The notes beneath the pieces are model-generated. The model did no database searches, was not told where the DNA came from, and saw only the letters and a list, made by a program, of their open reading frames with translations. A program made the translations under genes and the position numbers. From contig BDDD01000018.1 in the NCBI GenBank assembly GCA_001972305.1, forward strand, positions 558,001-622,000: 64,000 bases of DNA. Direction: 5' to 3'. Positions 1 to 64,000 of the stretch are shown here, one piece after another. Source of the stretch: Cephalotus follicularis. Lineage: Eukaryota > Streptophyta > Magnoliopsida > Oxalidales > Cephalotaceae. Each line of letters begins with the position of its first letter. Within the stretch, counting starts at the first letter, position 1.

Positions 1-629
1 CAAACTAGGTACAGGAGACCACTGATAAAGTGGAAATGATCAAGAAGAGACTGCTAGCTGCACAAAGTCGGCAGAAGAGTTACGCCGATAGCAAGAGGAG
101 GAAGCTAGAATTCGAGGAGGGGGATCATGTTTTTCTGAAGATCTCGCCTTCGAAAGGGATACACCGTTTTGGCCTCAAAGGGAAGTTAGCACTGAGGGAT
201 ATTGGTCCTTATGAAATACTGGAAAGAGTGGGGGATGTGGCATATCAGATTGCAATACCGCCTAGCTTGTTGGATGAGCATAATGTATTTCATGTTTCAA
301 TGTTACAGAAATACGTACCCGACCCATCTCACATATTGAGCTACGACCCTGGATTCATTAGTCCTAGATTGTCCTATGAAGAAAGGCCGACGAGGATAGT
401 GGATTGAATGGAAAAGGTGCTAAGGAACAAGACCATTCCTATGGTAAAAGTGCTGTGGTGTTTTCACGGAGCAGATGAAGCTACGTGCGAGCGTGAGGAC
501 AAAATAATGGAGACATTTCCCCACTTGTTCGGAATGCAAGGGCTAAATTCGAGGACAAATTTTCTTTCAGGAGGGGGGAATGTAATAACCGCAATTTCAA
601 TCTATGTATATTGTACTCTTGATAAATAA
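1..629 (+). pseudogene. Element A: 3' end of Ty3/gypsy pol (integrase C-terminus and chromodomain-like tail)
   Basis: This is the end of a chromovirus (Tekay/Del-like) polyprotein that starts outside the window. Visible parts are the integrase C-terminal region (RLLAAQSRQKSYAD, then GDHVFLKISP, GPYEILERVG and VFHVSMLQKYV) and a chromodomain-like tail (EKVLRNKTIPMVKVLW). In the family this region helps integrase bind chromatin. There is an in-frame TGA at 405-407 where the B copy (43608-44018) reads through. The normal stop after the FGM residues (about 535) has become CAA, so the frame runs through the polypurine tract and into the LTR, ending at 627-629. Comparison with B supports the assignment. 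The copy is not functional. Confidence 0.9.
570..580 (+). other. Polypurine tract of element A
   Basis: The purine run GGAGGGGGGAA lies directly before the LTR start TGTAATAACC, as expected for the primer of plus-strand DNA synthesis. Element B has almost the same tract at 44047-44058. Confidence 0.85.
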
Positions 630-728
630 AATATGCACTTACTTGAATTTTAATGTCCAATTATTATATGGATTGTGGTTGTGGATTTAATTGAGGGAAT
701 AAACTTGAGCAACCAAGATCAGGCAAAA

Positions 729-807
729 CAGCCGACTATCACAGGGGAACAGCCGACTGTTTGATGCGTGGTATGACAGTTGACTGCCTGTTAAAGACAG
801 TCAACTG
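729..807. repeat. Phased palindrome array, block 1 of LTR A
   Basis: Four copies of a CAGYCGACTG-like 10-mer start at 729, 750, 777 and 798, in two pairs each spaced 21 bp. The block lies about 260-340 bp upstream of the TATA box at 1067, where an LTR enhancer would be. Confidence 0.75.
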
Positions 808-1066
808 GAATGGTACAGAATAGGTGTCTGTGCATGAATGTGAGACATAGCCAAGGGAAGTGCATGATGGACAGGTGTCATGCGAGACAGCAGCTGCCAT
901 AACATGCAGGAGGAGTGCCCTGCATGTGCTCTGCAGACCTGCTAACTTGCAACATGAGAATTGAAAGAAGTAATGTGAGAGGAAGTTATGCATGTGAGAG
1001 AGAGAAGGGAGAAATGTTAAATGACAATGCTAAAGAATGAAAACGGGATTGTGAATACTTTTCCCT

Positions 1067-1072
1067 TATAAA
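1067..1072 (+). promoter_or_regulatory. Probable TATA box of LTR A
   Basis: TATAAA stands in the context CCTTATAAACAGAAGC, about 490 bp into the LTR. Transcription would start near 1100. It is inferred from motif and position only. Confidence 0.55.
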
Positions 1073-1198
1073 CAGAAGCTGCCTGAGTGTTATGAGTGTT
1101 AGAAAACACTAAGAATAGAGAGAGCTTGCTGGAGAATTGTTGGAGCTTGAATCTTGAAGGATTAGATCTCGAAGAAGGAGTCGAAGCTTTGATTTCTG

Positions 1199-2933
1199 GT
1201 AAGCTTCCAATTTGGGATTATGGTTGAAGTTGTAGGTTAACAGTAGTACCTACAGTTTACATGTATACTATCCATAATGTCACATTTAGAAATGGCAATG
1301 AAAGGGATTAAGAAATGTGAATGTGAAGCTTAGGGAATTGTTGATAACTCTAATTCGAATTATAGTTGTTGTTAGTTGTCAAGATATATGTATAATGATT
1401 CCCTTATGTATATATATACATCTTCTGTCAACACGTTTAAGATCAATGAATCTGGAATTGAAATATATTTGACAAGGGTTCAAAGAGAAGTTGTAAAGGG
1501 TAGTTTTGAGGCTTAATGAACTAGTGATAAGCTACTGTTGGAGTAGTAATTGTAACCAGATAATTAGTAAACTTACTGATTACGTGACTGAACCTTCAAG
1601 CATGCATTGTATAGATCATTTATGCTGATATTGGAAGGCCAAGTTGGTGAAAGAGCCTTGGAAACTCAAAGAGAGAGATAAATCCAAATTGATCTCGGGA
1701 TAGAGTTTAAGGTAGGGGTAATGACATATTTTGGAAGATATATTATGCATATCATGTATGGTTAATTTTCTGGTTGATTGCATGTGTTATTGGGTTAGTA
1801 TTGGACATTGAAATGCATAACCTGCTACTGCCTGCCATTTTCTGGGCAAAGCAGTCGACTGTTCTTCATGACAGTCGAATACTCAACCAAATCAGTCGAC
1901 TTTTAAGAACAAACAATCTACTACTCAACCAAACAGCTGACTGTTCTTGGGAACAGCCGACTGTCATGGGTTAAAATTCTGATACGGCCTCTGATTAGGC
2001 CTCAATTGAATGTAATTTGACCTGGCCTCCATATTGGATGACTGCGATAGTCAATCCTGGCCTTATATAATTACATTTCAAAATTTAAAAAAGGTGTATA
2101 CTCTTTGTGAGAATTTACAAGAGTAACTAGAGTATAAAATGACCTTATTGAACCTTGGATTATTGTTGTGCTTACTGCTTTGCTGCATATGCCACTGTTA
2201 TAATTAGTGCATACTGTTTAAGGTGTTCATTAACACTACTGTCCCTTATTTTTAAATGATTGAACCTACTAGTGCTTTAAGCACAAATATGAGTTCCTTA
2301 CGGTTTTCAAAATGGAAATGTATAATGTCAAATGATTACTGTTTCCCTCAAATGAGAGGTATTGTAGCTATACTGAATATCGTTTTCCTCCTAGGAGATG
2401 TACGATTACTGATTTGTTATATGTTTCAAAAGAAAACAACCCTATATTACATTTTAAAAACTTATGTAATATTACTAAATTGATTGAATTGTTTGTCTAT
2501 GCTATTGCCGTTAGTCGAGTGATAGGAGACATCACTGGCTACGGAGGTGGTCCTATGTGCCAAGAGTTGGCTAGAGTACCCACCTAAACTGTCTGCAATG
2601 CAGAACTTGATTGTTAAACTGCCCGCAAATACCGGTAGTAACTGACCTGATCTATCATCTTCGGAGTGTAGGGTGATAGATAGGTGGTGCACAGTTGGTG
2701 CTAGGAGTTAGCTACATGAGACACCCAAACCACTGTACTGATTGATTGTACCCTTGTGTGGTATTCTTGCATTGTATTGTCTATGGCCACTTGGCATGGT
2801 TGCTTATATATTGGAATACTAAATTATGTTAATTTCAATATAAAATGTCATACATGTTGCATTTATATATTCCTTATCATGCATTATTCCTACTTAGCCA
2901 AGTGAGGACAACGGCTAACCCCTACAATTTCAG
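1199..2933 (+). other. Putative LTR intron, element A
   Basis: A donor-like TTCTG|GTAAGC lies about 130 bp after the TATA box. An acceptor-like site with a branch-point-like GGCTAAC and a pyrimidine-rich stretch ends in TTTCAG at 2933. LTRs B (34987-36465) and C (20658-21980) have donor-like and acceptor-like sites at matching places. Splicing is an inference. Confidence 0.3.
1852..1963. repeat. Phased palindrome array, block 2 of LTR A
   Basis: CAGTCGACTG-like units start at 1852, 1872, 1893, 1914 (degenerate), 1934 and 1954. The steps are 20, 21, 21, 20 and 20 bp. The spacers differ from each other while the core is kept. Confidence 0.75.
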
Positions 2934-3247
2934 ATTAAGCGAAGACGTACGGGAAGTGTTGCTGAAGCTGGGAGAGTTTTATCTACTTAAGGTTGTTATC
3001 CTTATGTTTTTTATTTGTAATGAACAGTTCTCACTCCGTGTTGCTGTTTTACTCCTTATGTACAAGGATAACTGCTGGATTGGAATTGTATAAGCACGTA
3101 GTATGGGCTGCGTGCGGATGACTTTTATTTTTATCCGATATGAATGCTTCCGCTTATTTATGAAATGTTTAATGGAATGCTGGATTGTTATTTTATTCTG
3201 ATATCACCACATATGTTGTCTATGTAATGGAATAACGGGGTGTGACA

Positions 3248-4283
3248 CCATTAATTATCATTTTCCTTATTTAATTCTTAGGATAGAATTCTCTACTCCC
3301 CCTTTTGTATTCTTTTCTTTATTATATGTAATGTAATGCAAGATGGAATGCAAAGGACCTTGCAGAGGAGGACATGGAGATTACAAGATGAAGTGAAGGC
3401 CATGTATGCATGGTTTGCATTTTTAATAAAGTAGTTTAAATTACTTCACCTAGGAGACCCCGTGGTTACACTAGGCTCATGTGATCACTTGTAATTTAAG
3501 TCCCAAGTTAGGCCACTTTTTAGGAAGCATAAGATGGATGTTTTTTCTCTTACGTTAAGCATGCTCAGCCATTTTCAATCGGATTGGAAGATAAAATTTG
3601 GTAATTTTAAATGGCTTGGTTAAATTAAAAATTTGTGGGACCCAAATCCCCCCAAAGGAAAATAATAAGTCTATCACAGCGTAGTAGCTAGGTTGTGAAC
3701 CGCCGTGGGCATTCTACGATTCTTGCGGAATGAGGTGGACATACTGTAGACTGTCATGCCAAAGCTGAGGCACTACAGTACGACCATTCCTATTAGGCTC
3801 TAGTGCAAGGCGCTGGACGGAAATCACTATGTTTTGGCACTTGGACACGCGCACTTGTGGGTGTTTCAGAACATGTATATTTCTGTGATGATTGTGGATT
3901 CGGACTTATAATGGCTCTAATGACTAGTCAAGCCAAAGCTGAGACCATATTGAGCCGGGAGGCTAGATGATGATCGGATCTTACATGACAGGAAGGATCC
4001 TGTATATAAATTGGTTCAAGTACCTACCTATCTTGGGTATTGTGGTCGGTCATGCCACATCTGAGGGCTATAATATTCAGGATAGATTTCGATCCCCACT
4101 AGGAGGCAGGCGCTTCCCAAATTCCACATGGGGGTCTGGGATACGATTAGAATAGTGAGAGGAACCATATACGCTAAAGACTGAGTATTATGGTTCTAAC
4201 ATAAAAACAGGAATAATCTGCTATTATTTTCCCTCTCTTGTTTCCTTATAGGTTGCTAGATATATATATCTTCTCTATACTCA
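3248..4283. other. Unassigned stretch between LTR A and copia element E
   Basis: I recognise no gene here. The last part probably includes the 5' leader or LTR remnant of element E, since the E gag starts at 4284. Visible details are a TATATAAA at 4003-4010, a repeated CCAAAGCTGAG phrase (near 3755 and 3943) and a short inverted pair ACTGTAG/CTACAGT near 3747-3781. It does not look like the D-family LTR or the A-family LTR. Confidence 0.4.
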
Positions 4284-5532
4284 ATGGCAGTCAACACCTC
4301 CATGGCCCATGTCTTAGTAACTAATAAGCTAGAATGTCCAAATTTCTTAGAATGGAAGCTTAATTTGATCCATGTTTTATGGAGCTTAAATATTGGTCAT
4401 GTCATAATTGAGCAACCCCCTATTCTAGGTCTAAACATGTCAGACGAACACAAGGCCAAGGTGGCATAGTGGTGGTTTGATGATGACTGAGCCATATGGC
4501 TAGCAGTTGCTGGCATGGCACCACAATTGCAAAGGAAGTATAAGCATCCATAGACCTTACGTGCCATGCTTATGAAACTCAATGAGTTATATGGAACCCA
4601 GTAAGGGACTGTTGAGGTAGATTTAGACCTTGGTAGGTCGAAATCTTCTGTGATGCCTCTTCTCTCTTTTTGAACACCCTCAAGGAGGGACAAATCTATG
4701 TGATCTAGTTCCAAGGGCAAGTCCCCTTTGAAGAGCCCACTTGGTCAAGGGGATGCCGTTAAGAATAGGATCAAAAAGCTTAAAAAGAAGGATGTATGCT
4801 TATATTGTAACAAGCCAGGACATTGGAAAAGAGATTGCGAGAATTTTCTGGCCTGCATTGCTGAGGGTGCCTCTGGATCAGGTACCTTCATGATTGAACT
4901 CCACCTAGCCTACAATGTTAGCTCAACTTGGGTTTTAGACTCTGGTTGTGACATTAACATTTGTAACTCTTTGTAGGGTCTTAAAGAAGCTACAGAGCTA
5001 AGAGTTGGAGATGCAATGGACCTACGATTGGGCTATGGATCAAGGATCTAAGCTGAATTTGTAGGAATTTTTTATTTGTATCTACCTAGAGGTTTTGTAA
5101 TAAGACTAGACCCTTGTTATTATGTGAAGAACATTGTTCAAAACATTGTTAGCATATCCTATGTATATTCTATGGGCTGGGAGCTCTTATTTAATGCATC
5201 TGGATTTCCACTATTGTCATCTAGTAAGGTCTCAGTTGTACGACATCTAGAAAATGGGATCTATGTCTTAGACACAAATCAAAATATGGCATTAGCTATA
5301 GAGCAAGGTACTTCTAAAAGACAACGAGAGAATAATGATGTAAGTCAATCATACATTTGGCATTGTAGATTAGGTCATCCTAGCGAGGCTAGACTATCAC
5401 AGTTGGTTAAGGATCGACTTTTGGACATCTAGGACGTGGAGTCCTTTCCAACATGTGAGTCATGTTTACAAGGTAAGATGACCAAATCTCCATTCTCCGC
5501 TAAATGTGAAAGGGCAGTGAACATATTAGGAA
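4284..5532 (+). pseudogene. Element E part 1: Ty1/copia gag, protease and GAG-pre-integrase
   Basis: This is the 5' coding part of a decayed copia polyprotein. It reads a gag N-terminus (MAVNTSMAHVLV, then FLEWKLNLIHVLW), a CCHC zinc knuckle (CLYCNKPGHWKRDC, about 4798-4839), a protease with its active-site DSG in WVLDSGCDINIC (about 4928-4963), and a GAG-pre-integrase motif WHCRLGHPSEARL (about 5358-5396). Stops and frameshifts break it in several places, for example after the gag N-terminus near 4467. It is cut at 5532 by a solo LTR; the frame resumes at 8032. The minus-strand element D (11130-14180) belongs to the same copia family. Confidence 0.85.
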
Positions 5533-6220
5533 TGCTGGGAATGCTCGGTCCGAGGGCAGCGGAAGACTTTACAATTCGGACTTAGGGGTTTAGGGCCGAT
5601 TAACTTTAAAATTCTATCAATTGGTTAATCCTCAAGCAATGAGATGCTCTATGCTAAGTCCAAAAGGTCCCAATAAATTCCAAGGAACTCTAATCAACAT
5701 CCAATTAAACCGAAAACAAAAAACCAAGCATTAGGCACAATGGGTTGATAAAGCTAGGGTTGCCATAAACCCTAGGAGTGGACTCTAACAATGGCTCACA
5801 AGGAAAAACACACAAAACCCTAGCCATAGCCCAACCAACCCTCACCCACAACATCCGTAACCCTAAGGGATGAAACACAAAACAAAGCAAGATAACCATG
5901 GAGGTTTGGCAAGGGTTCACACACCCACATCAACACCCAATGCCATGGCGCCATAAACGGGGAGGAAGAAACGGATTCTTACCGGTGGTGAACACTCCTT
6001 CCTTCAAGATGGCTCTCTCTACACTTTGTCCCCCAAAAGCTCCAAGAGCTCCAAGCTCCTCCACAAGCCATGGATGGGCGAAGGCAAGGTGTTTAACCTA
6101 GTCTAAATCACTCTAGGTAAAGATAAAAAGTTGTGTGCAAGTTATCTCCACCTATTATGATGTTTGAGTGGTGAAAGGAAGCTTGGAAAAGGCTGCTTTA
6201 ACGCACTGGGTGACACAGGC

Positions 6221-6710
6221 GTTGACGCGTAGGCGATAGGCATCGACGTGTACGAGAGTAGGTAGAAGAGATCGCACGAGAGGGAAGAGAGAGAAATAAA
6301 GAGTCCAAGTGTGTTCAGCAAGTTTTTGTCAAACTATTTATAGTGCTGACTTTCTCTCTCCTCATGGCGTCAACGTGTACACAAGGAGTTGACGTGTACG
6401 CGTCTTATATTATGAAAAGGCGTCAACGTCATGTATAATATGAGATAGGTTCTTAGTGTCATTTGTCTTCGCGTCAACGCCAAACCCCATGGTGTCAACG
6501 TGCAGAACCACTGGTTTTTCCAGTGTTAACGCCACGCTCTCCATAGCGTTAACACCCAGCGGACTTTCTAGTTTAGACATCGACGTGATGTCCTCTTGGC
6601 CTTCACGTGTAAAGCGACTGGTTTTTCCAGTGTCAATGCAATCCTTTCGCGTCAACGCCTAGCAACCCAACTAGACATTGGCGTCAACGCACAACAAAGG
6701 CGTCGACGCC
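6221..6710. repeat. GTCAAC/GTCGAC phased array in the solo LTR
   Basis: Cores of the GCGTCAACGC / CATCGACGTG type start at 6221, 6242, 6369, 6388, 6422, 6473, 6494, 6525, 6548, 6579, 6632, 6651, 6683 and 6702. Common steps are 19-21 bp and 31-32 bp. In LTR orientation (minus) most of the array lies upstream of a TATA box at 6334-6343. Confidence 0.65.
6334..6343 (-). promoter_or_regulatory. Probable TATA box of the solo LTR
   Basis: The minus strand reads CTATAAATAG, just downstream (in LTR direction) of the main palindrome array. Inferred from motif and position. Confidence 0.45.
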
Positions 6711-8026
6711 CAGGGCAATGAAAATGACAATCTCTTCTATTTCCAAATAAGCCTTCACATGGAATATTTCATTGTGGCATTGCACGGACCTAAATCCATG
6801 CAACTGAAATACTCACTAGCCAAACAACATCTTCCCTGATATTGTCCTTTCACTAAATGATATGTGTCCCGCCACATATCAACCTGTTCAAAGTTAGGCA
6901 GAACCCGAAAGCATGTCGTTCTCCGGTATGATGATAAATTCCTAGTGCACCCCGTCTTTTGGTACGAGCACTCTAATAGTACACCGACTATCAGAGCACC
7001 CCGGGTGTAAGCGACAGTCACCCCCCGGATCCGTGTATTACCACATCTATCAATCATGGTCTGAATACCCATTCGCTTTATCCAGTCATCGACATATGTG
7101 TCATGTTTCCCACGTCATACATGGCTTCGATCACAACCTCGGGTTTGGATGAATGTCACCCTTAGTTATGCTGTGATAGCTATGAATCTATGATCGCACT
7201 GAGACTATCGGCGGACCTCCCATGGGAACCTCTCTTTCCCAGTCCACCTATGTCTGATCAAGACTTTTAAGTCTGCAACGTACATAGACAAATAGAGCTG
7301 GTCACCCTCTTCCCGGGTGTGATGATCTCATCTTGCGCACTCACCCATACATCTCAATATAGCTCCCATAAGACCCATAGACAACCCTTTTGCCAACACC
7401 TGGCTAGTGCTAGGGAAGGCAGAAATCAAAGTCAAGTAGTTACCAAACAATGCATGCCAGTCGCTTTGGTCAAAGGAGACAACGTAGGCTATAGACCTAC
7501 TAGTCACCATAGATTATAAACTACCGAGACCATAGGAATCCTATTGACATTGGGTATAGACTATCAAAATAGGTTTCCTATTGGTGGGTCTGTTCAGTGT
7601 CCTGCTCTCTAGCAAACACCTCACATTAAGCTTTAGGGATTACCCCAATTGGCTACGAGATAACCAACCTCCACTGCTAACGTAGGAGCAAGCTTAACGT
7701 GACAAGTTTTCACGGTTCATCAATGGCCCTTAAGAAAGTGAACCTATGACTTGGAACATTTGTCACAGGGAATAAGGATCTCATTCTCATAGCCCTTTCG
7801 GCAAGAGATCCAACCCTCTGAACGTGACAGGACGCTATTGTGGCATACAGTTAATTTTGTATAATTATTCTGTTCCTTTTGGTTTGTTGGGCTGAGCCAC
7901 ATAGCCTTACCATTAAAGAAAGATGCACATGCAATATAAAAAAAAGAATTCAGAATTGAATAAATCAAGAGTCTATATATAGAAACGAGCCATTTCGTGG
8001 CATACAGGGACACCCCTAACCTAACA

Positions 8027-8517
8027 AGGAATCGTCCACACCGACGTCTGTGGACCGATGTCAATCAGTGCACGTGGAGGGTTTCTCTACTTCATCACCT
8101 TTACCGATGATTTATCTCGGTTCGGGTACGTGTTTCTGATAAAACACAAGTCTGAATCCTTTGAGAGGTTCAAGGATTATAGACACGAAGTAGAGAAGCA
8201 AATCGGTAAGTCTATAAAGACTCTTCGATCAGACAGAGGTGGTGAATACCTGTATGCTAAATTCAAGGGTTATTTAAGAGATAACGAAATTCTCTCTTAG
8301 TGGACACCTTCCGGAACACCACAGCCTAATGGTGTATCCGAAAGGAGGAATCGAACATTAACAAATATGGTCTGGTCCATGATGTCTTTTACCAATATTC
8401 CTACCTCCTTATGGGGATATGCCTTGGAAACGGCATGGTACATCCTTAACTGAATTCCTTAAAAATTCATCCCCTCCACCCCATACGAGGTATGGAGAGA
8501 GAGGAAACCCAGCCTTG
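8027..8517 (+). pseudogene. Element E part 2: copia integrase core
   Basis: This continues the E polyprotein after the solo LTR. It holds the first part of the integrase catalytic core (GGFLYFITFTDDLSRFGYVF; TLRSDRGGEYL) and then the GTPQPNGVSERRNRTL motif with its catalytic Glu, after a TAG at about 8298-8300. The frame then decays, with a TGA near 8450, and is cut at 8517 by element D. The left copy of the D target duplication, CCTTG (8513-8517), falls within the KPSL codons. The integrase C-terminal part resumes at 47452. Confidence 0.85.
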
Positions 8518-8954
8518 TGTTGGAAACCTGTCAAGGGTTCCCGGTCAATTTGGTCCTAGGACGTAAGTGTGCGTAATTTTAATTTTTAAAAAACACCAAG
8601 ACACCAAGTCAAGGTTCACACTTACAACTTAGTAGCAAATAAATTAGCCTAGGATCACCGTTTAATTAACAATCGAACTAAAACAAATATCAAGCATGCA
8701 TATTAAGATAAACCGAAACCATATCGGTAAACATAAAAGCATAAGGGAAGCAACCATACCAACGTTGGAGGCTCCACCACTTTGCCGCTACACGTTTGCA
8801 ATAGCCAGCTGCCGTCGCTGGACCCACTGCCCAGAATCCGGAGAGCATGCCAGCAACCAACAAAGACACCGTTGGACTTCAAAAATTCCAGTCTACCCAT
8901 TTCTGTTGGAGACGCATCGAGAAGTGCCCCGGAGCACGGCAAACAGCGGCAATG

Positions 8955-8980
8955 ACTCACTGAGTTCAGACTCAGTGAGT
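8955..8980. repeat. Perfect 11-bp inverted repeat in LTR D
   Basis: ACTCACTGAGT (8955-8965) and ACTCAGTGAGT (8970-8980) are perfect reverse complements with a 4-base loop. The other D LTR keeps it unchanged at 45501-45526. A second perfect inverted repeat, CGGCGAGTCA/TGACTCGCCG, is at 45640-45665 in the 5' LTR and is partly lost in the 3' LTR. Confidence 0.8.
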
Positions 8981-9436
8981 CTCAGTCAACATGCCCATGA
9001 CCGACCGCGACATATATGGATGCCCATAACCCGATCTTCACACTGGTGGCCAATAATCGACCTGAAGCGCTAAGAACGGCTGGCGGTGAGTCACTGAGTT
9101 TACTCGCCATTCACCATCAGTGGCCGCCAGGACACCAAACACCTCAACTCCTTCACCTCATCACATCTACACCACAGACTCGCCGTGACTCGGGCTAGAA
9201 CACCAAGTCACAATGGCCGACGCATCAACTCAGTAGAGTTGACTCACAAAATGCAAAAACAGCCAAAAGACCAGTCAAACAACACCAGAAACAACTAATC
9301 TAAGGTCAAGATAGGTAGGGCCAAAGGTTGGCTCCTCCTACCGATGACCATCGACGGTGGAAGAGAAGGCCGATGGTGGGAGACCCTAAAAGCGTCGGTT
9401 CAAACCAGAGAGAGAGAAAGAGAACAATGGGGGGGG

Positions 9437-9480
<44 letters not shown>
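9437..9480 (+). repeat. (GA)n microsatellite
   Basis: An almost pure GA run follows a G run. It lies in the D 3' LTR segment absent from the D 5' LTR; the related solo LTR at 33270-33320 has a CT-rich stretch at the matching place, so loss from the 5' LTR is more likely than gain. Confidence 0.9.
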
Positions 9481-9484
<4 letters not shown>

Positions 9485-11023
9485 TACCGTGGATGAGATG
9501 AAAACTCCTTTCCCGGCCACCAACGCCTCGCGCGCCATCTTCTCCAGCTGGGAACCGCGCCTGGTGCGCAACGCACGATATCGTGCGTTTCTCCCTCGCC
9601 TCTAGCGCTCCTGTGCGTGTGAGGTGTGTGTTTTGTCCAAATTTGACTTAATCAAAAAATTGTCCCTTTCACTTTATTATAATTACAACATTCTGTCTCT
9701 CTTGGTTTATTTTATGTGCCCCGCACAATGTAAGTTAAACATACTCTCACTGTGGTTACTCTTGATATATTAATATGAAAATACAGTGGTAATAAATAAA
9801 TAAATAAACCACTAATACCAAATTAATATATACTAGTTAAAAACTAGATTTTCCACCAAGCGAGCATGTGTGCAGCATGCGTCACTTTTCCAATAATCAG
9901 GCAGGACCCAAAAGCCCAGTGGATTTCTGGTATGATGATAAATTTCTCTAAACATTCCAGAGTTCTGGTACGACTATCCGACTAATAGCCATGGTGTGAT
10001 CTATAATCACCCCCGGATCCATGGACCACAAAGTACCACGTCTATCATTCGTTAGCTGGTTCCCCAATGCTTTATCATTGTCATCGGTTTATGTGTCGTG
10101 TATCCTTCATCATCTCAGCTCTGACCGCAGAGTAGGGTTTGGATAAATGTCACCCCTAGGTAAAACAGCGATAACTATAATTTCATGAACGCATTGAGAC
10201 TATGGGAGATACCCCAGACACCTCTCATTCCCAATCTCCCAGTGTCCGGCTGGGACATTAAGTCGTCAATGGTCACAAATGTGATAGAGCCTATAACACT
10301 TACATGGGTGTGATGATCCCATCTTTTACACTCGCCCATACATCTCAATGCAGCTCCCACAAGGCCCGAAGACAGCCCTTTTGCTAGCACGTGGCTAGTG
10401 CTGGGGAAGGCAAAAATCAAAGCCAGGCGGTTACTGCACAATGTATGCCAGCCGCTCAAGTCTAAGGATACAACGTAAATCACGTATGATCTACTAGCCC
10501 CATTTGACTAAACACTACCGCTATAATAGGAATTATATTGACAGAGATGTTGACTCTCAAAATAGATAACCTATGGAGGGTCGGTTCAATGTCATGCCCC
10601 TGCACGCACCCCGCATCAGGTTTATGGTAAAACCCAAATGGCAATGAGATAATCCATCCTCCTTTACCATTCAGAGCAAGCATAACACGACAAGTCTTTG
10701 TGGTTCATCAATTGCCCTAAGAGAGTTAACCTAAGACTTGGAACTTTTGTCACAAGGGAGTAAGGATCTCATTCTCATAACCTCTCAGGCACGAGATCCG
10801 ACCCTTTATGGACTGGGCGCTATATGTATATTCAGTTTACATGGTGATCAACTGATCTGTTGTGACGGTTTGGGATTCTACATATAGCAAGATGCCAATA
10901 TTTACTTAATATGCACAATAGAACACGAATGGAACTAAGAAGGCATGATTAAAGAGTGCGTCATAGGTTGAGAACATATGTCTGCATCCTCCTCGTGGCT
11001 TGCAGGGACACCCTCATCTAACA

Positions 11024-11042
11024 ATCTCTCACTTGTCCCTCT
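11024..11042 (-). other. Polypurine tract of element D
   Basis: In D orientation the sequence reads GAGGGACAAGTGAGAGAT immediately before the LTR start TGTTAGATG. This is the purine-rich form common in plant copia elements. Confidence 0.75.
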
Positions 11043-11129
11043 AGCTACGAAGACCTACAACCTAAGCCTATCTCACTCTAGCGCTGCTCATGGCCTTGTT
11101 CAGTGGGACTGCTAAGTTCGCTTCTCACG

Positions 11130-14100
11130 CGTTTCTCTCTATTGTGACATCTACTCTTATGATGTCTCCTATATTTCCTCAATAACATCTCTTTCAAAAC
11201 GTTACATTCATCTATGATCTCCATGATCAAATGATACCGTTGTTGTATATGTTTTGGCGGTAATGAGACCCGGGTTCCATGGTTTGTGCAAAGCCCCATC
11301 GTCGTCCTTATGCTGCATAACTGGACAGATAATGGATAAAACCACATAAAGTTCCACAATGAACTTCCGCTACCAAACCAGCTACCACAAGCGGCATCAC
11401 CAGTTGCAACGTACTTTCATTCTCTGGTGGAGTCCGCAGTCCTCGACTGCCACATACCCCTCCCACTCACACAGCACTTCTATTCAGGACAAACACATAT
11501 CCTGAAATGGATTTGTGATCATCCATATCACAATTGAAACTAGAGTTAAGCTAACTCTTACATCTCAATTCACTATCTTCTCCATGTGTCAAAAAATAAC
11601 CCTGAGTCTTTCACAGGCATTATATCCTCTTGAAAATATCCCAATGTCTCTTATAGGGACTGGACTGAAATCAAGTAGCCAGACCCTTAGGCATATCGAC
11701 ATCAGGCCTAGTACGAAGGATAGAAAACATGATGGAGCCCATTGTCAAAGCATAAGGTTGCCTATTCATGCATGTCCTCTCCTCAGAAGTCGTGGAAGAT
11801 ATCATCTTGAAAAGGTGAATTCCTTGTCTAATTGGCAGTAAGCCATTTATGGAATTCATTCCATACTATTTCATCTACCTGCTGATTTACTTGCTTTGGG
11901 AAAGTCCAAGCAATCTACTCGATCTACTCTTTAGACCTCCATTCTCTAAAACGTAGAAAGCCTCTTCCAAATCCTTTACGGAGAAGTTCTTGCTTAACTG
12001 TATTTCAACATACCTACATCATTCTCTATGTGTAGTGTGTCTTCTACATACATTGCCAAGAGAGTGATTTCTAGTTTATCCTATTTCCAGTAGACATTAG
12101 GCTTATCCATATATTTGATAAAATCAAAATGGATATTTCAGCTACTGGATGCTTGCTTAAGTTCGTAGACCTTTGGAGCTTGCACCTCTCGTGCTAATGC
12201 TCTTTGGATATAAACCCTCAGGTTTGGGACATAAAGATGTCCTCTTCAATATAGTCACTCTTGCAAACTATCTTGACATCCTTTTTCCATAGCTCATTAT
12301 CACAATGAGCGGCAAAAGCAAGCATAATCCGAATGGAATAAAGCATTGCAACTGGTGAGAAAGTTCCGGGTATATTCGGACCTCTTGTCTCAGTGTATAC
12401 CCTTTCGCTAACAATTGCGCTTAAAAGGTTTTAACCTTTACCATTAACGCCAATCTTCCTCCTGAAGATTTACTTAGCATCTAATAGGGTTTTAAGCCTT
12501 TGAGTGCGTATACCAAGTCTCTTACTTGGTAGGCATATATGGAGTCCTTTTTGGACTTCATGATCTCTTACCATGTCTTGGAATCAGTGCTCTTCACTGC
12601 TTCCTAGTAGCTGACAGGCTTTTCATCCCGTTGACTTTAGGTTCGTCAGTGCCTATATGAGAAAGCCTTATTTCTCAGGCGCTCTCAAAAACCTTGCATG
12701 ATCTCCTCGCTAGAGGAGTGCCTTACCGAGTCTCTATCTCAGATTGGGATCCTTTCCCAATTATGGCTTTAGAGAAATATACCTATAGTTCCTTATCGTC
12801 CTATGGGTTTCTACCTGGTGGAAACTCTCATTGTTTCTCCTAACTCCCACTGCTTCCTGCAATCAGGTACTCCTTCTCTAGGAATTTTGTAGTACATGAA
12901 ACAAAACAATATTTGTACGCTGGGATGGTAAAAATAATATCCTAAGCACTTCTAAGAATATTCCACAAACCGGCAACGTCTTGATCGTGCCTCCAGCTTA
13001 GAAGGTCTCAAACTTCTTATATAAATTGCACAGCCTTCAACCCTCAAACGGTTTAGGCTGGGTTTCCTCCATTTTATATAAGCTGGATATGGATTGGACG
13101 AATTTCAAAGGAATCAGGATTAGGATATGCTCTGCCATCTGCAGTGCATTAGCCAGAAAAAAAGATTTTAGAAGATGTATAAAATACATAATAGACCTTA
13201 CCATTATATACTTCTTGTCGTATATCCATGACTCTTTCGTAGGATTTTAGACTTGTGTTCCGTTCAAAACACTTACCCAAACCGAGATAAAATACCGGTG
13301 AAGGTATTGAAGTAGTAAAAACCTCCATTTGCATTGATCGATATTGGTTCACTACCGTCGGTGTGGACTTAACCTAATATGTCCACTACCCTTTCTCAAC
13401 ACTCAGAGAAAGGAGATTTGGTCATCAAGCCAATCAAACATGGCTTACACGTTGGAAAGGACAACATGTCCTGGATGTTCAATAGAACATCCTTAACCAT
13501 TGTGTTTATCTAGCATCTTTAGGATGACCTAATCCACAATGTAATAAGTATGAAGGATTTATATCCTTTCTCTCATAGTCTTTTTTTTAATTTGTTCCTT
13601 GAATTGTTAATGTAATGTAATGGTGATTGTATAAGACATAGATCTCTTTAGTCCACGTGCCTCTTGCACTAACTAGAACATTGAAATGTATAAGACTAAG
13701 AATTTATACAAAAAAATTGAGCTTCCAACTCATCTTATACATATATCACATAGAAAAAAAGTTCCTTACAATGTTCTTTTTTATACAGAGATCAAATCTT
13801 TATTACAAACCCATTTACAAAAAAATTACAATTCATAAACGCCAACTACATAGGTGTGAATCCTCGATGCATCACCATGGCGATAGTCCATAGCTTTACC
13901 AGCTCTCTCAGCTGTCTAACGTCTCTTAGCTACCTGCAAAGAGTTACGAATGTTAGTCTCACAACTTGAGCCAACTACTAAAATTGAACTTACATTGTAC
14001 ACTAGATAAAACATGAAAGTACCTAACCACAAGGTATTTCTTGCTTTGGACTGTAGAAACAGATTACAATCTCTTCCAGTTTCCTTAGCTTCTCATAATG

Positions 14101-14180
14101 GAAGTAGGCAAACTCCTCAGTAAACTTTCTGATCCTTTCTAGAATGGAAAGCCCTTTGCACTAACTGCCTCTTCCTTGGG
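11130..14180 (-). pseudogene. Element D: remnant copia pol (zinc knuckle to RNase H)
   Basis: Read on the minus strand in several frames. A degraded zinc-knuckle region (about 14100) is followed by a protease-like stretch with SCETNIRNSL (about 13960), an integrase start with LMTKSPFSEC and SINANGGF (13450-13290), and FLEKEYLIAGSSGS (about 12860). Reverse transcriptase parts then run from KSTDSKTW to YELKQASSSWNIHF and AMYVEDTLHIENDVGML (about 12580-12000; the usual YVDD is YVED). RNase H parts follow (CMNRQPYALTMGSIMF; DDHKSISGYVFVLNRSAV; about 11800-11480). Stops and frameshifts are everywhere. The space between integrase start and the FLEKEYL motif is only about 0.45 kb, so much of the integrase core is deleted. 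Same family as E. Confidence 0.78.
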
Positions 14181-14392
14181 TTTTTGTTTAGCATAAAAAT
14201 GTGTTGTTTTTAATGGTTTATTTGTGATATTTTTATGCTTGGAATAGACTACTTTGGTTGTGTTATATTGATTTTCAGATACAAAAGCAAAAGGGCCAAA
14301 GTGCATGAATATTACCCAAAGCTATGCAAATTGGGGCTTGAAAGAGTAAAGATTGAAGAATTGACAAATTATGCAGAAACAGAGTAAAAAGC

Positions 14393-14613
14393 GTCGATGT
14401 CTTTTGTAAGGGTCGATGTCTTTTCTGGGTTTATAGTAAACACATCGACGTATTTTGGTACGGATCGATGCCCTTTCTGGGATAGCAGCTTACCTTTAAA
14501 TGCTATGAGAAAGACATTGATGTCTTTCACTAAACGCATCGATGTCTTTGTGCAAATTCGACCTGTAGATTTTGGGACCTAAACGCGTCGATGTCTTCAA
14601 GCAAAAGCGTCGA
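14393..14613. repeat. GTCGATGTC phased array in LTR F
   Basis: Cores start at 14393, 14412, 14444, 14464, 14516, 14538, 14587 and 14609. Pair steps are 19, 20, 22 and 22 bp, with one 32-bp step. The array lies about 95-315 bp upstream of the F TATA box. The units look like those of the unrelated copia element H. Confidence 0.75.
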
Positions 14614-14707
14614 CATCTTCTTCTGTAGCAGAAATAGAAAATTAGGTTTTTTCTGGATTTTTTGTAAATAGGGTTGTGTTATTTCCATTTTTAATCAATC
14701 TTAAATG

Positions 14708-14715
14708 TATAAATA
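14708..14715 (+). promoter_or_regulatory. Probable TATA box of LTR F
   Basis: TATAAATA in the context ATGTATAAATACG, directly downstream of the palindrome array. Confidence 0.55.
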
Positions 14716-15551
14716 CGTAAAGGCCAGCCAAAATCAACAAAGAGGCTAATAAAAACCCTATTTTCTTCTTTATCAATTCTAGTTTGTTTTACAATGTTTA
14801 ACAGCTAACTCTTCAAGGTTTTAGGGGAGAATAAAGCCTAGATTGTTATTGCTTCAATTCCATCAATAAAAATCCTTGAATATTTGATTTTTTATTCAAT
14901 TTATCTACCTTCACACACACTTTGTCTGTCTGATTAAAATCTACAAACATCTTATCGGTGAAGTTGAAAGTTGGTGAATAAATGGTGCTTAATTCAATCA
15001 ACGGAGTCCACTTATACGGTTTGTCACAATGAACACACCTTGTATAGACCTAGAATGTCTACTCATACGTCTTTTCGCCGATGCCGTACTTCGTATAGAC
15101 CTAGCATGACTGCTCATACGCCTTGCCATCACCGTCGCACTCCATATAGACCTAGCTGCCGATGGTTATCAAGATATGATCGTTCAATTACATGGAATTG
15201 GTCAATACAATCTATGGTGAGTTTCTACACCCTGAAACGCTTTTCAAATATATATTCTCGTCACTTTTATTCATTGCTTTGATTAATTTTACAATTGCAT
15301 TCTTTATTTCTTGGTGTTTCCAATTCAGTGTTCTTAATTCTTCTAGCCTTAAGTCTATGTTTTCAATTGTTTAATTTATTTTTGCATAATTAGAAGTAGT
15401 TTTTAATGGTTTTGCCTGAATTTTGCATACTTCGCCTAGGTCGGATAAATTATAACTAGTTTAACGTTTCCCTGTGTTCTACCCGTTACTGCATGATCCG
15501 TGCATTTGCGGCTATAAATTTTAAAAAATTCTTTTTAAGTGAACGAGTTTT

Positions 15552-15569
15552 TGGCGCCGTTGCCAGGGA
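15552..15569 (+). other. Primer-binding site of F (tRNA-Asp type)
   Basis: TGGCGCCGTTGCCAGGGA differs at one base from TGGCGCCGTTGCCGGGGA, the tRNA-Asp-complementary PBS known from Athila elements. Confidence 0.85.
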
Positions 15570-15853
15570 AACCTTTTAAATTAGTTTAAATTTATTTGAC
15601 TGATTCGTGGTATTTAATTGTGTTGCTTTGTTTTTGTGTTTGCGTTTCTTGTTATTTTGTTATCATTAGTTTAATTGGGAAGTTGCATAAGATTTAAACA
15701 ACAAACTCTTATAATCTTGGCATAAGCTTTAAACAAACCCTATTTTTGCTAAGTTAATTTTCTGCATAAGCTTTAATAATTTAGTTTAATTCAAAAAAAA
15801 AACCTGCGTTTTATCTTTAGTTAGAATTGCGTTAAGCTAGTTTTTTTATTTAT

Positions 15854-17317
15854 TTGTTTATGACTGAGTGGCTACGTGGCACAAATAACCGTCTCCAGCG
15901 AAACAATCAACAACCACAAATGGCAGACGAACGCCCACTCCAAACTTTGCGCGATAGATTCTATCCCACGAGGATAGCACAACCATCCTGTATCCTGTTG
16001 CCTGCACCTCAAGGGAATAATTTTGAGTTGAAATCTCAGTTCATTTGCATGCTTCCACACTTTCATGTTTTACCCAATGAGGATGCATATCTCTTCCTTC
16101 GTGAGTTCGAGGAGGTATGCGCCCTCATGAAACTTCAACAAATCTCGGATGACGCAATCAAATTGTGTTTCATAAATTTTTCTCTAAAAGATGGAGATAA
16201 AAAGTGACTCTATAGTCTCCCCAATAGTTCTATTTCTTCATGGGACCATTTCACCATTTCGTTCGTAACGAAATTCTTTCCGCTTCATAAAACCAATAAA
16301 CTTAGGAACGACATTCTCCAATTTCGTCAAAAACCCAATGAATCATTTTCTAGGTGTCTGGAACGTTTTAAGGATCTTCTCTTAGATTGTCCTCATCATG
16401 GTTTGAACATGTGGAATTTATGCCAAATCATATACAAAGGGATCGACTACCAGACCAAGCAATTGGTCGAATCAATGTGTCCCGAAGGGTTCACCTCGTA
16501 CACGGATGAAAACGAGGCATGGAATTTCATTTTAGATTTGGGCGAGCGAACTAGAGAGTGGGAGTCAACTCAAGTTTCCAAGAGAGCTTTTCCAAGTAAA
16601 TGGTACGTTATAGAAGGAGCAGTTGCTAAGGAGGCACAACTAGAAAGCCGCCTGACTAGACTAGAGTCGCTACGTAGGGGTTCCACACAAGTCAATCAAA
16701 TCAATCAAAGTACCCCTATGTGTTCTTGGTGCTAGTCACCAAATCATGTTTTTGAAGAATGTCAAATTTATATTGACAAACAATTTTCTCTTGAGAATGT
16801 GTCCACTATGAATCAATACAACCCATATAGTAACATTTACAATCCGGTTTGGAGAAATCATCCAAACTTCTCATGGAGTCAAGGGCAAAACATGCGAGGA
16901 CAATCAAGCTTTTTGGGGCAGCCTTCCAGCGTTGGTACCCCACCTTCACACTTTTGGGCACAACCTTTGAGCTTTCCTAGCCAGTCTGCACCACAGCAGA
17001 CCTTTCCAAGGTTTTCCCCAAATTCAAATAATATTCGAGCATCCTTCCCACCACAAAATCAATTCTCAAATCAACAAACATCAGGTTTGTCGAACCAAAG
17101 GGATGATACATCTAAGATTTCTTCACTAGAAAAGAGCGTAGAACTTCTTATGAGCACCATGATGACTTGTCAACATAACATGGAAAAACAAATTTCACAA
17201 CTAGCATCCTCTCTACATGACAGAGAAAAAGGAAAAATGCCCTCCCAACCTGACCCGAATCCTAGGACTGCCTTAAACCATTCCGCTCAAATCCATCAAC
17301 CATTGAATCCATAAAAT
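15854..17317 (+). pseudogene. Element F gag (Athila-like)
   Basis: Gag forms the capsid of virus-like particles. The frame holds ERPLQTLRDRFYPTRIAQPS, then MLPHFHVLPNEDAYLFLREF, the Athila-type capsid signature, then ISDDAIKLCFINFSLKDG. A stop at about 16205 breaks it; the same frame of sense continues (SSWDHFTISFVTKFFPLHKT, ERFKDLLLDCPHHGL) and 16403-16735 reads on to a degraded zinc-finger-like end (MCSWC). The 16799-17314 part is rich in Asn, Gln, Pro and Ser, a linker seen in Athila gag. At least three stops (about 16205, 16733, 17312) make it a pseudogene. Confidence 0.82.
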
Positions 17318-17369
17318 TCATCCATCAAAACAAGTTTTTGCCCTAAGGAGTGCAAATGAATACCATCCA

Positions 17370-18670
17370 GTGGATCAAATGGAGAACGCGCGTGAGCAAT
17401 CGGAGGAACACTTGGCGCAAGAAAATTTACAAGAACCATTGGTTGACCCATCGGAGCAACCAACGCAATTAAATGCGAAAAATGAATCGAGGAATGAGAA
17501 AGGGGACGAGAAAAAGAAACAGCCAGTGGAGGCGCCCAAACGTTCATTTGACCCACCAGCTCCCTTTCCAAAAATATTGCAAAGTAAGAAAGCCCCCGTG
17601 ATGGAAAAGTTCATCGAAACGTTTAAAAAAGTCCAAATCAACATTCCATTACTTGAAGCCATTGAACAGGTGCCCTCTTACACGAAAGTCCTTAAAGACT
17701 TATGCACTAAAAAGATTATCCTTCAAACTCCAAAAAAGTCTTTCTTGGAAGCCAACATTAGTGCAATGTTTTTTCAACCCACAATGCGAAAGTATAAAGA
17801 TCCTGGCTGCCTAACAATCTCTTGTGTTATTGGCAACACCAAATTGAGCATGCCTTGCTCAACTTAGGAGTAAGTGTGAACTTATTACCATCATCGGTTT
17901 ATGAAAAGCTTAGACTTGGAGAGTTACGACCGACCACGATGACATTGCAATTAGCAGATAGGTTTGTAAAGGTCCCGCGTGGAAAAATCGAGGATGTGTT
18001 GATAAAGGTTGGTGAGTTCTTCTTCCCCGTCGATTTCGTCATCTTAGACACCCAACCTGTTGCAAAACTAAACGATCAAATTCTAGTTATCCTTCGTAGA
18101 CCTTTCCTAGCAACTAGTAATGCGTTAATCACCTGTCAAAATGGTCTGATGAAATTGAGTTTCGACAATACGTCCGTGGATTTGAATGTTGTTCGTTTGG
18201 CTAAACATTCCGCTGATTTTGATGAAGTAAATGCAATCCATGCATTTCACGACTACATTGATACACACTTTGATATTGATTTTGATGGAAATTTCAATGA
18301 ATGCATGCAAGAATTAGAGGAGGTCGATGGAGGTGATTTCCTTGATGCGTTTAGTATGCAGCCATTGGAGCCAGTGGGCCCCTTGTCCACATCCTTACCT
18401 AAACCATCGATCGAAGAGCCTCCGAAACTTGAACTCAAAGAATTACCCTCTATATTGAAATACTCGTTCTTAGGTGAAAACCAAACTCTTCCTGTTATCA
18501 TTTCATCCTATCTTACCCCCAGTCAGGAAGAAGAGGTTATTCACCTACTCAAAGAAAATAAAGAGGCAATTGGTTGGACGATGGCTGACATCAAGGGAAT
18601 TAGCCCTTATATTTTCAAGCATAGCATAAACCTCATAAAAGGATCCAAACCTTCTAGAGAACCTCAATGA
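17370..18670 (+). pseudogene. Element F protease region
   Basis: 17370-17867 is a charged linker followed by VPSYTKVLKDLCTKK and GCLTISCVIGNTKL, typical of the region before the Athila protease. A one-base deletion near 17843 shifts the frame, and the protease proper continues at about 17845 with LLNLGVSVNLLPSSVYEKL, LQLADRFVKVPRGKIEDVL, FPVDFVILDTQPV and LRRPFLATSNALI. In the family the catalytic motif is D-L-G-A-S; here the Asp codon is AAC (Asn) and the Ala is Val, so the enzyme would be dead even without the frameshift. A TGA at 18668-18670 ends this frame shortly before the RT. Confidence 0.82.
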
Positions 18671-20043
18671 AGAGTAAATCCCTTGATGAAAGAAGCCATA
18701 CAAAAAGAAATCTTGAAGTGGTTGGACAATGCGATCATTTATCCGATTTCGGACTGTCAATGGGCTAGTCTAGTTCACGTGGTCCCAAAGAAATCCGGAG
18801 TGACGGTAGTGCAATCCTCCATCGATGACTTACTTCCTACTATAATCCAAACTGGATGGAGGGTGTGCATTGACTACCGCAAGTTAAATACAGCCACCTG
18901 GAAGGATCACTTTCCCCTTCCATTCATCGATCAAATGTTAGATAGGTTGGCTGGTCATGAGTATTATTGCTTTCTCGATGGGTACTCCAGATACAATCAA
19001 ATTCCCATCGCTCCACAAGATCAAGAGAAAACTACGTTCACATGCCCTTTCGGAACATTTGCATACCAATGCATGTCGTTTGGTCTTTGCAATGCCCCCA
19101 CTACCTTCCAAAGGTGCATGATAAGTATTTTCTCTGACATGGTGGAAGACTTTCTTGAGGTTTTTATGGATGACTTCTCTGTACATGGTTCCTCATTTTC
19201 TGAATGCCTTAATCACTTAAAATGAGTACTTGAAAGAAGTCGAGAGAAGAATTTGGTGTTAAATTGGGAAAAGTATAATTTCCTGGTGAAGAAGGGGACC
19301 GTTCTTGGGCATGTAATGTCAAAAGAAGGAATTCAAGTAGATAAATCGAAAATAGAAGTCATCAAACTTTTGCCTCCACCTCGCAATGTGAAAGATATCC
19401 GAGCATTCCTCGGACATGCTAGTTTTTATCGAAGGTTCATCAAGGATTTTAGCAAGGTAGCACGTCCCTTGACTTCACTCCTAGAAAAGGATCAAGATTT
19501 TATTTTCTTTGACAAGTGCCTTGTAGCATTTAACCGTCTAAAGAAGGAGCTCATCTCCGCTCCTATTATTCAAGCACCGATTTGGACTGAGCCTTTCGAG
19601 ATTATGTGTGATGCTTTCCAAAGCGCCATTGGAGCTGTTCTCGGCCAAAGAATGAATAAATTGCCTCATGTCATTTACTATGCAAGTAGGACCCTTTCAT
19701 ACGCGCAACTGAATTACACGACCACTGAGAAGGAGTTCTTAGCTGTGGTCTTGGCACTTGAGAAATTCCGATCATATCTTTTAGGATCACATGTCATTGT
19801 GTATACTGATCATGCTGCGATTCGGTACTTAATGAGTAAGAAAGATGCGAAAGCACGTCTTATTTGATGGGTTCTACTTCTTCAAGAATTTGACGTTGAA
19901 ATTCGAGATAAGAAAGGAACTGAGAATTTGGTAGCTGGCCATTTATCCCGACTCTCCAATGCACTCGAGGTTCATGGTCCGATTAATGAAAGTTTTCCAG
20001 ATGATCAACTTATGCGTGTGGAGAGCGAACCATGGTACGCGGA
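18671..20043 (+). pseudogene. Element F reverse transcriptase and RNase H
   Basis: The RT shows GWRVCIDYRKLNTATWKDHF, YCFLDGYSRYNQIPIAP and the catalytic FMDDFSVHG (about 19160-19186), so the two Asp are kept. A TGA at 19223-19225 interrupts it. The connection and RNase H follow ([51 protein letters not shown]), with a further TGA near 19865. The frame then reads [20 protein letters not shown] and stops at 20043, where element C is inserted in the sequence for WYAD|MVHY. It resumes at 29322. Confidence 0.88.
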
Positions 20044-20188
20044 TGTAACGCCCAGGATTTTCATTTATGTGTAATATTACTTTTCCAATGTAATTTTACA
20101 CCCTGTGTTAATGAGAATCGTGTTTTTCCCTATTTTGTGTAGTGAGGTGTTGCAAGAAAGTGTGTTGTGGTGTGTCTTTGTGCAGGGG

Positions 20189-20310
20189 CAGCCGACTGCC
20201 ACATGACTGGACCCTTTGCTGAGCCGTGGCAGCCAGCTGCTGTGAGGAAGCAGCCGGCTGGTGGGAGTGTCGGCAGAAACAGCCGACTGCCAGGCCAAGG
20301 CAGTCGACTG
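20189..20310. repeat. Phased palindrome array, block 1 of C 5' LTR
   Basis: CAGCCGACTG-like units start at 20189, 20210 (degenerate), 20230, 20251, 20280 and 20301; steps are 21, 20, 21, 29 and 21 bp. The block lies 100-220 bp upstream of the TATA-like sequence. The 3' LTR has the same block at 27162-27283. Confidence 0.78.
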
Positions 20311-20410
20311 CCATGCGCCAGACAGCCCACGTGCTGTCTGCCTTAAGTGACAAAAGGTGGGGTGTTTTGGTTTTTATGGCAGATGGCAGAGGAGGGGCCG
20401 AGTCTTTCTC

Positions 20411-20418
20411 CATAAAAC
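20411..20418 (+). promoter_or_regulatory. TATA-like element of LTR C
   Basis: CATAAAAC, in the context CTCCATAAAACACAGCC, about 370 bp into the LTR and 240 bp before the donor-like site. The 3' LTR has it unchanged near 27384. Confidence 0.4.
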
Positions 20419-20657
20419 ACAGCCTTTCTCTCCTCTTTCTCCATCATCCTCTGTGTTTTCCAAGAGTGTTTGTGAGTTGAGAGTGAAATTGTGTGTGTGT
20501 TTTGTGTGGAACAAAGGGTTTGTGAGGAAACCGAAAGCTTGGAGGCTTGACAGTGGGAGTTCGGACCTGTGGAAATTTGCTGGACGTGTTGGGGTGGCAA
20601 GAGCTGCGGATTTAGACATAAAGAGGTGGATTGCAACTCCTAACTTAGAGTTCTAAG

Positions 20658-21980
20658 GTAGGGGGAAGTCGTTTTTGCAACGTAATTTCAATTGATAATG
20701 TTTTTGATGGAATAAAATGCATGTTTATGTTATATTGTGAGCTTGGAAAGTGTATGTGCATAAATGTGTTATTTTGGGCTGTGTTGGGTGTGTGATTGTG
20801 GCTGTTTTAGCTGCTGGTTTTTACACCTGCTACAGAATCCAGCCGACTGCCCGCATTGGGCAGTCGACTGCCTATGGGTCCAACCGACTTTTCTTGGGAG
20901 GCCAGTCGACTACCCATGTTCGTTTCCAAAAAATGTCTGCAGAGGTTGTGTAGTCGACTGTTGTAGGCCAGCAGCCGACTGTGGGGGTGTGGACAGTCGA
21001 CTGTCCTGAGGGCCAGCCGACTGTCGATTGCGGACAGCCGACTGTCTTGATAGACAGCCGACTGTCTGGTTGTGTAACCGACTGCCTGGGATTGGCGGCC
21101 GACTACTTTGAGGGGAACAACCGACTGCCAGTGGGAGGCAGCCGACTGTTGCGGGCCTGTTTTGCCCGTGAACATATATATGTATCGTGTATTGTGATAT
21201 TTTGCTTCGTGAAGCTTTATAAACTGTTTTGATGATTATGATTATTGAGTTTGAACTGTTATATCACCTTTCGGGAAGTGCATTGTAGTTTAATGAAAAT
21301 CATTACCTTGCACGAAAATATATGTTTTGAGAAAATATATACTTTCGAACCGTGAAAATGACTTCCAAAAATACCGTGAACTGAGTTTTGTGATATCGAG
21401 AACCGTGAACCGTGACATCGTGAAAATGAGTTTGTTTTCAGGTATTTTGTTTTATAAACTACTTGGAAACTGTTTTGAGCATCGAGATGATTGTGATTGT
21501 GATTGAGCCTGACTGTGATTGCTGATTGTGATTTTGATTGTGGCCATACTAGTTGCGTGGCGGAGATGCCAGCGATGACTAGTGGTCTGGTCGACTCAGG
21601 GGCCAGGAGTTGGCTGGGTGACTTACTGTATTGTGACCTGCTTCGTGCCGTCCGGAGTCGGGGCCGATGTCGGGATGTACGACGTTGGGGCCAGGAGTTG
21701 GCGACGCTCTTCGTACCCACCGTGAACCGTGAACCGAGTATTGTGTAGTCCTTTGGACTTGATTGAGACTGTGCATTGTGATATTGTGACATTGTGACAT
21801 CGTGATCACTGTGATATCGTGACATTGTGTTTTGGCATATGCATATCTATATTTATATATATGCATCGAGATATAGTATGTACTGCATCATGCTGCTTTC
21901 ATACTTTGGTTTTATTGATATTGTGTTGCCTTTATGACTTTGGTCGAGTGAGGACAAAGGCTAACCCCCTACTGTTGCAG
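20658..21980 (+). other. Putative LTR intron, element C
   Basis: Donor-like TCTAAG|GTAGGGGG and acceptor-like GGCTAAC...TGTTGCAG. The donor context aligns with AGGTACGGGAAGT in the related minus-strand solo LTR (near 38452). Inference only. Confidence 0.3.
20840..21148. repeat. Phased palindrome array, block 2 of C 5' LTR (14 units)
   Basis: Fourteen units of the type [CT]A[GA][TC]CGACT[GA] start at 20840, 20861, 20881, 20903, 20951, 20972, 20994, 21014, 21035, 21055, 21075, 21096, 21118 and 21139. Every step is 20-22 bp except one of 48, where a unit seems lost. The spacers of 10-12 bp are mostly unlike each other. The 3' LTR carries the same array at 27813-28121. Confidence 0.88.
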
Positions 21981-22359
21981 ATTGATGCTGCGTTTTGGAT
22001 ATCGCCGGGCATTGCCGTATCGGACTGTGATGTGACGGAGTTCTATGCTTTAAGTGCTTTGTTAAACAGTGTGGCAAACATGTTGTACTTTGGTTTATGT
22101 ACTAGTGTTTTGCTATTGTTGTTGTATCAACTTTGGATCATGCTCCGCTTGTGGGCTTTTTATCTATGTTTTACCGTGGATGTTGTGGGAATCATGCGGT
22201 ATGGGACGCATGGTTCCGTTTGTTTTCAGCTTATATATAAATGCTTACGCAAGATGATGTCTGTTTAAAAGTTTTAAATTTTATCGTTCTCTGTATAAGC
22301 TGGATATCTGTTAAATTGCCATGTTGTATGTTGTTAATGCAAGCGGGGTGTGACAGCAG

Positions 22360-22371
22360 TGATATCAGAGC
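22360..22371 (+). other. Primer-binding site of C (initiator tRNA-Met type)
   Basis: TGATATCAGAGC, one base from TGGTATCAGAGC, four bases after the LTR end. Confidence 0.8.
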
Positions 22372-22463
22372 ATATATCCATTTATATGCTTAGCTTGGAT
22401 ACTATCCTTGGCAATTAACATGTTTCCTCAAGAGGACTAATGACATCTTTCTTATAGGAACCT

Positions 22464-23633
22464 ATGGACGGTCGAAGAAGGTGCGGAAGGCATAGGCCCG
22501 TGAATGAGGATGTTCCAGAGGATGTGAATGTTGGCGGAGATCATAATGCTCCACCGGAGGCAGTGCCGAATGTGAGAGACCCCATGGACCGCATCGCCGA
22601 CTATATCCAGCAGTAGATAGCTGCCAATCAGCAACAGATGGCCGCTAATGCAGCCAATATGGAGGAGATACGGAGGTTATATGTTCAGGCTCAACCGATG
22701 GCTCCAGCTCAGGGTGCTCATGATGATGGTAGCCGGTTTGGCAGAAACCTAGAGAGGTTTATGAGACAGAACCCACCCAGTTTCAGCGGAGAGTTGGATG
22801 CTACCGCCGCTGAGAGATGGCTGCAGGACCTTGAGAAGATTTTCGAGGTGATGGAGTGTACAGACAGGCAGAAATTGAGGTTTGTCGTGTACCATTTATG
22901 GGGAGAGGCCACTCATTGGTGGGAGATGGTCAGTGCTAAGTGGGAGGATACTGGAGTTGTAGGCACCTGGGAGGGGTTCCAGGAGGAGTTTCTGGCAGCG
23001 TATGTGCCACGCATTGAGCGTGAGCGGAGAGAGACGGAGTTCTTGGAACTACGTCAGGGAGAGATGACTGTGGCTGAGTACCAGGCCAGGTTTGTTGAGC
23101 TTGCCAGACATTCAGCCTACTTGGTAGTAGATGAGGAGAAGAAGGTCCGAAGGTTCTTGAGGGCCTTGTGACCGAATCTTCGGTCACGGATCAAAGTGAT
23201 GGAGCTTGGTACCTTTGTGGAGGTTACCCAGAAAGCAAGGTTTATAGAGAGTGTGTTGAATGAGGACAGGGCAGAGAGGGCCCGAGCACAGCAGAGCAGG
23301 CAGACACAGAGTCAGTCTACACCAGCGTCGTCAAAGTGGCAAGGCAGTGGTTCCCCGACAAAGTCTCCGAGGAACAGGACTCAGCAGACAGCTTCATAGG
23401 GTGCTCCTAGTCAGGGGAGTGATGCTAAGACTGGGGTTTGTTACCACTGTGGTCGTGCAGGTCATCAGCAGAAGGATTGTTGGCTAAAGAAAGGGTTATG
23501 TCTGAGGTGTGGCACAGCGGGGCATTCCGTTAGGGATTGCCCGAGAGGAGCAGCGACAGCACCTACTGGGCCAGCTAGTGGTAGTGCTTCTGCTGCAGGG
23601 CCGTCATAGCGGAGAGACACCGGCAAGGGCATA
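22464..23633 (+). pseudogene. Element C gag
   Basis: The chosen start is the ATG of MDGRRRCGRHRP, the first after the PBS and in frame with all that follows. Gag shows FMRQNPPSFSGELDATAAER, WGEATHWWEMVSAKW and FQEEFLAAYVPRIERERRE, then two zinc knuckles: CYHCGRAGHQQKDC (about 23440-23481) and CLRCGTAGHSVRDC (about 23500-23541). In-frame stops are TAG 22614, TGA 23169, TAG 23397 and TAG 23607. Gag and pol share one frame, as in other Tekay-type elements. Confidence 0.92.
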
Positions 23634-26600
23634 GTGAAAGGTAGAGTTTTCGTTCTCACTCAGACAGAGGTTCCAGAGTCTACTTCTGTTGTGGGAGGTA
23701 CTGTGTATGTTTATGGTTTCTCTGCTAGAGCTTTGATGGATTCAGGAGCGTCACATTCTTTCATTGCTTCCCGTTTTGCATCATGTTTGGATGTGTCTCC
23801 TATTTGTATGCCTTTTGTTCTTGATGTGAGCACACCTTCTGGAGGTTCTATGTGTGCTGACTCGGTGTACCGAGGTTGTGAGCTTTCTGTTGCAGGTGTT
23901 TTGTTATGTGCAGACTTGATCGTGCTACCCCTTTATGACTTTGATGTTATCTTGGGTATGGACTGGTTGTCAGCCTACCATGCACAGCTGGACTGTTACA
24001 ACAAGGTGGTGGATCTTTGCTTTCCTGATGGGACTACCTTTCAGTTCCAGGGAGACAGAGGCTTCTCGATGTCGATCATATCCTTTATTCGTGCATCAAG
24101 GTATTTGGAAAAAGGGTGCAAAGGGTTCCTTGCGCATGTGGTTGACACAAGGAAGGAGAAGGGCAAAAGTCTGGAGGAGGTTCCTGTTGTAAGTGAGTTT
24201 CCAGATGTGTTTCCTCCAGATCTAGTGTCCTTACCACCGAGGAGGAATATGGAGTTTGTATTCGATCTTGTACCGGGTACGACTCCTGTTTCTAAGGCAC
24301 CTTACCATATGGCTCCTGCGGAGTTGCGAGAGTTGAAGTTGCAATTGCAAGACTTGATCGATAAGGGTTTTGTGCGACCCAGTGTTTCTCCTTGTGGTGC
24401 GCCCGTGCTTTTTGTTAAGAAGAAGGATGGGTCGATGAGGCTTTGCATCGACTACAGGATGTTGAACAATGTGACTATCAAGAACAAATATCCTCTTCCA
24501 CACATCGAGGATCTGTTTGACCAACTGCAAGGGTCGAGTGTGTTTTCTAAACTCGATCTGAAATCGGGATATCACCAGCTGAGGGTGAAGGAAGGAGATG
24601 TAGAGAAAACTGCTTTCCGAACGAGGTATGGTCACTATGAGTTTTTGGTTATGCCTTTCGGTGTCACCAATGCACCAGCAGCGTTCATGTCCCTGATGAA
24701 CGACGTGTTCCGACCGTATCTGGATCAGTTTGTGGTAGTGTTTATAGATGACATACTGGTGTTCTCAAGGAGTGAGGAAGAGCATGTCTATCATCTGAGG
24801 TTAGTTTTGCAGACTCTCCGAGAGCATAAGTTGTATGCTAAGTTTGGCAAGTGTGAGTTCTGGCTGGACCATGTGATCTTCCTGGGTCACATTGTGTCTG
24901 GAGAGGGTTTGGCGGTGGATCCGTCAAAGACAGAGGTGGTGCGAGATTGGCCACATCCGAGAAATGTGACAGAGGTACGTAGTTTCCTTGGTTTGGCAGG
25001 TTATTACCGGAGGTTTATCCATAACTTCTCGAGGATAGCAGTACCTTTGACAAGGCTGACTCAGAAGAAAACCTTGTTTGTTTGGGATGATGACTGTGAA
25101 GCCTGTTTCTATGATCTGAAGGATCGGCTGATCTCCTCTCCTGATCTGGCATTACCCGAGGGTAATGAGCGCTTTACAGTGTACAGTGATGCTTCGGGCA
25201 AGGGCCTGGGTTGCGTGTTGATGCAACGAGGCAGGGTGATCGCTTATGCTTCGTGGAAGCTGAAGCCATATGAGGAGAACTATCCAACTCATGATCTCGA
25301 GCTAGCAGCTATCGTTTTTGCTCTTCAGAAATGGAGACATTACTTGTATGGAGCACAGTTTGAGATCTTTACCGATCACAAGAGCCTGAGGTACTTGTTC
25401 AGTCAGGATGATTTGAATATGAGGCAGCGTCGTTGGGTTGAGTTCTTTAATGACTACGACTACAGTATTCAGTATCATCCAGGGAAGGCGAATGTTGTCG
25501 CGGATGCCCTAAGCCATAAGGCCATGGTTGCCAATGCCATGGTGTCTCAGTGGAAGTTGTTGGAGGACTTCAAGGAATGGTCTCCGTTTAATCAGTCACC
25601 GGGGATCTTTTTAGCTGACATGCGGGTAGAGCCAGTGTTACTGCATCACATCAAAGATGCACAGCCACATGATCCGGAGTTGCAGCGGATTCGAGAGAAT
25701 CTGGATTCGGAGTCTGATTTTAGAGTACATGATGATGGTATTATGAGATATCGGGGACGAGTGTGTCTTCTGAATGAACCGAGACTGAAGGATGAGCTAC
25801 TCTGCCGAGCTCATAAATCCCTGTATAGTATTCATCCTGGTAGCACCAAGATGTATCAAGACATGAAGAAGTGTTACTGGTGGCCTGGCATTAAGCGGGA
25901 GATCACCGAGTATGTGGCAAGGTGTTTGACTTGCCAGACGGTTAAGGCCGAGCACCAGAGACCGGCAGGTTTGCTGCAACCCTTGCCAATTCCAGAGTGG
26001 AAGTGGGAGCATGTTACGATGGATTTTGTTTCGGGTTTTCCTTTGACTCGAAACCGCCATAATGCAGTGTGGGTAATTGTGGATCGACTCACGAAGTGAG
26101 CTCACTTTTTGCCTACTCATGTTTCTGACTCTGCGAGCAAGTTGGCTCAGTTGTATGTGAAGGAGATTGTGAGGCTACACGGTGTTCCTGTAAGTATAGT
26201 CTATGAGAGAGACTCGATATTCACTTCCAACTTTTGGAGGAGGTTCCAGAAAGCGTTTGGGACGAAGCTGAACTTGAGCACAACTTTCCACCCACATACG
26301 GATGGCCAGTCAGAGCGTACTATCCAGACCCTGGAGGATATGCTCCGAGCTTGTATTGTTGATTTTGCTGGTACTTGGGAGGACCATATTCCCTTGATAG
26401 AGTTTTCATATAATAACAGCTATCATTCCAGTATCGGCATGGCACCGTTTGAGGCTTTGTATGGGAGGAAGTGTAGGTCCCCTGTGTGTTGGGACGAGGT
26501 TGGTGAGCGACCCTTGTTGGGCTCAGACCTGGTGGAGGAGACTTCTGAGAAAGTCAAATTCATAAAGGAGAAGCTGCTTGCTGCTCAGAGCCGACAGAAG

Positions 26601-26971
26601 AGCTGTGTTGATAGTGTAAAGAGAAGACCTTTAACCTTCGACGTCCCTTTGAGATTCTGGAGAGAGTTGGGGAGGTGGCTTACCAGCTTGCTTTTCCTCC
26701 TGCACTGTCAAGTGTGCATGATGTCTTTCATGTATCCATGCTGAGGGGATATGTCCGAGATCCTTCGCATGTTCTGGATTTTGCTTCAGTTCCGGTGCGA
26801 GATGACCTATCTTGCGAGGAGTTACCTGTGCGGATCCTGGATTGGAAGACGCAGGTGCTGAGGAACCGAACCATTCCTATGGTAAAGGTTCAGTGGCAGT
26901 TTCACCGTCCTGAAGAGGCAACTTGGGAACGTGAAGAGGAGATGAGGGAGCGTTACTCTCACTTGTTCTAG
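23634..26971 (+). pseudogene. Element C pol (protease, RT, RNase H, integrase, chromodomain-like tail)
   Basis: Domains in order: protease with [11 protein letters not shown] (about 23730); RT with [22 protein letters not shown] and catalytic FIDDILVFS (about 24745); RNase H with [15 protein letters not shown] and TDHKSLRYL; integrase with the zinc-binding [12 protein letters not shown]...CLTCQ, then MDFVSG, D in RDSIF, and E in [14 protein letters not shown]; and a C-terminal VFHVSML and chromodomain-like WQFHRPEEATWE. A TGA at 26097 splits the integrase core. Near 26640 about 75-80 bp are missing compared with B, shifting the frame; the tail resumes at 26675 and ends at 26971. Catalytic residues are otherwise kept. 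Confidence 0.93.
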
Positions 26972-27003
26972 TACCGCCTTTATTTCGGGGATGAAATTCC
27001 TTG

Positions 27004-27016
27004 AATGAGGGGTGGA
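27004..27016 (+). other. Polypurine tract of C
   Basis: AATGAGGGGTGGA directly before the 3' LTR start TGTAACGCC. Confidence 0.8.
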
Positions 27017-29321
27017 TGTAACGCCCAGGATTTTCATTTATGGGTAATATTACTTTTCCAATGTAATTTTACACCTCGTGTTAATGAGAATCGTGTTTTT
27101 CCCTTTTTTGTGTAGTGAAATGTTGCAAGAAAGTGTGTTGTGGTGTGTTTTTGTGCAGGGGCAGCCGACTGCCACATGACTGGACCCTCTGCTGAGGCTT
27201 GGCAGCCAGCTGCTGTGAGGAAGCAGCCGGCTGGTGGGAGTATCGACAGAAACAGCCGACTGCCAGGCCAAGGCAGTCGACTGCCATGCGCCAGACAGCC
27301 CACGTGTTGTCTGCCTTAAGTGACAAAAGGTGGGGTGTTTTGGTTCTTATGGCAGATGGCAGAGGAGGGGCCGGGTCTTTCTCCATAAAACACAGCCTTT
27401 CTCTCCTCTTTCTCCATCATCCTCTGTGTTTTCCAAGAGTGTTTGTGAGTTGAGAGTGAAATTGTGTGTGTGTTTTGTGTGGAACAAAGGGTTTCTGAGG
27501 AAACCGAAAGCTTGGAGGCTTGACAGTGGGAGTTCAGACCTGTGGAAGGTTGCTGGACGTGTTGGGGTTGCAAGAGCTTCGGATTTAGACATAAAGAGGT
27601 GGATTGCAACTCCTAACTTAGAGTTCTAAGGTAGAGGGAAGTCGTTTTTGCAACGTAATTTCAATTGATAATGTTTTTGATGGAATAAAATACATGTTTA
27701 TGTTATATTGTGAGCTTGGAACGTGTATGTGCATAAATGTGTTATTTTGGGCTGTGTTGGGTGTGTGATTGTGGTTGTTTTAGCTGCTGGTTTTTACACC
27801 TGATACAGAATCAAGCCGACTGCCCGCATTGGGCAGTCGACTGCCTATGGGTCCAACCGACTATTCTTGGGAGGCCAGTCGACTACCCATGTTCATTTAC
27901 AAAAAATGTCTGCAGAGGTTGTGTAGTCGACTGATGTAGGACAGCAGCCGACTGTGGGGGTGTGGACAGCCGACTGTCCTGAGGACCAGCCGACTGTCGA
28001 GTGCGGGCAGCCAACTGTCTTGATAGACAGTCGACTGTCTGGTTGTATAGCCGACTGCCCTGGATTGGCAGCCGACTACTTTGAGGGGAACAGCCGACTG
28101 CCAGTGGGAGGCAGCCGACTGTTGGGGGCCTGTTTTGCCCGTGAACATATATATGCATCGTGTATTGTGATGTTTTGCTTCGTGAAGCTTTATAAACTGT
28201 TTTGAAAATTATGATTATTGAGTTTGAACTGTTATATCACCTTTCGGGAAGTGCATTGTAGTTTAATGAAAATCATTACTTTACACGAAAATATATGTTT
28301 TGAGAAAATATATACTTTCGAACCGTGAAAATGACTTCCAAAAATACCGTGAACTGAGTTTTGTGATATCGAGAACCGTGAAACGTGACATAGTGAAAAT
28401 GAGTTTGTTTTCAGGTATTTTGTTTTATAAACTACTTGGAAACTGTTTTGAGCATCGAGATGATTGTGATTGTGATTGAGCCTGACTGTGATTGCTGATT
28501 TTGATTTTGATTATGGCCGTACTAGTTGCGTGGCGGAGATGCCAGCGATGACTAGTGGTCTGGTCGACTCTGGGGCCAGGAGTTGGCTGGGTGACTTACT
28601 GTATTGTGACCTGCTTCGTGCCGTCTGGAGTCGGGGCCGATCTCGGGATGTACGACGTTGGGGCCAGGAGTTGGCGACGCTCTTCATACCCACCGTGAAC
28701 CGAGTATTGTGTAGTCCTTTGGACTTGATTGAGACCGTGCATTGTGATATTGTGACATTGTGACATCGTGATCACTGTGATATCGTGACATCGTGTTTTG
28801 GCATATGCATATCTATATTTATATATATGCATCGAGATATAGTATGTACTGCATCATGCTGCTTTCATACTTTGGTTTTATTGATATTGTGTTGCTTTTA
28901 TGACTTTGGCCGAGTGAGGACAAAGGCTAACCCCCTACTATTGCAGATTGATGCTGCGTTTTGGATATCACTGGGCATTGCCGTATCGGACTGTGATGTG
29001 ACGGAGTTCTATGCTTTAAGTGCTTTGTTAAGCAGTGTGGCGAACATGTTCTACTTTTGTTTATGTACTAATGTTTTGCTATTGTTGTTGTATCAACTTT
29101 GGATCATGCTCCGCTTGTGGGATTTTTATCTATGTTTTACCGTGGATGTTGTGGGAATCATTCGGTATGGGACGCATGGTTCCGTTTTTGTTCAGCTTAT
29201 ATATAAATGCTTTCACAAGATGATGTCTGTTTAAAAGTTTTAAATTTTATCGTTCTCTGTATAAGCTGGATATCTGTTAAATTGTCATGTTGTATTTTGT
29301 TAATGCAAGCGGGGTGTGACA
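27017..29321 (+). repeat. Element C 3' LTR
   Basis: Near-copy of 20044-22355 with the same termini. Palindrome block 1 is at 27162-27283 and block 2 at 27813-28121, with unit positions kept. It is followed by the right copy of the target duplication GCGGA (29322-29326). Confidence 0.95.
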
Positions 29322-30593
29322 GCGGACATGGTGCATTATCTTGTTACGGGAAATGTACCTTCTGAGTGGTCTGCTCAAGATAAGCGTAGGTTTCTTTCGC
29401 AAGCGAAACATTTTTTCAGGGATGATCCTTATCTTTTCAAAGCGTGTCCAGATTTAATTTTGCGGCGATGTGTTCCTGATCATGAGCATCGCTCGATTCT
29501 ATCTTTTTGTCATGATCAGGCATGTGTTGGTCATTTTGGCCCATCCAAGACAGTGGGCAAGATTTTACAATGTGGTTTTTATTGGCCGACCAATTTTAAA
29601 GATGCTTTTCAGTACTGTCGGGCTTGTGCTTCGTGTCAATCTTTAGGTCGTGTGACGAAACGTAATATGATGCCTTTGACACCAATTTTGACGGTTGAAA
29701 TTTTTGATGTTTGGGGTATCGATTTTATGGTCCCGTTTCCGAACTCGTTTGGAAATTTCTACATCCTTCTAACTGTGGATTATGTTTCAAAGTGGATAGA
29801 GCCGATTCCCTGTCAAACCAATGACAAGTCTGTTGTTGTTAAATTTCTCAAGGAACATATTTTTTCTCATTTTGGTACCCCACGTGCCATCATTAGAGAT
29901 AGGGGTTCACATTTTTGCAATCATTCTTTTGAAGCCCTTATGAAAAGGTATGGGATCACCCACAAGCTCTCTACACCATATCATCCTCAACCAAGTGGGC
30001 AAGTTGAAGTATCTAATCGCCAAATCAAGCAAATTCTCGAGAAAATAGTCAACCCTAATAGAAAGGATTGGTCCACGCGACTTGTGGATGCTTTATGGGC
30101 CTATCGAACCGCTTTCAAGGCTGGTCTTGGTCAATCTCCTTACCGGCTTGTGTATGGTAAAGTTTGTCATCTTCTTATGGAATTGGAACATAGAGCATTT
30201 TGGGCTATTACGCAATTTAATTTTCATCGTTCGTTTGCAGGAAATCATCGTGCGCTTCAATTATCTGAGTTAGAAGAAATCCGAAATGATGCGTATGACA
30301 ATACAAAAATTTCCAAAGAAACGACCAAGGCCTTTCATGATGCAAAAATTTTGCGGAAAAATTTCGAAGTAGGAGACAAGGTTCTTTTATATAATTCATG
30401 TTTACATTTGTTTCCCGGAAAATTGAGATTTCGTTGGGATGGTCCTTATATTGTTACAAATGTTTTCTCACATGGTGTTTTTGAGATTTCCAAGCCAGGT
30501 ACTGAAGACATGTTCAAGGTAAATGGGCAGCGATTGAAGAAATTTTTTAGAGTTTTCGTCCGCACCGATGGAGGAGGCCATGGATTTGCATGA
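29322..30593 (+). pseudogene. Element F integrase (Athila-like)
   Basis: This continues the F polyprotein after C. It starts in the sequence MVHYLVTGNVPSEWSAQDKR and shows the zinc-binding region (HDQACVGHFG...CRACASCQSL), the catalytic Asp in VWGIDFM, the second Asp in RDRGSHF and the Glu in SGQVEVSNR, then ALWAYRTAFKAGLGQSPYRL and a C-terminal KVLLYNSCLHLFPGKLRFRW. The frame is open for its whole length up to the stop at 30591-30593. It is labelled a pseudogene only because gag, protease and RT upstream are broken and C separates it from them. Confidence 0.9.
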
Positions 30594-31370
30594 GCCTCTT
30601 TATGAGCCTCCATGATCATATCCGGTAAACCCTACCCCTTTGTCCTTTATTTGATTGCATTGTTTCTTATATTTTCGTGATCATGCATTTGTTATTTCTT
30701 TAGTTGGCTTTCATTGCATTAAGGACAATGCAACTAAGACATTGCACGAATTTAAGTTGGTAAAATTATTATGTGCGAACTGTTAAATCTGAAGCTACTT
30801 AGTACTTTGAGTGTCCGGTGTTTGCTCCATCCATGACATTTCAGATGGAAAAGAGTGGAAGAATATGTTCAATGAAAAGAAAGCAAAAAGAAGGAAAAAT
30901 ATATATATGTATATATGTGATTGCCAAAGTTCTTTTGTCTGACTCCGAAGTAGGATTTTATGTTGCTGCGAATGCATATCTTGATTGGTCATTAATGTTA
31001 AAATAATAGAAAAATGTGCTAAAAGCTCCTTAATTGAGATGTGTTTTTATTCTAGAACTTAGAACGAGATAATAAAATTCAAGTATGGGGGTGTTCTATG
31101 AATTTTGAGTATTGATACATTTTACCTGTTTTCAAAGTTTTCATGAACTGAATTTTGTGTGTTTATTCGCTTGGAAAACACTCACGAGACAAAACTCGTT
31201 CACTAGGGCCAACTAGGGGTTTAACGGCTTGTGGCATAAGCTAAATGCAATCGTGATTTCTACGAAAGTGAGTAAGGTTTTTGTTTATGTTCTTTTGTGT
31301 GCATTTAGTTTTTATTTTTGTATTTGCGTGTGTTTTACAATCGTGCACGTCACACTGAAATTGAACGGAA
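30594..31370 (+). other. Element F 3' non-coding region
   Basis: After the pol stop comes the phrase CATTAAGGACAATGCAACTAAG, typical of the region after Athila pol, and a G-rich AAGTATGGGGGTG at 31080-31092 that resembles a polypurine tract. No LTR matching 14200-15549 follows, so I do not call a 3' LTR. Short ORFs overlap in several frames without support. Confidence 0.5.
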
Positions 31371-31651
31371 ATGGTCATACGGGGGACCTCTGCAATGGGC
31401 AGTGCTATCCCCAATATGTTCACACCATTCAACGAAAATTATGGAAGGCCAACGACGGGACAGCCTTATGTCCGACCGCTTATGGGCTTATTATTTCACA
31501 AGTTGGAGGAATTTGGTCTCATCAAATTTTATATTTTACCAAAATCCGTTTTAGATAAATTTAATTATCGTCCGATCCATTTGGACGACTTATCATGCTT
31601 GACGTGTTTGGATTGTTTGCCAAAAGCAAACATTAATATCATGCAACCTAT

Positions 31652-34191
31652 TGTTAGAGTAGGGGTGTCCCTGCATGCCACGAGGTGGCTCTGCATAAAT
31701 ATATATGTATGTATGAGATGCACTCCTTAACTGGAGATATCTCTTCAAGCTGCGGGGCGGCTGCATGTGTGTATATTATACTCTCTATTTATACAATACG
31801 AATTCCTTTTTGTGTTTTATAGTGCATATTCAATCAACAATGGCAACTCGCTATATGTATATCCCAAACCATCTTAAATGGATCAGTTGATCACCATGTC
31901 AACTAAGTGCACATATAGTGCCCTATCGTTCGAGGGGTTGGATTTCATGCCTGGGAGGTTATGAGAATGAGATCCTTACTCCCTTCTGACAGAACGTTCC
32001 AAGTCATAGGTTCACTTTCTATGGGCAATTGTTGAACCGTAAAGACTTGCCGTATTATGCTTGCCCCCGGGTTTAGTGGAGGATGGATCATCTCATTACC
32101 ATTTGGATTTATCCTGAAGCATAATGCGGGGTTCATGCTAAGGAGCATGAGACTGAACAGACCCACCATAGGAAACCTATTTGGAAAGTCATACCTATGT
32201 CAATAGGATTCCTATAGTCTCAGTAGTGTATAGTCTATGGTGACTAGTAGATCATTCGTGGAGCTACGTTGTATCGTTAGATCTGAGCGGCTGGCATGCA
32301 TTGTGTTGTGACTGCTTGGCTTTGATTCCGCCTTCCCCAGCACTAGCCACGTGCTGGCAAAAGGGTTGTCTTTGGGCCTTGTGGGAGCTTCATTGAGATG
32401 TATGGGCGAGTTCGCAATAAGGGATCGTCACACTCGTATGAAGGGTGACCGGCTCTATATTATTTATGTCCGTTGAGATCGTAAAACCCTGATCAGGTAT
32501 AGACAAACTGCAAACGGGGTTTCCGGAGATGTTTGCCAAAAGTCTCAATGCGTACGTGAATTTATAGTTATCGCGACTTTACCTCGGCGTGACATTATTT
32601 CGCACCCTAGGTCGCGGTCGGAGCCAAGTATGACGTAGGATACATGACACATATGTCGTTGACTGGATAAAGTACTGGTTTAACTGTATGTTGACTTATA
32701 AACGTAGTTGATTCTACGGATCCGGGGGGTGATGGGATTCACATCGGGGCTGTTTTAATAGTCGTGGACTATTGGTATAGTCGTACCAGATCTCATGGGA
32801 TGTTCTGGGAAATTTATAGTAGTACCGGAATCAAACCGGGCTTTCAGGTCCCACCTGATTATTGGAAAAGCGATGCATGCTACACACATGCTAGCTTGGC
32901 GGGAAATCTAGTTTTAACTAGAATATATTAATTTGGCATTAGTGGTTTATTTATTTATTTAAATTTACTATCATATTATCAAATTGATATATTAAGAGAA
33001 ATCACAGTGGGAGTATGTTTAACATACGATGTGTGGGGCACATACTTTAAACCAGAGAGAGACTTTATGTTATATATATAATAAAAGAGAAAGATTTTTT
33101 GACTAAGTCAAAATTTGGACTTGAACACGCGATTGCACCTGGTAACGCGCAAAACAGGGGAGAACGCACCAGGTGCAAGCGTAGCACCTGGACGGCGTTT
33201 CCGGCCGGAGAAGACAACGCCGCAGGTGTCGGTGGCCAGGGAAAGAGGCCGGCTTTCATCCACGATAAGCCTCTCTCTCTTTCTCTCCTGTTTTTCTCTT
33301 CTCTCTCTCTCTTGTTTTGCCCGAAGCTTTTTGCATCACCGACTGTCGCGGCTTCTCTTTCGCCGCCGGTCTCTTGGTAGGTGGAGCCATTCTTGGCTCT
33401 GTCTATTTTGGCCTCAGACTAGGTGTTTTCTGATGCGTTTTCAGCCAGTTTCGCGCATCTGAGTCAACCCTGGTGACTCAGTGCATTGTGCGCCGTGACT
33501 CGGCGTTCCGCGCCAATTCATGTTGAGTCTTGCGTTGGGTTGTGTTGGTCGTGCTTTGTAGGTGCTGGTTGTGGTGGTACGGTGTCGCGGCGATCCTGTT
33601 TTCGCCGGGCGGGTAGGGTCGTCGCCGCTGTTCGCCACGTTCCAGGCTGAGTCTTGGCCACCAGTGGCTTTATCAGGTGTTTGACATCCACATATGTCAT
33701 CGACGGTCAATGACGAGTTGACCGAGTTATACTGAGTCCGAACTCAGTGGGTCGCCGCCGCTGTTCGCCGCCTTCCGGAGGGCTTCCCGCCGCGTCTCCT
33801 CCAAAAACGAGCTGAGCAGTATTTTTGGAGTCCATTGGTGTCTTGGTTGACTTTTTCGTGGACCGGCCGAAAACTGGCAGTGGATCCGGTAACCGGCAGT
33901 TGCTTCGGCAAGTGCGTAGCGGCAAAGTGACGGAGCTGCCAACGTTGGTATGGTTCCTAATCTTATGTTTTTAATGTTTACCGAATTGGTTTATGTTAAG
34001 TGGATGTATGCTTGACTATTTATTTTTTGTTCGATTGAATATTAAACGGAGATCCTAGGCCCATAGATTTTGGTAGTAAGATGTAATTGTGAACCTTGAC
34101 TTGCAGTCTTGGTGTTTTTTGAAATAATTAAAATTATACACACTTGCATCCTAGACCCAAAATCGACCGGGACCCTTCCCGGGTTGCAACA
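31652..34191 (+). mobile_element. Solo LTR of a D-family copia element
   Basis: A 2540-bp unit starts TGTTAGAGTAGGGGTGTCCC and ends CCGGGTTGCAACA, with the exact 5-bp duplication CCTAT (31647-31651 and 34192-34196). Start, end and middle match the LTR of D in reversed orientation, for example 32330-32410 against 10375-10320 and CT-rich 33270-33320 against the GA run. There is no internal region. The ORFs in 33099-33942 are repeat sequence in the U5-like part, not genes. Confidence 0.92.
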
Positions 34192-34241
34192 CCTATTTCC
34201 CTCTTAGAAATAAATATGGCCTGGCCAGGGACTAAATCTAT

Positions 34242-34271
34242 GAGTGATCACACATGCCAATGTGATCACTC
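34242..34271. repeat. Perfect 10-bp inverted repeat next to element B
   Basis: GAGTGATCAC (34242-34251) and GTGATCACTC (34262-34271) are perfect reverse complements around a 10-base loop. The right arm ends exactly where the B LTR begins. Confidence 0.8.
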
Positions 34272-34445
34272 TGTAATAACCGTAAATTTCAATTAATGTA
34301 TATTGTAACCATAATAAATAAAATATGCATTTAATTGAGATTAAATGTCCAAGTGTTATGTTTTATGGTTGTTGGTTGGTTCTGTTGGGTTTAATGCAAG
34401 GCTTGAGTTGAAAGTGTGTTGTGGCGTGAATAGTGGGGAACAAAA

Positions 34446-34599
34446 TAGCCAACTGGTTGTTTTGTATAGAACACAGCCGACTGTCACAGGGGAACAGTCG
34501 ACTGGTTGGTTCGTACAGGCTCCAACCGACTGTCACAGGGGAACAGTCGACTGGAAGGTAAGCGGTGATAGCCGACTGCCATTTAAAAAGAGTCGACTG
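34446..34599. repeat. Palindrome array, block 1 of B 5' LTR
   Basis: Units start at 34446, 34474, 34495, 34523, 34544, 34569 and 34590. Three pairs are spaced 21 bp, and pairs are separated by 25-28 bp. One pair with its flank (about 49 bp) is absent from the 3' LTR, where the array is shorter (about 44230-44340). Confidence 0.78.
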
Positions 34600-34986
34600 G
34601 CGAAGCCTAGACAGGAAGGCTACATGTTGCATGAAAACAGAGTGTGGCATGTTTCTTTGTGGACAGGTGTGAGACGACAAATTTCACAAGGTTAAGTGGT
34701 ATGGACGTGTCACAGACTGAGTATACTGATGCATTAATGTCTCTGAGCCCCTACTACCTACAAGAAACCAAAATCAGTAAGTAATGAGATAGAGAAAGAA
34801 AATGGTGAAAACTTGAGTTAGAAGAATCAGATGGATTGCTGATAAGAATTCCTTTATATTAGTTGTTCAGGGATGATTCGGAGTGTTGGAAACGTTGAAA
34901 GGAGAGAAATTATCTTCTGTGTGTGTGCATGAGGAATTGAAGCAAGTGGAGTTAACTTGGAATAGAAGCTAGGAATTCCATTTTCG

Positions 34987-36465
34987 GTAAGCTTCTGTTG
35001 TTGAATTCCAGTTACTGTTATGGTTGTTCAGTAGTATATATGTACTGATTTCATATATATATACCTACTGTTTAATGCACACATAGACTGCTGTTGGTTG
35101 TTGAAGTTGTGGAAAGTGAAGTTTTAGAACTTATAAAGAAGAATCATTTCAACTGATTCTGGGATAGCATTTGAGGTAGGTAGAAGGAATTTATGACATG
35201 ATTCTGATATATATAGCATGCTTTTCGTGCTATGATAGCCTATATGTGTTTGCATGTTGATTGAAATTGAATTGGAGGTTGTTTTTATGCATACTCTGTT
35301 TCTGCTGAAAACGAACCTGGGCTTGGACAGTCGACTATCTCGAGTGATAGTCGACTACTTAATGTAAACAGCCGACTGTTTAGCACAAATAGCCGACTAC
35401 TCAATTTATCCAGTTGACTATTCATATAGAACAGTCGACTGTGTAAGGCAACAACCAACTGTGAAGGAAAACAGTCGACTGTTCAGAGACAATTTTGCCT
35501 GTAATGCCTACTGTTTAATATGAATTGAATGAAATTGGACGTGGGTTCATAAGGGATGGTTCTAATAATCAACCTCTGATAATTGTAATTGTTTTACAGC
35601 AAGTGAACAACTTATATAGATCCTTGTAGATTGCCTGTAATGTTGTTGAGTGACTATTTTGTGCAATCCTTGAAATGTTAGGCAATCTTACCTATTACTA
35701 GTGCTATTGTTATTGATGTTCTGTTTTCTTAAAATGATTACAACATCTTTATTCCAAGGGTTACTAATATTGAACACTCTATGCATAGTTATGTTTTAAC
35801 CACTAAATGATATATACATATTTTGAAGGTTTTCTACTTATTTTGAAAGAAAACCTAATGTTATTGAATTGAGTTCTCTAAGTGAGGACTAGTGAGTGTT
35901 TATAGTTTTCTTAAACAAAAACTCAACGAAATGTAATGTTTTCTCAAAATAGATTTTATCGAAGTATTATATTACATTACTTGTATGTGATATTAGTGAT
36001 TGATTGTGATTGAGTGATGCTGATGGTTTAGTGATCGGAGTGTGTGACTAACTATAGCGGGTGAGCGGATGTGCCAGGAGTTGGCTCGAGCTTATCACCC
36101 CACCTATCTGCCTTGCAGATTGTGAGTGTTGACTGCCCGCCAAGTGCCGGCAGTAGTGTTTGCCTTTTCTATCATCATCGGAGTGTATGGTGGTCATTAG
36201 GCGGTGCATCGGTTGGGCTAGGAGGTAGCATGAGATGACACACAATAGTGGTCTTTGGACAAATGATTGAATTGATTGTATCCTTGTGCGGTATTCTTGT
36301 TGATTGATCCTTGTAGCCACTTGGCATGTTTGCTTATATATATTGACATATATAACTGGTTTCAAAATGATAAACTGTCCTACATGTTTTGCATCATATA
36401 TTTCTTTGTCATCCATATCTTCCTGCTTAGCCAAGTGAGGACAACGGCTAATACCTGCTCCACAG
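34987..36465 (+). other. Putative LTR intron, element B
   Basis: Donor-like TTTTCG|GTAAGCTTC; acceptor-like CGGCTAATACC...CTCCACAG. Position agrees with LTRs A and C. Inference. Confidence 0.3.
35328..35481. repeat. Phased palindrome array, block 2 of B 5' LTR (8 units)
   Basis: Units start at 35328, 35348, 35369, 35390, 35411, 35432, 35452 and 35472, so steps are 20, 21, 21, 21, 21, 20 and 20 bp. Cores vary (CAGTCGACTA, TAGTCGACTA, CAGCCGACTG, CAGTTGACTA, CAACCAACTG), but the spacing holds. Confidence 0.88.
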
Positions 36466-38011
36466 ATTTGCCGAAGTGAAGTGGAGTTAGCTACTGAAGC
36501 CGTACGTGGAGGCTTCTGCTTATCTTAGGGTTGTGATGTGTAATGGTTATAATATTTTATAATGAATAAAGTTACACTCCATTGTTGTATTTACATTTCC
36601 ATATGTAATATATAACATGTATTTTTGAGCTTAAGCACCTAGTATGGGTTGCGTGTGCATGCTATCCTTTTTAATCCAGTATGTTGTCACGCCCTGGTTT
36701 CGGTAAACACACATAGAAGCGGTAAAGGCAATTAACATAAATATTCAGCTTATGCAGAACCATAAAAAAATTAAACGTTTCAAACATGATATCAGTTGCG
36801 GAAGCATTAAAACTCATAAGCTGAAAAAATTGTAACGTGCATCCCATACTGCACGCTACTCAATACGAGTCCGTAAATGTTAAAAGCTCACAAAACGGAG
36901 CGTGATCCATAATACCATATTAAATCCCATTGTTAGACAAGTCAAAAGTACGGTTCATCAGAAGTCCTTAAATGAACCAGTTTATTACAATTCAGGAGAA
37001 TATAAAACTAACAACAACAACATAAAGGCTTCTTCTTTGTCCAAGCTGATCCAACCGATCCACTGCACAATCTGTAAAGTAGGGGGTCAGCCTTTGTGCT
37101 CACTCGGCTAAGTCATAAAAGTAGTTTGGGTCCAAAACTACATGCATGTCATGTGATGTATGTATAGATGATGCAGTACAGTAAAAATATCAGTTTATAT
37201 ATATATTTATGAAAAAATATATATATAATTTAACAGTACGGTAAAATAACAGTAGGAATATATATGAAAATATATGTAACCAACAACAGTACAGTAGTAG
37301 CCTGGCCAGGGCTACATCAACAGGCACAGTAATGTCTGAACAGGACCAGTAAACAGTACAGTAAGTCCACAAATGGACCGCAACAGGCAGGCAGTATGTG
37401 TAACGCTGCCAACTCCTAGCCCCACGTTACACTCCCACTTCGGTCCGTACTCCAGGCAACCAAGCGAGAAAACAGTACAGTACAGTGAGTTACCCAGCCA
37501 ACTCCTGGCTCCTAGGTCAACCCTACCACTAGCCAACGCTGGCAGTCTCCGCCATGCAACTAGTGGTTCAAGCACAACCACAGTAAATTCACAGAGCAAC
37601 ACGGTGAATCAATACAGTAAACAGTGCAGTAAACAGTACAGTAGTGATCATTAGATCCACATTAGGAAGTTTATTTCAACTTGTTTCGAAAGTCATAAAC
37701 ATTTGAAATATGTATTTTCATTAGCGGAAAATACTTTTAAACAGTTCAGTAGGTTGGAAATCACTTTCCCAGTTATTCGAAAATTCATTATTATCGAATA
37801 TTTATTTTGTATTCAAAATAGACACATCCGGTTTCACATATGCATTTCCAAATTAACATTGTAGTCTAGAAATTGTAAACAGTTATAATTAGTCAATAAT
37901 CAGCTAGTAAACAGTATATATGCAATGCATACTAATGCTCAAATGCATCCTAAACGGAGTCGGGATCGTTGCGCATTGTTTTAAGCAAGAGAGAACCAAA
38001 CAGCAGCTCGG

Positions 38012-38176
38012 CAGTCGGCTGGATTCCTCACTAGTCGGCTATTCTGGGAAATCAGTACATGAGTAGTCGGCTGGTTCCTCCTACCAGTCGACTGTTCATT
38101 ATGCAGTCGGCTGTTAACCTTCAACAGTCGACTGTTTCAATTGAGTAGTAGGCTGTCTTCCTTCGACAGTCGACTG
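38012..38176. repeat. Phased palindrome array, block 2 of the minus-strand solo LTR
   Basis: Units (CAGTCGGCTG / CAGTCGACTG type) start at 38012, 38032, 38064, 38085, 38104, 38125, 38146 and 38167. Steps are 20, 32, 21, 19, 21, 21 and 21 bp. Confidence 0.8.
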
Positions 38177-38939
38177 CTCTGCATAACCAGTTACATGTAA
38201 TCCAATATATATCACTCAAAGGATCATTTCAAGCAACCATATATATTCTCAAGACAGAATATCATCAATCAGTTCTCAACAAATCCATAGAACGCAATAG
38301 TAAACATGCATTTTATCCCGCAATCCAATACCAAGATAAAACTCCACATGCATGTAACCATGGCATATCTACAGAATGTCATAGCTCACACAAACAGGCA
38401 ACCGATCGCATAACATTTAGTAATTTTTGAACTCAAAATATGACATAACTTCCCGTACCTCTTGATTCCAAGTTAGGAATCTGTAAGTCCACCCGTTTGT
38501 GTTCCAACAGTGAAGTTTTTGAGCTCCCCCGAAGCTCCTGTTCCAGTCCAGTAGCTCGAGTTGTCCTCTCCAAGCTTTCCTTCTTGGTTGAAATGTTGGA
38601 TAATATCCCTCTTCCTCTTTTCTCCTCTCAAAAATCTCACTGTGCTTTCCTTCCTTGCATGCACTGGGCGAGAGAGGTAAAGAGGAGGGCATTTTATGCA
38701 GCTGGTTTCCTCTCCCTTTTCTCCAACCCGTTTTTCCTTGGCACTAAATGCCATAAGTTCCCTTCTATCACTTGCTTGCACACACACATGTCAAACCACC
38801 CCTTTACTTCAGTCTTTGCAGGTTCCAGTAGTTATGTGCATGACATACACATTTCATATATCATCAGATGGTGCCTGCAAGATGCTCTTGTCAGTTGTTG
38901 CATGTGATCTCGTCACATGCAATAAAATAGAGCACAAAC

Positions 38940-39069
38940 CAGTCGGCTGTCCTCACCCAACAGCCGGCTGTTCACCTGGCAGTTTGTTGCCATGTGGCTC
39001 GACAGCTAGCCAATCGACTGGTTCATCCCACCAGTCGACTGTTCCCATAAAAAGACGCCCAGTCGGCTA
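38940..39069. repeat. Palindrome array, block 1 of the minus-strand solo LTR
   Basis: Units start at 38940, 38961, 39011, 39032 and 39060; the two pairs are each spaced 21 bp, as in block 1 of A and B. Confidence 0.7.
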
Positions 39070-39324
39070 TTTTTGTTGTACTCACTAAGTAATCACACAT
39101 ATAAAAACCTTAATCGATTAGAATCAACATAACAACCAGGAAATTCAACTTTCTCATTAACTTAATAACAAGATTACATTTGGAATTCAAATATTACAAC
39201 GTGCGAAAATCCCGAGCGTTACATATGTTGTGCTTCCGCAAAAGTTTTAAGTTTTATGTGTTTTTGGATAATACTGGATTTATGTTGATATCATATATGT
39301 TGTTAAAATGGGGTGTGACAAACA

Positions 39325-39336
39325 TGGTATTAGAGC
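39325..39336 (+). other. Primer-binding site of B (initiator tRNA-Met type)
   Basis: TGGTATTAGAGC, one base from the usual TGGTATCAGAGC, four bases after the LTR end. Confidence 0.85.
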
Positions 39337-39427
39337 ATATTCCTTATATGCTCAAGCTGGGATAAGTTTCTCAGAAAATTAAGTGTTTGTTTCCTGATGG
39401 TTAATATCATTCCTTACAGGAAACAGA

Positions 39428-40690
39428 ATGGATCTCCGAAGAGGAAGGCGGAGAAGGCCTAGGGCCGAGGATGGAGTGAATTCACCACAAACACATGGTG
39501 ATGTTCAGCAAGTGAACGAATGAGAGAATGCTCCACAGATGAATATGGAAGGTAATATGCCACAAATGCCTAATGGGATGAGTAACTTTGACCGCATTGC
39601 GGATCTCTTCCAACAGCAAATTCAGGCTATTGCAGCGAACATGGAGAAGTTGTGACAGATGTATGAAGTGAATCAAGCATACCAATGAGCTCCTGAGATG
39701 TACCAGGCTGACAAATTTGGGAGAGACTTGGAGCGGTTCATGCGATAGAATCCTCCGTTGTTCCAAGGGGAGTTGGATGCTACAGTGGCAGAACAGTGGA
39801 TGAAGGAAATGGAGAAGATCTTTGCTGCTTTAGAATGTTCTAATGCTCAGAAGTTAAATTTTGCTGTGTACCGCATATGGGGAGAAGCTACCCATTGGTG
39901 GGAGATGGTTTAAGCAAAGTGGGAATCCATGCATCTTGACCGAACTTGGGACAGATTTCAGTCCGAGTTCAATGATGCTTATGTTCCACAAATGGAACGG
40001 GATAGGAGGGAAACAGAGTTGCTTGAGCTGCATCAAGGAGACATGATAGTGGCTCAATACCAGACATGGTTCATTGAACTGGCCCGACACACACCCTATC
40101 TAGTGGAGGGAGAGTTGAGGAAGATGTGGAGATTTTTGAAAGGGTTGAGGCCGGACATCCGATCCAGACTGGTAGCTTTGTATTTGTCTTCTTTTGTTAA
40201 CATGACAGAAAAGGCGAGAATTTTGGAAGCTGATGCTAATGAGAGAAGGATGGAGAGATCTCGTGGATCTCAATCGAAGCCTGCTGCTTCGAACCGGCAA
40301 GGAAGTAATGATCCTGCGGGTTCATCAAAGTTCAGAAACAAGGGACGAAGGAAAGCTTCTCGTTCCAAAACACCAAATCAAAGTGATCAACAGAGTTCTG
40401 GAGGGTGTAGTTTCTGCGGTCTTCCCAGTCATGATGAAAATAATTGCTGGAGGAAAGCAGGAAAGTGTCTGAAGTGTGGTTCGCAAGACCATTGTGTGAA
40501 GGATTGTCCTATTGTGAGGGCTCAACAAGGAGGTGCTGGACCTAGTGTTGGTAGCGTGGCTGTTCAACCGCGAAGAGATTCAGGAAAAGCTGTTATGAAA
40601 GGTAGAGTCTATACCTTGTTTAAGGATGATGTACCAGAGTCTACTTCTGTTGTGGGAGTACCATTTTCATATCTGGTGCTAGAGTTCTGA
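39428..40690 (+). pseudogene. Element B gag
   Basis: The start is the ATG of MDLRRGRRRPRAEDGV, the first after the PBS and in frame with what follows. It shows RRETELLELHQGDMIVAQYQ and two knuckles, CSFCGLPSHDENNC and CLKCGSQDHCVKDC (about 40410-40510). Stops lie in the first third (for example near 39520, 39654, 39687, 39748 and 39912). Two of them, at the FMRQNPP and MVSAKW positions of C, fit C-to-T change. From 39929 to 40690 the frame is open. A frameshift near 40670 leads into the protease. Confidence 0.88.
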
Positions 40691-43600
40691 TTGACCCCAG
40701 TGCCACACGTTCATTCATTGCATCATGTTTTCTGTCTGATTTGCATTGTGTTACTACTTGCTTGCCTTATGTTCTGGAGGTGAATACTCCAGCTGGAAAC
40801 AGTTTGTTGTCTGATACTGTGATACGTGGTTGTGGGATCACGATAGTTGGGGTTCAGTTATCTGCTGATTTGATTGTGTTGCCTATCCAAGATTTTGATG
40901 TTATCTTGGGGATGGACTGGCTTTATGCTCATCATGCGAGTGTTGACTGCTACAACAAGATGATGACTTTCAATATGCCTGATGGGACTGAGTGTAGGTT
41001 TGTTAGAGAGAAGAAGGTTTCTGCTCCTATCATTTCTTACACTCGAGCACAGAAGTATCTCAAGCGTGGATCTGAAGGTTACTTGGCGTATGTCATTGAT
41101 CATACGAAAGGTACGCCTAGTTTGGATCTTATACCTATTGTCTGTGACTTTCCAGATGTGTTTCCAGATGATCTTGTTTCTTTGCCACCAGAATGAGATA
41201 TTGAGTTAAGTATTGAGTTGTTACCTGGAACGGCTCCGATATCTAAAGCTCCTTACAGAATGGCTCATACTGAATTGAAGGAGTTGAAAACTCAGTTGCA
41301 GGACTACCTTGATAAGGGTTTTATCTGACCGAGTTTGTCACCGTGGGAAGCACCGGTCTTGTTTGTGAAGAAGAAAGATGGATCGATGAGGTTATGCATC
41401 GATTACAGATTACTGAACCAAGTGACAGTAAAGAACAAGTATCCTCTACCTCACATCGAGGAGTTGTTCGATCAGTTGCAAGGCTCAACTATATTCTCTA
41501 AGCTCGACCTGAGGACAGGTTACCATCAGTTGAGGATTCGTGAAGGGGGTGTGGAAAAGACTGCTTTTCGAACCAGATATGGGCACTATGAGTTTCTGAT
41601 TTTTCCTTTTGGTTTGACTAATGCTCCTGCAGCTTTTATGTGCTTGATGAAGAGGGTGTTCCAACCCTAACTTGATCAGTTCGTCGTTATCGTCTTAGAC
41701 GACATTCTGATTTATTCCAGGAGTGTGGAGGAGCATATACGACTTCTCCAGATTGTGTTGAAAACCTTGCGAAAGGATCAGTTGTAAGCAAAGTTCAGCA
41801 AGTGTGAGTTTTGACTGGACCATGTGACTTTTCTCGGTCATATTGTGTCAAGTGAAGGCTTGTCAGTGGATGCTTCGAAGATAGCAAGTATTGTGGATTG
41901 GCCCTAACCGAGGAATGTCACAAAAGTTCATAGCTTCTTAGGTTTAGTTGGCTACTATAGAAGGTTTATTGAAGGGTTCTAGAAGATTGTGAGTCCCTTT
42001 ACTCGGTTAACTCAAAAGAAAGCAAGTTGGGAATGGGATGATGCTTGTGAGGCAAGTTTCCAAGAGTTAAAGAGTTGGCTAGTTTCGTCTCCAGTGTTGG
42101 CATTGCCTAAGGGTAATGAGGGGTTTACTCTTTATAGTGATGCTTCTGGGAAAGGACTAGGATGTGTCCTTATGCAGCGTGGTCGCGTGATAGCTTACGC
42201 ATCAGGAAAGTTGAAGCCGTACGAGGAAAACTATCTCATACATGATCTTGAGTTGGCAGCCATAGTGTTTACATTACAGAAGTGGAGACACTATCTCTAT
42301 GGTGCACAGTTTGGGATTTTACCAACCACAAGAGCCTAAAGTATTTGTTTTCCCAGAAGGAGCTGAACATGAGACAGCGAAGGTGGGTGAAGTTTTTCAA
42401 TGACTATAATTGTAACATCCAATACCACCCGGGCAAAGCTAGTGTTGTAGCGGATGCTTTGAGTCGTAAGGCAATGATTTTCGGTGCGATGGTTTCCCAG
42501 TGGAAGCTTTTGGAGGATTTTCAGAGATGGAATCCGTTCATAGTTTCCCAAGGAGTGATTGTGGCGAGTCTTAGAGCACAACCGGAACTGCTTGACCGTA
42601 TTCTGAATGCTCAGTACAGTGACACCGAGTTGTGGAATGTTCGGGAGAGTTTGGGTTCAGAACCCGACTCTGAATTCGTCGTACATGCAGATGGCATCTT
42701 GAGGTTCCGAGGAAGAGTTTGTGTCCCTGAGGATGAAGACATAAGGAATGACCTACTGCAGCAAGCTCATAAATCGAAGTATAGTGTTCATCCAGGAAGC
42801 TCTAAGATGTGGCATGACCTGAAGGGGAACTACTGGTGGACTGGAATGAAGAGTGACATTGTCGGGTATGTAGCTAGATGTCTGACTTGTCAGAGAGTGA
42901 ATACTGAACATCAAAAGCCTACCGGTATGTTACAACCATTACCAGTGGCTGAATGGAAGTGGGAGAATGTGACCATGGACTTTGTGTCAGGGTTACCGAC
43001 GTCACAGAATGGAAAGAAAGCGGTGTGGGTTGTAGTGGACATACTGACTAAGTCTGCGCACTTTCTTCTGATGAACATGACATATTTGATCAAGAAGTTG
43101 GCTCGATTATATATCCGGGAGATTGTGAGACTACATGGTGTGCTGGTCAGCATTGTGTGTGATTGTGATGCAAGATTTACTTCAAGGTTCTGGAAGAAAT
43201 TCCAAGCAGCATTGGGAACAACCTTGAACTTCAGCACTGCGTTTCACCCCCAAACCAATGGACAGTCAGAGCGCACTATACAGACTCTTGAGGATATGCT
43301 CCGTGCTTGTGTCATTGATTTCGCTGGGAGTTGGGAGGATCACATACCACTTATAGAATTCTCCTACAACAACAGCTACCATACCAGCATTGGGATGGCT
43401 CCGTATGAAGCTTTGTACGGACGGAAGTGTAGATCACCAGTATGCTGAGATGAAGTGGGGGAAAGACAAGTGTTGGGACCTGACATCGTCCAGGAGACTA
43501 CTGATAAAGTGGAGATAATCAGGAAGAGATTACTCGCTGCACCAGATCGGCAGAAGTGCTATGCTGATTGGAGGAGGAGGAATCTGGAGTTCTAGAAGGG

Positions 43601-44018
43601 AGACCATGTGTTCTTGAGAGTCTCACCTTTGAACGGCATACACAGATTCGGCGTGAAAGGGAAATTAGCTCCAAGGTATGTTGGACCGTATGAGATACTA
43701 GACCGAATTGGGGGAGTTGCTTACCATATAGCACTACCGCCCAATCTATCAAATGTGCAGAACGTATTTCATGTTTCCATGTTAAGGAAATACGTTCCTG
43801 ATCCATCTCATATCTTGAGCTATGATCCTTGGTTTCTCATTGATAAGCTGTCGTATGAGGAACGACCGATGCGGATTCTGGATAGACAAGAGAAGGTGTT
43901 GTGGAATAAGACAATTCTGATGGTGAAAGTACTGTGGCAATTCTATGGGGTTGATGAGGCGACCTGGGAATGTGAAGCGGACATGGTTGAAACATTTCCT
44001 CACCTATTTGAAATGTAA
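40691..44018 (+). pseudogene. Element B pol
   Basis: Domains: protease (IDPSATRSF in place of the usual [24 protein letters not shown]), RT ([22 protein letters not shown], and VLDDILIYS where the usual first residues of the motif are changed), RNase H ([15 protein letters not shown]), integrase ([12 protein letters not shown]...[28 protein letters not shown]) and a C-terminal chromodomain-like tail ending ETFPHLFEM. Stops lie at about 41194, 41326, 41668, 41786, 41813, 41905, 41980, 43446 and 43594. A one-base loss near 42310 shifts the frame. The 388-residue stretch 42282-43448 is fully open. Confidence 0.9.
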
Positions 44019-44046
44019 AATGAAATTTGGGGACAAATTTTTATAA

Positions 44047-44058
44047 GGAGGGGGGGAA
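44047..44058 (+). other. Polypurine tract of B
   Basis: GGAGGGGGGGAA directly before the LTR start TGTAATAACC. Confidence 0.85.
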
Positions 44059-44871
44059 TGTAATAACCGTAAATTTCAATTAATGTATATTGTAACCATA
44101 ATATATAAAATATGCATTTAATTGAGATTAAATGTCCAAGTGTTATGTTTTATGGTTGTTGGTTGGTTTTGTTGGGTTTAATGCAAGGCTTGAGTTGAAA
44201 GTGTGTTGTGGTGTGAATAGTGGGGAACAAAACAGCCGATTGGTTGTTTTGTTTAGAACACAGCCGACTGTCACAGGGGAACAGTCGACTGGAAGGTAAG
44301 CGGTGACAACCGACTGCCATTTAAAAACAGTCGACTGGCGAAGCCTGGAAAGGAAGGCTACGTGTTGCATGAAAGCAGAGTGTGGCGTGTTTCTTTGTGG
44401 ATAGGTGTGAGACGACAGATTTCACAAGGTTAAGTGGCATGGACGTGTCACAAACTGAGTATACTGATGCATTGGTGTCTCTGAGCCTCTGCAACTTGCA
44501 AGAAACCAAAATCAGTAAGTAATGAGGGAGAGAAAGAAAATGGTGAAAACTTGAGTTAGAAGAATCAGATGGATTGCTGATACGAATACCTTTATATCAG
44601 CTGTTCATGGATGATTTGGAGTGTTGGAAACGTTGAAATGAGAGAAATTATCTTCTGTGTGTGTGCATGAGGAATTTAAGCAAGTGGTGTTAACTTGGAA
44701 TAGAAGCTGGGAATTCCATTTTCGGTAAGCTTATGTTGTTGAATTCCAGTTACTGTTATGGTTGTTCAGTAGTGTATATGTATTGATTTCGTATATATAT
44801 ACCTACTGTTTAATGCACATATAGACTGCTGTTGGTTGTTGAAGTTGTGGAAATTGAAGTTTTAGAACTTA
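44059..44871 (+). repeat. Element B 3' LTR, truncated
   Basis: Matches the first part of the 5' LTR (34272 to about 35125) closely, apart from the missing 49-bp array unit, and stops matching after GTTTTAGAACTTA. From there the sequence is D leader. Confidence 0.92.
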
Positions 44872-45063
44872 AAACCTAGTTTCCCGTAAACATCCCACTA
44901 GATTATTTAAAACCTAGTTTCCCGAAAAATAATATTTTATTTTATAAAACAACCATGGGATGATAACTAAACTAGAATTTCAGGTACTTTAATTATTCCA
45001 AAATATTCACCAAAACCGAAATTAAAGTCCAATTGAAATTAAACGGATGTCTCTGATACAACT
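44872..45063 (-). other. Element D leader with primer-binding site
   Basis: In minus orientation the bases next to the D 5' LTR read AGTTGTATCAGAGACATCC, a decayed initiator tRNA-Met PBS (about 45048-45062). The leader then contains a 16-bp direct repeat AAAACCTAGTTTCCCG (44871-44886 and 44909-44924). It ends at the B LTR break, so the first part of D gag is gone. Confidence 0.72.
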
Positions 45064-47446
45064 TGTTGGAAACCTGACAAGGGTTCCCGGTCAATTTGGT
45101 CCTAGGACGTAAGTGTGTATAATTTTAATTTTTCAAAAACACCAAGACAACAAGTCAAGGTTCACACTTACATCTTAGTACCAAATAAATTAGTCTAGCA
45201 TCACCGTTTAATTAACAATGGACCTAAAACAAATATCAAGCATCCACATTAAGATAAACCGAAACCACATCGGTAAACATAAAAGCATAAGGGAAGCAAC
45301 CATACCAACGTTGGAGGCTCCACCACTTTGCCGCTACACGCTTGCAGCAGCCACCGCCCGTCGCCGGACCCATAGCCTGGAATCCGGCGACCACGCCAGT
45401 GACCAACCCAGACACCGTTGGACTCCAAAAAATTCGGTATACCAATTTCTGGTAGAGACGTGACGGGAAGCGCCCCAGAGCACGGCGAACCGCGGTGGCG
45501 ACTCACTGAGTTCAGACTCAGTGAGTAACAGTCAACTCGCCCTTGACCGTCAGCGACATATATGGATGCCCACAACCCGATCTTCACAATGGTGGCCGAT
45601 ACTCGGTGAGACTTGGCCTAGAGTGCTAAGAACGCCCAGCGGCGAGTCACTGAATTGACTCGCCGTTCATCATCAGCGGCCGCCAAGACACCAAACGCCT
45701 TAACTCCTTCACCTCATCACATCTACAACACAAACTCGCCGTGACTCGGGATAGAACGCCAAGTCACAGCGATCGACGCGTCAACACGGTAGATTTGACT
45801 CATAGAACGCAAAAACAGCCAAACAACGCTGGAAACAACTAATCTAAGGTCAAGATAGGTAGAGCCAAAGGTTGGCTCCACCTACTGGTGAACATCGGTG
45901 GTGGAAGAGAAGGCCGAAGGTAGGAGAGGACAACTCCTTTCCAGGCCACCAGCACCTCGCGTGTCGTCTTCTCTGACTAGGAACCGCGCCTGGTGCGCAA
46001 CGTACGACACTGTGCGTTTCTCCATCGCCTCTAGCGCGCCCACGCGTGTGAGGCAGTTGTTTTGTCCAAAATTGACTTAATCAAACAATTGTCTCTTTCT
46101 CTTTATTATAATTAAAACATTATGTCTCTCTTGGTTTATTTGATGTGCCCCGCACAATGTATGTTGAACATACTCCCACTGTGGCTACTATTGATGTATT
46201 AATATGGCAATACGGTGGTAATAAATAAACCACTAATGTCCAATTGATATATAGTAGTTAAAAACTAGATTTTCCACCAAGCGAGCATGTGTGCAGCATG
46301 CGTCACTTTTCCAATAATCAGGCGGGACCCGAAAGCCCCATGGATTTCTGGTACGGTGATAAATTTTCCAGAACATCCCAAAGTTCTGGTACGACTATCC
46401 AACTAATAGCCCCGGTGTGATCTATAATCACCCTCGGATCCATCGACCACAAAGTACCACGTCTATCATTCGTTAGCCGGTTCCCCAGTGCTTTATCACT
46501 GTCATCGATTTGTGTGCCGCGTATCCTTCGTCATCTCGGCTCTGACTGCAGACTAGAGTTTGGATAAATGTCACCCCTAGGTAAAACCACAATAACTATA
46601 ATGTCATGATCGCATTGAGACTATGGGAGATATCCCCGGAAACATCTCGTTCCCAATCTCCCAGTGCCCGACCGGGACATTAAGTCGTCAATGGTCACAA
46701 ATGTTATAGAGCGTATAACCCTCAACATGGGTGTGACAATCCCATCTTGCGCACTCCCCCATACATCTCAATACAGCTCCCATAAGGCCCAAATACAACC
46801 CTACTGCTAGCACGTGGCTAGTGTTGGGGAAGGCAGAAATCAAGGCCAGGCGGTTACTGCACAACTTATGCCAGCCGATCAAGTCTAAGGATACAATGTA
46901 AATTACGTATGATCTACTAGCCCTCTTTGACTAAACAGTGCCGCAACAATAGGAATTCTATTGACAAAGATGTTGACTCTCCAAATAGATAACCTATGTT
47001 GGGTCGGTTCAGTGTCATGCCCTTGCACACACCCCGCATCAGCTTTAGGGTAAAACCCAAATGGCAATGAGATAATCCATCCTCATTTACCATTCAGAGC
47101 AAGCATAACACAACAAGTCTTTGTGGTTCATCAATTGCCCTAAGAGAGTGAACCTATGACTTGGAAATTTTGTCACAAGGGAGTAAGGATCTCATTCTCA
47201 TAACCTCTCAAGCACGAGATCTAACCCTTTATGGACATGGCGCTATATGTGTATTCAGTTGACATGGTGATCAACTGATCCGTTGTGACGGTTTGGGATT
47301 CTACATATAGCAAGATGCCAATATTTACTTAATATGCACTATATAACATGAATGGAACTAAGAATGTATGATTCAAGAGTGTGTCATATGTTGAGAACAT
47401 ATGTTTGCAGCCTCGTCATGGCTTGTAAGGACACCCTAATCTAAAA
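45064..47446 (-). repeat. Element D 5' LTR
   Basis: The plus strand starts TGTTGGAAACCTGACAAGG and ends CACCCTAATCTAAAA, where the last CA of the LTR has changed. It matches 8518-11023 throughout. The inverted repeats at 45501-45526 and 45640-45665 are intact. The right flank CCACG (47447-47451) pairs with CCTTG at 8513-8517. Confidence 0.88.
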
Positions 47447-47995
47447 CCACGGGCATTTGACGATTTTGGGCTGTCCAGCATATGTAAGAAGGCTGGATCC
47501 TTCTAAGCTTAAGGCATCATTGGACTAATGTCACTTTGAGGGGTATCCTAAGGAAACCAAAGGATACTACTTCTACCTTCTCAGTGAACAAAAGGTTATT
47601 GTTTCGTGCAATGTTGTGTTCCTAGAGAAGGAATACCTTCTCCATGGAGATAGTGGGAGTAAGTTGGAACTCAAGGAGTTACCACCGAGTGAAGAACCAC
47701 AAGACGACGAGGAATTAGAGGTTGGTACCTCTAGAGACACAGTTGTGGTAGGACGTCAACCTAAGGTAAGATCTCAGTTAGGCAATCCTCCAGTAAGGAG
47801 ATCAGGCAGGGTTTCAATAGCTCCTGAGAGATATGGCTATCTCATTAAAGGCACTGACGAAACCAACATCATCGAGGATGACGAGCCTATCAACTATCAA
47901 GAGGTAGTGCAATCCACTAACTCAAAGGCATGGATAGGAGCTATGTAATCCGAGATGGACACCATCTGCGCCAACCAAGTCTTGAACTTGGTCGA
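47447..47995 (+). pseudogene. Element E part 3: copia integrase C-terminal part and RT linker
   Basis: This resumes E after D: the sense HLTILGCPAYVRRLDPSKL, then GYPKETKGYYFYLLSEQKV, NVVFLEKEYLLHGDSGS, and RRSGRVSIAPERYGYL. It ends SKAWIGAM, a TAA at 47946, SEMDT and ANQVLNLVD. At 47995 gypsy LTR G begins, directly after GTCGA. The large linker between integrase and RT with a serine/acid-rich stretch is normal for the family. Broken by stops and shifts. Confidence 0.85.
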
Positions 47996-48103
47996 TGTAA
48001 TATCCAGTTTCATTGCCTATGTGTCTATCATCACATGTTATATGATATGTATTTCGGACCGTTTGATTTTGTTTTGAGAACTATGTTCTTTTAGTGTTGT
48101 GGG

Positions 48104-48258
48104 CGTTAAGCGGTGACGCCTTCGTCTTAACCGTCGACGCCTTAGCGTTGTTATTTCATTGTTTCTTTAGATGCGTAACACGTCGATGCTTATGCATTTA
48201 ACATCGACGCTTTTGTATAAAAAGGGCTTAAGCGTTGACGCTTTTGAGTTACCGTTAA
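48104..48258. repeat. Palindrome array, block 1 of LTR G
   Basis: Cores start at 48113, 48133, 48182, 48203, 48234 and 48254 (GTGACGCC, GTCGACGC, GTCGATGC, ATCGACGC, GTTGACGC, GTTAACGC); pair steps are 20, 21 and 20 bp. A weaker core is at 48104. The block surrounds the TATA box. Confidence 0.7.
48216..48223 (+). promoter_or_regulatory. Probable TATA box of LTR G
   Basis: TATAAAAA in TTTTGTATAAAAAGGGC, between array units. Confidence 0.5.
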
Positions 48259-48823
48259 CGCTTTAGTCAATTTTCCTTATTTTTCTTGGACGGTGGCTTA
48301 GTTTTGGAAAGGGGATTCTTTCCATAATCCGGTTATCTTATTTTCCTTTTATGTTTGCCGCGTTTTCTGTTCATAAAGAAGGTTTTACATCAACACGTTT
48401 TTACCATCATTAAGATCACGATTTTCATCCTTTTAAAAATGGCTACCTGCACATTTTTTCAAACCATCAAAAAATCCATTTTCTTATGCCATTTTCATCA
48501 CCTTTTTGCACATCATCTTGAGGTACGTCATGTTACTGGTTTTGTTATTGTCATATGTCATTAGTTTTGTTGAATATAAAGCCATTAGATTATTCAAAAC
48601 TTGTTGTTGATACATAAAAACTGTCTTGAATAATGCAATGCCAGAAAACATGTTTTAAAAATTGTCATTGTTATATGTAACCTGTAATCTGTAATTGAAA
48701 TGTTTTAATGGTATTTTCAGTCATATAAGTCATGTTTTAGAACCTGCATACTACTGTTTTATTGATTTATGTCCAAGGAAACTGGATTTCTGCAACTATT
48801 TTAATGTCCTTCTCGTATTAAGC

Positions 48824-49012
48824 GTCGACTGTTTTCGTTCTTTGCCGACGCTTATGTCTTAATCATCGATGCTTTGTTTTGAGCGTCGACGCTTTTATCG
48901 TAAGTTATCATGTTCTGCGCTTGTGCTAACGTTTTGTTTTAAAGCACCAACACTATGTCTTCAGTGCCAACGCTTTTATTTTAAGCATTGAAGCTTTCGT
49001 CCTGAACGTCGA
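48824..49012. repeat. Phased palindrome array, block 2 of LTR G (10 units)
   Basis: Core pentamers start at 48824, 48844, 48865, 48885, 48905, 48925, 48946, 48966, 48987 and 49008, so every step is 20 or 21 bp. Strong units read GCGTCGACTG, GCCGACGCTT, CATCGATGC, GCGTCGACGC and ACGTCGACGC. Units at 48905, 48925, 48946 and 48966 are degenerate. Confidence 0.82.
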
Positions 49013-50409
49013 CGCTTTCCTCTGACAGTTTGTATTTAGTGTCTGTTATGTCTATTATGTGGTAATTCGGATTGGTTGGTATGTTTAGGGTTCCAAAACA
49101 TCTATGGTGAAGGTTAGGTTGATACCCTGTCTTGTTTTGGTTCATTCTTGTGTTTGTTTGGATTTGAACAGCTAAAGTACAGATTCTTCATCTTTGATTA
49201 TCATCATTTGGTTTTCTTTGAATAAATACAATCTTACTGTTTATGAATAAAGTATGAATATTTTTCGTTCTTGGATACTTCTTTCAGTTTTGTTTGAATA
49301 AATTGAGTTTTATTACTTTTGTGAATAAAGTTGAATATCTCTGATTTTATAAATTCACTTTTGATGAATAAAATGCATATTTTATTATTGTCAACTCTTT
49401 TAATTATTTATGGAATTCAGTGAGTATGATTTTCGATTATAAAGGTATGTTGACTTTTTATAATGCGAATATGATAATGATTTCTGATATGTTCAGAAAA
49501 ACACCGTATATATATGTATATGTTTTGGAATTGGTTTTGGTTTTGGAATAATGACATACAGCGGTATACCTACATATGGGGTCCCATAGGCATGTTCTTT
49601 GGCACAGAGGACATGACACCATCCATGGCGATGCGATCAGTCTACGGCGTCTCTCACTATTTTGATATCCTTTGAATAGGATTATGGAGCCATTTTTTGT
49701 TCACCTGAGTGTGATATTTTAGATAGAGGCGTATGGGTCAGCCCTAGGGAAAATATGTTCTGTTCGGATTTCGGATATGGGAATTGATTGTTTAGTGCCG
49801 TACACATCGTTCCAACCAGCATGTGGATGTCGCGAACCCCTTGCATATTTATGTATATATATATATGTACTCGGATGCTCTGTATGGAATTATGAAATCG
49901 GATAAATTTATGAAATTATGCTATTCAAAAAATTTGTGAAAATTTATAATTGTTTTATATGAATATTCTACTTTACATTATGAAAGAATATTTAATCATG
50001 TTATGCATTAAATTTCTGATTTCAAAGTTCAGATATTTTTTTCTGTCTTTTAAATTGATGTTTATTATTTTATACTCTCTATCCGTACTGAGGTTTGCTC
50101 AGCCGCATTTTTGTTTTCCATGCGGCGGGTTATCAGGAGCATCCGGGAAATGTGTGATGAGAGATGTACCCTATGTTGGAGGATTACTTAGGAGTTTGAT
50201 CCTGTCAGATGAATAATAGTTATATTATGATCATATGTTGACCGATGTTACGAACAGTATTTGATTTTGTTTTTTGAGATTTTATGTTAAGAGTTGTATA
50301 TGTTTTCAGATTTTAGAACCACCACATTTTGAATAAAGTTAATTTCATGTTTTGATAAGTTTTATATGTCCTTGAAGCACTCCCATCCGTATAGGGGTGT
50401 TACAGATTA

Positions 50410-50421
50410 TGGTATCAGAGA
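50410..50421 (+). other. Primer-binding site of G
   Basis: TGGTATCAGAGA, five bases after the LTR end; initiator tRNA-Met type. Confidence 0.88.
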
Positions 50422-50574
50422 CAGGTTTTCTTTCCTTAGATGACCTATCTAGGTTTGACCTGTTAGTTGGGTAGAAACTTGGGTTAGGGTTACTTTTATA
50501 GTCGATTCGATATGTCTTTTATTTCAGCTTTTTGATTCTTTTCGTTATTTCATGTTCTGATATCTTTTTCGTAG

Positions 50575-50894
50575 ATGGCAAGAACAAGGAATACCCATCA
50601 GGAAACTGAATCAGCTGTGGCACGGGAAGAGGAACGAAATGAGCCTACTGTGGACGAAGTGGTGCGACAGGCAGTTGCACAGACTGTACCAAAAGTGGTG
50701 AATCAAGTGATTCAGGCTATGCAGTAGCAAAATCCGGGACAGGGTCGTCAATAACATGTGGCTGAAGAGAACGCACCGGTTAATACCCAAGCTGATGGGG
50801 GAGTTGAGGATCGGCCCAACATTCCTTTTTATGTATGGCTCGAGATGTTCCAGAAACAGAGGCCCCAATCTTTTAGTTCAGCACAGACACCTAT
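50575..50894 (+). pseudogene. Element G gag N-terminus, cut by the gap
   Basis: The frame starts at ATG 50575 with MARTRNTHQETESAVAREEE, continues VDEVVRQAVAQTVPKVVNQV, and reaches MFQKQRPQSFSSAQTP, the start of the gypsy capsid region (family pattern RPPTFxGxxDP). TAG at about 50725 and TAA near 50752 are both in CAG/CAA contexts and fit C-to-T change. The rest is lost in the N run. Confidence 0.72.
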
Positions 50895-50919
50895 NNNNNN
50901 NNNNNNNNNNNNNNNNNNN
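50895..50919. other. Assembly gap (25 N)
   Basis: A run of exactly 25 N. Left of it is G gag; right of it is unrelated sequence. The length is probably a placeholder, so the true distance is unknown. Confidence 0.98.
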
Positions 50920-51387
50920 CTCTAGATTAGAGTAGGACCTTAGTTTAAGGTAAACACAGAAATCTCCATGATCGGAGATTAAGGAAAGACAAGACACCAC
51001 AAAGAAGGTTACCGTTGATGAGCTCAGAGTGAAACGAGGGTGACGAAGGACGCTCATCCATAAGGAAGAGGTCCTTTTGACGTCATGCGCTTTGTTTGTG
51101 GAAAACAAGCGACCCTACCATCTTTATTATAGGGTAGTAAAGAAACCCTATGGGGTGTTTGGCCGTTACTAGACTAGCACGGAGGTCGAATGATCCAAGG
51201 TTGGAAGATTGCATTCGACCTGTCGGGGTTTGAGAGTTTACAAAATCCGACCCAAAGGAAGGACAGGTATGGAGCATACCTCACCTCACTTGCTTAAAGC
51301 TTCCTTAGACCAATTCCTGTATACGTCGACAAAGGTCACGTATAGGGGTTTTACTCCTCCCATCCAGACGTTTTCTGTAGATAAAGG
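50920..51387. other. Unassigned stretch after the gap
   Basis: No gene, LTR end, PBS or repeat that I recognise. Its right part merges into the open frame before the copia fragment at 51388. It may be intergenic copia sequence or another decayed element. Confidence 0.35.
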
Positions 51388-51722
51388 CACTCCTTCAGTA
51401 AGGAGATCAGGTAGGGTTTCAATAGCGCCCGAGATATATGGTTTTCTCGTTGAAGGCATTGATGAACCCACCATCATCGAGGATGATGAGCCTGCCAGCT
51501 ATCAGGAAGCAGTGCAAGGCACTGATTCTGAAGCATGGTTAGATGCCATGAAATCCGAGATGGATTACATGTACGCCAACCGAGTTTGAAACTTGGTCGA
51601 AGATCCCGAGGGCATAGTGCCTATTGATTACAAGTGGATCTTCAAGAAGAAGATTAGTGCAGATGGAAAGATTAAGACATACAAAGCTCGATTGGTGGCG
51701 AAAGGGTATAGACAGCGACATG
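51388..51722 (+). pseudogene. Second copia fragment (integrase-RT linker and RT start)
   Basis: Reads PSVRRSGRVSIAPEIYGFL, EAWLDAMKSEMDYMYANRV, a TGA at 51587 (where the family has Trp, so G-to-A), then DPEGIVPIDYKWIFKKKI and TYKARLVAKGYRQR. It is the same region as 47790-47995 of E but clearly a different copy. It loses similarity after 51722. The 51723-51825 stretch up to H1 is unassigned. Confidence 0.82.
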
Positions 51723-52366
51723 GGAGTTACAATTATTGAAAGAAACGTAATTCTTCATCCAATGTACAATGCACAAATATGAATAATGATATACATTATA
51801 TTGCGATTTCACGCCCATTATCATGTGTAAATAAAACACTCTTGCAATATACAAGAGGGGGGGGGGGTGAATTGAATATTGAAGTAAATATGGAAATTTA
51901 AAAACTTTAAATGTAAAGAGACAAGGAAAGAAAAACTTCTCCGAAATTTAGAGTGGTTCGGCTAACTCTTGCCTACGTCCACTTTTCCCAAGGGAGCTCC
52001 TTGAGTTTCCACTATCTCGATTTGATTAAGGCAGCAAATCGTTACACCTCACAAGTTCGTGATTGACCTCAATCACAAGACTTTGACCTCAAAGCCTTAG
52101 AGGATTCTCCTCTTTTACAAGTAAAAAGAAAGTGTTTACAAGAACCTCTTAAATAAGTTGATGTGAATAATTCAGCTCACAAAAAGAAACACTCAGACAA
52201 TCTCAAAGAATAAAGCTTAGAAGCTTCGTAGAACAATATAGAACACTTTGAGCTTTTTCACACAAGTATGCTTGAATTCTATCTCTCTTTTGATGTTGTG
52301 TAGATTTTGTTGAATTGATGTAGTTCAATGTGTTTCCAGTATCTTGTTCTGAGGTTTCAAGCTTCC

Positions 52367-52374
52367 TTTTATAG
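52367..52374 (-). promoter_or_regulatory. Probable TATA box of LTR H1
   Basis: The minus strand reads CTATAAAA followed by GGAAGC. It lies downstream of the array in element orientation. Confidence 0.55.
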
Positions 52375-52471
52375 CCTGAAAAGATTTGTAGCCGTTGCAT
52401 AATTTGTGGAAGCTTTTGATTTAATAATGTGAGTTGCAATTATTGAATTTTATCTCTGCTAGTATAAAGAC

Positions 52472-53037
52472 GTCGACTTCTTTGTGAAAGGCGTCGATGT
52501 CTTTTCAGTTGGTAGCCGTTAGAAGTTGTTGAACTAGTCGTTCCAGGTTTCCCGGGTGTTGTTCACTTGAATAGGCGTCGACTTCTTTTTGAAGGCGCGA
52601 TGTCTTTTCTGGGAAATCTCCAGAATATGAGTCTTTGAACATCACATCGTCTTCTTCTTTGGAGTCGATGCATTTTCTGGGAATTTGCAGGTTGCTCTGG
52701 AAATGGCGTCGATCTCTATTGAAAGACGTCGATGTCTTTTGAGTTGACATCGATGTCTTTGATGTAAGGATCGATGTCTTAAATTGCAATTTCATACAGT
52801 AGCTTCTGGCTTAGAAAACGTCTAAAAATGTCGATGTTATCTTGAAAGTAGTCGATGTCATCTTGAAAGTAGTCGACGTCTTTTGGAAGTAGTCGATGTC
52901 TTTTGGTACGGACGTCGATGCTATTACTGGAAGGACGATGTCTTCTTTGTAATTGATCCTGCACTAAAGATGTCGATGTTATTTTGAAGGAGTCGACTTC
53001 TTTCGTACGGACGTCGATGGTTTTCGTTGATAGTCGA
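52472..53037. repeat. GTCGATGTC phased array in H1 LTR
   Basis: Cores start at 52472, 52493, 52577, 52596, 52646, 52664, 52708, 52728, 52749, 52770, then 52830, 52851, 52872, 52892, 52914, 52934, 52952, 52972, 52992, 53013 and 53033. The last eleven have a mean step of 20.3 bp. The typical unit is AAGACGTCGATGTCTT, almost a palindrome. The array lies within the U3, upstream of the TATA box. Confidence 0.85.
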
Positions 53038-53160
53038 CTTCTTCTTCTGCAGATGGTATATTGCTTTGATTTTGAACTTGTAGTTCCTTGCACATCAAGT
53101 AAACTTGTTAAATGCAAATATGTTATCATCAAAACAAGGATTGAGACTAAATCGTCAACA

Positions 53161-53180
53161 ATCTCCCCCTTTTTGATGAT
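53161..53180 (-). other. Polypurine tract of H1
   Basis: The minus strand reads CATCAAAAAGGGGGAGAT next to the LTR start TGTTGACG, a form common in Sirevirus-like elements. Confidence 0.85.
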
Positions 53181-53271
53181 GACAAAAATTTGCTCAAAAA
53201 GCATGAATTATAAGTAATACCAATTGAGGGAATTATAAGTGAATGTCAAAAGAGATTTATAATGTAAATGG

Positions 53272-53444
53272 CAATATCAGTAAGCATTGTAAACAAGTTG
53301 CAATATCAGTAAGCATTGTAAACAAGTTGCAATATCAGTAAACATGAGCATTTGGTCTCCCATTGAGCCTTTCTCTCAAAATAGCATAGCATATCTTTCC
53401 ATTAGCATTTCTCCGCAATATCTTTCCATTAGCATTTCTCCGTA
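53272..53444 (-). repeat. Short tandem repeats in the H1 3' UTR
   Basis: A 29-bp unit beginning CAATATCAGTAAGC is repeated at 53272, 53301 and partly 53330. A 27-bp unit beginning ATATCTTTCCATTAGC is repeated at 53391 and 53418. The rest of 53181-53846 is AT-rich 3' UTR without a gene. Confidence 0.85.
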
Positions 53445-53846
53445 ATCATAATTCTTTTGAGCCATATACATTTCTCCCCCTTTTTTGTATAGCATCAAAA
53501 AGATTCTACAAAGGCAGAAAAATATTAGCTCCCCCTTACTAATAGCAAGGGTTAAAAGAGTATGAATAATGCAAAAAGCATGAAATCTCATAATGTCGGC
53601 AATGATGATAATTATGGAGAAAAAATGAGAAAACATAATCATTCAACGCAATTATATCAGAAAATCATTCATATAAATTTAAACACAATTCATAAAACAC
53701 AATTTCATAAACATAATTGCATAAACATTTCATTAATATCATTAAATTCAAACTTGTTCATTACAAAAAAAGAAAAAGATGAACTCAAAGGTTCATAACA
53801 ACATCAAAACAGAAACAAATTAAAGGCAGAAACAACAACAAAAACA

Positions 53847-55151
53847 TCAAGATTCAGGAGGAGTGGAGATATCGGATCCGGATTCATCGCCCGAAGTTTC
53901 TTCACATCGATCAATCGTCTTGGATTCGGCAAGCTTCCGTTCCATCCTTTTGAGACGCCTCTTTGTGACTTTTAAATCATAGAAGATGGTGTCATCAATG
54001 TGTCGGAAGTCCGAATGAATATTCTTATGATCCCCCTCTAATCTGTTTAGCCGTGAGTTGATTTCTTTAAACAAGGCTTCCATGGCAGCAAATTTTGATT
54101 GCATGAACTCCATCATCTGGTCATAATCAGAAGTAGATGAAGTTCCTTGAGATTGAGGCTGGGCTGGTGCAGCTTGTTGTTGAGTTTCCCAAGGAGGATT
54201 CTCTTCTTGTTCTTCAATGCCAATCCTTGGTCCTTGATCCACTTTAGGCACATATGTCCAAATCCCTTATTGTTTCTTCCACCCCATTCTATTTAATGTG
54301 CTCTTGTTGTATGTATCTTCCTTCTTCAACTTCGTTGAAATCTCTCCTTCAAGCGGAATATGACAATGTAGGAAGACAAGGGTAAGAATGGATCCGTGAG
54401 GGAGTACGGATTTCTTCTGTGAAAATGCTCTTACCATAGTCTTGAGCATTAGGAGAGGAAAACAGAATTCGATTTTACACAGGATGCACCACATAATGAA
54501 AACTTGCATCCTAGACAACTTGGCATACCCTCCACCGGTGGGTAGAATTTGATGAACTATGAGATGGTGGAGAAGCCTATGGTCTACTGACAATCGATTA
54601 GTGGTCAGAGCCATGTTTGGATGAATATTTGGATCATTGGGATACAAAATCGATAGAATATGGTTAGGGTGAAAACCCTCAACCTCCGGCCATTTTTTAT
54701 GTTCAAAGACATAAATACCGGTGTGTGGAATATGAAGGATAGAAGCTAGAATCCTAGCATCTAGATAAATCCTTTGGCCTTTAACAGATGAGGAGATTGC
54801 AAATTCCTCATTTTGAGCCGAAACCATTTTTAGGTTAGAATAAAATTCTTTAACCAATTTTATGTAAAATGGGTTAGAAATTTGAACTAAGGGAAGAAGA
54901 TGTAGGTCATCTAACCAGGAAACGAAGGAGAATTCGGAAGAACAGAAATCAAAATCAATGTTTCTGCCTCCCATGACTCGTTTTTCAACAAAGGATATGG
55001 TTCGAATGGGAATGTGTTCTTCGGATGAGGAATCCGAATGAGAAGATACAGAGGAAGATTCCCTAAGCTCTAATCTCTGCTTCTTAGCAGATTTCTTAGG
55101 CTGAGAAGAGGAGGCAACCTTCTTTTTGGCGGTTTGCTTAGTCCTAGGCAT
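53847..55151 (-). pseudogene. H1 extra ORF downstream of pol
   Basis: A protein of about 434 codons broken by one TAA (about 54267-54269). I chose ATG 55151 (MPRTKQTAKKK) because H2 has the same start at 59373; the open frame upstream lies in palindrome spacer. Order: a Lys-rich N-terminus resembling the histone H3 tail, a Ser/acid stretch, SFVEKRVMGGRNIDFDFCSS, a globular part (LVKEFYSNLKMVSAQNEEFA; GQRIYLDARILASILHIPH; RLSVDHRLLHHLIVHQILP), and after the stop an acidic, Gln-rich, probably coiled-coil C-terminus (KVTKRRLKRMERKLAESK). It recalls plant 'putative plant transposon protein' domains and env-like ORFs of Sireviruses. I saw no convincing signal peptide or membrane segment. Function unknown. 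Confidence 0.72.
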
Positions 55152-55357
55152 TTTGACAAACTGGTAGAGTGCACAGAGAGAAGACACAAGCAATGACAAA
55201 TCTGGAAAGATTGGACACGACGAATGGAGTTTATGTGGATAAAAAAAGATTAGAGAGATGTTTTCGAGCAAAAAGGAACAATTTTTGAAGAAAAATAACG
55301 AGAGTGGAAATTTTTGAAAAATTACAGAGAAAGAGGAAAATGCAGAATGAGCATGAG

Positions 55358-55630
55358 GTCGACTTTTTATGAAGAAGTCGAGTTTCTGAAGAAAAGACGT
55401 CGACTTTATTCTAAAAGAAGTCGACGCGATCTTTAAAAAAGAGCTGTAAAAACGGTGCGTTTTAAAAGGCATCGACGCATTTGAAAATAAGTCGATGTGT
55501 TTTAGAGAAACACATAGGGATCGACGTTTTTCAAAAGAAGTCGACGGCATTTTCATAAGATACAAGTTTTTCCAGAAAAGAAGTCGACTCTGTTTTGTAA
55601 AGCATAAAAAATTCCAGAAAAGGAGTCGAC
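55358..55630. repeat. GTCGAC array in the H1 spacer between RNase H and the extra ORF
   Basis: Cores start at 55358, 55377, 55399, 55420, 55471, 55491, 55520, 55540, 55583 and 55625; steps are 19-22, 29, 42-43 or 51 bp. It lies between the RNase H stop (55740) and the extra ORF start (55151), upstream of that ORF. Confidence 0.75.
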
Positions 55631-55739
55631 GTTTTTCAAAGCAGAACAGAAAATCAAGCCAAAAACAGAACAAATAACAAAAAAGATCATCACATCAAAT
55701 ATTCATTCGATCAATCATATCATTCAAACATAATACATA

Positions 55740-56964
55740 TCATTCAAGTTCACACAAACCTAATTCTCTTCTAAACTTAGAAAAAGAATTCTCATCTAAG
55801 GGTTTGGTGAAGATATCCGCCACTTGTTTTTCGGTGGGAATATACTCTAACATAATGTCACCACATTCTACATGTTCTCTTAAGAAATGATATCTAATGT
55901 CAATGTGTTTTGTCCTAGAGTGATGGACAGGGTTCTTAGAAGGGCAAATACTACTAGTATTATCACACTTAATAGATACATCCTTAACATAAATGCCAAA
56001 ATCAACCAATTGTTTCTTTTGCCAAAGAATTTGAGCACAACAACTACCTACTGCTATATATTCAGCTTCGGTGGTGGGTAAAGCTACTGAATTTTGCTTC
56101 TTGCTAAACCAAGATACTAGCATGCTTCCTAGGTATTGGCATGAACCACTAGTACTCTTGCGGTCTACTTTATAACCACCAAAATCGGCATCCGAGTAAG
56201 AATGTAAATCAAAACAAGAATCTCGGGAATACCATAAGCCTAAGGTAGGTGTGTATGCAAGATATTTGAAAATCCTTTTTACAGAAAATAAATGGGATTC
56301 TTTAGGATTGGATTGAAAGCGGGCACACAAGCATACACTAAATAAAATATCGGGCCTACTTACGGTTAAGTATAATAAAGAACCTATCATACTTCTATAA
56401 AGCTTTTGATCGATACATTTACCTTGTTCATCTTTGTCAAGCTTTGTAGAGGTACTCATCGGTGTCTTGCTCGTTTTAGCATCCTCCATCCCAAACTTCT
56501 TGAGAATATCCCTTGTATATTTCGTTTGGTTGATGAAGATCCCATTTTTATTTTGTGTCACTTGTAGTCCAAGAAAATAGTTGAGCTCTCCCATTAAACT
56601 CATTTCAAATTCAGCTTTCATTGTATCTGAAAATTCCTTGCATAAAAAATCATTATTAGATCCAAAAATAATATCATCAACATAAATTTGAACGATAAGC
56701 AAATCATTACCTTTGGATTTTGTAAAAAGTGTGATATCAACATTACCACGTTTAAAATCATTTTCAATCAAAAATTTTGTCAATCGCTCATACCAAGCAC
56801 GAGGGGCTTGTTTGAGTCCATATAAAGCTTTGTTTAATTTGAAAACGTGATTTGGAAAGTGAGGGTCCTCAAAACCTTGAGGTTGTTCAAAATATACCTC
56901 TTCTTTGATAAAACCATTTAAAAATGCGCTTTTTATATCCATTTGATATAATTTGAAATTAAGT
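55740..56964 (-). pseudogene. H1 reverse transcriptase (5' truncated) and RNase H
   Basis: Starts inside RT at YQMDIKSAFLNGFIKEEVYF, then KALYGLKQAPRAWYERL, the catalytic IYVDDIIFGS and RNase H with SYSDADFGGYKVDRKST, TTEAEYIAVGSCCAQILW, KNPVHHSRTKHIDIRYHFLR and the end VADIFTKPLDENSFSKFRRE. The frame is intact for about 408 codons. It is fused in frame to LTR sequence upstream (56965-57231), so no normal start exists. The motifs are Sirevirus-like. Confidence 0.92.
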
Positions 56965-57231
56965 CGATGTCTTTTGGTACGGACGTCGATGCTATTACTG
57001 GAAGGACGATGTCTTCTTCGTAATTGATCCTGCACTAAAGACGTCGATGTTATTTTGAAGGAGTCGACTTCTTTCGTACCGACGTCGATGGTTTTCTTTG
57101 ATAGTGGACTTCTTCTTCTGCAGATGGTATATTGCTTTGATTTTGAACTTGTAATTCCTTGCACATCAAGTAAACTTGTTAAATGCAAATATGTTATCAT
57201 CAAAACAAGGATTGAGACTAAATCGTCAACA
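56962..57231 (-). repeat. H LTR fragment fused to RT
   Basis: The first about 270 bp of an H LTR (TGTTGACGATTTAG at 57231 downwards), matching 52896-53160 with about 6 differences. It ends in the palindrome array at GTCGATGTC and passes straight into RT codons near 56960. Confidence 0.88.
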
Positions 57232-57232
57232 A

Positions 57233-57667
57233 TAAGTGATATCAATTGAGTTATCTTCTAAAATAAGCAATGTTCATAAAGGAAAGTTCCATTTGAATGT
57301 GCTATTGAGCTTTTATCTAAATGTAGCTCTATCTCCAATGCTTTTGAGCTATTGAGCTCTATCTCCCCATAACTATCTCCCTATAACATAAGCAATATTA
57401 ATGGAGCTAGGATTGAGACAAAATCGTTAACAATCTCCCCCTTTTTGATGATGACAAAAATTTGCTCAAAAATGGCATAAATATAAAACATAAGTGATAT
57501 CAATTGAGTTAACTCCTAAAATAAGCAATGTTCATAAAGGAAAGTTCCATTTGAATGTGCTATTGAGCTTTTATCTCAATGTAGCTCTATCTCCAATGCT
57601 TTTGAGCTATTGAGCTCTATCTCCCCATAACTATCTCCCCATAACATAAGCAATATTAATGGAGCTA
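57233..57667 (-). repeat. Duplicated 3' UTR segment with a 23-bp LTR stub
   Basis: 177 bp at 57233-57409 recur at 57491-57667 (offset 258 bp) with few differences. Between them are a 23-bp LTR start (57410-57432, TGTTAACGATTTTGTC in minus sense) and a PPT region (57433-57490). So the 3' UTR appears on both sides of an LTR stub. Confidence 0.88.
57433..57452 (-). other. Polypurine tract of H2
   Basis: Same AAAAAGGGGGAGAT form as in H1, next to TGTTAACG. The stretch 57668-58035 is AT-rich 3' UTR without a gene. Confidence 0.82.
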
Positions 57668-58035
57668 TACTTTTGAGCTTTATTTCTCCCCCGTTTTTTG
57701 TATAGCATCAAACAGATAGAAGAAATTAGCTCCCCCTTAACAAATGAAAGGGTAAATAAAATATCAATAACATGAACATTATCATAGAACATAAACAATT
57801 TATATTCCCCCTTACGAAATGAAGATTTGAATATCATAACAAGATATTTGCAATAACATTAAAACAACAAAAACATAAACACCAAACACAATTCATAAAC
57901 AACCATAATGTCAATAACAAACACTTTGTCTTACAAGAAAAATTCAGAAAAATTACATAAATAACAAGGTTCATTACAATAAAAAACAGTAACATATTAC
58001 AACTAAAAAACAGCAACAGCAACAAACAGTAGTAA

Positions 58036-59373
58036 TCAAGAATCATCAGCAGGAGGAAGATCAGAATCATGAGAGGAGTCGTCGCCCGAAGTGGCTTCGC
58101 ATGTGTCGATAGCCTTGGAAGCAGCGAGTTTTCGTTCCAAGCGTTTGAGACGTCTCTTGGTGACTTTTAGATCATATTAGACAGTATCATCGACAGTCTC
58201 AAAGTCGGATCGAATGGTCAAGTGATCCTTTTCCAAGTTCTCGAGCCGCGAATTCACTTGCTCAAATTTGCCTACCATTGATGCTTCCATAGAATCAAAC
58301 CTAGTGTTCAAAGCATCGAATCTAGCACTCATAAACTCTATCATCCTATCATAATCGCTAGTGGATGACGATCCTTGAACTTGAGCAGGTGGAGCTTCTT
58401 GGGCTTCCCATGGAGGGATCTCTTCTTGTTCTTCTCTTTGAAGCCTTTGCCCTTGATCACTTTTTGGATAGTAGGTCCAATTTCCTCCTTGCTTCTTCCA
58501 TCCCATGCGGTTTAAGGTCCTCTTGTTGTATGTATCCTCCTTCTTGAGCTTCGTTCCTATCTCTCCTTCAAGACGCACTTCGTGATGTCAGATTATTTTG
58601 GTAAGAATGCATCCAAAGGGAAGGACGGATTTCTTTTGGGTGAATGCTCGCACCATGGTATGGAGCATGAGGAGAGGATAGCAAAATTCAATCTTTGAAA
58701 TGATGTACCACATCAAAAATGCTTGCATCCGTGAAAGCTTAGCATACCCACCACCGGTGGGAAGGAGTTGATGAACTATAAGGTGATGGAGAAGGCGATG
58801 ATCTACAGAGAGTCTGTTGCTGCAAAGACCCTTGTTTGGATGTATGTTTGGATCATTGGGGTAGAGAATAGACAAAATATGGTTGGGGTGAAAACCTTCA
58901 ACTTCCAGCCATTTTTTGTACTCAAAAATGTAAATGCCGGTGTGTGTAATGTGAAGAATAGAAGCTAGAACCCTAGCATCTTGGAATATACGCTGCCCTT
59001 TGACAGTGGAGGATAGGGCAAACTCCTCATGAGGACTAGAAATAATCCTAAGGTTCATGTAGAATTCCTTGACTAGTTTTACATAGAAAAGGTCTTGAAT
59101 TTGAACAAGTGGAATGAGGTGCAACTCTTATAGCCAGGAAACAAAGGAGAATTCATTGGAACAGAAAGCTAAGTCTATATTCCTACCTCCCATAACTCTT
59201 TTATCAACAAAAGCTACATTTCGGAGAGGGACTTCTTCTTCGGATTCGGAATCCGATTGAAGAGCGGGGTCGGGAGAAGGTTCCCTAATGTCAAGCTTTC
59301 TCTTAGAACCAGTTTTCTTATGTTGGGAAGAGGTAGTAGCCTTCTTAAAGCCTGTCGATTTTGTCCTAGGCAT
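58036..59373 (-). pseudogene. H2 extra ORF downstream of pol
   Basis: Homologous to 53847-55151 over its whole length, with ATG 59373 (MPRTKSTGFKK). Sense blocks are FVDKRVMGGRNIDLAFCSNE, FYVKLVKEFYMNLRIIS, FHPNHILSILYPNDPNIHPN and GGYAKLSRMQAFLMWY, then the C-terminus LKVTKRRLKRLERKLAASKA and an acidic end. Three stops break it (about 59128, 58588 and 58177), each where H1 has a sense codon. Long blocks of kept sequence between H1 and H2 suggest the protein was under selection until recently. Confidence 0.75.
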
Positions 59374-59565
59374 TTTGACAAACAGTTTATGAGCACAACC
59401 GAGATGAATAGAGAATGAAAAAAAATAACTAGATTGGAAGACCAAAAGACGATTTTGAGGTCGAATGAAGATGGAGTAGATGTCCTTAGCACGATTTTAA
59501 AAATTTTGGAGAGACAAAAAAATTTTTCGAGATGCTCTGTGAGAGAAGGGTGAGAGATATGAGCA

Positions 59566-59815
59566 TGAAGTCGACGTTTTTATGAAAAAGTCGATACCAG
59601 GTAAAAGACATCGACATGATTCCAAAGACGTCGACGTGTTCTTTAAAAAGAACGAAAGGCATCGATCCAGAAAACGCTGCGTTTTAAAAAGCATCGACGC
59701 GTTACAAAGGAGTCGACGTGTTTTTAAAGAAACTTAAAGAAATCGACATATTATAAAAGAGATCGACATTTTTGCACAATACATCAATGTTTTTAGAAAA
59801 GAAGTCGACGTTATT
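59566..59815. repeat. GTCGAC array in the H2 spacer
   Basis: Cores start at 59570, 59590, 59610, 59630, 59661, 59693, 59712, 59742, 59762, 59783 and 59804. Steps are 20, 20, 20, 31, 32, 19, 30, 20, 21 and 21 bp, all near whole helical turns (two or three). Confidence 0.82.
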
Positions 59816-59919
59816 TTATAAAAACAGAACAAAATCAAACAAAAACAGAACAATTACCACAAATCAATCATCACATCAATTAGACATACAACTAATCAAA
59901 TCATTCAAACAAATAACAT

Positions 59920-60633
59920 TCATTCAATCTCACATAAACCTAATTCTCTTCTAAACTTTGAAAAAGAATTTTCATCTAGAGGCTTCGTGAAAATGTCCGC
60001 AACTTGTTTTTCCGTGGGTATGTATTCTAAAACAATGTGTCCATTTTCAACATGTTCTCTTAAAAAGTGATATCTAATATCAATGTGTTTTGTCCTAGAA
60101 TGATGGACAGGGTTCTTAGGTAGAGAAATACTACTAGTGTTATCACATTTTATGGAGACATCTTTTACGCAAACACCATAGTCAATCAATTGTTGCGTTT
60201 GCCATAAAATTTGTGCACAACAACTACCTACAGCAATATATTCAGCTTTGGTGGTAGATAAGGCAACTGAATTTTGCTTTTTACTAAACCAGGAAATAAG
60301 CATACTTCCTAGGTATTGGCATGAGCCACTAATGCTCTCGCGGTCAACTTTATATCCACCAAAGTCAGCATCCGAGTATGAGTGTAAAACAAAACTAGAG
60401 TCTCGGGAATACCATAAGCCTAAAGTAGGTGTATATGCAAGATATTTGAAAATTTGTTTTACAGCAAAAAAATGAGATTCTTTGGGGTTTGATTGAAGCG
60501 AGCACACAAGCACACACTAAACAATATATCGGGTCTACTAGCTGTTAAATACAATAAAGACCCTATCATACTTCTATAAAGTTTTTGATCAACGTTTTTA
60601 CCTTGCTCGTCTTTGTCAAGCTTTGTAGAGGTG
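59920..60633 (-). pseudogene. H2 end of RT and RNase H
   Basis: Begins at STSTKLDKDEQGKNVDQKLY, the last part of RT, and continues through SLLYLTASRPDILFSVCLCA, a frameshift near 60500, and RNase H (SYSDADFGGYKVDRESI; AEYIAVGSCCAQILWQTQQL; the end FTKPLDENSFSKFRRELGLC). The catalytic RT part is absent. Compare the complete domain in H1. Confidence 0.9.
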
Positions 60634-60648
60634 CTCAACACATCCAAC

Positions 60649-61057
60649 TATCTTCATTTAAAGAGACAAGGCATTTAACATTTTGATATTGAAAATCATT
60701 TAAATTTATAACATATACATTGCCTTCTCTTTGTCCAATAAACTTAGTAGCGTTATTGTTGTTGTCTACAACTCTACATGATGTATTTTCGAAAATGACT
60801 CTACAATTCTTGTCACACAATTGACTTATGCTCAAGAGATTTTGTTTGAGTCCTTTAACATGCAATACATTAGTAATAGTAATGTCTTTATTACCTATGG
60901 AGCCGGTTCGAACGATTTATCCTTTTGTGTTGTTTCCAAAGGTTACGTTTCCTTCGTCTTTTGGTTTCCAAGTCACAAATAGGCTTTTGTTACCCGTCAT
61001 GTGTTTGGAGCATCCACTATCGAGGTACCAATGATTCCTTTTTGGTGACATCTACAA
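60649..61057 (-). pseudogene. H2 protease and GAG-pre-integrase start
   Basis: The frame MSPKRNHWYLDSGCSKHMTG contains the protease active-site DSG. A stop near 60918 interrupts it; it then reads DITITNVLHVKGLKQNLLS and ends VKCLVSLNEDSW, just before the GAG-pre-integrase HRRLGH motif would come. There the deletion joint follows. It is in another frame than gag. Confidence 0.85.
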
Positions 61058-61068
61058 AACAAGAGAGT

Positions 61069-62664
61069 TTAAGTAGAGGACTTTGGTACCCAAGTTGCTT
61101 TGGGTCCACCGGGGTTAGTAATAAATGTTCCTTTTGGAACCCAAACAGTTCTTAACTTTAACACCTTATTTTTCAATAATAAATTCCTCTTGTGCATGTC
61201 ATTTCTCTTGTGATAAAAATTTTGTGTAGTGTGACCATTCTTATTGCAATAGTTGCATGTTATGCTAGATGAGGTCTTTCTACTATCTTTCTTTTCAAGA
61301 TATTTTTGTAAATGTTTGACAGCCTTGTTGAAAACACACCTTTGAAGTCCTAAAAGGTTGTCAATTTTTTCACTACTATTTGAAAATTTTGAAAATGCTT
61401 TCTTAAGAGCATCAATTTCTACTTTTAGTGTCTCATTTTCTTTTTCTAGAGATATAGTCTTATTATCTACGGATGATAGACATTCTATTTCATGTTTTAA
61501 ATTTACATTCTCTTTATTTAGTGCTTTTATAGTCCTTTTAAGAGATGTATTTTCTTGACTAAAATTTTCAAGTAATTCAAGAAGTTCACTTACCTCGTTT
61601 TCATCTTCATCTTCATCGCTATCGTCAATTGGCATCAATGCTAGTTGTGCTACTTCTTGGTTCTCTTCTTCTTCGGAGCTTGATTCATCACTATCCGACC
61701 ATGTAGCTAGCATAGCTTTCTTCTTTTTGATTGTATCTTTGTTTTTCTTTAACCATGGACATTCACTTTTGTAGTGTCCGGGTTTGTTGCATTCGAAACA
61801 TATTATTTCTTCTTTCTTTGTTTCGGATTTTGAGGGTAATGATTTTTTGAAGTGTTTGCTTCCAAACTTCTTCTTTGCCCAGTATTTTTTTAATCTTCTT
61901 GTGATCAAGGCCATTTCATCATCACTATCTTCATCTCTTGAATCCGCCGTAGAAGATTTGAATGCAATGACCTTCTTCTTCTTATTATCTTGTTCTTCAT
62001 CATCTTCATGATTTTTGATAGTCATTTCGTGTGTCATGAGTGATCCAAGAAGTTCTTCAAGTGGCAAGGTGTTTAGGTCTTTTGCTTCTTCTATAGCCGT
62101 GACTTTAGGCATCCAACTTTTGGGTAGACACCTGAGTATCTTTCTAACCATCTCACTATTAGTGTAGCATTTATTTAAAGATTGTAGAGAGTTAATAATA
62201 TTTGTTAATTGAACAAACATACCAGAAATATTTTCATTTTCCTTCATTGAGAACATTTCATATTCTCTTACTAGCATATTTATTTTATCGTCTTTTACTT
62301 GATTGGTTCCCTCATAGGTAACCTCTAGTCTATCCCACATCTCCTTTGCGGTAGCACATGATGATACTCTATTGAATTCGTTAGAGATCAAGGCACATAT
62401 AATAACATGTTTAGCTTTGGCGTTTAGTTGTACCTTCTTTCTATCATCATCTGTATACGAACTTCTTGGTTTGAGGGTTTTGATACCTTCTTGTGAAAAA
62501 AAGTGAGGAAGTTCGGGGCCGTCAATGATGATGTCCCATAAGTTGAAGTCAAGAGCTTGGATGAATATTGCCATCTTTGCTTTCCAATGACTATAGTTGT
62601 TTCCATCGAAAAATGGAGGCTTTGAGATGGACATGCTTTCCTTGTTTGACATATTCAATTCCAT
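61069..62664 (-). CDS. H2 gag, intact (Sirevirus-like)
   Basis: A complete 531-residue frame from ATG 62664 (MELNMSNKES), the first ATG after the PBS. It would form the capsid of cytoplasmic virus-like particles. Residues 15-215 form the UBN2-type gag domain (PPFFDGNNYSHWKAKM; MWDRLEVTYEGT). A CCHC zinc knuckle, CFECNKPGHYKSEC, is at 289-302. An acidic Ser/Glu region is at 323-360, a probable coiled coil at about 355-425, and a second knuckle-like CNYCNKNGHTTQNF at 470-483 where the last Cys is Phe. This layout is typical of Sirevirus gag, which is longer than most copia gags. Protease follows in another frame. Confidence 0.93.
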   Translation of the reverse strand: MELNMSNKESMSISKPPFFDGNNYSHWKAKMAIFIQALDFNLWDIIIDGPELPHFFSQEGIKTLKPRSSYTDDDRKKVQLNAKAKHVIICALISNEFNRVSSCATAKEMWDRLEVTYEGTNQVKDDKINMLVREYEMFSMKENENISGMFVQLTNIINSLQSLNKCYTNSEMVRKILRCLPKSWMPKVTAIEEAKDLNTLPLEELLGSLMTHEMTIKNHEDDEEQDNKKKKVIAFKSSTADSRDEDSDDEMALITRRLKKYWAKKKFGSKHFKKSLPSKSETKKEEIICFECNKPGHYKSECPWLKKNKDTIKKKKAMLATWSDSDESSSEEEENQEVAQLALMPIDDSDEDEDENEVSELLELLENFSQENTSLKRTIKALNKENVNLKHEIECLSSVDNKTISLEKENETLKVEIDALKKAFSKFSNSSEKIDNLLGLQRCVFNKAVKHLQKYLEKKDSRKTSSSITCNYCNKNGHTTQNFYHKRNDMHKRNLLLKNKVLKLRTVWVPKGTFITNPGGPKATWVPKSST

Positions 62665-62708
62665 GAAGGATCTTTGTAACCTCTAACAATTAAGAAATAA
62701 GGTTAACC

Positions 62709-62720
62709 TCTCTGATACCA
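62709..62720 (-). other. Primer-binding site of H2
   Basis: The minus strand reads TGGTATCAGAGA two bases after the LTR end, initiator tRNA-Met type. Confidence 0.88.
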
Positions 62721-62796
62721 ATTGAAATAATCACTCTTGCAATTTGTTGTATCTCTTGTTATGTTTTTCTATCTTCCTGAAGGTTTGAATCTTCCT

Positions 62797-62804
62797 TTAT
62801 ATAA
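62797..62804 (-). promoter_or_regulatory. Probable TATA box of LTR H2
   Basis: The minus strand reads TTTATATAAAGG, downstream of the array in element orientation. Confidence 0.5.
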
Positions 62805-62901
62805 ACAAAAAAGTCTTTGTAGCCATTGCATAAATCTTGGGAATTTAAGATATCAAAATGTGTTGATGCAACTCTATTTTTGTGTCTGCTGAGATAAAGA
62901 C

Positions 62902-63459
62902 GTCGATGTCTTTTGAAAGGCGTCGATGTCTTTGACTGTTACGAGCCATTGCAAGTGGGTTTACTAGCCGTTGCTTAGTTCCCGGGTCAAACAATTTGAA
63001 AAGACGTCGATGTCTTTTATAGGCGTCGATGTCTTTTCTGGGAATATGTCCAGGCTTTTGAAGTTATGAGCATCACATCGACCTCTTCTTCAAGGATCGA
63101 TGTCTTTTCTGGCTTTGGCAGATGGGTCTAGAAAGACGTCGATGTCTTATAAAAGGGATCGATGTCTTTTGTTGGACGTCGATGTCTTCTGAAACAAGGA
63201 TTGATGTCTTCACTCAAATTTGACCTATAACTTTTGTAGCTTAAGACGTCGATGTCTTCTTGAAAGGGATCGATGTCTTTCCTTTGGACGTTGATGTCTT
63301 TGACCATAATGATCGATGTCTTGGCTCAAATTCGAAATGTAACTTTGGTGCACTAAGCACGTCGATGTCTTTCTTGAAAGGGATCGATGTTTTTTCTCCA
63401 GAAGTGGCATGTAACTTTAATAGCTCTAAGACGTTTATGTCTTTTGCAATAGGGATCGA
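62902..63459. repeat. GTCGATGTC phased array in H2 LTR
   Basis: Cores start at 62902, 62922, 63006, 63025, 63077, 63096, 63138, 63158, 63178, 63200, 63248, 63269, 63290, 63312, 63361, 63383, 63433 and 63455. Within groups the steps are 19-22 bp. Confidence 0.82.
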
Positions 63460-63526
63460 TGTCTTTTCCTTGCAGTTGATTTTTGCCTTTTGTGAAGCTT
63501 TCTAATATCTTGCACATTAAGTAAAC

Positions 63527-64000
63527 TTGTTAAATATCGGAAAATTAAAAACTTTAAAAGTAAAGAGTGAAAGGAAAGAAAAACATCTCCGATTTAGAGT
63601 GGTTCGGCTAACTCTTGCCTACGTCCACTTTTCCCAAGGGAGCTCCTTGAGTTTCCACTATCTCGAATTGATTACGGTAGCAATTCGTCACACCTTACAA
63701 CTTCGTGATTGAACTCAATCACAAGACCTTGACCTCAAGACCTTAGAGGATTCTCCTCTTTTAAAAGTGTTTATGAATGTGTTTACAAGATAACCTCTAA
63801 ATAGGTTTGATTTGGCTTATACAAAAAACAATATGAATCACAAAGAAAAAATCAAAGGATAGAGCTTTGAAGCTTTTGAGAACACTAAAGAGCACTTGAG
63901 CTTTTTAGCACTAGAATGCTTGAATTTGATTTCTCTTGATTGTTGTATCTCTTGTTATGTTTTTCTATCTTCCTGAAGGTTTGAATCTTCCTTTATATAA
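63527..64000 (-). repeat. Second H LTR segment, running out of the window
   Basis: From 63527 the sequence matches 51884 onwards of H1 (GTAAAGAG..., TTAGAGTGGTTCGGCTAAC). At 63942-64000 it reaches GTTGTATCTCTTGTTATG, the same as 62744-62803. So LTR-derived sequence follows the H2 LTR in the same orientation with an offset of 1198 bp. Confidence 0.85.

Follow-up and report, generated by a model that had tools for sequence, protein, structure and literature searches.

LTR retrotransposons of both superfamilies in Cephalotus follicularis carry arrays of TCGA-centred palindromes spaced at whole turns of the DNA helix, and we regard these, on balance, as probably enhancer-like arrays of putative dyad sites for a family of host DNA-binding factors. 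As the original prediction had stated, such phased arrays exist in the window (the whole stretch of 64,000 nucleotides analysed here), in LTRs of Ty1/copia (Sirevirus-like) and Ty3/gypsy (Athila-like and Tekay-like) lineages (Table 1). TCGA occurs 249 times in the window against 175.7 ± 12.0 in 100 dinucleotide shuffles, and lags of 19, 20, 21 and 22 bp between TCGA words were found 8, 19, 12 and 5 times, where about one per lag is expected. In C40, C150 and the window together, clusters having two or more two-turn steps numbered 28 and contained 115 two-turn and 6 off-phase steps; by the same criterion TCGA alone formed 19 clusters, compared with 0-7 for 12 other four-letter palindromes. In an unselected sample of 200 kb, picked irrespective of arrays, lags 19-22 were found 6, 15, 18 and 11 times (1.9 expected), and TCGA was the only one of 16 four-letter palindromes with a strong period of about 10.2-10.4 bp; among the nine LTR pairs of this sample, one only had a clear array and two a degenerate one.

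The TCGA triplet counts of the whole genome also track the helix, with 114,725 triplets at steps of 19-22 bp, 1,276 at 24-27, 8,917 at 29-32 and 2,142 at 34-37, the same patterns of AGCT giving 14,026, 3,065, 3,612 and 3,569; since copies of a family are not independent, these counts overstate the number of origins. Doublets at 19-22 bp were found 108,824 times for AGTCGACT and 17,526 times for CGTCGACG, against 341 and 31 for the respective reversed patterns, and 5 times for the palindrome of same composition AGACGTCT. The spacing corresponds to 10.2-10.5 bp per turn for two, three, four and six turns, and to 10.0-10.1 for five turns.

Table 1. Arrays and associated features, in window positions except for the last row (positions in C1a).
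Feature	Position	Strand	Remarks
Class III-like sites, solo LTR at about 5533-8026	6221-6710		13 GGCGTYRACGCC-like sites
Class I TCGA array, U3 of Athila-like 5' LTR (F)	14394-14613	+	steps 19, 32, 20 and 19, 30, 22
TATA-like word, F	14708-14716	+	95 bp past last core
PBS word of F, TGGCGCCGTTGCC	15552-15564	+	exact match to Athila PBS type
LTR A	20044-22355	+	complete Ty3/gypsy (Tekay-like) element 20044-29321
LTR A block 1	20187-20310	+	sparse CAGYCGACTG units, read from sequence
LTR A block 2, class II array	20843-21145	+	15 cores, 11 two-turn steps
LTR B	27017-29321		Tekay-like element
LTR B block 2, class II array	27816-28118	+	14 cores, 10 two-turn steps
LTR G block 1, class II array	34477-34596	+	LTR start 34272
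LTR G block 2, class II array	35331-35478	+	
Solo gypsy-type LTR (C) within LTR G	36685-39223	-	TATGT either side
Solo LTR C, class II array	37959-38173		
G 3' LTR, class II array	44264-44334	+	
TATA-like word, H1	near 52374	-	99 bp beyond array
H1 LTR, class I array in U3	52473-53037	-	Sirevirus-like
Polypurine tract AGGGGGAGA adjoining LTR H1	53162-53170	-	
PF20167 (Transposase_32) ORF	54267-55694	-	Sirevirus-like element; pol/3' LTR interval, env-like position
TCGA array, 5' end of PF20167 ORF	55359-55629	-	AAAAGAAG-TCGA-CGTTTTT-like arms, unlike class I
Class I array in LTR fragment 56952-57233	56964-57088	-	fragment 97% to H1
TCGA array, 5' end of second, broken PF20167-type ORF	59527-59808	-	
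TATA-like word, H2	near 62803	-	93 bp beyond array
H2 LTR, class I array in U3	62896-63459	-	Sirevirus-like
CAG-TCGA-CTG units, class II copia element of C1a	25918-26034, 29596-29652, 31740-31835		

GTCGA/TCGAC was the top phased five-letter word in both samples. Since the Tekay-like arrays mix TCGA with CCGAC (the cores of block 2 in LTR A are a mixture of CAGTCGACTG and CAGCCGACTG), the phased core is better given as YCGAC. Both samples show a clear phase for GTCGAC, GCCGAC and ATCGAC among the 16 NNCGAC words; for ACCGAC a phase exists in the window and not in the unselected sample, and for GGCGAC and TTCGAC it is weaker. The array units are nearly equal to their own reverse complement and fall into three arm classes (I, II and III), with palindromic arms in all three; classes I and II are each found in both superfamilies. 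Class III LTRs of the Sirevirus-like kind seem to have kept their arms better than the centre, which a factor reading TCGA leaves unexplained. The putative copia solo LTR at about 5533-8026, where an insertion is supported, had been counted among the TCGA-centred arrays, which holds for 3 of its 13 sites, the other 10 being centred on TCAA, TTGA or TTAA; as a raw count, 9 of its 12 steps lie near whole turns.

The gypsy carriers comprise the Tekay-like element with LTRs A and B, flanked on both sides by GCGGA as target duplication, and the elements or LTRs C, F and G, besides a gypsy LTR pair in C150. We take F to belong to the Athila lineage, from its gypsy-type RNase H (PF17917/PF17919) and exact PBS word, a PBS type that presumably corresponds to tRNA-Asp. 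The array region of F has at least 58 matches in the genome (best 40 candidates scored of 2,701), and two of the matches (C827 and C746), compared by eye against 150 gag places, have a correctly oriented gag match 1.0-1.5 kb downstream. A class I array of C1a (21437-21596) was dropped as a further Athila candidate, since it lies some 1.5 kb within a gypsy-type LTR that is on the minus strand and has a TGTAACACCC start. The families had been described as unrelated, but A/B and G are two related gypsy families, with 69% DNA identity in pol.

Among the copia elements, H1 and H2 contain Retrotran_gag_2 and RVT_2 domains and combine the characters of Sireviruses (copia pol, multiple AGGGGGAG polypurine tracts and a TATCAGAG-type PBS), a combination absent from A/B, C, F and G, which are gypsy or gypsy-type. 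The H1 array has 14 TCGA in one run, with arms palindromic or nearly so; further copies of AGGGGGAGA are located at 53473 (exact) and 53528 (one mismatch), and the PBS-like word of H2 (62709-62720) has one mismatch and is not significant alone. Most arrays are located in LTRs, as had been claimed, except those at 55359-55629 and 59527-59808, which are at the 5' end of an ORF that follows pol and precedes the 3' LTR. C1a, too, has internal arrays that lie at the start of the extra ORF or closely precede it (9803-10128 and 29596-29652). The class II copia element of C1a has the same CAG-TCGA-CTG units in its two LTRs and where its extra ORF starts, while class I elements have internal arrays with arms of their own, unlike those of the LTR; equality of LTR and internal arm classes was thus rejected as a general rule, being true of the class II element only.

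Comparison of separate insertions suggests that the core is under selection. Phased TCGA words were identical in 59 of 76 cases over 10 insertion pairs, against 60/228 other CpG and 713/1,873 non-CpG words of the same spans, figures to be read with the arrays having been picked by TCGA and with a register-shifted alignment of repeat units being able to mimic core conservation; one pair (C150, 59858 and 34467) is an exception, with 2/4 cores and 47/59 other words kept. Between the two LTRs of one element, core T/A changes (4/161) do not differ from those of the spacer (32/1,307). Since cores are kept between insertions and drift like spacers within an element, selection appears to hold the core while the lineage is active. 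In overlapping pairs of insertions, core T/A positions differed in 9/606 cases, arms in 289/2,564 and sequence outside the array in 796/6,874; the arms therefore diverge as much as their surroundings, and clear conservation is limited to the core.

These data also bear on the possibility that the arrays act as foldable RNA or DNA, whose hairpins would feed small RNAs and silencing. Such a role has been proposed for the LTRs of maize Sireviruses (Bousios et al., 2016, as described in the portion of PMC10760457 on these elements), and units so close to their own reverse complement would suit it. Nevertheless, we consider it improbable, since the arms, the would-be stems, are less conserved than the centre, and among 329 arm pairs single changes (53) far outnumber compensatory ones (2), while 116 do not pair in either copy, without sign of selected hairpins. 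The three-turn steps and the trough at 2.5 turns favour DNA phase over the 21-22 nt length of small RNAs. Array CpGs are also less decayed than the remaining ones. This decay amounts to 7/88 in arrays and 63/288 at other CpGs of the same LTRs (Mantel-Haenszel odds ratio 0.33, p 0.009); against CpGs within 60 bp it is 7/88 versus 16/88 (p 0.08), and phased cores compared with TCGA/core sites outside two-turn steps give 6/80 versus 7/58 (p 0.39). As proof of hypomethylation the argument weakens in the last two comparisons, and we keep it only as support.

The same figures concern the host silencer that had been offered as one explanation, a silencing or insulating protein that would read the cores while the elements retain the sites because they need them for another purpose. 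A common core across several lineages and the huge number of sites in one genome would agree with such a protein. It has become less likely, and we find it slightly more doubtful than the hairpins, because elements would profit from losing the sites, because conservation between insertions is expected only where a site benefits the element, and because the fewer CpG transitions in arrays suggest less germline methylation, although sequence context may explain part of this.

We return to the enhancer-like modules, for which we propose the following mechanism. Each unit would be a two-fold symmetric candidate site, with a TCGA or, more loosely, YCGAC core, for a sequence-specific DNA-binding factor of the host, which probably binds as a dimer and whose family members may prefer the different arms of classes I, II and III. 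A spacing of two, three, four or more turns would place the bound dimers on one face of the DNA, where they may jointly activate the LTR promoter; where a copia element has an ORF behind pol, they may also act on a second, internal promoter, which the internal arrays would mark. The same core and phase in several lineages, with the core kept, fit well with a shared DNA-binding input, and in this sense the convergently captured host input of the original prediction is supported in its sequence-specific recognition, but with three arm classes "one" input is too strong. In a bolder version, a single host family of transcription factors that bind TCGA-cored dyads would be the common promoter input for much of the LTR retrotransposon load of this genome. 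Copia and gypsy families would each have evolved arrays for it on one helical face and switched between arm classes, with cores selected while a family is active. This version is tentative, and we would not yet bet on it.

The position of the arrays relative to the promoter gives partial agreement. A TATA-like word lies 78-104 bp past the last core in F, H1, H2 and two Sirevirus-like LTRs (C150 and C40), so that the expected order of array and TATA box is found in F, H1 and H2; none was present within 260 bp after block 1 of the Tekay-like LTRs, where it had also been claimed, block 1 of G, or the copia LTRs of class II. When 20 arrays were checked over 260 bp, TATA-like words stood downstream of 8 and upstream of 7 (the C1a array at 21437-21596 having been run in plus orientation though its LTR is on the minus strand), which is not significant overall. 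TATA distance thus fails as a general rule, and a fixed promoter distance is at best a property of Athila-like and some Sirevirus-like LTRs. Together with the unequal LTR and internal arms, this lowers our confidence in the enhancer-like modules.

A factor encoded by the elements themselves might also bind the arrays. VANC proteins, the anti-silencing proteins of VANDAL transposons, would be a model for it, and the extra PF20167-type ORF of Sirevirus-like elements, with an array at its start, would be the candidate. In class II and III elements this ORF is only 26-34% identical to the class I copy of the window, while the RT of two class III elements is 73-77% identical to that copy (local BLASTP), a divergence that would suit such a factor. 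We hold this to be very unlikely, since the array-dense gypsy element A/B has no PF20167 in its two ORFs of at least 200 aa, arm classes cross lineages, and the single-sequence fold model of the ORF is poor (pLDDT 37).

Regarding origin, recombination or template switching may have carried the arrays from family to family, as exchanged DNA instead of repeated capture, which is compatible with enhancer-like modules. F and Sirevirus-like LTRs have class I arms and some trailing words in common, and their alignment beyond the cores exceeds shuffles with z of 2.5-4.9, and z reaches 6.0 with a gypsy-type array of C40. This excess, obtained with cores kept and spacers shuffled, is modest as a signal of module swap; within the Sirevirus-like family z is 13-14, the better raw match of F to H1/H2 is inverted relative to the LTR, and z is about equal in both orientations. 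From this modest similarity and the higher inverted scores, we prefer repeated capture to a recent exchange of whole arrays between F and the Sirevirus-like LTRs, which may have had an older one, and we rate exchange as rather unlikely. Several lineages would then have acquired the input separately.

These findings suggest that unrelated families plug into a shared host control protein. If the bolder version given above is true, phased sites numbering on the order of 100,000 in the genome could titrate or rewire the host factor. Core, phase and conservation across copia and gypsy make the question directly testable, as a search for the protein binding TCGA dyads spaced by about 20.7 bp; it would show whether families with different arms answer to different members of one factor family, and reveal how far unrelated transposons have converged on one host input.

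Among known systems, CBF/DREB (AP2/ERF) proteins reportedly recognize (G/a)(C/t)CGAC, an element said to go back to Xue in 2002; three of these four words are phased in both samples and ACCGAC in the window only. However, CBF/DREB proteins bind as monomers to a single asymmetric site, whereas the arrays described here are two-fold symmetric. The plant copia elements Tnt1 and Tto1 likewise have short activator boxes repeated in their U3, but to our knowledge these boxes have few copies, belong to one family each and have no core common across superfamilies. Scans of viral_contigs yielded 10 stretches with class II doublets and 6 with class I doublets, none with a comparable array by TCGA spacing. 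One stretch (L039) was a dense repeat in a GC-rich contig.

The closest relatives are the palindromes of Sirevirus LTRs known as RM boxes (Bousios et al., 2010; PMC2829016), which, together with the maize structure paper, were the only ones among the papers listed to deal with such arrays, judged by title and beginning of abstract, in searches that covered few subscription papers. According to the excerpts of PMC2829016 considered here, RM boxes likewise occur in many palindromic copies in the LTR's upper half, with extra copies ahead of the envelope-like gene, and have CpG-containing, family-specific motifs; they stand a short distance before a TATA box, an order seen here in the F, H1, H2, C150 and C40 LTRs and not over the 20 arrays as a whole; H1 exceeds their threshold of at least 8 palindromic copies per element, and extra copies precede the env-like gene here too, with LTR-like arms in the class II element only. 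Their stated core is CGG-CCG, against TCGA/YCGAC here, although 2 of the 13 published motifs are TCGA-centred (Vitis, CGGTCGACCG; Tnd-1, ACAATCGATTGT), Tnd-1 being named by the authors as one exception to that core. RM boxes were called Sirevirus-specific from a comparison among copia elements, whereas our arrays also occur in the gypsy LTRs A, B, C, G, F and the C150 pair. The passages of that article on spacing, helical arrangement and gypsy elements report no phase analysis, and in these excerpts its authors could name no common factor for the palindromes. In maize Sireviruses, palindrome clusters also occupy the cis-regulatory part of the LTR (Bousios et al., 2016, via the relevant portion of PMC10760457), a region stressed there as structured and rich in small RNAs, whereas the arms here show no sign of selection for pairing. 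Palindromes in Sirevirus LTRs were therefore already known; new here are the arrays in gypsy LTRs, the helical phasing and a test for selection.

The window (C18:558001-622000) consists of LTR retrotransposons nested within one another (see the table), for which Tekay, Athila and Sirevirus are putative lineage names based on sequence marks. TCGA occurs 249 times in the window, against 175.7 +/- 12.0 in shuffles, and the sites cluster at whole helical turns. The original prediction of phased TCGA arrays in copia and gypsy LTRs proved to be real and broader than stated. The phase was also present in an unselected 200-kb sample from two other contigs (stretches C40 and C150), picked regardless of arrays. 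In this sample, lags of 19, 20, 21 and 22 bp occurred 6, 15, 18 and 11 times, where 1.9 would be expected for each, and counts dropped on either side of this peak. TCGA alone among the 16 four-letter palindromes showed a strong period near 10.2-10.4, and GTCGA/TCGAC was the most phased 5-mer in both samples. In three samples, mean spacings corresponded to 10.2-10.5 bp per turn for steps of 2, 3, 4 and 6 turns; five-turn steps came to 10.0-10.1. Across C40, C150 and the window, 28 clusters (arrays with at least two steps of 19-22 bp between cores, called two-turn steps) contained 115 two-turn steps and 6 off-phase ones; applied to single palindromes, the same rule yielded 19 clusters with TCGA, whereas 12 other palindromes had 0 to 7 each.

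Elements, LTRs and arrays (unprefixed coordinates refer to the window; C1a, C1b, C1c, C40 and C150 are other stretches of the same genome)
Feature	Position	Strand	Arm class	Remarks
Complete Ty3/gypsy element, Tekay-like LTRs A and B	20044-29321		II	GCGGA flanks on both sides
Related gypsy element with LTR G	from 34272		II	interrupted by solo LTR C
Solo LTR C	36685-39223	minus	II	TATGT flanks on both sides
Athila-like element, LTR F			I	exact TGGCGCCGTTGCC primer-site word at 15552
Ty1/copia elements with Sirevirus marks, LTRs H1 and H2		minus	I	copia gag and RT domains; polypurine word AGGGGGAGA adjoining H1, second exact copy behind it
Solo LTR	5533-8026		III, as GGCGTYRACGCC	approximate limits; splits a repeat
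Further array	1855-1960		II	TCGA and CCGA cores; 80% similar to C1c 8788; beyond the original prediction
Further units, AAGCGTCGACGCTT type	48134-48260, 48820-48890		III	about 600 bp between groups; beyond the original prediction
TGTAACACCC-type gypsy LTR	C150 95329-95485		I	by similarity
Gypsy LTR pair	C150 1673-4356 / 8104-10814		II	pol 54% to window A/B
Copia element	C1a 25731-32831		II
LTR pair of C1b			II	related to the C1a copia element
Sirevirus-like LTRs of C150 and C40			III	centre often changed
Internal arrays	55359-55629, 59527-59808; C1a 9803-10128, 29596-29652

In a genome-wide scan (1.577-Gb assembly, 9,746 contigs), TCGA triplets peaked at 19-22 bp with 114,725, against 14,026 for AGCT; these and the other genome-wide counts below take in many copies per family and are not numbers of origins. 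At 24-27, 29-32 and 34-37 bp, TCGA triplets numbered 1,276, 8,917 and 2,142, and AGCT triplets 3,065, 3,612 and 3,569, the AGCT control being likewise higher at 19-22 than at 24-27 bp. A TCGA excess at three turns, flanked by dips at 2.5 and 3.5 turns, is characteristic of DNA phase and not of a fixed 21-bp unit. The same scan found a family with regular 29-32 bp TCGA steps and a long conserved unit (e.g., positions 74937-75092 of stretch C9), which looks like an array built on three-turn steps. Doublets of AGTCGACT at 19-22 bp numbered 108,824 genome-wide (reversed pattern, 341) and those of CGTCGACG 17,526 (reversed, 31); AGACGTCT, a palindrome of the same composition, gave 5 (reversed, 13), and a class I pattern whose limits differed slightly gave 20,996, both strands summed (reversed, 89).

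Three types of arms surround the core: AAGACR-TCGA-YGTCTT (class I), CAG-TCGA-CTG with many CAGCCGACTG variants (class II) and AAGCG-TCGA-CGCTT (class III). Since classes I and II are each found in copia and gypsy elements, each crosses superfamilies; class III was seen in no proven gypsy element, and all three are present among copia elements with an extra ORF. In the class III solo LTR, at 6221-6710, 10 of the 13 units have lost their central CpG to TCAA, TTGA or TTAA, yet arm CpGs are often retained, the reverse of uniform CpG decay. The AAGCG-NNNN-CGCTT arms are retained in Sirevirus-like class III LTRs (L021 1460-1860, L018 6990-7370), whose four central bases are variable. Among nine LTR pairs in the unselected 200 kb, one had a clear array (C150 1673), two had degenerate class III arrays (Sirevirus-like) and six had none recognised, so that several families carry arrays, but not all do. 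No phased array was recognised in a very young element, C40 35103-52503 (4.2-kb LTRs, 99.5% identical). About 11 of the 13 clusters in the 200-kb sample had close by either an LTR start motif or a stretch resembling a defined LTR, neither being found near the other two (C150 57909 and 83481), a weak test because LTR start motifs are common.

The array core looks to be under selection, judging from aligned copies. Ten array pairs from different insertions were compared, every array being used once, by words present in either copy. Phased TCGA words were identical in both copies in 59/76 cases, against 60/228 for the remaining CpG words in the array spans. The comparison has its limits: TCGA in the query copy served to pick the arrays, and a one-unit register shift in alignment would mimic core conservation; the alignments covered at least 250 bp and mostly extended into the flanks. 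Non-CpG words were identical in 713/1,873 cases within the spans and 1,527/3,575 outside, and out-of-phase TCGA in 1/7. One pair, C150 59858 / 34467, showed the opposite trend (2/4 cores vs. 47/59 other words). With all pairs taken together (they overlap), the core is strongly conserved (differing positions: T/A 9/606, CG 27/606), the arms (289/2,564) are no better kept than outside sequence (796/6,874), and the spacers (802/4,683) are the fastest to change; other CpG positions differed in 289/1,181. The LTRs of one element are identical at the start and drift later. Between such LTRs, core T/A (4/161) did not differ from spacer (32/1,307); one comparison in this group involves a third LTR close by. 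The core, held between insertions and not between the LTRs of one element, thus seems to be conserved only as long as the family stays active. Selection of the units as hairpin stems would predict more double changes; of 329 arm pairs with TCGA kept in both copies, only 2 were preserved by double change, against 53 gained or lost by single change (157 with pairing unchanged, 116 without pairing in either copy, 1 other), which argues against hairpins.

In a set of 10 LTR pairs selected because they have arrays, C-to-T type differences affected 7/88 array CpGs and 63/288 other CpGs (Mantel-Haenszel OR 0.33, p 0.009), or 16/88 CpGs within 60 bp (p 0.08). In 17 LTR pairs, the values were 6/80 for array CpGs, 88/345 for CpGs near a core (p 0.0003) and 7/58 for TCGA/core sites outside two-turn steps (p 0.39). 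This slower decay fits protein cover or low germ-line methylation, and sequence context may be partly behind it.

In four element copies, the ORF that follows pol and precedes the 3' LTR has a second array at its 5' end or immediately upstream. The units of this array equal the LTR units in the class II element; in class I elements they have arms of their own, only the TCGA core and the outer A/T-rich bases being common to both. The PF20167 ORF at 54267-55694, behind pol and with its own array, has up to 97% identity over 62% of its length to a Cephalotus follicularis protein, and all 120 listed of its 328 matches bear this species name, which makes the pitcher plant the probable host. By local BLASTP, the ORF shares only 26-34% identity with its counterparts in copia elements of classes II and III, against 73-77% for the RT of the class III ones. 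Regarding promoters, the original prediction placed the arrays of F, H1, H2 and the solo LTRs, and block 1 of A, B and C, upstream of a TATA-like box, which held for F, H1 and H2 and failed for Tekay block 1: such a word lies 78-104 bp past the last core in these three LTRs and the Sirevirus-like LTRs of C150 and C40, and among the 20 arrays checked it was absent after Tekay block 1, G block 1, the class II copia LTRs and the four internal arrays. Since TATA-like words within 260 bp are nearly as frequent before (7/20) as after (8/20) the arrays, promoter placement is suggestive only for Athila-like and Sirevirus-like LTRs.

Our best reading, held with slightly better than even confidence, is that the arrays are sites for a putative host dyad-binding activator, which would act through them; TATA placement and the internal arm classes made us somewhat less confident of it than before. 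Among NNCGAC words, GTCGAC, GCCGAC and ATCGAC were clearly phased in both samples, and GGCGAC and TTCGAC more weakly. These words resemble the motif (G/a)(C/t)CGAC reported for the barley CBF1 protein, and the two-fold symmetry of the sites suggests a dimer rather than a CBF1-type binder. Among the papers found on LTR palindromes, titles and abstract openings gave no report of helical phase or gypsy arrays. LTR palindromes of Sireviruses, located upstream of the TATA box and of the env-like gene, were published in 2010 (PMC2829016), along with the lack of a common factor; that paper terms the boxes Sirevirus-specific with a CGG-CCG core, and gives TCGA-centred motifs for Vitis and Tnd-1. The TATA placement in our Athila-like and Sirevirus-like LTRs agrees with that description, our Sirevirus-like arrays are new sequence variants of these palindromes, and the gypsy arrays extend them beyond Sireviruses.
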